Of a DNA stretch of 27,878 bases, positions 1 to 27,878 are shown one piece after another. The translations under genes were made by a program, and so were the position numbers. Source of the stretch: a virus. Numbering within the stretch: position 1 is the first letter of the stretch; each line of letters opens with the position of its first letter. The stretch spans positions 1 through 27,878 of the IMG/VR virus record IMGVR_UViG_3300027759_000349; one strand, given 5' to 3'. The notes below the pieces were generated by a model. The model searched no databases and was not told the origin of the DNA. It saw nothing but the letters and a program-made list of their open reading frames with translations.

Positions 1-1
1 C

Positions 2-196
2 CATCACTCATTTGGCCCAGGTGGTACCAGCCACTTCGGAGGACCGGCACCAAGTGGTCACCCACAAGGCGGCAATTTTACACATAATCACCAAGGACAC
101 GCAGCACCGGGTTCTGGTGGTACAGGCGGTTATTTCCACGGACACAGAGGTGCAGATGGAAGACCAGGAATAGTTGTAGTAGAAGAATATAGATAA
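2..196 (+). CDS. C-terminal end of a Gly/His-rich tail-fibre-type protein (partial, 5' end outside window)
   Basis: The reading frame is open from the window edge to TAA at 194-196 and encodes 64 residues. It is dominated by Gly, with nine His, and Pro and Ser, and it ends in a short hydrophobic strand (GRPGIVVVEEYR). Gly-rich tails closing with G-x-x-G-IVVxE/R are typical of the distal ends of phage tail-fibre and collar proteins. Several histidines are spaced as HxH (HNH, HGH) or HH, a pattern that coordinates iron in the T4 long tail fibre tip. The tail-fibre role rests on composition and on the structural genes elsewhere in the window. I cannot see the trimerisation or shaft domains, which would lie upstream. 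Confidence 0.65.
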   Translation, partial: HHSFGPGGTSHFGGPAPSGHPQGGNFTHNHQGHAAPGSGGTGGYFHGHRGADGRPGIVVVEEYR

Positions 197-203
197 TTTG
201 GAG

Positions 204-211
204 TATAAATA
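204..211 (+). promoter_or_regulatory. T4-type late promoter octamer TATAAATA
   Basis: This is a perfect match to the T4 late promoter core, in the 20-base gap between the tail-fibre end and the next gene. It ends only five bases before the ATG at 217. In T4 the start site lies a few bases downstream of the octamer, so a transcript from here would be nearly leaderless. A GGAG lies just upstream at 200-203, which would serve only read-through transcripts. Confidence 0.55.
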
Positions 212-216
212 ATATT

Positions 217-885
217 ATGAAAAAAGCACTAGTATCATATCAAGGGTATGTTGGAAAAATCGTAGATCCGGGCGAAGAAGGGCCAATCTATGAAGGTCCA
301 GATGCCACAATCGCGTGGGTCGACGCTCCAGACAATATTCAAATGGACTGGACATTAGAGTGGAGCCCGCAACAGCAGATTATGGTTTGGGTTGAACGTG
401 ATGGTCCATACACAAACCACGAAGTTGCTCGCAAAGTAGCCTACGGCACAGAAGGTGCTCAGTTGGGTATGATTTACGATGCAATTAAAGAAAACGGTGT
501 TCTAGATAGTAACAGTGATTGGTATCAACACCAAGTCCTAGTTAAATCAATGATTCCAAAACCAGCAGCAGATCCATATCAGTTCGAAACTATGGAAGAA
601 AAGATGGCTCGTTCTCTATTAGAAGAACCAGATCCAGCTAAACCGTCAGTTCCGTCTACGCCAGATATGCAGGCGTGGAAACGTTATCCAGGTTGGAAAG
701 GATTCCAAGGCGAGTTCTTAGCAATCCCAACTAACGCAAGAGTTAATCACGCAGACGGATTCTTGTACAGCGAAGGCGGCTCCAAACTTGGTTTAGCCAG
801 CGAATACGGAATCTACAACGAAACCGATCTAGACAAACAGGTTAGTTGGTATGGCCCAGATGATAATCCGTTCCCAGTATTCTAA
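217..885 (+). CDS. Hypothetical phage protein, 222 aa, next to tail-fibre gene
   Basis: I do not recognise the family. The protein is acidic and hydrophilic. It has an N-terminal block with several aromatic residues (residues 30-60, including WVDAPDN and MDWTLEWSP), a Pro/Glu-rich middle (about 115-150) and a C-terminal part rich in Gly, Trp and Tyr ending in DDNPFPVF. No signal peptide, membrane segment or clear catalytic motif is visible. It sits directly after a tail-fibre-type gene, has its own candidate late promoter and is followed by a strong terminator, so it is probably a late protein such as a virion component or fibre accessory. That role is inference from position only. Confidence 0.75.
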   Translation: MKKALVSYQGYVGKIVDPGEEGPIYEGPDATIAWVDAPDNIQMDWTLEWSPQQQIMVWVERDGPYTNHEVARKVAYGTEGAQLGMIYDAIKENGVLDSNSDWYQHQVLVKSMIPKPAADPYQFETMEEKMARSLLEEPDPAKPSVPSTPDMQAWKRYPGWKGFQGEFLAIPTNARVNHADGFLYSEGGSKLGLASEYGIYNETDLDKQVSWYGPDDNPFPVF

Positions 886-898
886 TTTAATTTAGATT

Positions 899-930
899 AA
901 AAAAAGACGTTTTTATAACGTCTTTTTTTT
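899..930 (+). terminator. Rho-independent terminator
   Basis: An inverted repeat AAAAAGACGTT (901-911) / AACGTCTTTTT (917-927) forms an 11-bp stem with a 5-base loop and runs into a tract of eight T (923-930). It stands just after the stop of the 217-885 gene and separates the tail-fibre unit from the halogenase/oxygenase operon. Confidence 0.9.
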
Positions 931-947
931 GTCTCAAACTTTCACAG

Positions 948-955
948 TATAAATA
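948..955 (+). promoter_or_regulatory. T4-type late promoter TATAAATA for the 984-12230 operon
   Basis: A perfect TATAAATA lies between the terminator at 899-930 and the first halogenase, 28 bases before its ATG. An AAAGGAT ribosome-binding site (about 972-978) lies downstream in the predicted leader. No other clear promoter octamer appears on this strand until 18203, so this single promoter probably drives the 14-gene block. Confidence 0.75.
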
Positions 956-983
956 AACTGGCACTATTATCAAAGGATATCCT

Positions 984-2612
984 ATGCAAGTTAAAAAAGT
1001 TACAATCATTGGTGGCGGCAGTTCGGGATGGATGACTGCGGCAGCACTATCAAAGTTATGTCCGCATCTCGAAATTACACTAGTTGAATCACCAAAAATT
1101 GGAACTGTCGGTGTAGGCGAAAGCACACTTGGACATATTAATAAATTCCTAAATATGCTAGGATTAAAAGATGAAGAGTGGATGCCAGCCTGTAACGCTA
1201 CCTATAAAAATTCAATTCGTTTTACAAATTTTAGAGAAAACGATGGAACATATTTTGAATATCCATTTTCGTCTGGCCTAGATATGACAGACAAGCCAAG
1301 CGGAACTATGGCTTGGTCAGAACTAGCTACTATGTTTCCAGATGAATACGGTCCAGAACAGTTTGCACAGATGTACGCTACTGGCAATACATACCTTGCA
1401 AAATACAACAAGCAATCAAGAAACAAAAATGGCCTTTTACGAAACTATGATTTCAAATGGGATACTGCCTATCATATGGACGCAGGTCTATTTGGAAAAT
1501 ATCTTAAAGATACAATCGCAATACCAAATGGTGTAAAACATATACAAGCAGAAGTACACTCGCATAGAAAAGATCATATTGGTAATATTACAGAAATTCT
1601 TCTAGATGACTTCACAACTATTTTAAAAGCCGACTTGTGGATTGACTGTACTGGCTTTAGGTCAGTACTGTTAGAACACTGGATGGGGCAACAATTTATG
1701 CCTTTCAGCAACTATCTTGCCAACGATCGTGCCTGGGCTTGTCGTATTCCTTACGAAGATCGTGAAAAAGAAATGCACAATGTTACTGACTGTCACGCAC
1801 TAGGCAACGGGTGGGTATGGAATATTCCATTATGGAATCGTATCGGTACTGGTTACTGTTACTCATCGCGTTTTACCACAGACGAAGATGCCAAGCGAGA
1901 ATTCCGTAATCATTTAGCAACTACCGGCAGCAAAGAGCGAGCTGAAGATGCCGATATGTTTAATATCCAAATACGTCACGGTGTTCGTAGACGTGCTTGG
2001 TCGTTCAATGTTGTAGGGGTTGGTTTGAGTTATGGGTTTGTCGAACCACTAGAGTCAACTGGCCTATTGACTACACACGAGAATATTGTTAAGCTAGTCG
2101 AAGCATTGAATCGACGTGGTGGATATATTACACGCAGCGAAAGAGAAGGATTTAACTTTGCTGTACAACACGATGTATATCGTTTTAGAGATTTCGTATC
2201 ACAACATTATGCTCTTTCACAGAGAACAGATACTCCGTACTGGCGCTGGTGTACCCAGATTAATGAGTATCAACCAGAAATGATGGGTGACTATATGTTG
2301 CAACAGGCACAATATCCTAATCTAATGGGAAATATTGGTGCTGGATTAGGATATCCTAGCGACTATGTAGGTAATATGTTTATTGCTGCAGGTATGGGTG
2401 TAAAAGCCGTGTCAACTAAAGAAGCTATATTTTATAACGGCTCTAGGCAAGAAATGAGTCGTAAGCAAGAAGAAATCGGGTATACTAAGCGTCGATTTGA
2501 AGAATATCGAGATTTTATAATCGAACACGTTAATACATTACCAAGTCATTATGAATTCCTAAGAGATGAAATTTACGGCGGCACAGATATCTATACCGAG
2601 ACGAAAGAATAA
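984..2612 (+). CDS. Flavin-dependent halogenase (tryptophan-halogenase family), copy A1
   Basis: This 542-aa protein is full length for the family (PF04820). It would use FADH2, O2 and halide to halogenate an unknown substrate. Visible motifs in order: the FAD-binding GGGSSGW at residues 10-16, GVGEST at 43-48, the catalytic lysine K75 in NATYKNSIRF (equivalent to K79 of PrnA), the halogenase signature WVWNIP at 277-282, and EPLESTG with E357 (equivalent to PrnA E346). All key residues are intact, so activity is plausible. The next gene is a close paralogue in tandem, starting after a 6-base gap. Phage halogenases are known (VirX1 of cyanophage Syn10). Substrate and halide preference cannot be read from sequence. 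No flavin reductase is visible in the window. Confidence 0.95.
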   Translation: MQVKKVTIIGGGSSGWMTAAALSKLCPHLEITLVESPKIGTVGVGESTLGHINKFLNMLGLKDEEWMPACNATYKNSIRFTNFRENDGTYFEYPFSSGLDMTDKPSGTMAWSELATMFPDEYGPEQFAQMYATGNTYLAKYNKQSRNKNGLLRNYDFKWDTAYHMDAGLFGKYLKDTIAIPNGVKHIQAEVHSHRKDHIGNITEILLDDFTTILKADLWIDCTGFRSVLLEHWMGQQFMPFSNYLANDRAWACRIPYEDREKEMHNVTDCHALGNGWVWNIPLWNRIGTGYCYSSRFTTDEDAKREFRNHLATTGSKERAEDADMFNIQIRHGVRRRAWSFNVVGVGLSYGFVEPLESTGLLTTHENIVKLVEALNRRGGYITRSEREGFNFAVQHDVYRFRDFVSQHYALSQRTDTPYWRWCTQINEYQPEMMGDYMLQQAQYPNLMGNIGAGLGYPSDYVGNMFIAAGMGVKAVSTKEAIFYNGSRQEMSRKQEEIGYTKRRFEEYRDFIIEHVNTLPSHYEFLRDEIYGGTDIYTETKE

Positions 2613-2618
2613 TACAAT

Positions 2619-4220
2619 ATGTGGGTTAAAAAAGTAACCATAGTTGGTGGTGGAAGTTCAGGTTGGATGTCTGCTGCTGCTCTAGCAAAGTTATGCCCGC
2701 ATATTGAAGTTACGGTTATCGAGTCTCCAGACATTAAAACCGTAGGAGTCGGCGAAAGCACGTTAGGGCATATCACTAAGTTTCTAACGTTGTTAGGATT
2801 AGAAGACAACGATTGGATGGCAGAATGTAATGCCACTTATAAAAACTCTATTAGATTTACAAATTTTAGAGAAAATGACGGATCTAGTTTTCAATACCCT
2901 TTTAGCCTAGGACTAGATATGACAGACAAGCCGGGAGGAATTAGTTCTTGGTCTGAGCTTGCAACTCTATATCCCGATGAATACGGTCCAGAATCATTTG
3001 CAGAATTCTTCGCCACTGCAAATACATTCCTAGCCAATAACAACAAGCAGACTAAAAATCTAAATGATAAACTAAGACATTTTAGCTTTAAATGGGATAC
3101 TGCATACCACGTTGACGCACAATTATTTGGTCAGTATCTTAAAGATAAGATTGCATTACCGCTCGGTGTAAAACATATTCACGGAGAGGTTACTGCATAC
3201 GCTAAAGATACAACTGGAAATATTTCTGAAGTCATTTTGCTTGATGGTACTCGATTAACATCAGATATATGGATCGACTGTACGGGTTTTAGATCACTAT
3301 TACTCGAGCAATGGATGGGATCTCCTTTTAAATCTTTTGACGATAATCTGTTTAATGACTGCGCCTGGGCCTGCAGACTACCATACGAAGATCGTGAAAA
3401 AGAAATGCACAACTACACAGACTGCCACGCTCTCGGAAATGGATGGGTATGGAATATTCCACTGTGGAATCGTATAGGCACTGGCTATGTATACTCATCT
3501 AAATTTACTTCTAAAGAAGCTGCCGCGAAAGAATTTAGAGCACATCTTGCTACAACAGGTAGCGCAGAACGTGCAGAACGTGCAGAATTATTTCACGTAG
3601 ATATGCGACACGGTCGCAGACACAGAGCGTGGGTTAAGAATGTTGTAGGCGTTGGTTTGAGTTATGGGTTTGTTGAACCATTAGAGTCGACCGGATTGCT
3701 AACAACACACGAAAACATTATTAAATTAGTTGAAATATTAAATCGCAGACGTGGTTGGGTAACACGTACAGAAAAAGAAGGATTTAATTTTGCTGTCGAA
3801 CAAGAAGTTTTAAAATTTAAAGATTTTATTTCGCAGCACTATGCCCTATCGATGCGTGACGATACGCCATATTGGAATTACTGTACTAATGAGCACGAGT
3901 ATTGTCCACAACTAATTAATGACTATGTACTACAGCAATCTCAATATACTAATCTACTTGGTAATATAACATCAAATCAAACATACCCAACCGGATTTAT
4001 TGCAGGCCTAATGATAGCTGCTGGTATGGGAGTTAAACCGATGTCTACTAAAGAAATGGTGTTAATCGGTGGTAAAATGAAACAGGACGAACTAGAGTAT
4101 ACTAAACGTGTATACGAAAAGTATAAGGAGTATGTTATTAACTACGTGAAAGATTTACCTACACACTATGAATTTCTAAAACAAGAAATTTACGGAGGAA
4201 AAGATGAGTACACTTTGTAA
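2619..4220 (+). CDS. Flavin-dependent halogenase, copy A2 (tandem paralogue)
   Basis: This 533-aa protein is collinear with the preceding halogenase almost from end to end, with the same MxVKKVTI(I/V)GGGSSGW start and an IYGG(T/K)DxYT-type C-terminus. It keeps GVGEST at 43-48, catalytic K75 in NATYKNSIRF, WVWNIP at about 276-281 and EPLESTG with E356, so it should be active. Patches of near-identical DNA remain, for example around 1752/3380 and 2019/3651, pointing to tandem duplication followed by divergence. The 3' end overlaps the next gene by 17 bases. That next gene's GGAGG ribosome-binding site (4194-4198) lies inside the codons for the C-terminal YGGKD. Confidence 0.95.
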   Translation: MWVKKVTIVGGGSSGWMSAAALAKLCPHIEVTVIESPDIKTVGVGESTLGHITKFLTLLGLEDNDWMAECNATYKNSIRFTNFRENDGSSFQYPFSLGLDMTDKPGGISSWSELATLYPDEYGPESFAEFFATANTFLANNNKQTKNLNDKLRHFSFKWDTAYHVDAQLFGQYLKDKIALPLGVKHIHGEVTAYAKDTTGNISEVILLDGTRLTSDIWIDCTGFRSLLLEQWMGSPFKSFDDNLFNDCAWACRLPYEDREKEMHNYTDCHALGNGWVWNIPLWNRIGTGYVYSSKFTSKEAAAKEFRAHLATTGSAERAERAELFHVDMRHGRRHRAWVKNVVGVGLSYGFVEPLESTGLLTTHENIIKLVEILNRRRGWVTRTEKEGFNFAVEQEVLKFKDFISQHYALSMRDDTPYWNYCTNEHEYCPQLINDYVLQQSQYTNLLGNITSNQTYPTGFIAGLMIAAGMGVKPMSTKEMVLIGGKMKQDELEYTKRVYEKYKEYVINYVKDLPTHYEFLKQEIYGGKDEYTL

Positions 4221-4989
4221 AAAACTTTTTGGTTGGATGCGAAAAGAAAAGCAACCAAGCATTAGATTTTATTCGTTAGAGTCTGGTGTTGAAAAATTAT
4301 ACCCTATAACAAAATCGTCATCAATCAAACGCAAATTTGCAGAGGATGAATCGCAGGTTGCAGTATCGTCTGCCAACTGTCCTGGTATTAATAAAGTAGT
4401 ATCAACTGGCTGGGTTATGTTGGCACCGGCCGATTTTATAATCACAACCACAGGCGACGGCATAGGATTTAATTGGGTCGAGCCATATCGATTTACAAAA
4501 TTTGCCGAAGGCAAAGACACTTATATTTCAAGCCATACTAAGGAACAAACAGAAATATTCTTAGATGACAACGTTACTTTAAAAACTGTAGTTAAGATCG
4601 AAACTCCTTGGCGAGTCGAAGCCGATGACGATGTGTTACTATTGCAATTACCAGTAACGTATAACAACGAAGCAAGATTTACAGCAGCAACGGGTATATT
4701 AGATCTACGATATGCGCATCTAATGAATGTGCAATTATTCTGGAAAGACCTAAATAGCAGTACCTTGATCAGGGCAGGAACCCCACTGTGTCAGTATATC
4801 CCATTATCTCGTAAAGCATTAAGCACATCTAGCTATAATGTAACTATAGATACAGCAAACAACACAGACATACAAAAAGAGCAAGAATTTAATTATGCTT
4901 CAAACTGCGTAATTTTATCGCACGACAGTCTAGCATCACGATTGACACGCACTTTAGCCGTGCTTAATAAGTATAAAAAGAGAGGATAA
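4204..4989 (+). CDS. Conserved phage protein of unknown function, 261 aa (DUF6065-like?), copy 1
   Basis: The start is set by GGAGG at 4194-4198, five bases before ATG. No enzyme motif is recognised with certainty. The protein has a conserved architecture shared with the 18830-19660 gene: a basic N-terminus, RFYSL at 21-25, a YP pair near 33, CPGI at 59-62, TGWVMLAPADF at 68-78, ETPWR at 133-137, LLLQLPV near 145-151, NEARFTAATGILD at 155-167, and RAGTPLCQYIPLSRK at 190-204. The two GW/AP and GTPL-Q-IP blocks faintly recall DUF6065, a family of unknown function. It sits between halogenases and oxygenases, which suggests a role in the same pathway, perhaps as substrate, scaffold or partner enzyme. 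That is inference. Confidence 0.8.
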   Translation: MSTLCKKLFGWMRKEKQPSIRFYSLESGVEKLYPITKSSSIKRKFAEDESQVAVSSANCPGINKVVSTGWVMLAPADFIITTTGDGIGFNWVEPYRFTKFAEGKDTYISSHTKEQTEIFLDDNVTLKTVVKIETPWRVEADDDVLLLQLPVTYNNEARFTAATGILDLRYAHLMNVQLFWKDLNSSTLIRAGTPLCQYIPLSRKALSTSSYNVTIDTANNTDIQKEQEFNYASNCVILSHDSLASRLTRTLAVLNKYKKRG

Positions 4990-4993
4990 TATT

Positions 4994-5248
4994 ATGGACT
5001 ACAAACAATCACTAATTGCTACTATGGCAAAAGTAACCGAAGAAAAAGCAAAATCAGAGACTGAACTAAAGCGTCTTGAAGAAGAATTCGCGAATGTAAA
5101 ATTAAACCCATACGGTATTACGTCGATTGATTTTTCTAAGCGTCAAGACATTTCACAGGACAATCTAAAGATGGAAGGAGTCCTAATGGGACTACAACTA
5201 GCTCTAGATACTTGGGAAGGGGCACAACCAGGTGTTGCAGCTGAGTAA
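4994..5248 (+). CDS. Small coiled-coil protein, 84 aa
   Basis: The ATG is preceded by GAGG at 4982-4985, inside the end of the previous gene. Residues 1-35 form a charged helix rich in Glu, Lys and Leu (EEKAKSETELKRLEEEF) that looks like a coiled coil. The C-terminal half has a second likely helix (NLKMEGVLMGLQLALDTWEGA). No known family is recognised. Such small helical proteins are common in T4-like phages, and its place between the unknown 261-aa gene and the oxygenases may be incidental. Its 3' end overlaps the next gene by 17 bases. Confidence 0.8.
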   Translation: MDYKQSLIATMAKVTEEKAKSETELKRLEEEFANVKLNPYGITSIDFSKRQDISQDNLKMEGVLMGLQLALDTWEGAQPGVAAE

Positions 5249-5816
5249 TGGAGCTATCCATTTATTTCCACCGCTGGTCTGGAAATTCAACTACGAATTT
5301 AATCTAGCTGAATTAGAACCAAAAATAGACCAGCTGTTTTCTCTCGTAGAAAAAAACTCCGAGTTAGAAAAAGGAGATGCAGTATCAACCGTAAGCGTAG
5401 ATCAGAGTCTTCAGCCACACGGGTGGAACGAACTAGCTAAGTTTCAAAACTGGTTAGGCGCTCAAATTGCTGATATACGACACGCTAATAATTTTATTGT
5501 CGGACATTCAGAAGTTACCCAGTCGTGGTGTAATCGACATCACTTCGGAGGGTACACCGAAGAGCATACACATAATTTTGGAACGTTTGTAGCCAGCTGT
5601 TATATTAAATGTCCACCAAACTCCGGAAACATTGAATTCAAAGATCCTCTAGAATATCACAAAAATTCGTATCCTATAATTCCAGAACTTGCTCTTTATA
5701 AAGAAGTTGAAGTACATACTAACGATGTACTAATTTTTCCAGGCTGGCTAAAACATCGTGTACAGGCCAATAGAACCAACGAGAAGCGCATTGTAATGAC
5801 ATTTAATATAAAATGA
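5232..5816 (+). CDS. Putative 2OG-Fe(II) oxygenase (PF13759/TIGR02466-like)
   Basis: The protein begins in the family style (GAIHLFPPLVW, 'F-P-T/P-x-V-W' start) and ends with an iron-site region. It has H112-T-H114 in EEHTHNFGTFVASCYI, then FPGWLKH with H175, and R186 before VMTFNI as the probable 2-oxoglutarate anchor. No in-frame ATG exists near the N-terminus. GTG at 5232, behind GGGAAGGGG at 5214-5222, is the most likely start. This makes a 17-base overlap with the upstream gene. It would hydroxylate an unknown protein or small-molecule substrate. Its stop overlaps the next start as ATGA, indicating translational coupling. Confidence 0.85.
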   Translation: MLQLSNGAIHLFPPLVWKFNYEFNLAELEPKIDQLFSLVEKNSELEKGDAVSTVSVDQSLQPHGWNELAKFQNWLGAQIADIRHANNFIVGHSEVTQSWCNRHHFGGYTEEHTHNFGTFVASCYIKCPPNSGNIEFKDPLEYHKNSYPIIPELALYKEVEVHTNDVLIFPGWLKHRVQANRTNEKRIVMTFNIK

Positions 5817-6619
5817 ATATCAACGATTTTAAATTTTGTTACCCAGATGCCAATACCTTTGATAAAATAATTAAGGTAAAAGCACTTAAGGATTGGAAAT
5901 ACGACTATGTCGAATTGTCTCCCGATGTTGGATATTGGGTTGCTGAAGCTCCGTTCTACGATGACGGCTTTGAATTATTTAAAAAATTAGTAGCATCTTT
6001 TCCTATTCAAAAAGATAACAATCATCCTGATAACTTTGACCCAAATCCCTTTGATACAATACACTTGCCTGAATGGGTACATAAAAATATTTGTTTCTTA
6101 TTAAGAGACTTTAATCATAAACATATATCTGCAGATGTTTTTGATCCACAGATACACGAGTGGGGCAATTTATATTTCAAGGAACGTGCTAAGCCGCTCG
6201 GCTGTTACCGCTTACCCCATATTGACTATGTACACGGACTAGTATCTAATCTATGGTTCACTGATCACAAGATTGCAGATAGCAGTACCAAGCTCTTTAA
6301 ATACCACGGCACTATGAAAAACGAAGTTTACGATTTTCAAATTGATACCACACACCCAATGAGAAAAGCCTGGGAAGAGATGGCAATATTGCCAACACGA
6401 TTACCAGCTTGGTCAAATTTAAGCAATGAAGAAATGGCAAAATGGGGATTTGAATTCTTAGGTGAATCACCGTGTACTGCTGGAACAATGACACTGTATA
6501 AAGCAAATGTATGCCACGTACCTTTTGTTTCGGAAAATGTAGATTTTCGTTGGAGTCACTCATTTGCATATAGTTATGAAACTCCACCGACTATGAGAAG
6601 CCTAGGAGGATTTTTCTAA
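5813..6619 (+). CDS. Probable Fe(II)-dependent oxygenase of divergent type, 268 aa
   Basis: This is longer than the neighbouring oxygenases and less typical. A candidate metal site is seen: H136-I-D138 in CYRLPHIDYVHGLVSNLWF, then H235 in TLYKANVCHVPFV, and R246 about ten residues later, followed by HSFAYSYE. This HxD...H...R order, with the strand pattern around it, fits a double-stranded beta-helix dioxygenase. The stretch between the two halves (about 150-225) is an unusual insertion with STKLFKYHG and a helical part. The gene overlaps the previous one as ATGA and abuts the next with no gap. Family assignment is by motif and context only. Confidence 0.6.
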   Translation: MNINDFKFCYPDANTFDKIIKVKALKDWKYDYVELSPDVGYWVAEAPFYDDGFELFKKLVASFPIQKDNNHPDNFDPNPFDTIHLPEWVHKNICFLLRDFNHKHISADVFDPQIHEWGNLYFKERAKPLGCYRLPHIDYVHGLVSNLWFTDHKIADSSTKLFKYHGTMKNEVYDFQIDTTHPMRKAWEEMAILPTRLPAWSNLSNEEMAKWGFEFLGESPCTAGTMTLYKANVCHVPFVSENVDFRWSHSFAYSYETPPTMRSLGGFF

Positions 6620-7243
6620 ATGAACTTTGAATTATACTTCCCTACTCCCGTGTGGTGGGAAGACACCAATATGCCAACAGACGCTATGTTGGCAAAATGC
6701 TACGAATTAAAAGAACAAGAACCGGTGGGTAGAAAACTCAGTAATGACGGCGGCTGGCAAAGTAAAGATTTCCGTCCAGGAACGTATGCCGAATTAAAAC
6801 CTTTAGAAGATAAAATATTAACTCAAGCTCGTAATTGTATTATAGATTTTGGATTTGATGAAAGATGGTGTTTTCCTGTAATAGAAAATTTATGGTTCAA
6901 TGTAAATTGTAAATTTAATTCTAATATGGTTCATATGCACGATGCATCTTTTGTATCTGGAGCATTTTATCTAAAAGCAAAACCAGGCCAAGGTAAAATT
7001 ACACTTTACAAAAATATGATGCAGGACTTTGCTACTATTTCTTTTGCTAGTATAGAAAAATTTACACCTATTAGCGCATCTGCTATTAGCTATGACCCTA
7101 TCACTAGCAGATTAATAATGTTTCCAGGATGGTTACCTCACGGAGTATCTGCTAATGAATTAGACGAAGACCGTGTTTCTATTTCTTTTAATATCAAGTT
7201 AATAAGGACAGACGATGAACGCTATCGGCCAGCGATTACTTAA
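6620..7243 (+). CDS. Putative 2OG-Fe(II) oxygenase (PF13759/TIGR02466-like)
   Basis: The 207-aa protein opens with the family start (ELYFPTPVWW). It has the iron-site segment VHMHDASFVSGAFYL (H105, H107), the distal FPGWLPHGVSAN (H174) and R185 in EDRVSISFNI as the expected 2-oxoglutarate ligand. This matches the pattern HxH...SGxxYL...FPxWxxHxVxxN...RxSISFN. An AGGAGG ribosome-binding site is present at 6604-6609. The C-terminus overlaps the next gene by 29 bases. The DNA just before the stop also encodes that gene's Shine-Dalgarno (AAGGAC) and start. Confidence 0.88.
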   Translation: MNFELYFPTPVWWEDTNMPTDAMLAKCYELKEQEPVGRKLSNDGGWQSKDFRPGTYAELKPLEDKILTQARNCIIDFGFDERWCFPVIENLWFNVNCKFNSNMVHMHDASFVSGAFYLKAKPGQGKITLYKNMMQDFATISFASIEKFTPISASAISYDPITSRLIMFPGWLPHGVSANELDEDRVSISFNIKLIRTDDERYRPAIT

Positions 7244-7940
7244 CGAAACAAATCTTTTTTACGAAGATAAACCTCATTACTTCAAGCAACTATTGCCGGA
7301 AGCTAGTGAAATGGTCACGTGGGATGATGTTGAATCGTGTATAAACAAACCAGAGTTATACACATTTGAGATGATCGGCAAAGATAATTTAAAAATTGAA
7401 ATTCCTACAAACAAAAAATCTTGGGTGTTCGGTAGACAAGTACAAGATAAAGGATTTATGTTTGATAGAATTAATAATGGTTTTGGATTTGTCATTATGG
7501 ATTATGCTTTTCACAGTCCTAAAACAATGAAATTGCTAGAAATTTTAGAAAACATATATATGATTAATGCTGCCATACACGTCTACGGAGGCCTAGAAGA
7601 TTCAAAGAGTTTTTGGATACACGAAGACTATCCATCTAATTTTATTGTTCAGGCACAGGGCAAAACAAGATGGAAAGTTTTCAATAACAGAATAAGCTCA
7701 ATGTATCGAACCGGCACAATGAATCATAAGCTGAAAGAAGAAGAACTTGATCTAGCTTTTGATGTTGTTTTAGAGCCAGGTGATGCTATCTACATCCCAT
7801 CAAGGGCCTATCACATAGCAGAACCAATGGGTAAGAGACTAAGTATGAGCATTCCGTGTTGGACTAAATTGCCCACAGACGATCCACGCGAGTCAAGTGA
7901 TAGGAATTGGTATAGGATAAAAAATGACAAAACTATTTAA
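7215..7940 (+). CDS. JmjC/cupin-like Fe(II)/2OG oxygenase (Cupin_4 / cupin_8 type)
   Basis: The ATG at 7215 follows AAGGAC within the preceding gene. The protein shows the JmjC/cupin hydroxylase signature: FWIHEDYPSNFIVQAQGKTRWKVF with H136-E-D138, then PGDAIYIPSRAYHIAEP with distal H200, followed by LSMSI. This order matches ribosomal-oxygenase-like (YcfD/MINA53) and FIH-like enzymes, which hydroxylate Arg, His or Asn side chains of proteins. It is the only JmjC-type member of the array, and the others are P4H-like or PF13759-like. The substrate is unknown. A protein target is suggested by family habit, not shown here. The 3' end overlaps the next gene by 17 bases. Confidence 0.82.
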   Translation: MNAIGQRLLNETNLFYEDKPHYFKQLLPEASEMVTWDDVESCINKPELYTFEMIGKDNLKIEIPTNKKSWVFGRQVQDKGFMFDRINNGFGFVIMDYAFHSPKTMKLLEILENIYMINAAIHVYGGLEDSKSFWIHEDYPSNFIVQAQGKTRWKVFNNRISSMYRTGTMNHKLKEEELDLAFDVVLEPGDAIYIPSRAYHIAEPMGKRLSMSIPCWTKLPTDDPRESSDRNWYRIKNDKTI

Positions 7941-8517
7941 ACCCGTAGAATTTAACAACATAGTCGATGTAGATTATCAAAAATCAATCTATAGTTATCT
8001 AACAGATGTTAATTTTGATTGGCATTTTATGAATGATACTACCAGCGAACTGGCAAATAGTGCCTTAGATAATAGCAATACGCCCGGGTTTGGGAATTTA
8101 ATTTACTATCATAAGCACGAAGAAAATCCGCACTTAGGGTTTTTCCAGCCGTTAGTTGATGCTATAATTGAAAAATCAAATATGACTCTAACAAAATTGT
8201 TACGAGTTCGTGCCGGTTTTTTACTAAACACAAAATACATAATGCATCACGCACCCTATAAGCATAACACTCCTCATAGAGACTATGAGCAAGAACATTA
8301 TACCGCAGTTTATTACGTACACGAATCCGATGGCGAAACTGTAATCTTTAGAGAAACTGAAGAAGCTGAGAAATATTATCCGTTACACAAATCATTGCCA
8401 CAGCAAGGAAAGATGGTATTATTTAATGGCTTACACTATCACGCAAGTACCTGTCCTAAAATGTTTACTAAAAGATTAGCAATAACAGTTAACTTTGCAG
8501 CAACCCCAAATGACTAG
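7924..8517 (+). CDS. Putative 2OG-Fe(II) oxygenase, 197 aa (P4H-like)
   Basis: The iron ligands are predicted as H118-R-D120 in NTPHRDYEQEHYTAVYYV and H173 in FNGLHYHAS, with R184 (TKRLAITVNF) binding 2-oxoglutarate. The segment VHESDGETVIF matches the 'N/H-x-SDG-x-T-x-F' strand that follows HxD in this phage subgroup. The same order of motifs occurs in the 10436-11044 protein (VNDSDGDTLIF, FDGRYYHTASF), so the two are paralogues separated by three other oxygenase genes. ATG 7924 lies within the end of the previous gene, behind AGGATA. Confidence 0.88.
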   Translation: MTKLFKPVEFNNIVDVDYQKSIYSYLTDVNFDWHFMNDTTSELANSALDNSNTPGFGNLIYYHKHEENPHLGFFQPLVDAIIEKSNMTLTKLLRVRAGFLLNTKYIMHHAPYKHNTPHRDYEQEHYTAVYYVHESDGETVIFRETEEAEKYYPLHKSLPQQGKMVLFNGLHYHASTCPKMFTKRLAITVNFAATPND

Positions 8518-9217
8518 AAGCTATTCTGAAAAATTAATTCAGCTCAACCAGAATAGCTCTGCGGCTATACAACAGGGAGATCTTAAGAATAGATTTCTGT
8601 TCCCTTTCTTCCCAACAATAATTGTAGATAACTTTTATGAAGATCCTGACCTGTGGAGAGAATATGCACTAGAACAGGAATTCTTTAAGGGCAATAGAGG
8701 CAGCTGGCCTGGAGTCAGAACAAAACTGTTACACGAGTTAAACGAAGAACTGTTTGATATAGTTTGTAAAAAGATAATGTTTACACTGCGTCCCTATGGA
8801 TTTAAAGAATTTGATGAACTGCAAACAGCATTTCAAATGATTGACGAGTCTTACGGTCGAGGATGGGTACACGATGACGATCCAAAATTACACGTAGCAG
8901 GAGTTGTTTATCTTAATAAAGAATCTCCAGAAGGCTGTGGTACCACTATCTATAAAGATGCTCCGGATTTTAATGGAGAAGAATATACTAAGATGTTTAT
9001 GAAAGACGTATTAGATTCTACCCCAGATGAGCGCAAGCAGATAGGAAAATACAGGAACGATCAATTAACACATTTCACTCCAGAGATTAAAGTTGAAAGT
9101 GTTTATAATAGATTTGTATTATTTGATTCTAGATGCTGGCATAGTGCAGATGCATTTTTTGGAACTACCAAAGAAGATTCGAGATTAAATCAGGTATTTT
9201 TTGTGAGGTTAAGATGA
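8510..9217 (+). CDS. Putative Fe(II)/2OG oxygenase, 235 aa (DUF6445-like), copy 1
   Basis: ATG 8510 is chosen over an upstream in-frame TTG (8495). It overlaps the preceding stop by eight bases. The protein has TIIVDNFYEDPDLWREYAL near the N-terminus (36-54), RGWVHDDDPKLHVAGVVYLN with H121-D-D123, and NRFVLFDSRCWHSADAFFG with H211, then R225 in SRLNQVFF. This layout (DNFY-x-DP start, HxD before an AGVVYLN strand, and WHSADxxFG) resembles DUF6445, a group related to 2OG oxygenases. The next gene is a direct tandem paralogue with the same motifs. Substrate unknown. Confidence 0.85.
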   Translation: MTRSYSEKLIQLNQNSSAAIQQGDLKNRFLFPFFPTIIVDNFYEDPDLWREYALEQEFFKGNRGSWPGVRTKLLHELNEELFDIVCKKIMFTLRPYGFKEFDELQTAFQMIDESYGRGWVHDDDPKLHVAGVVYLNKESPEGCGTTIYKDAPDFNGEEYTKMFMKDVLDSTPDERKQIGKYRNDQLTHFTPEIKVESVYNRFVLFDSRCWHSADAFFGTTKEDSRLNQVFFVRLR

Positions 9218-9831
9218 AGCGTACACTTAGCCAGCCAACTGTTATTATCGATAATTTTTTTGAAGCTCCGCTGTTATGGCGCCAGTTTGCGTTGAAACAA
9301 GAATTTAAGCGAGACGATATTGACACCTATGCCGGAACACGCACAGATACACTAGATAAATTAAATGAAAGTTATTTTCATACAGTTGCAGGCAAACTAA
9401 TCAAACATATCCCTGATAAACACGCATTCGATCAGTTACAGATGAGCTTTACACTAACTGATGAAAGTTATGGTAAAGGTTGGATACACGAGGATGAATC
9501 TTTTTATAACGTAGCTGGGTTGATATATTTAAACCCAGCTCCTCCAAAAGATTCCGGAACTGTATTTTATCGTAAAACCGCTCACGAAGCATTGCCGCAC
9601 TTTAATGAGCAATTTTTTGCAGAGTTAGATGCTAAGCCAGAAGATCGACACGTTTTTGAAAAATATAAACAAGAGCAGAGAAAGATATTTAAAAGATCAC
9701 TAACAATTGAAAATGTCTATAACAGATGTATACTGTTTCCTCCTAATACTTGGCACAGTGCCGATCAATATTTTGGAACAAATAAAGATGATTCGCGATT
9801 AGTGTTAACTATCTTTGGAACAGCCGTATGA
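9214..9831 (+). CDS. Putative Fe(II)/2OG oxygenase, 205 aa (DUF6445-like), copy 2
   Basis: This is a paralogue of the preceding gene, shorter at the N-terminus. It keeps TVIIDNFFEAPLLWRQFAL (9-27), KGWIHEDESFYNVAGLIYLN with H92-E-D94, YNRCILFPPNTWHSADQYFG with H181, and R195 in DSRLVLTIFG. The shared FxxP(T)VIIDNF...H(D/E)D...WHSADxxFG skeleton indicates local duplication. The gene overlaps its neighbours on both sides as ATGA, so its translation is likely coupled to theirs. Confidence 0.85.
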   Translation: MKRTLSQPTVIIDNFFEAPLLWRQFALKQEFKRDDIDTYAGTRTDTLDKLNESYFHTVAGKLIKHIPDKHAFDQLQMSFTLTDESYGKGWIHEDESFYNVAGLIYLNPAPPKDSGTVFYRKTAHEALPHFNEQFFAELDAKPEDRHVFEKYKQEQRKIFKRSLTIENVYNRCILFPPNTWHSADQYFGTNKDDSRLVLTIFGTAV

Positions 9832-10439
9832 TGTACGGATCTTTCCCAAACTTTGGGTTTGTAAAAGATTCAGTACCAGTTGAGCTGGTGGAAGCTCTAA
9901 AACTGGAAGTTGACCAATTAGACAAACTTGAAAATAAGTTTAATAAAAATCTTGCTGGTAATATAGAATCTGAATTTAAATTAAGTAAAAATTCACAACA
10001 ACTAGAAAAATATCTATTAGAGTTATGCACACAGTATGAAGTCGGACACAATCTAACACGTACTGCAAAGGACCTCAGAGCAGATTCACTAACTCTACAA
10101 AGTTATTGGGTAAACATACAAAAGAAAAATGAATTCAACCCAATGCACACACACGATGGTGTCTATAGTTTTGTAATTTGGTTAACTATTCCTTATAAGA
10201 TAGAAGACGAATTAGCACACCCGAGCGTAAAATTATCCAATATGCCACGTAGCGGAATGTTTAGTTTTATATATACTAACGCATTCGGAGAAATCAGAGA
10301 GTCAGAATTTCCAGTAGATAACTTATTTGAAGGGTCTATATTTCTATTCCCAAGTTGTTTGCCGCATATGGTCTATCCTTTTCAGACATCTGAAAAAGAT
10401 CGCATATCAATATCAGGAAATTTATATAGGAAAGTATGA
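9828..10439 (+). CDS. Putative 2OG-Fe(II) oxygenase, 203 aa (HTHxG...SFVIWL type)
   Basis: The start is a double ATGATG overlapping the previous stop. The core is NPMHTHDGVYSFVIWLTIPY (H107, H109, D110), then FPSCLPHMVYPF (H180), and R192 in KDRISISGN. The 'NPxHTHxG-x-x-SFVIWL' form is one I associate with hypothetical 2OG oxygenases of T4-like marine phages. The N-terminal 80 residues are mainly helical and charged. The metal-binding aspartate could be D110 or be replaced by H109, which the sequence alone does not settle. It overlaps the next gene as ATGA. Confidence 0.8.
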   Translation: MMYGSFPNFGFVKDSVPVELVEALKLEVDQLDKLENKFNKNLAGNIESEFKLSKNSQQLEKYLLELCTQYEVGHNLTRTAKDLRADSLTLQSYWVNIQKKNEFNPMHTHDGVYSFVIWLTIPYKIEDELAHPSVKLSNMPRSGMFSFIYTNAFGEIRESEFPVDNLFEGSIFLFPSCLPHMVYPFQTSEKDRISISGNLYRKV

Positions 10440-11044
10440 ACGATATTATTGAAATTGAAAATGTTATACCTGTTGACTACCAAAATTATCTAGAAGATAC
10501 ATTAACTGGTTGGGATTTTCCTTGGGTATTAAACAAGAATATGGTATCCGGAGACGACTGCTTTAAGAATTTAAAATCAAACCCACCCGGATTTAATCAT
10601 TTTTTCTATGAAAAAAACGCACCAGTGAGTAACTTTTTTCAATTAGTTTACCCGCTAGTATTAAGTATTACCAGTCAGGCTTCGGTACCTTTTAATAGAT
10701 TGTATAGAATGCGAGCAAACTTAACACTAGCCAATGGTCCGGAGAATGTAGAGCACCTTATGCCGCATATAGACAGTTTCCATCCGCACTGGAATGCAAT
10801 ATATTATGTCAATGACAGCGATGGTGATACACTGATTTTCAACGAAACCAATGACACGTTTGATAGCGGCCAGGCCGATATCGATCGAATCAAGAATGGA
10901 AAATTTACAGTTAAAAAACGAGTAACTCCAAAGAAAGGCAAACTGTTAGCATTTGATGGTAGATACTATCATACTGCATCTTTTTGTAAAGACACAAACT
11001 ACCGATGCCTTATCAATATAAATTTAGGAAATATGTTATTATGA
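10436..11044 (+). CDS. Putative 2OG-Fe(II) oxygenase, 202 aa (P4H-like)
   Basis: Metal ligands are predicted as H111-I-D113 in LMPHIDSFHPHWNAIYYV and H179 in FDGRYYHTASF, with R190 binding 2-oxoglutarate. YVNDSDGDTLIFNET corresponds to the same strand in the 7924-8517 protein, and both contain PGFxxxxY in the N-terminal half and a YRMRA/LRVRA strand before HxD. They are therefore diverged paralogues. The gene overlaps both neighbours by ATGA. Confidence 0.87.
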   Translation: MNDIIEIENVIPVDYQNYLEDTLTGWDFPWVLNKNMVSGDDCFKNLKSNPPGFNHFFYEKNAPVSNFFQLVYPLVLSITSQASVPFNRLYRMRANLTLANGPENVEHLMPHIDSFHPHWNAIYYVNDSDGDTLIFNETNDTFDSGQADIDRIKNGKFTVKKRVTPKKGKLLAFDGRYYHTASFCKDTNYRCLININLGNMLL

Positions 11045-11610
11045 TTACGAAACGAGAAGAAGATTTTTTACTATATCAATCAGAGTTTATAGCAACGCAT
11101 CAACACGATCTTATGGACGATCTACATCACGCTCATCGATTGTTTAAAGTTATGTTTCCGGATAATGATTCGACTTGGACCTATGACCGATACAATATTT
11201 TTACACTAACTGCTCCAAGCTCTGCATTTTATAGAGTCTACAAAGAGTTAAGAAATTTAATTAGAAGTGAGCTAGGAGATACTCGAGAGCTTTGGATACA
11301 GAGTTGGGTTAACTATCATACCGACGACCAGTTAATACATAGACACCATCACGATTTTGAATATCACGGATATATTTCTATTGATCCAAAAACTACAAAA
11401 ACTGTATTTGATGATATCGAAGTTATCAATAAGCCCGGACAGATTTATTTTGGTAAAGGACATCGCTATCATCACGTAGAAGCAATTGAGCCTTTTGACG
11501 GTATTCGTACAACTATAGGGTTTGATATTCATACAACTCCACAAAGTGAGTTTATCAAAGACTGGATGGAAAAGCCCTACACCAATAACGGATTTATTCC
11601 ACTGATATGA
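11041..11610 (+). CDS. Putative 2OG-Fe(II) oxygenase, 189 aa
   Basis: ATG 11041, overlapping the preceding TGA as ATGA, is preferred over an in-frame start 36 bases upstream that would lie deeper in the previous gene. The protein has QSWVNYHTDDQLIHRHHHDFEYHGYISI with a cluster of His (H100, H102-H104) and D105, then IYFGKGHRYHHVEAI (H144/H145), and R156 in IRTTIGFDIHT. The pattern H-x-H...HGYISI...H...R...IGFDI fits the jelly-roll core of Fe/2OG oxygenases found in phages. Exactly which His of the cluster bind metal is uncertain. Confidence 0.78.
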   Translation: MITKREEDFLLYQSEFIATHQHDLMDDLHHAHRLFKVMFPDNDSTWTYDRYNIFTLTAPSSAFYRVYKELRNLIRSELGDTRELWIQSWVNYHTDDQLIHRHHHDFEYHGYISIDPKTTKTVFDDIEVINKPGQIYFGKGHRYHHVEAIEPFDGIRTTIGFDIHTTPQSEFIKDWMEKPYTNNGFIPLI

Positions 11611-12230
11611 AACAAGACTGTATCATACTTAAAAAAGCAGTCAGTGAAGAACTTTGTAAATTTCTAGCACTTGAATTTTCTATGATGGAAACAACCTGCC
11701 GACATTTGTATCCTGATGCAAATTTAGCAGATCTATGTGATAATACATTTGCTCGATACAGTCCCTTGATGATGGAGGCACTCAGTGTACATCTGCAGCC
11801 CATAGTTGAAGAAACGGTAGAGATGAAGTTGTATCCAGTTTACTCATATGCCAGAATATACTATGAAGGTTCTGAATTAAAAAAACATCACGATCGTGAA
11901 AGCTCGGAAGTTACTCTTTCTATCTGTTTAGAAAAAGAAGAAGACTGGCCTTTGTATGTAGAAAACGATAAGGGCGAAGTACACGCTATTAATCTAGATG
12001 TCGGCGATGTTGGAATTTACAGTGGCCGCAAGCACCAGCATTGGAGAGAACCACTCAAGGGAAAACGCCATATCCAGGCGTTTTTACAGTATGTAGATGT
12101 AGCAGGTGAAAGCGCCTGGCTAAAATATGATACTCGAGCCTGTTTAGGGTTGCCCTTTGAGTATGCTAGCCAGGCGGTTAGAAACGAGTTAGAACAGATG
12201 GCCGAAGCCAGAAAGCTGTTTAATCGTTAA
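11607..12230 (+). CDS. Putative 2OG-Fe(II) oxygenase, 207 aa (P4H-like)
   Basis: The core reads YARIYYEGSELKKHHDRESS with H94/H95 and D96 (H-x-D), followed by EVTLSICLE, WPLYVEN, a DVGDVGIYSGRKHQHWRE turn with distal H143 or H145, and KRHIQAFLQYVD with R154. This is a standard prolyl-4-hydroxylase-like fold order. It is the last gene of the plus-strand operon and its TAA interleaves with the TAA of the convergent 64-aa gene over TTAA at 12227-12230. No terminator follows. Confidence 0.9.
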   Translation: MKQDCIILKKAVSEELCKFLALEFSMMETTCRHLYPDANLADLCDNTFARYSPLMMEALSVHLQPIVEETVEMKLYPVYSYARIYYEGSELKKHHDRESSEVTLSICLEKEEDWPLYVENDKGEVHAINLDVGDVGIYSGRKHQHWREPLKGKRHIQAFLQYVDVAGESAWLKYDTRACLGLPFEYASQAVRNELEQMAEARKLFNR

Positions 12231-12421
12231 TTATTCGATCCATCTGCTTCTGCAATAGGGCCCATTGGTCCTGCTACAACGTGTCTATGTTTGTTAGCGG
12301 CATCTACGGTAGCTTGGGCAACATTTCGGCCTTCTGCTCTAACATAATATTCAATAACGTGTAACTTATGAGTCGCGTCATTTTCTTCATCGCGATAAAT
12401 CATCTTATAAATCTTTGACAT
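12227..12421 (-). CDS. Small hypothetical protein, 64 aa, last gene of the minus-strand unit
   Basis: The gene has a strong AAGGAGAC ribosome-binding site (12426-12433 on the minus strand) and its own late promoter octamer. The protein has an N-terminal beta/alpha part (KIYKMIYRDEEN, LHVIEYYVRAEGRNVAQATVDAANKHRH) and a short Gly/Pro/Asn tail. No known family is recognised. Its composition, RBS and promoter make it a real gene despite its size. It ends convergent with the plus-strand oxygenase operon. Confidence 0.75.
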   Translation of the reverse strand: MSKIYKMIYRDEENDATHKLHVIEYYVRAEGRNVAQATVDAANKHRHVVAGPMGPIAEADGSNN

Positions 12422-12425
12422 TTTT

Positions 12426-12447
12426 GTCTCCTTAAACAGTATTTATG
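12426..12447 (-). promoter_or_regulatory. T4-type late promoter CATAAATA plus ribosome-binding site for the 64-aa gene
   Basis: On the minus strand CATAAATA (12440-12447) overlaps the stop codon of the upstream halogenase (12443-12445). AAGGAGAC at 12426-12433 lies four bases before the ATG. The octamer fits the NATAAATA late consensus, so the small gene can be expressed apart from the halogenase operon above it. Confidence 0.6.
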
Positions 12448-14017
12448 CTGTCCGCTGAATCCACTCTTCTATGGATAAAAACGGTTCAACCAATTCTTTA
12501 TACTTGCTATTATTAATATTTAGTACATCTCGTCCTACAGGCAGCAAATTATCGTATACTTCTGCCATCTTACTAGTATCAACTACATCTAATGCCTGTA
12601 AAACCATCATCCACGCAGACGCAGAGTAGGCCTTTGGCCAGGGTTCTGGAATAGTACACCGGAAATAATCGTGCCATTCGTCTAGTTTAAACTGTAACGA
12701 TGGAGGAATACGGAATTTATCCTCTCCGTGACTGCGCCAAAATTCTGTATCTCTACGGTTTCCTCGGTAATGCAGTGCTAGAAAATCACGAAAATCTTCC
12801 ATTAAAAACCACATACGATCGTTCATACGTTGTACTGTCTCAGGCGAATGCGAGTCTGGCCGATGTGGATCCCAGTAGTCCTGTATCGCATACAGATTTT
12901 CCACAATTAATGCAATGCCATTGGCTTCGAGCGGCTCAAGAAAGCCGCCGCTGAGTCCTACTGCAAATACGTTATTCTTCCAGATATTTTTCATCATACC
13001 TGGAGTAAATTGGAAATTTGCGATCGGAGTAATTTTTTTATTAAATCTTTCTTCAGCTTCTTGTACAGCCTGATCTAGTGTAATATGATCTGGATCGTAG
13101 ATATATCCGTTACCAGACCGATGTCGAAGATTGATATTCCAGCTCCATCCATATTTCATCGCTGTAGCATTTGTTGTAACAGAGTAGCAGGGATCAGACT
13201 CCCACCAAGCAACAACTGCCCTGGCTGGAAAGTAGTCAGTCATATCTACCAATGGTTCATTTAGAGTTTTTCCTAGCAGCAGTCTTGCAAAGCCACTGCA
13301 ATCAAAAAACCAATCAGCTGTCTCAACACGATCACCGTCGAGGTGAATAGCGGTGATATCTCCGCGCTCGTTAAGATCAGCAGTCTGGAATGTTCCTTCG
13401 ACTAGTCGAATACCTCGCTTAATTCCCAGCTCTTTGAAATATGCCGCCCCTGCTCTGCTTTCAAAATGCCACATTGGACTACACGGTAGTTTCTGTAAAT
13501 TTTCATCGCAGCCAAAAGGAACACGCTGCTGATTAATAAATTCGGTTGAATAGAATGCTTTTGATAGCGGTATTTTATTTCCTAATATTGTTTTAAGAAA
13601 AGTATCTTTATTTTTTTCAGCCTGCATTATTGAGCTCATTTGCCCAAGAGATAATACTGCGTCTGGCATAGATCCTGCGAAGTAATCGGTCCACCCGTTT
13701 AGCCAAGGAGCATAGTCTGTTTGAAGAGCGTGTATAAATTCAGTACCTACACCATTCCAGTCAGTAAACTTGCCACCTAGTTTAGGAGTGGCATTTACAC
13801 GTTTGACGAATTCGTCGTTATCAATCTTTAGATGTTTTAAGAAAGTAACAAACGTAGTGCTACCACTTTCGCCTGCGATGATTGGGGGTTTAGAAGGATC
13901 CTCGACCACAGTTACTTCGCAGCGTGGCCAGTTACGCTGTACAAATAGTGCTGTTAGCCAGCCGGCGCTGCCGCCACCTAATACAATAACTTTAGAATTT
14001 AATAATGACTTTTTCAT
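12443..14017 (-). CDS. Flavin-dependent halogenase, copy C (divergent clade)
   Basis: This 524-aa protein is full length for PF04820. GGGSAGW at 14-20 binds FAD, AGESGS at 48-53 replaces the usual GVGEST, and the catalytic lysine is K79 in NATPKLGGKF. The halogenase signature is WSWNIN (291-296), where the usual Pro is Asn, and the EPLE glutamate is E364 (EPLEAN instead of EPLEST). The catalytic Lys and Glu remain, so it may still be active with another substrate. The start overlaps the upstream halogenase's 3' end by 26 bases and has AAAGAGAG as ribosome-binding site. It is clearly different from the other two on this strand and was probably acquired or split off earlier. Confidence 0.93.
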   Translation of the reverse strand: MKKSLLNSKVIVLGGGSAGWLTALFVQRNWPRCEVTVVEDPSKPPIIAGESGSTTFVTFLKHLKIDNDEFVKRVNATPKLGGKFTDWNGVGTEFIHALQTDYAPWLNGWTDYFAGSMPDAVLSLGQMSSIMQAEKNKDTFLKTILGNKIPLSKAFYSTEFINQQRVPFGCDENLQKLPCSPMWHFESRAGAAYFKELGIKRGIRLVEGTFQTADLNERGDITAIHLDGDRVETADWFFDCSGFARLLLGKTLNEPLVDMTDYFPARAVVAWWESDPCYSVTTNATAMKYGWSWNINLRHRSGNGYIYDPDHITLDQAVQEAEERFNKKITPIANFQFTPGMMKNIWKNNVFAVGLSGGFLEPLEANGIALIVENLYAIQDYWDPHRPDSHSPETVQRMNDRMWFLMEDFRDFLALHYRGNRRDTEFWRSHGEDKFRIPPSLQFKLDEWHDYFRCTIPEPWPKAYSASAWMMVLQALDVVDTSKMAEVYDNLLPVGRDVLNINNSKYKELVEPFLSIEEWIQRTA

Positions 14018-15497
14018 ATCTCTCTTTAACTTTTTCTAGGCATTCTCGATGCGGCCAACTTTCTACATTTCTAGTGTAGTGTTCATTCTCATCAAAAATA
14101 CTTTGATTAATTTCCTTATATTTGCTCAATTGATTTTCATACTTATTTTTAATATATGATGCATCAAACATCCTAAGCCCGTGCATCACCTGCGTATAAC
14201 TTAGGTGTGTAAACAACTGCATAGGATGATTAAAATAGTGTGGGTGTGGAGTATGACGTTTAAAGTACTCTAGATATTCTTTATTAAAATCGGTCACTTC
14301 GATATTATTCTTACACCACTGCCAAAACTCAGTGTCTGTGCGTTCAGTAAAATAATGCAGCTGAATAAAGTCAACTATGTTATCAGACAGTATGGCCATA
14401 TCGTGATTATATCTTTTAGCAGCTATGTCGTATCCTTTTTCATAAAAGAATATAGATGGCATCAGCATAAAAATCTGCTGAATAGTTGTGCCAATACTAC
14501 TGGCTTCTAATGGCTCTACAAAAATGCCACTCAGACCAACACTGACGCAATTCTTAATCCAATAGCGATCCACGTGACCGGCACCAAATTTTACTTTACG
14601 ACCAATTTTTAATTCTTCTTCAATACCAAGATTATTTTTGTAATGCTGGCTAACTTCATCATAGGCTTTGGTTTCGTCAATAAAACTGTCGCAGAATACA
14701 TAGCCGTTGCCGAATCTTTCCTGTGTAGGTATACGCCATACCCAGCCACTGCTTAGGGCAGTTGATTCGGTGTAAGAAGGAATTTCTTCTTTGTAGCCTG
14801 TAGGAAATGCCAGTGCTGAATTCATAGGTAACTGATTAGTTCTATCTATCCACTTGGCTCCTAGCTTACTGGAGATCACTCTACGGAAGCCAGAGCAGTC
14901 AACATAGAAATCATAAGCGTGTTTTCTATTGTCTTTATCTAGTAATTCTTTTACATCGCCTTGCTCATCTAAGATAACATCATTGATTTCAGTATCAACG
15001 ATAACAACATTTCTTTCTCTACAGAGTCTATGCAGATAGGCATTTAATTTAAAAGTATCAAAGTGATATTGTGCAAATATATCGTGTAAGGGTTCTACGT
15101 GACGACCCTGCATACTTAGTAACCAGGGTGTATCTAATGGATCCCAGTCGTTGGCAATCATATGCAACCAGGTAAATGCCAGACCATTTTCTTTGCTGTG
15201 GCCACCGTATTGCTCTATCAGGCTATGATAGTAACTTGTGCCATCACCGTGCCAATCGGTAAACTTAATGCCCATTTTATAGGTAGCACCAGTTTCTCTA
15301 ATTAGGTCAGGTACAGTAACATCTATATGTTGAATGAACTTTTTCCAATGTTCTGTTGAGCCTTCTCCGACACCTATAATCCCCAACTGACTAGACTCAA
15401 TCATTGTGATTTTAAGATCTGGATAGGCTTTACGCATCATCAGAGCTGTGATGCAGCCGCTGGTTCCTCCACCCAAAATACATAATGAATTTATCAT
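13992..15497 (-). CDS. Flavin-dependent halogenase, copy B1
   Basis: This 501-aa protein has GGGTSGC at 9-15, GVGEGST at 42-48, catalytic K74 in GATYKMGIKFTDW, an intact WVWRIP signature at 252-257, and FVEPLEASS with E331. It belongs to the 'GVGEGSTEHW' subgroup with the next upstream gene, with which it shares long collinear stretches (WHGDGTSYYHS, LPMNSA, QVMHGLRMFD). DNA around 14169 and 15669 is nearly identical between the two, showing tandem duplication. It overlaps the upstream halogenase as ATGA. Of the three minus-strand copies it has the most canonical signature motif. Confidence 0.94.
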   Translation of the reverse strand: MINSLCILGGGTSGCITALMMRKAYPDLKITMIESSQLGIIGVGEGSTEHWKKFIQHIDVTVPDLIRETGATYKMGIKFTDWHGDGTSYYHSLIEQYGGHSKENGLAFTWLHMIANDWDPLDTPWLLSMQGRHVEPLHDIFAQYHFDTFKLNAYLHRLCRERNVVIVDTEINDVILDEQGDVKELLDKDNRKHAYDFYVDCSGFRRVISSKLGAKWIDRTNQLPMNSALAFPTGYKEEIPSYTESTALSSGWVWRIPTQERFGNGYVFCDSFIDETKAYDEVSQHYKNNLGIEEELKIGRKVKFGAGHVDRYWIKNCVSVGLSGIFVEPLEASSIGTTIQQIFMLMPSIFFYEKGYDIAAKRYNHDMAILSDNIVDFIQLHYFTERTDTEFWQWCKNNIEVTDFNKEYLEYFKRHTPHPHYFNHPMQLFTHLSYTQVMHGLRMFDASYIKNKYENQLSKYKEINQSIFDENEHYTRNVESWPHRECLEKVKERYEKVIIKF

Positions 15498-16981
15498 AAT
15501 TTATAAACCTTATCTGTGTAACGATCCTTGACAATATTTACTGCTTCTCTGCTAGTATAGAACGTTGCCGTTTTTTCTGTAGGCACTGTTGAGAAATGAT
15601 GTTTCGCTGCTTCTGTAAGATGATTGAAATGTAAATCATATTGCTGTTTGATTTTTTCTTGATCAAACATCCTAAGCCCGTGCATCACCTGTACCCAATT
15701 TAACATATCATAGATGCAGTAGTTAGTGGTCGGTAACGCTAACTGATTGATAAAGTTAGTTTTAAACATTTCTAAGTGTTCAGCATTAAATTCAGTCATC
15801 TTTAGATTATGTTTACACCAACGCCAAAACTCACTGTCCGTGCGTTCGGTAAAATAATGTAGCTGAATAAAATCTAAAATGTTAGTCATTACTTCGTCAA
15901 AGATCTTATTGTAATGCTTTGTAGTCACAGTATCATTGCGGTGCCAGGTCGATAATGCTGTTGCTAAAACACGAGCCTGTTGTACGGTAGTCGATATGCT
16001 ACTGGCTTCTAGGGGTTCGACAAAGCTGCTACTCAGGCCAACGCTGACACAGTTCTTGATCCAAAACCGATCTATCTTTCCTGATACGAAACTAACTTTG
16101 CGAGCAATTTTTATAGGATCAGGAAACTCTTTTTGTATTTCGGCAATCGCTTGATCTTCTGAAATAAATTGATCACTGAATACATAGCCATTGCCAAAGC
16201 GATCCTGTACAGGACTGCGCCAGTGCCAGCCACTGCTCAATGCTTTAGCCAGTGTGTACGGAGGAATAGTTTCTTGATAAGGGCTTGGAAATGCAATAGC
16301 CGAATTCATTGGCAGATACTCTGACCAATCAACCCAGGTAGATCCTAGCCGAGATGATATAACTCTACGGAATCCACTGCTGTCAACGAAGAAGTCTGCG
16401 GCATACAGATTGTTTTCTGTGTCAACGATTGATTCAACAAAGCCTTCGCTGTCTATAATAGCATCAACAATCTCAGCTTCGACAACAGTAATATCACGTT
16501 CGCTACATTTACGTAGGAAAAAGGCATTTAGTTTTTCACTGTCAAAGTGGAACTGAAAGAAATTATCAGCTAGCGGCTCAGTATGTAGACCCTTCATTGC
16601 AAGATCCCAGTGCATTGATTCAGTGCCCACTCCATCACGAATCATCGACATCATTGTATATGGATTACCAGTATATGAATCTAGCACTGCCATATATTCG
16701 GGTATGCTGTGATAGTAACTTGTGCCATCACCGTGCCAGTTTTCAAATTTAATACCAGCTTTGAGTGTGGCGCCACATTCTTTAATCATTTCCCAATTTT
16801 GAATATTGACTGCCTCGGCAAAAATCTTCCAATGTTCTGTACTTCCTTCCCCGACCCCAATTGTTCCTATTTTTGTAGATTTAACAACTGTGATTTTTAA
16901 GTGAGGATTAGATGTTCGCAGATATAATGCAACCATCAGACCGGCATTGCCGCCACCGAGTACAGTTAGTGTTTTAATCAT
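15494..16981 (-). CDS. Flavin-dependent halogenase, copy B2, with altered signature motif
   Basis: This 495-aa paralogue of copy B1 has GGGNAGL at 9-15, GVGEGST at 42-48, catalytic K74 in GATLKAGIKFENW, and FVEPLEASS with E325. Two changes stand out. The signature is WHWRSP (252-257) instead of WxWxIP. The acidic residue that normally closes the second Rossmann strand (VES/VIES) is Lys here (TVVKS, K34), which could weaken FAD ribose binding. It may be an altered-specificity enzyme or a decaying copy, though the frame is intact. It is coupled by ATGA overlaps to both neighbours. Confidence 0.93.
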   Translation of the reverse strand: MIKTLTVLGGGNAGLMVALYLRTSNPHLKITVVKSTKIGTIGVGEGSTEHWKIFAEAVNIQNWEMIKECGATLKAGIKFENWHGDGTSYYHSIPEYMAVLDSYTGNPYTMMSMIRDGVGTESMHWDLAMKGLHTEPLADNFFQFHFDSEKLNAFFLRKCSERDITVVEAEIVDAIIDSEGFVESIVDTENNLYAADFFVDSSGFRRVISSRLGSTWVDWSEYLPMNSAIAFPSPYQETIPPYTLAKALSSGWHWRSPVQDRFGNGYVFSDQFISEDQAIAEIQKEFPDPIKIARKVSFVSGKIDRFWIKNCVSVGLSSSFVEPLEASSISTTVQQARVLATALSTWHRNDTVTTKHYNKIFDEVMTNILDFIQLHYFTERTDSEFWRWCKHNLKMTEFNAEHLEMFKTNFINQLALPTTNYCIYDMLNWVQVMHGLRMFDQEKIKQQYDLHFNHLTEAAKHHFSTVPTEKTATFYTSREAVNIVKDRYTDKVYKL

Positions 16982-17586
16982 CTTTCTAACCTTATAGTGG
17001 CTTTAGAATCTGTAGCCAACACGTGATTGACTTTACCTGTGGGCAGAGTATTGAAGCTGATAACAAATCTATCAAGCGATGAGTAGTGCGTGGGGCTGCT
17101 GTGAAACATCCAACTTGGGAATATAATTAATTTTCCAGGAACTGCATCTGAAGTAATCGAAGAATTATAGTCGTGTCGCAACACTTCAAGTTGAGCAAAC
17201 GCTCTCTGAGTGACTGGATCTTCAAACAGAGTAGGTGAGCCTTCGGTGGCGTAGTATATTCCGCTGTAATAGCTCATCGAATGTCTGTGGTAGTTTTGAT
17301 ACATATCTTCTTTGCCCACAGAAACATTAAACCAGCTATTGGTAATTTCAAACTGATCGCAATCGTATTTTAGTGTTGTACGTACTTCCTCTAAGCATTG
17401 ATTGATCCAATCAAATAATTCTTTAAAATCTGTATTAAGGTGTAGGTCAGCTAACACACTAATGTTGGTATTTTTCTTAAGAGGTACGTCGGTCATTCGT
17501 TCCATCTTACCAACTAGCTCGTAATTATCAATCTTGGGATTGTTGAATACAAACGCTTCAACAGGAAATAGATTTAGAATTTCCAT
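16978..17586 (-). CDS. Putative 2OG-Fe(II) oxygenase (PF13759/TIGR02466-like), 202 aa
   Basis: The protein begins with MEILNLFPVEAFVF (family-style N-terminus). It carries YHRHSMSYYSGIYYA (H100, H102), LFEDP, then IIFPSWMFHSSP (H162), and R173 in DRFVISFNTLPTGK. This matches HxHxxxxxSGxYY...FPSWxxHxxxP...RxxISFN. It is translationally coupled to its neighbours (TAATG upstream, ATGA downstream), placing it in one operon with three halogenases. Confidence 0.9.
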   Translation of the reverse strand: MEILNLFPVEAFVFNNPKIDNYELVGKMERMTDVPLKKNTNISVLADLHLNTDFKELFDWINQCLEEVRTTLKYDCDQFEITNSWFNVSVGKEDMYQNYHRHSMSYYSGIYYATEGSPTLFEDPVTQRAFAQLEVLRHDYNSSITSDAVPGKLIIFPSWMFHSSPTHYSSLDRFVISFNTLPTGKVNHVLATDSKATIRLER

Positions 17587-18164
17587 TAAAACTCTACCCA
17601 GCCTGTTATTAGATATTTTTCACCGCTAATCGGAGGATTGCCACGATGTGTATGGGTAAACCCAGCAGGCCAAATAGTTAATGTTCCCTGCGTTGCAGGT
17701 ATACGAACACTTTGGTATAACCATTCTGTCTCTCCACCTAACTCAACAGTATTTAGATATACTGCCCAGGCACAGATACGACTGGATCTTTCAATAGCAT
17801 CTGACTCAAAATGCCATTGATGGTAACCTTCTCCCGGTAATGTTTTTTGTATCTTCATTGATCGGATAGTGTGTTTACCTGCTTCGTGCATAACGCTGTA
17901 ATGGTCGATATATTCGGTCCAGCAGTTCCAAAAGCGTTCCATAAAGAACCCTAAAAATCCTGCTCCTGGACCAAACCTCAAAGATTTTTCGTCTAGCACA
18001 TAGACCCCAGTATCGCTTTTATGATGTGCAAGTCCATCTTTGATAGTGCGTCTAGTATAGCTAAGATTTAATTGATCTAGATTATTGAAGTGATCGATAA
18101 TCTGTTGACATTCACTCTCATTGAGGATGCCTTCCCAAATGCCGATATCTTTTTCTATTTTCAT
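17586..18164 (-). CDS. Prolyl-4-hydroxylase-like 2OG-Fe(II) oxygenase, 192 aa
   Basis: ATG at 18164 is chosen because the homologous part begins at MKIEKDIGIWEG. A GTG start 51 bases upstream would lie within the candidate promoter. The core is GYHQWHFES with H118-F-E120 (HxE in place of HxD), RICAWAVYLN, GGETEWLYQ, and IWPAGFTHTHRGNPP with distal H171 or H173, followed by K183 in EKYLITGW as the probable 2-oxoglutarate anchor. This is the well-known phage/bacterial P4H-like pattern (WHxE...GGETEF...IWPAGFTHTHRG). It is the first gene of the minus-strand halogenase operon. Confidence 0.92.
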   Translation of the reverse strand: MKIEKDIGIWEGILNESECQQIIDHFNNLDQLNLSYTRRTIKDGLAHHKSDTGVYVLDEKSLRFGPGAGFLGFFMERFWNCWTEYIDHYSVMHEAGKHTIRSMKIQKTLPGEGYHQWHFESDAIERSSRICAWAVYLNTVELGGETEWLYQSVRIPATQGTLTIWPAGFTHTHRGNPPISGEKYLITGWVEF

Positions 18165-18195
18165 ATTCGCTGATGCGCCCTCGTAAACGATACTA

Positions 18196-18210
18196 TATAT
18201 ATCATAAATT
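18196..18210. promoter_or_regulatory. Candidate divergent late promoters, back to back
   Basis: In the 75-base gap between divergent genes, the minus strand carries GATATATA (18196-18203) and the plus strand CATAAATT (18203-18210). Each differs from NATAAATA at one base, and they share position 18203. Each lies 29-31 bases from its ATG (18164 minus, 18240 plus), as at the perfect promoter at 948. Neither is a perfect match and the region is AT-rich, so this is tentative. Confidence 0.35.
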
Positions 18211-18239
18211 AACACTGTATATTATTATCCTGGAACCCT

Positions 18240-18833
18240 ATGACAACTGAAAAAACTCTCTGGCCTTTATTTTCAAAACCAATCTTTAAAACATCTCTAG
18301 ATGTTTCGAGTCTTGATCTCAGCAAAGTGGAATGGACTGAAAACTATAACAACTGGATCAGCAAATCACAAAATATTCTAGAGCAGCCAGAGTTTGAAAA
18401 GATTTCTCAATTGGCATTTGACGGCGTATGCGAATATTTCTACGGTATTATGCGAGCCAGTCAAAAAGCAGAAATTGCTATCACAGAATCCTGGCTAAAC
18501 AAAACTGAAAAAGGGCAGACTCATCATAGGCACTATCATCCTAACAGTATTTTTTCAGCGATTGTCTATCTAGATTCCGAAGGTGAATCGGGCCAGACAA
18601 AGTTTATTACCAGCGAATATCAAACCATAGAATACGATATCGACGAGTCAAATCTTTATAATTCTAAGAGCTGGAGCATTACACCTAAAGTTGGCGATAT
18701 GTTAATATTTCCGTCTAGTGTAGAACATATGGTTACTGAATATCAAGGTAACACTCCGCGGGTTACACTGAGCTTTAATACATTCTTACGTGGACAGATT
18801 AACTCACTGCCGCTAACTAGACTGAGTATTTAA
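18240..18833 (+). CDS. Putative 2OG-Fe(II) oxygenase (PF13759-like), 197 aa
   Basis: The protein has family-type start WPLFSKPIFKT (8-18), then THHRHYHPNSIFSAIVYL (H95-H100, with H98-x-H100 next to PNS), MLIFPSSVEHMV (H163), and R174 in PRVTLSFNTFLRG. The HxHxHPNSxxS form is the variant I know from T4-like marine phages, often labelled prolyl 4-hydroxylase. It stands alone on the plus strand between two minus-strand units, divergent from the P4H-like gene and convergent with the unknown-family gene, with interleaved TAA stops at 18830-18833. Confidence 0.9.
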   Translation: MTTEKTLWPLFSKPIFKTSLDVSSLDLSKVEWTENYNNWISKSQNILEQPEFEKISQLAFDGVCEYFYGIMRASQKAEIAITESWLNKTEKGQTHHRHYHPNSIFSAIVYLDSEGESGQTKFITSEYQTIEYDIDESNLYNSKSWSITPKVGDMLIFPSSVEHMVTEYQGNTPRVTLSFNTFLRGQINSLPLTRLSI

Positions 18834-19660
18834 ATTTTAGACTTGGGATATTTGTTTCTAAAGTAATCAAACAGTTTGGTAATAACACGTATCTTATTGC
18901 CAACTGAATCACTTCTAGGAAATCTACTGTGATTTGAGAATGTGTAGGCTTCTTCCATTTCTTTTTCTATATCACCTGCTACATCAACAATAAAATCCAC
19001 ACCGCCTTGTTCTACAAGTTTACGGCTGATTGGTATGTATTGTACCAAAGGAGTTCCTGCACGTATTAGAGTTTCACCTTCGAGAACGTGCCAGAATAAT
19101 TGTATGCTAACAGAGTGCATATATTTAGGATCTACGATGCCAATAGCCGCAGTAAACCTAGCTTCATTGTCATAGCTTACGGGAATCTGCAACAGTAAAA
19201 TATCATCGCTGGCTTTTATACGCCAAGGAGTTTCTACTTTAACTGCACTATGCAATGTCTGCCTGTCAGTGTTGGGGATTTCGCGCGGCAACAGGGGCTC
19301 TGTTTGTGCAGGGCTGTGCCAGCTGACGTAATAATCAGTCCCGCCAAACGTGTATTTGTCACTCTGACGCTTGAACATAAAAGGAGTTTCCCAACTTAGA
19401 TGCTCTATGTCCGGCCCAGTTTTTATCACAAAATCAGCAGGAGCTCGCATTACAAATCCAGTCCTAACCAATTGCTTGATCGCAGGGCAATTTAATACAA
19501 TTTGCTTTCCTTGGGAAGGCTGATTCCTATCTGTAGTAGCTAGACTGTTCCAGTCTCGCTCCACTAATTTTGACTGAGTTACGGGATAAACAAGGGCAAC
19601 ATTCTGATCTAACGAATAGAATCTTACCCAGCTTTTTTTCTTTTTAAATAGACTAAACAT
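18830..19660 (-). CDS. Conserved phage protein of unknown function, 276 aa (DUF6065-like?), copy 2
   Basis: This is a paralogue of the 4204-4989 gene with the same landmarks: basic N-terminus with SWVRFYSL (10-17), VYPVTQS, NCPAIKQLVRTGFVMRAPADF (57-77), VETPWR at 142-147, LLLQIPV, NEARFTAAIGIVD (165-177), and RAGTPLVQYIPISRK (200-214). It is 15 residues longer, with an insertion around 98-130. The two copies flank the enzyme island, one in each strand's unit. Function is unknown. The conserved C, APADF and GTPL-QYIP blocks suggest a soluble beta-rich fold. The C-terminus is basic and helical. Confidence 0.8.
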   Translation of the reverse strand: MFSLFKKKKSWVRFYSLDQNVALVYPVTQSKLVERDWNSLATTDRNQPSQGKQIVLNCPAIKQLVRTGFVMRAPADFVIKTGPDIEHLSWETPFMFKRQSDKYTFGGTDYYVSWHSPAQTEPLLPREIPNTDRQTLHSAVKVETPWRIKASDDILLLQIPVSYDNEARFTAAIGIVDPKYMHSVSIQLFWHVLEGETLIRAGTPLVQYIPISRKLVEQGGVDFIVDVAGDIEKEMEEAYTFSNHSRFPRSDSVGNKIRVITKLFDYFRNKYPKSKI

Positions 19661-19665
19661 AGAGA

Positions 19666-19673
19666 TATTTACA
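19666..19673 (-). promoter_or_regulatory. Candidate late promoter TGTAAATA (one mismatch)
   Basis: On the minus strand TGTAAATA ends five bases before the ATG at 19660. It differs from NATAAATA at the second base. Its geometry is the same as at 204-217 (octamer, five bases, ATG), implying a nearly leaderless message if used. No good ribosome-binding site is seen before this ATG. Confidence 0.35.
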
Positions 19674-19716
19674 CGTTATCTGCTCATATTACACAAGTCC
19701 TGAAAAATTCCAAACT

Positions 19717-19724
19717 GATAAATA
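19717..19724 (+). promoter_or_regulatory. T4-type late promoter GATAAATA for the structural operon
   Basis: This is a perfect NATAAATA match, 24 bases before the ATG at 19749. GAGGAC (19732-19737) lies in the leader as ribosome-binding site. It probably drives the tail-fibre-like gene and the 1963-aa protein, since no terminator or other octamer separates them. Confidence 0.65.
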
Positions 19725-19748
19725 ATAGGACGAGGACCATACAGAGCT

Positions 19749-20750
19749 ATGTCTAATAATTTTAACAGTATACGATTCTTACCCAACCACGATACAATTA
19801 CCCTAAACCGTAAAAGTGCCAGTCGCGGAGAAGTATTCTATGACCCATCTACAGTATCTTTAAGGGTCTATGACGGTTCCACAGTGGGCGGATACCAAAT
19901 TTTACGTTCAGATTTTTCAAATATTCAAGGTAGTTTACCTTCTACTGCTTTCGGCAATGCCAGCATTAGCAACGCAAGACTAGTAAACAGTTCTACAACA
20001 ATTGGTACTACAGCAATTAGCCTAGGTTCGGCAGCAACAACTATTGCTGGGTTAGTCAGTGTGACATCAACAGGATTTACCGGAGCATTAACTGGTAACG
20101 CTAGTACTGCAACTAAACTAGCAACTGCTCGAAATATCAACGGAGTGGCATTCGACGGTACAGCAGATATTACCACAGGTGCTGGTTCGTTAATCAACGG
20201 TGCTTACACAGTTAGCCTCGGATCCAATGGAGGCTTGACATTGCCAGGATATCTTACATCCGCAGCAGGTCTGCCATTAAACTTATCAGCCTCGACAGGG
20301 TCGAACGCCACTTTAACTAATGCCAGCGGCAGCAAAGGAATCTTTGTAACTCTTACCGATGTATCCATAAACAACGAAGCTAATACTTGGTCATTTGGAA
20401 CAGATGGAAAAATATCAATGCCGGGCGCACAATTTGGTATCTCTACTGGTGTATATGGATTTACCTTAAATGCTGATAGAGCATTCACAGTTACAGGTAT
20501 TGCCACAGGCAATACCGCAAAGACATTTACTATAGGTGCAGACGGTAACGTAACAGTTCAAGGAAAAGTGACGGCTACAGAATTAGATGTTACATCTTCT
20601 GGAGCGATAACCGCAGGAACAGTAACAACCGAGTATGCAGTTATCAATGGCTATGCGACTATAAGTACTAAGCCGACCACAAAAACACAAGTAACAAACA
20701 AAGCCTATGTTGATAAACGATCAGCAGCAATGGCAGTAGCACTGAGTTAA
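19749..20750 (+). CDS. Tail-fibre-like virion protein, 333 aa
   Basis: The N-terminal 55 residues (RFLPNHDTITLNR...GEVFYDPSTVSLRVYDG) are typical of fibre/neck-type proteins of T4-like marine phages. They are followed by Thr/Ser/Gly/Ala-rich beta-helical sequence. Residues 108-142 (GFTGALTGNASTATKLATARNINGV...FDGTADIT, read with the intervening residues) match the repeat found in T4 gp34/gp12-like fibres. The C-terminus (TNKAYVDKRSAAMAVALS) also resembles a fibre shaft/tip element. There is no enzyme motif. Function is structural, probably in tail fibre or baseplate periphery. The next gene starts 21 bases downstream with a GAGGAAA ribosome-binding site. Confidence 0.85.
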   Translation: MSNNFNSIRFLPNHDTITLNRKSASRGEVFYDPSTVSLRVYDGSTVGGYQILRSDFSNIQGSLPSTAFGNASISNARLVNSSTTIGTTAISLGSAATTIAGLVSVTSTGFTGALTGNASTATKLATARNINGVAFDGTADITTGAGSLINGAYTVSLGSNGGLTLPGYLTSAAGLPLNLSASTGSNATLTNASGSKGIFVTLTDVSINNEANTWSFGTDGKISMPGAQFGISTGVYGFTLNADRAFTVTGIATGNTAKTFTIGADGNVTVQGKVTATELDVTSSGAITAGTVTTEYAVINGYATISTKPTTKTQVTNKAYVDKRSAAMAVALS

Positions 20751-20771
20751 ATCATTCGAGGAAATATTTAA

Positions 20772-23700
20772 ATGTCAAAGAAACAGATTTCAACATATAA
20801 GTTTGTACCAGGGAATGTAACTCCCTCAACAAACTTATATCCAAACCTAGCAACACTAATTTACGAAAATAGAAAATATATCATAGCAGAGACTATGGCA
20901 TACATTACCTATAATTCAACAAACAACATTGCTCCGTTTGCTTACTACACCTATGACAGTGCTAAATGCCAAAGAGATATCAGCTACATCCTCGAAGGAT
21001 ATCTCAGCGACCTAAAGAAAACAGGTAACATCAACACAGTAAACAACGCTTCTAAATATTTTGAATATGGTCTTCCTCAGATTGACGGCAATAGACTTCC
21101 GGAAGTTTATGCTCACACATTTATCCTTGACTTAATTACCAACAACATCGCAACCAGTGTTGCATTCAGTGGACGTCAAAATACATTTGTTCAATATAGA
21201 AACAATACACTAACTCCAGAACCGGCAGGTGTCGCAGCCATTACAACATTAGCTAACATTATTATCAACGTTATTACTAATGGTCTAAGTTCATTACCAG
21301 CAAAAAGTACGAATCGTGGCTATTTAAAATTTCCAGGTTTCTACAAATTAAAAGATATTTTATTAATTACAAATTCAACTCGCAACGAAATTCTGTACAA
21401 CTTTAGTGATTCAGATACAGCAGTTGATCTAACATACAGTGAAGCATACGACAGCGATTTTCCTGCCGCACTATACGGCCAGGAAAAGATTACTACCATT
21501 ATTTTCAACGTCGATACTAGTAAGTTCCTGATCACCGATCAAATGCAGATCTTCGTCGAGGGCAAATCACAAGAAGTAAGATTAAATTCTATTGCAACAG
21601 ATGCAATGGAACGTATGAAAGTTGGTATTCCACAAAGTATGTTGGACGCTGACTTTGAATATGGATTACAGCCAACTAAGTGGCAGACAATCTCTATGAT
21701 GAGAAACTATCCGTCTGTTTACGAAATTCCAGGTAGTGATGTTCCGATTGTATCTGTAGTTACAGATGCATCTGCTGGTACAAGCGGTATTGGATCAAGT
21801 TTAATCACAGTTACCACAATTTCGACACACGGTCTAGCAGTAGGTGATGTGTTTACTATCAAAGCTCTAGCAGCGTCTGTAAAAGGATTTGGTCGTGCAG
21901 AAGGTACATTCCTTGTTAACTCTGTGCCGACAGTAACCAGTTTCACATTCTATGCTAAATCAAAAGTTGGTTCAACTAATCCGACTACACTGAGTCAGAC
22001 ATATACACAGGTACGTAAGGCAGGGTTCTATACAGGAGCTTCAGTTGGGGTACCAAACTTCAACGTAATTTCAAACGGTCAGAGCGGCACAGTAACAACC
22101 AGCTTGATTACACCTACTGGCTCGTCGGTATTTGGTTTTACAGGGTCAGCACCTCCGTTAGGTTCTCCAGTTTCGATCTCAGGAGTTCCGACAGGTACGC
22201 AGGTTACTGCGATAGTTGGAACAGGCGGCACAGTAACAGCTACACAGCTAACATCGGATGCAGCAGTTAGTGATAACACAATAGTTGTTAAATCAACAAC
22301 GGGCATTTCAGCTGGCTTGGTAATTAATCGTGGAGATGGTACATCGATAGCAGTTACTGACATTCAAGGTAACACAGTTAGTCTCAGCGGCGGATTAACT
22401 TCTACTATTAAAGGAACCAATGCAACCTACAATAACCTTACTGCTAATTCTGCTACAACGATTGACGGTTCGGGTGCAACATTTGACATTTCTCGTTTAG
22501 ACACTGTATATGCAGTAGCAGCTGGCAACAGTAATGGCTCTGGATATGCTGCTGGCGATACACTGGTATTTTCAGGAACCGTACTAGGTGGTGCAGCGCC
22601 AGCTAATAGTGCAACAATCACAGTCAATACCGCAGCTGATAAGAATACTGTTACTGCATTTAATGTTGGAACACTGTACGGTGGTACTGGGTATTCAGAT
22701 GCAACGGCAGTAACTACATCAGTAGCCCCAGCAGATAGTGCTCTGGCAACTGCTGGCACGGGCCTGACAGTTGACATCACCACAGTAGGTGGTGTTATCA
22801 CTGCCGTAGCAATTAACACCCCAGGTAAAAATTACAGTGTAACTGATCTTATTACCATTCAAGGCGGTGATGCTAACGCTACGATCGAAGTACAATCTGT
22901 AAGCCTAGGTGGTGATATCATCAGCTTTAGTATTGTTGGTACTCCGGTAACAGCCCCAACTATTAACTTTATTTCTTCAATTGCATTAAACGACTATACC
23001 ACAGCACCAATTGCTGATGCATCAACAGTTAACTATACCTCAATCGCACAGATTGAAGTTTCATTTGCAACAGCACACGGTTTTGTACCAGGCGATTCGT
23101 TAACTATTGCCATCAACAGCAGTGGCACAAACGCACAATTAGCGGCAGGTGGCTTCTATATTGATTCAGTACCAACTTCAACAACTTTGCGATACACCGC
23201 ACGTTCACAGGGCAACATTGCTAATACATTAACTGGTATAATTTACAGTCGTCCAGACAGCTATTTTGTTCACAGACCATATGATGGTGGTGTACAACTA
23301 GGTACCGGCGGACCAAGTCACGGTGCTACTGCGATTCGTATGAGTAAGAAATACATTCGTTACCAATCTGGTAAGGGTGTTATGTACAATACTGGTGCTC
23401 TATTTGCTCCAAGTTACGACCTAGCAAGTTTGTCAGCTACTGGAACAACAGTTGGTTCAACGATTACTCTAGCAACAGATGACACTGATCACGGATGCCA
23501 GGTTGGTGCACAGATTATTATCACTGGTGTTACTACTTCTGGTTACAACGGAGTGTATACTGTATCTGCGATTGTTGACGAAAGAACATTAAAATTTGCA
23601 GCGACACAAACACTAGGATCAACTACTCCAGTACTAGGAAGTCCTTGTCAGATGTCTATATATCACTGGCACGGTGCTACGATTCGTTCAGGTACATTTG

Positions 23701-26663
23701 ATGACCAAAACGGTATGTTCTGGCAGTATGACGGTATTAGAATGGCAGTTGGCAAGCGTTCATCGACCTTCCAACTTGCTGGTACTATTAACATTGCAGC
23801 AAACTCTAACGCAATTACCGGGTTTAATTCGAGATTTACACAACAGCTAGCCGCTGGTGATCGTATTGTTATTAAAGGTATGAGTCACGTTGTGTCTAGT
23901 ATTACCAGCGATACAGCAATGACAGTAACTCCAGACTATCGCGGTGTTAACGATGTAGTCGGCGGTCGTGCTTGTAAGACACAGGATATTATCATTCCAC
24001 AATCAGACTGGAATCTAGATCCACTCAACGGCTCAGGACCAAGCGGTTATACAATCGACGTAACAAAAATGCAGATGATTGGTATGCAATGGACTTGGTA
24101 CGGTGCTGGATTTATTGACTTTATGCTACGTGGTCCAGACGGCAACTATGTATTTGCACATCGCTTCCGTAATTCAAACGTGAACTCTGAAGCATATATG
24201 CGTACTGGTAACCAACCTGTTCGTTATGAAGTTATTAATGAAGGTGCTAAAGATCAACTAGCATCAAATATTAATGATTCAGTTACTACTATTCCGTTAC
24301 TCAATGCCTACTGGTTCCCGAATGCAGGTACTGTGTTAATTGATAACGAACTAATTCGCTATACAGGAAACACTGGAACAAGCCTAACAGGATGTACTCG
24401 CGGTGCTACAATGACACAGTTTGTGTCAGGATCAAACAGAACATTCCAAGGCAGTACAGCAGCCAGCCATTCAGTGAGAGCTGGTGTTATTCTAGTATCA
24501 AATACAGTTACTCCAATTATCAGCCACTGGGGTTCTGCGTTTATGATTGACGGTCAGTTTGACAGTGATCGAGGCTATTTGTTCAACTACTCAGCAAGTA
24601 ACATTTCTGTATCTATTGATAAAAACACAGCGTTCTTGATTCGTCTAGCACCTAGCGTAAGCAATGCACAAACAGGCGACCTAGGAGATAGAGAACTTCT
24701 AAACCGAGCACAGTTATTACTACAAAATATTTCAATTGCAAGTGATGCAGTCGCTGGATCAGGCGGTATCGTTATTGAGGGTGTGTTAAATCCAGCAAAC
24801 TATCCAACAGATCCAACTAAGATTACTTGGGTTGGTTTAGCATCACAAGCGACTGGTGGTCAACCTAGCTTTGCGCAGGTTGCATCAGGCGGTTCTGTAA
24901 CTTGGTCCGGCGGTGCTTCAACTACAACTGGTACTGTACAAGGTGCATTTACAACTACATTAACTGCAAAATCATTTGCAGCAAGTACACAGACATTAAC
25001 TGCAAGAGCATTTAACGCAACAACACAGTCATTAGTTGCTCAGTCGTTTGGTACATTAGCACAAAGCGTTACGGCGCTTGGATTTGCTGCTAGTCAACCA
25101 TACGGTAACAACACCTATGTATCTGCTTTAAGTACAGCACGTACTGACATCTTGATCACTAACACGCAGTACGATGCGTTAGCACTAGTTCCACAGCCAG
25201 GTGATGCAATATCAGGCGGTAGTTTACAGGCAAATACAACTATTGTCAGCGTAACAAGAGCCTATGCAGGCGGTGGTGGTAACACATTATACACACGTAT
25301 TGTGCTAAGTGCTGCTCCAGCATCAAATACAACTCCGGGTGCTGGTAACAACAGTCCTTTGACTATTACAACTGCTTACAGCAGCACATATCGTTCTGCT
25401 ATCAGTGCAACACGTAACGATTTCTTAATTACTACCGCAGCATACGATGCTCTAACAACACCGATAGCAGTCGGCGATCCAATCGCTGTTGCTACTTTCC
25501 TTACTGGCGGGCAGACAATCGCCAGCTGGACTCGAAATTTTATTACTATTAATGCAACATCTTACACTCGAATAGTAATGAATGCAGTGGGTAATAGCAC
25601 CAGTACTGTTGCTGCTACCAACGGTGCTCAGAACGTAACAACAACATTGACCAGTTCAGTTGCTGCAACCTATAACAGTGCGTTAAGTACAGCAAGAAGT
25701 GATTTCTTGATCACGCAGGCTGATTACGCAGCACTAGGCGGCAATTTAAGAATCACCGATGTATTAAGTACAGCAAGTTTTATTACAGGTGGTCAGACTG
25801 TTTCGAGTGTTACTCAAAACTATACAACAATCGGAAGTACAGTCTACGCTAGAATTGTAATGACTGCGGTAGCAAATTCTACTAGCACAGCTGGCGCAGC
25901 AAATACTGTTTCGATAACAGCAACATCAGCAGCTACCGCAACCTATGGTAGTGCTATTAGTTCAGGTAGAATAGACTTCTTGGTAACAGATGCACAGTGG
26001 GCTGCTAGTGGTATACAGGCAGGTGATTCAGTAAGTGTTGCATCATTCCTTACTGGTGGGCAGTCTATTAACTCAGTGACTACTGGATATCTTACTATTG
26101 CATCAACTAGCTATACCCGTGTTATTATGAGTGCGAATGGTACTTCAACATCAACTAGTGGTGGTGGCAACGATGTTACGGTAACTGTTACCGCAGCTGG
26201 TTCAGCTGCAAGTTATCAAAACAAAAACTTCTTGTTCTTTGACAGTACAAGTTGGTTAGCATCAGGAGCTACTGTAAGTACTCGAGTATCATCTGGCGAT
26301 ACTAAATTCCCAGCTGGTACATCTGTAAGCGCAATTACAACTAGAACATTTGGTGTAACAACTGTCTATCGTGTAACATTTACACAGGCAGCAACAACTA
26401 CTATTAGTGCGGCCGGTACAATAACGTTTGCGTTCGGTGCGCAGTATGCGTTACCTGGAGAACAGGTATTCTCGTTCATTGCGATACCGGGATCGACAGT
26501 TGATTTGGATTTGAAAGAATTGAAAGAATTAACTTCAACAAGTATCGGCGGACGAGGAACATTCCCGAATGGTCCAGACGTATTAGCTATTAACGTGTAT
26601 AAGACCACAGGTAGTGGTACTGTTGCTAACTTGGTTCTACGTTGGGGTGAAGCGCAGGCTTAA
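20772..26663 (+). CDS. Large repeat-rich virion structural protein, 1963 aa
   Basis: N-terminal residues about 1-180 hold a helical domain with the CQRDISYILEGYLSDLKKTGN segment found in T4-like cyanophage structural proteins. Next come beta domains with 'HG-x-x-x-GD/A' turns (THGLAVGDVFTI near 357, AHGFVPGDSLTI near 767, DHGCQVGAQIIITGV near 905) and GSGYAAGDTLVF-type repeats (about 585-720). A conserved central part with WTWYGAGFIDFMLRGPDG and NSEAYMRTGNQPVRYEV lies around 1105-1155. Low-complexity and tandem repeats fill about 1390-1890, and the end is a conserved PGEQVFSFIAIPG...GPDVLAINVYK...LVLRWGEAQA module. It is likely a baseplate- or fibre-attached structural protein. Its size gives room for the repeat expansion. 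Confidence 0.9.
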   Translation: MSKKQISTYKFVPGNVTPSTNLYPNLATLIYENRKYIIAETMAYITYNSTNNIAPFAYYTYDSAKCQRDISYILEGYLSDLKKTGNINTVNNASKYFEYGLPQIDGNRLPEVYAHTFILDLITNNIATSVAFSGRQNTFVQYRNNTLTPEPAGVAAITTLANIIINVITNGLSSLPAKSTNRGYLKFPGFYKLKDILLITNSTRNEILYNFSDSDTAVDLTYSEAYDSDFPAALYGQEKITTIIFNVDTSKFLITDQMQIFVEGKSQEVRLNSIATDAMERMKVGIPQSMLDADFEYGLQPTKWQTISMMRNYPSVYEIPGSDVPIVSVVTDASAGTSGIGSSLITVTTISTHGLAVGDVFTIKALAASVKGFGRAEGTFLVNSVPTVTSFTFYAKSKVGSTNPTTLSQTYTQVRKAGFYTGASVGVPNFNVISNGQSGTVTTSLITPTGSSVFGFTGSAPPLGSPVSISGVPTGTQVTAIVGTGGTVTATQLTSDAAVSDNTIVVKSTTGISAGLVINRGDGTSIAVTDIQGNTVSLSGGLTSTIKGTNATYNNLTANSATTIDGSGATFDISRLDTVYAVAAGNSNGSGYAAGDTLVFSGTVLGGAAPANSATITVNTAADKNTVTAFNVGTLYGGTGYSDATAVTTSVAPADSALATAGTGLTVDITTVGGVITAVAINTPGKNYSVTDLITIQGGDANATIEVQSVSLGGDIISFSIVGTPVTAPTINFISSIALNDYTTAPIADASTVNYTSIAQIEVSFATAHGFVPGDSLTIAINSSGTNAQLAAGGFYIDSVPTSTTLRYTARSQGNIANTLTGIIYSRPDSYFVHRPYDGGVQLGTGGPSHGATAIRMSKKYIRYQSGKGVMYNTGALFAPSYDLASLSATGTTVGSTITLATDDTDHGCQVGAQIIITGVTTSGYNGVYTVSAIVDERTLKFAATQTLGSTTPVLGSPCQMSIYHWHGATIRSGTFDDQNGMFWQYDGIRMAVGKRSSTFQLAGTINIAANSNAITGFNSRFTQQLAAGDRIVIKGMSHVVSSITSDTAMTVTPDYRGVNDVVGGRACKTQDIIIPQSDWNLDPLNGSGPSGYTIDVTKMQMIGMQWTWYGAGFIDFMLRGPDGNYVFAHRFRNSNVNSEAYMRTGNQPVRYEVINEGAKDQLASNINDSVTTIPLLNAYWFPNAGTVLIDNELIRYTGNTGTSLTGCTRGATMTQFVSGSNRTFQGSTAASHSVRAGVILVSNTVTPIISHWGSAFMIDGQFDSDRGYLFNYSASNISVSIDKNTAFLIRLAPSVSNAQTGDLGDRELLNRAQLLLQNISIASDAVAGSGGIVIEGVLNPANYPTDPTKITWVGLASQATGGQPSFAQVASGGSVTWSGGASTTTGTVQGAFTTTLTAKSFAASTQTLTARAFNATTQSLVAQSFGTLAQSVTALGFAASQPYGNNTYVSALSTARTDILITNTQYDALALVPQPGDAISGGSLQANTTIVSVTRAYAGGGGNTLYTRIVLSAAPASNTTPGAGNNSPLTITTAYSSTYRSAISATRNDFLITTAAYDALTTPIAVGDPIAVATFLTGGQTIASWTRNFITINATSYTRIVMNAVGNSTSTVAATNGAQNVTTTLTSSVAATYNSALSTARSDFLITQADYAALGGNLRITDVLSTASFITGGQTVSSVTQNYTTIGSTVYARIVMTAVANSTSTAGAANTVSITATSAATATYGSAISSGRIDFLVTDAQWAASGIQAGDSVSVASFLTGGQSINSVTTGYLTIASTSYTRVIMSANGTSTSTSGGGNDVTVTVTAAGSAASYQNKNFLFFDSTSWLASGATVSTRVSSGDTKFPAGTSVSAITTRTFGVTTVYRVTFTQAATTTISAAGTITFAFGAQYALPGEQVFSFIAIPGSTVDLDLKELKELTSTSIGGRGTFPNGPDVLAINVYKTTGSGTVANLVLRWGEAQA
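24957..25100 (+). repeat. Four tandem 36-bp (12-residue) coding repeats
   Basis: The units TLTAKSFAASTQ, TLTARAFNATTQ, SLVAQSFGTLAQ and SVTALGFAASQP follow one another without spacer. The common pattern is (T/S)-(L/V)-x-A-x-x-F-x-x-x-x-(Q/P). At DNA level the units are diverged except for the first two. Confidence 0.8.
25116..26435 (+). repeat. Tandem repeats of about 91-94 residues in the large virion protein
   Basis: Units start at 25116, 25389, 25671, 25944 and 26214, i.e. at residues 1449, 1540, 1634, 1725 and 1815. The spacing is 273, 282, 273 and 270 bases. The first four begin with Y-x-SA(L/I)S-x-x-R-x-D-(F/I)-L-(I/V)-T and later carry a G-(Q/x)-(T/S)-I/V-x-S-x-T and YTRI(V)(M/L) strand. 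The fifth is degenerate (YQNKNFLFFDSTSW). They are probably Ig-like or beta-sandwich modules in a row. Confidence 0.8.
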
Positions 26664-26667
26664 CGAT

Positions 26668-27123
26668 ATGGCAAACTATAAAAAAGCCAGTGTAATAGTT
26701 GTAGCGGATTCTACAGCCGCTGACACTATACCCAACAGTGCCAGTGCAGCCGCAATACGCTGGACTGTGACTTCAGATCAAATCAATTATGCAGATACTG
26801 GCACAACTGCACTAGACAACCCACCTTACGGACTTTACCAGTTTAAGATACCCTACACAGGTTTTTATCAAATTAACTTTAGTCTAAGCTGGCCTGCGAC
26901 TACTACTAGCGGATTCGCTGTGATCCAGAAATTTGTACCTGATTTTGCCTTGCTCGCCACATTGTTCAATGGAGCGCAATCAGCAAATGAAATACTTAAT
27001 GCTAGTCGTGTGATCAAGTTAACAAAAGATGATCAGATTGGTGTGTATTGTACACAAACTAGTGGCGCCGCCCGTATACCCACCGCTACACTCAGCATCA
27101 TACGTGTGGGCAATGCTAGTTAA
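26668..27123 (+). CDS. Small beta-rich probable virion protein, 151 aa
   Basis: The start is ATG 26668 (MANYKKASVIVVADS), four bases after the preceding stop. An earlier in-frame GTG lies inside the previous gene. The protein has YGLYQFKIPYTGFYQINFSLSW in the middle and LTKDDQIGVYCTQTSG...ATLSIIRVGNAS at the end. The 'IPxTGxYxIxxSxxW' strand and the following 'L-x-x-x-D-x-I-x-V' strand recall C1q/TNF-like jelly-roll modules seen in trimeric fibre tips. That resemblance is by pattern only. It follows the large structural gene and is probably a decoration or fibre component. It is convergent with the next gene. Confidence 0.75.
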   Translation: MANYKKASVIVVADSTAADTIPNSASAAAIRWTVTSDQINYADTGTTALDNPPYGLYQFKIPYTGFYQINFSLSWPATTTSGFAVIQKFVPDFALLATLFNGAQSANEILNASRVIKLTKDDQIGVYCTQTSGAARIPTATLSIIRVGNAS

Positions 27124-27392
27124 TGATTTTCACGCCAGGCTCGAAGTTTAGTATCAATGCTCTGTCGTAGAGATTTAATTTTTTCTCTATAATCGTCAAC
27201 TTCTTGCCCAGGGCGGCTACCAAAGGTAACCTTTTCGTGTGATTCATCTAGTGCTTGAACAACTCCACGTAATGCCTGCAGTTCACTGTCTAATCCCGAT
27301 CTAGTAATATCGTCTGAGATCTTTGCAATCTCTGATTGAAATCTTTCATACTCTTCAATAAATCTTTCTGATTTAAGCAGTGGTGTAAACAT
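27120..27392 (-). CDS. Small helical coiled-coil protein, 90 aa
   Basis: Almost the whole protein is predicted helix with heptad-like Leu/Ile spacing (RFIEEYERFQSEIAKISDDI, ELQALRGVVQALDESHEKV, DYREKIKSLRQSIDTKLRAW). No family is recognised. It overlaps the upstream gene as TAATG (27390-27394), so translation is coupled, and ends convergent with the beta-rich virion gene over TTAA at 27120-27123. Confidence 0.8.
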   Translation of the reverse strand: MFTPLLKSERFIEEYERFQSEIAKISDDITRSGLDSELQALRGVVQALDESHEKVTFGSRPGQEVDDYREKIKSLRQSIDTKLRAWRENH

Positions 27393-27763
27393 TATACTAA
27401 CTCCAATATGGTATCGATCTTTGTTCTGATCAGTTGATTATTTAATGTTGCTTTAAGTCCTGGGTGTAGCTGCTTTGGAAGATGATCCAGATCACACCAG
27501 GCCAATGTAGGAACTACAGAAGTTAAAAACTCGCTGTCAGTTAGGCAGACATAGGTGCCATATTCAAAACCTCGGTCATCACTGAGATACAACTCAATAG
27601 GTAAAATTCTACCCTGACTGTACTGTGTTAACAGCACTTGAGCATCATCTAACAGTATGTTTTGCCTAGCAAACGTAGGTACTGTCCATTTCTCATTTTC
27701 AAGAATTAACAGTATTCGTCTAGTTGTTTTGGCTAAGAAAAGTAATCCGGCACGTTGTTGCAT
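27392..27763 (-). CDS. NUDIX-fold-like protein lacking a recognisable Nudix box, 123 aa
   Basis: The order RAGLLFLAKTTRRILLILEN, EKWTVP, FEYGTYVCLTDSEF, LAWCDLDHLPKQLHPGL follows the strand pattern of NUDIX hydrolases of T4-like phages, in which LPxxLHPGL is a frequent C-terminal landmark. The catalytic Nudix box (GxxxxxExxxxxxREUxEExGU) expected after WxxP is absent. That part reads FARQNILLDDAQVLLTQYSQG, which holds no Glu pair. It may therefore be a non-catalytic binding or structural NUDIX-like domain, or a divergent enzyme. It is coupled to the downstream coiled-coil gene. Confidence 0.6.
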   Translation of the reverse strand: MQQRAGLLFLAKTTRRILLILENEKWTVPTFARQNILLDDAQVLLTQYSQGRILPIELYLSDDRGFEYGTYVCLTDSEFLTSVVPTLAWCDLDHLPKQLHPGLKATLNNQLIRTKIDTILELV

Positions 27764-27773
27764 CAGTTACTTA

Positions 27774-27878
27774 TTAAGGATCAAATCTGAAACCCCAAAA
27801 ACCTGGTGAGTATTCACCTTCAAACGCTTTGAGCCATTCAGCCCCTGTCCAACGATACTTGATACCTGTACGAAGATT
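27774..27878 (-). CDS. C-terminal end of an unrecognised phage protein (partial)
   Basis: The frame is open from the window edge to TAA (27774-27776) and encodes 34 residues ending in GEYSPGFWGFRFDP. Earlier residues include TGIKYRWTGAEWLKAFEG. The aromatic-rich strand-like sequence could belong to a structural protein. The start lies outside the window and the family cannot be named. The NUDIX-like gene starts ten bases further on. Confidence 0.6.
   Translation of the reverse strand, partial: NLRTGIKYRWTGAEWLKAFEGEYSPGFWGFRFDP

Follow-up and report, generated by a model that had tools for sequence, protein, structure and literature searches.

Genes and signals of the locus

The window (the whole stretch of DNA analysed, 27,878 nt) corresponds to positions 1-27,878 of IMG/VR record IMGVR_UViG_3300027759_000349, one strand, and its source is a marine T4-like phage. 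Its genes and signals are listed in Table 1. The large structural protein is nearest to that of S-CAM1, whereas in one close relative the capsid protein comes closest to those of jumbo T4-like phages. A cyanobacterial host was considered and was not established: psbA was found in 0 of 13 large contigs carrying the module or a halogenase.

Table 1. Genes and signals of the window, with the evidence for each assignment
Feature	Position	Strand	Evidence
Gly/His-rich tail-tip protein, C-terminal end (gene cut by contig edge)	2..196	+	tail-fibre family PHROG 863, E 7.6e-11
T4-type late promoter TATAAATA before ORF1	204..211	+	exact match, of which the window has just two
ORF1, probable tail-tip assembly chaperone	217..885	+	position and size as Pam3 gp25
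Terminator-like hairpin and T run between ORF1 and hal1	903..930	+	read directly from sequence
T4-type late promoter TATAAATA before hal1	948..955	+	the other exact match
hal1, VirX1-type flavin-dependent halogenase	984..2612	+	PF04820 E 6.6e-107; VirX1 6qgm E 1.9e-202
hal2, VirX1-type halogenase	2619..4220	+	PF04820; 67% identity with hal1
U1, dUTPase-fold protein (PHROG 7084)	4204..4989	+	AlphaFold pLDDT 92.6; Foldseek dUTPases E 2e-4
SM, small conserved operon protein	4994..5248	+	same place kept in relatives
ox1, 2OG oxygenase-like (PF13759)	5232..5816	+	E 1.5e-15; HTH112-H175-R186
ox2, divergent oxygenase-like (PHROG 3234/1644)	5813..6619	+	invariant H136/D138/H235, R246 0.99; no Pfam match
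ox3, 2OG oxygenase-like (PF13759)	6620..7243	+	E 1.1e-18
ox4, JmjC_2-type, kin to histidyl/arginyl protein hydroxylases	7215..7940	+	PF08007 E 2.6e-15; NO66 E 1.7e-6
ox5, oxygenase-like (PHROG 274)	7924..8517	+	E 2.7e-30; H118/D120/H173/R184
ox6, DUF6445/PHROG 1644 oxygenase-like	8495..9217	+	E 6.1e-16; H126/D128/H216/R230
ox7, DUF6445/PHROG 1644 oxygenase-like	9214..9831	+	E 1.4e-16; H92/D94/H181/R195
ox8, 2OG oxygenase-like (PF13759)	9828..10439	+	E 5.9e-11
ox9, oxygenase-like (PHROG 274, weak PF13640)	10436..11044	+	E 1.1e-43; H111/D113/H179/R190
ox10, oxygenase-like (PHROG 2696)	11005..11610	+	E 3e-40; invariant H114/H116/H156/R168
ox11, oxygenase-like (PHROG 2954)	11607..12230	+	E 1.4e-48; H94/D96/H145
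hal3, second-subtype halogenase	12443..14017	-	E 1.7e-89; nearest solved entries PDB 6frl and RebH
hal4, halogenase	13992..15497	-	E 2.0e-104
hal5, halogenase	15494..16981	-	E 1.4e-103; WHWRS replaces WxWxI
ox12, 2OG oxygenase-like (PF13759)	16978..17586	-	E 2.5e-12
ox13, 2OG oxygenase (PF13640), prolyl-hydroxylase-like	17586..18215	-	E 8e-8; prolyl 4-hydroxylases E 0.0029
ox14, 2OG oxygenase-like (PF13759)	18240..18833	+	E 5.9e-23
U2, another dUTPase-fold protein, accompanying hal3-hal5	18830..19660	-	PHROG 7084 E 2.1e-47
Flanking tail-fibre gene, late-type GATAAATA upstream	19749..20750	+	PHROG 454/6722
Flanking large virion structural protein	20772..26663	+	PHROG 5838 E 2.4e-235; S-CAM1 homologue ~52% identical

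The five full-length halogenases reported by the first-pass annotation were recovered where it had placed them in a profile search of the window ORFs (PF04820, E 1.4e-109 to 1.7e-89), with no internal stops. All five keep the GxGxxG motif, the glutamates of FxEPLE and a catalytic Lys, which is K75 in hal1, and WxWxI is kept in all except hal5; the complete WxWxIP is present in hal1, hal2 and hal4, and hal3 reads WSWNI. The same annotation had counted thirteen Fe/2OG oxygenases, ten of them in 5232-12230. The oxygenase-like genes number fourteen, with eleven in that interval plus those at 16978, 17586 and 18240. The HxD/E or HxH...H...R/K patterns that it had read hold throughout, the metal triad and the 2OG-binding Arg/Lys being present in 14/14. 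The metal motif is HxH in the PF13759 genes and ox10; in ox12 the residues, read by eye, are H100/H102/H162/R173.

When compared with Pfam, 5/5 halogenases matched, and seven of the 14 oxygenase-like genes passed the curated cut-off of a named 2OG/JmjC model (PF13759, PF13640 or JmjC_2). Two more (ox6 and ox7) passed that of DUF6445, and the genes at 5813, 7924, 10436, 11005 and 11607 scored under the cut-offs. These five match PHROG 3234, 274, 2696 and 2954 (E 5e-21 to 1e-48), and in their family alignments HxD/HxH...H is invariant with an Arg downstream. The profile scores exclude chance matches. For two enzymes the solved relatives are informative, and both look like protein hydroxylases, histidyl for ox4 and prolyl for ox13. 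ox4 has the domain and HxD...H motif of the JmjC_2 hydroxylases NO66, MINA and YcfD, although it is a phage-encoded protein of 241 aa and the known JmjC_2 enzymes target ribosomal proteins.

The two copies of a 261-276-aa family noted earlier are real (40.5% identity, PHROG 7084). By eye, motif-III and C-terminal-like dUTPase stretches are present in U and the phosphate-binding RSS stretch is absent; no dUTPase match was found in Pfam or NCBIfam. A halogenase lies within 2 kb of the PHROG 7084 gene in 77/80 loci. A bacterial origin of the family was sought by a pattern search for close relatives in 84,980 genomes, and only two relatives were observed: one, within a 188-kb 'Nonlabens' contig, matches cyanophage P-TIM40, and the other is in a Prochlorococcus single-cell contig. 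No bacterial counterpart was therefore seen in that search.

Tip proteins and enzymes in relatives

Since the window contains just the last 64 aa of the tip, its fold was tested on the complete homologue of a closely related contig (L012:5133-5990, the third of three tandem copies). This protein matches PF21722, and its Gly-rich domain has the Pam3/Bxb1 fold (Foldseek E 6e-8 to the Pam3 fibre, and a match to the Bxb1 tail tip). Tip genes occur in 1-3 tandem copies with a variable N-terminal part and a Gly/His-rich C-terminal domain; His makes up 5.7% of the C-terminal 170 aa vs. 0.4% elsewhere, and H199, H222, Y169 and F181 are invariant in 60 sequences. To our knowledge, no modification enzymes accompany the T-even/S16 gp38 tail-fibre adhesins. 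Like the tip, these proteins have a Gly-rich distal adhesin of ~260 aa (see also PMC9608196). By sequence, the tip gave no match to S16 gp38.

Cyanophage Pam3 fibre gp24 and its chaperone gp25 (PDB 7YPX) have in common with the tip the fold, the Gly-rich distal domain and a small gene directly 3'. The Gly-rich domain of Pam3 is the proposed receptor-binding part (PMC9608196); no partner halogenase or oxygenase was found in the Pam3 report. ORF1 starts a median of 22 nt 3' of the tip gene, and its position and size, like those of gp25, make it a probable tail-tip assembly chaperone. It gave no match in Pfam and PDB profile searches, and as a gp25 homologue by sequence it was rejected, the few hits being short matches to designed SAKe proteins. 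Its tail bears a conserved Trp motif, WxRYPGW.

Hundreds of viral contigs, and cultured cyanophages such as Syn9/Syn10, carry directly 3' of 1-3 tandem tip genes an operon of ORF1, halogenase(s), the dUTPase-fold protein, the small protein and 3-11 oxygenases. The gene set had been put forward as a candidate for a previously undescribed locus; however, a shorter version is already present in Syn9, Syn10, S-CREM1, S-RIM44 and P-TIM40, and at least three halogenases with at least five oxygenases were found in 40 of 80 viral loci chosen by the PHROG 7084 family. In the Syn9/Syn10 operon, the source of the characterised halogenase VirX1 (PDB 6QGM), to which hal1 and hal2 are homologous, the order is the same: tip genes, ORF1, halogenases, PHROG 7084, a small gene and up to 10 oxygenase genes. 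The window goes beyond it by three additional halogenases and a second U-oxygenase set. The literature found treats these genes as single auxiliary metabolic genes, and assigns the halogenases and 2OG oxygenases to DNA repair, nitrogen signalling, host metabolism or antibiotics. The coupling of the operon to tip proteins, and a role there, seems to be new, no description having been found in the literature.

Among ORF1 loci with a sufficiently long flank, the tip protein was present in 107/108 (84/85 distinct sequences). When the tip protein was taken as the start, ORF1 and a halogenase were present in 63/63 tip loci whose 3' flank was 3 kb or longer. Twenty cultured-phage records contain the tip protein, the same 20 carry ORF1, and 20/20 are among the halogenase records. 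In five loci of alternative layout, the ORF1/tip block lies on the opposite strand, facing the enzymes. From gp13 onward, the S-RIM44 isolates Np_42_0711 and W2_10_0709 share 95-98% identity, but tip proteins and enzymes are exchanged between them as a single block: where one has three tip genes, ORF1, two halogenases, U and six oxygenases, the other carries a single oxygenase, a small protein and a tip candidate that differs. ATAAATA was observed 5' of ORF1 in 52/95 relatives. It also precedes the first halogenase in 32/81, usually at 31-40 nt from the start, with 0 on the opposite strand in both cases. These data show that tip genes, ORF1, halogenases, U and oxygenases make up a conserved unit that is inherited together and has late promoters of the T4 type. 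Distances for the tip, the halogenase, ORF1 and U correlate in Mantel tests (0.81-0.87), which speaks to co-inheritance only, and the correlation of tip His count with oxygenase-family number (rho 0.44) was judged uninformative because it is confounded by shared ancestry.

Candidate targets of the enzymes

In nearly every relative examined the enzymes co-travel with Gly/His-rich tips, so they most likely decorate the tip that grips the host. We consider it rather probable that this late-expressed operon hydroxylates and halogenates the phage's own receptor-binding tail-tip proteins. ORF1 would chaperone the nascent tip trimer; the oxygenases would hydroxylate His, Asn or Pro side chains in its Gly-rich loops; and the halogenases, with reduced flavin that would have to be supplied by the host, would put halogen on conserved aromatics, e.g., Tyr169 or His199/222. 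Further subtypes may come from the second set (U2, ox12-14, hal3-5), most of which lies on the minus strand, and the altered tip might then bind or resist its marine surroundings differently. In favour of this reading we counted the two-way linkage, the isolate swap, the late promoters, the tip fold, the likeness of ox4 and ox13 to protein hydroxylases, the invariant and His-enriched residues of the tip, and the open active site of VirX1, which takes bulky substrates (PMC8407142), the only relative for which halogenation of an aromatic substrate has been demonstrated. Counted against it were the near absence of Trp from the Gly-rich domain of the tip and the absence of tip proteins from the S-SZBM1 virion proteomics list (PMC9146016); usable tryptic peptides cover only 41-53% of the S-SZBM1 tips. 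Also counted against were the in vitro substrates of VirX1, which are small aromatics, and the consideration that a host-range cassette transferred as a whole can produce linkage even if the tip is not the substrate.

The enzymes could instead be cargo of a hypervariable tail-fibre/neck interval, carried with host-range genes and acting elsewhere, on host metabolism, the 2OG level or nucleic acid. Published proposals of DNA repair or 2OG/nitrogen control (PMC3037559) fit such a role, the same interval in S-SSM7 holds a halogenase, oxygenases and sugar-nucleotide genes, and variable metaviromic islands around marine-phage tail fibres include Fe(II) oxygenases, classed under host recognition, albeit with no mechanism, halogenase or linked tip family (PMC3909814). 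Random carriage, however, would not yield the two-way coupling (63/63 and 84/85) with one tip family, which persists where the ORF1/tip block is inverted, and late promoters are ill-suited to early takeover functions; we regard this explanation as unlikely. A different late protein, such as the long tail fibre, another virion protein or a host surface protein (e.g., for excluding other phages), is an improbable target: the long fibre genes likewise lie 5' of the module, and in the S-RIM44 swap the long fibre diverges most toward its distal end, but the near-exceptionless co-occurrence belongs to the tip family, the equivalent count having been made for the tip only.

The usual PF04820 substrates are free tryptophan or pathway intermediates, and cyanophage PrnA has been suggested to serve antibiotic protection (PMC2984593, PMC9964418). 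On this view the product would be a halogenated small molecule, e.g., derived from tryptophan, that acts as a protectant or as a signal from the infected cell. We give this little credence: the oxygenases number as many as 14, no enzyme committed to a precursor accompanies them, and the pairing with a virion protein is strict. Among the window ORFs the NRPS/PKS/RiPP hallmarks (scaffold-forming synthase, carrier protein and clear precursor peptide) were absent, the ORF1 tail being a weak candidate only. That tail as the substrate, with ORF1 as leader, appears very improbable. Its Trp does not vary across 14 aligned sequences, W..Y.GW occurs in 52/98 ORF1 sequences and the motif adjoins tryptophan-type halogenases, yet in other halogenase operons it decays to barely more than Trp, and ORF1 sits at the expected position of a fibre chaperone. 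The dedicated modification system envisaged in the first-pass annotation gains support, and the evidence favours modification of the tail-tip protein over a biosynthetic cluster, because neither a carrier protein nor a scaffold synthase was seen, and what the enzymes are linked to is a virion protein.

Implications for marine T4-like phages

Among the common genes of marine T4-like phages that still lack an explanation are halogenases and 2OG oxygenases. A broader proposal, which we advance tentatively and hold slightly less probable than its negation, is that they form an oxidative assembly line producing non-canonical residues (halogenated Tyr/His/Trp and hydroxylated His/Asn/Pro) in receptor-binding tips, exchanged as a cassette, with the tip as the natural substrate of VirX1. 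With tip and enzymes passed on together, host range would evolve chemically as well as by sequence. The two-way coupling and the natural isolate swap pose a question that mass spectrometry can decide on cultured phages (Syn9, Syn10, S-RIM44). If the proposal is true, (i) VirX1 would gain a natural substrate; (ii) halogenation and hydroxylation would join the routes by which viruses alter a host-recognition protein; and (iii) the operons would offer a toolbox of protein-tailoring enzymes.

Halogenases and oxygenases of the window

The first-pass annotation of this virus fragment (27,878 bases, 39.6% G+C) had listed five halogenases and thirteen oxygenases. The halogenases were borne out by Pfam profile searches, which returned five intact PF04820 genes (E 1.4e-109 to 1.7e-89): hal1 and hal2, 67% identical to each other, on the plus strand and hal3–hal5 on the minus strand. 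Each of the five retains its FAD motif, its catalytic lysine and the EPLE glutamates, and hal1 matched VirX1, the cyanophage Syn10 halogenase, with E 1.9e-202. Small oxygenase-like genes are also present, but they number fourteen. Seven score above the cut-off of a named Pfam model of the 2OG or JmjC type, and two above that of DUF6445; the other five, below every Pfam cut-off, are members of PHROG 3234, 274, 2696 and 2954. In alignments with 29–155 relatives, each oxygenase group keeps an HxD or HxH...H triad and a basic residue 8–14 positions downstream. The PF13759 genes and ox10 have HxH instead of HxD, so that, judged from these residues, ordinary 2OG chemistry is likely there, not certain.

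PHROG 274 is labelled ‘DNA endonuclease V’, 2954/3531 ‘ferrochelatase’ and 1644 ‘minor coat protein’. Proteins so labelled, in the window (see table) and in Syn9 (gp46, gp51–gp54), have the oxygenase metal triad, and these names look like annotation errors carried into RefSeq phage records. Two small genes past the structural genes (90 and 123 aa) matched no PHROG family.

Coordinates of features in the window
Feature	Position	Strand
End of last tip gene	2-196	
Late-promoter core before ORF1	204	
ORF1	217-885	
Late-promoter core before hal1	948	
U1	4204-4989	
ox4	7215-7940	
Triad protein with PHROG label	7924-8517	
Triad protein with PHROG label	8495-9831 (ox6 and ox7)	
Triad protein with PHROG label	10436-11044	
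ox10	11005-11610	
Triad protein with PHROG label	11607-12230	
ox13	17586-18215	
ox14	18240-18833	
U2	18830-19660	
Two small genes	27120-27763	minus

A common module of T4-like phages

Megablast of the window against 50,697 phage records gave no match; at the protein level, cultured cyanophages have the same operon. Syn9 carries tip genes (for a Gly/His-rich tail-tip protein), ORF1, two halogenases, U (a protein of predicted dUTPase-like fold), a small gene and roughly ten genes for oxygenases, and versions, some without U, are found in S-CREM1, S-RIM44, Sf-FP1, P-TIM40, S-WAM1, P-RSM6, S-SZBM1 and Sf-FR1. Relatives of U are encoded by 428 stretches of viral contigs. Among the best 80 of these, a halogenase lies within 2 kb of U in 77, and 40 carry three or more halogenases together with five or more oxygenases. 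The gene set, proposed earlier as previously undescribed, is thus a common module, of which the window carries one of the larger versions.

A 188,235-base contig filed as Nonlabens xiamenensis (NZ_RMVE01000006.1) has the P-TIM40 module and is nearly as long as the P-TIM40 genome, and therefore looks like a contaminating phage genome. A 278-kb contig with a close relative of the window module (IMGVR_UViG_3300047510_001118) is without psbA, and its capsid protein is nearest to those of the jumbo T4-like phages Sinorhizobium Phosso and Vibrio 2.275.O (69–71% identity); the cassette thus appears to move between separate lineages of T4-like phages. Loci L143, L144, L147 and L148 have three or four tandem U genes in the midst of oxygenase and halogenase genes; no Gly-rich tip lies within the stretches covered.

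Coupling of tail-tip and enzyme genes

At every locus read out, one to three tandem genes upstream of ORF1 encode proteins of 250–285 aa whose N-terminal part varies and whose Gly/His-rich C-terminal domain (Gly_rich_2 in Pfam) is conserved. The window starts within the last of these genes; a contig 92% identical to it (L012) carries all three. In an AlphaFold model (pLDDT 83.8), the tip fold resembles the fibre of cyanophage Pam3 (E 6e-8) and the tail tip of Bxb1. In Pam3, receptor binding is proposed for the Gly-rich domain at the tip, and folding of the fibre depends on a small chaperone, gp25 (PMC9608196). ORF1 starts a median of 22 nt 3′ of the tip gene, in the right place for a candidate gp25-like chaperone; sequence searches gave no confirming match. 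The tip protein is rich in His, and across 60 sequences H199, H222, Y169 and F181 do not vary.

One tip copy in Syn9 (gp39) reads into an unrelated C-terminal frame and one in S-CREM1 (SCREM1_66) ends early (loci L007:8672-9847 and L006:9832-10508); the adjacent copy is intact in each. Laboratory adaptation, Gly-repeat variation or sequencing error could account for these apparently broken copies. The interval between fibre and gp13 in S-SSM7 (locus L192:3270-18848) contains genes for tandem Gly/His/Cys-rich tip-like proteins, followed by those for a halogenase, oxygenases and a carbamoyltransferase and by sugar-nucleotide genes; it may represent a glycosylating variant of the system.

Tip and enzymes are coupled in both directions. 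A tip protein was present in 107 of 108 ORF1 loci whose left flank spans 4 kb or more (84/85 with duplicates removed). Starting from the tip protein, ORF1 and a halogenase were found in every one of the 63 loci that extend 3 kb or more downstream; 42 of the 72 newly fetched loci share no ORF1 sequence with the forward set. Near relatives are over-represented, since each scan gives the best 80 matches. Among cultured phages, tip protein and ORF1 occur in the same 20 records, all of them halogenase records. The pairing is kept even in five loci of other layout, with the ORF1/tip block on the opposite strand.

The S-RIM44 isolates Np_42_0711 and W2_10_0709 are 95–98% identical from gp13 on and 65–70% in the long fibre. 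In the interval bounded by the long fibre and gp13, Np_42_0711 encodes three tip proteins along with ORF1, two halogenases, U and six oxygenases; W2_10_0709 has there another kind of tip candidate (294 aa), a protein of 121 aa and a single PF13759 oxygenase. Tip and enzymes have been swapped as one block.

Two exact copies of the T4 late-promoter core TATAAATA are present in the window, one just ahead of ORF1 and the other just ahead of hal1; the number is not above chance (3.3 expected on both strands), but the placement is. In relatives, ATAAATA lies upstream of ORF1 in 52 of 95 cases and, for the first halogenase, in 32 of 81 (none on the other strand), and before at most 10% of the remaining operon genes. 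Late-promoter support is weaker for the minus-strand set.

Predicted chemistry and role

Informative solved relatives were found for two window oxygenases: ox4 matched the histidyl hydroxylase NO66 (E 1.7e-6) and ox13, weakly, prolyl 4-hydroxylases (E 0.003). For ox14, matches were to uncharacterised proteins only. VirX1 accepts bulky aromatics and has an unusually open active site (PMC8407142). U has a predicted dUTPase-like fold (best matches, TM to target 0.65–0.71, E 2e-4), with Cys59 invariant and His111 nearly so.

In S-SZBM1 virions, the proteins of genes 51–54, just upstream, were detected, and the tips (48, 49), the halogenase (46) and the oxygenases were undetected (PMC9146016). Absence of the enzymes is consistent with their remaining in the cell. 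Modification, scarcity or a shortage of tryptic peptides could each explain the missing tips; their absence therefore counts neither for nor against modification.

The gene families are already known, and the published accounts we found treat them as auxiliary metabolic genes; one paper classes the Fe(II) oxygenases of tail-fibre islands as host-recognition functions and offers no mechanism (PMC3909814). We found no description of the tip–enzyme coupling, although an earlier report is possible, most subscription papers and preprints lying outside the search. The data establish the gene content, motif conservation, gene order, coupling in both directions, exchange as a block and promoter placement, with the folds known from prediction. 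We propose that the tip would be the substrate of the enzymes, that particular tip residues would be modified, and that this modification may alter adsorption.
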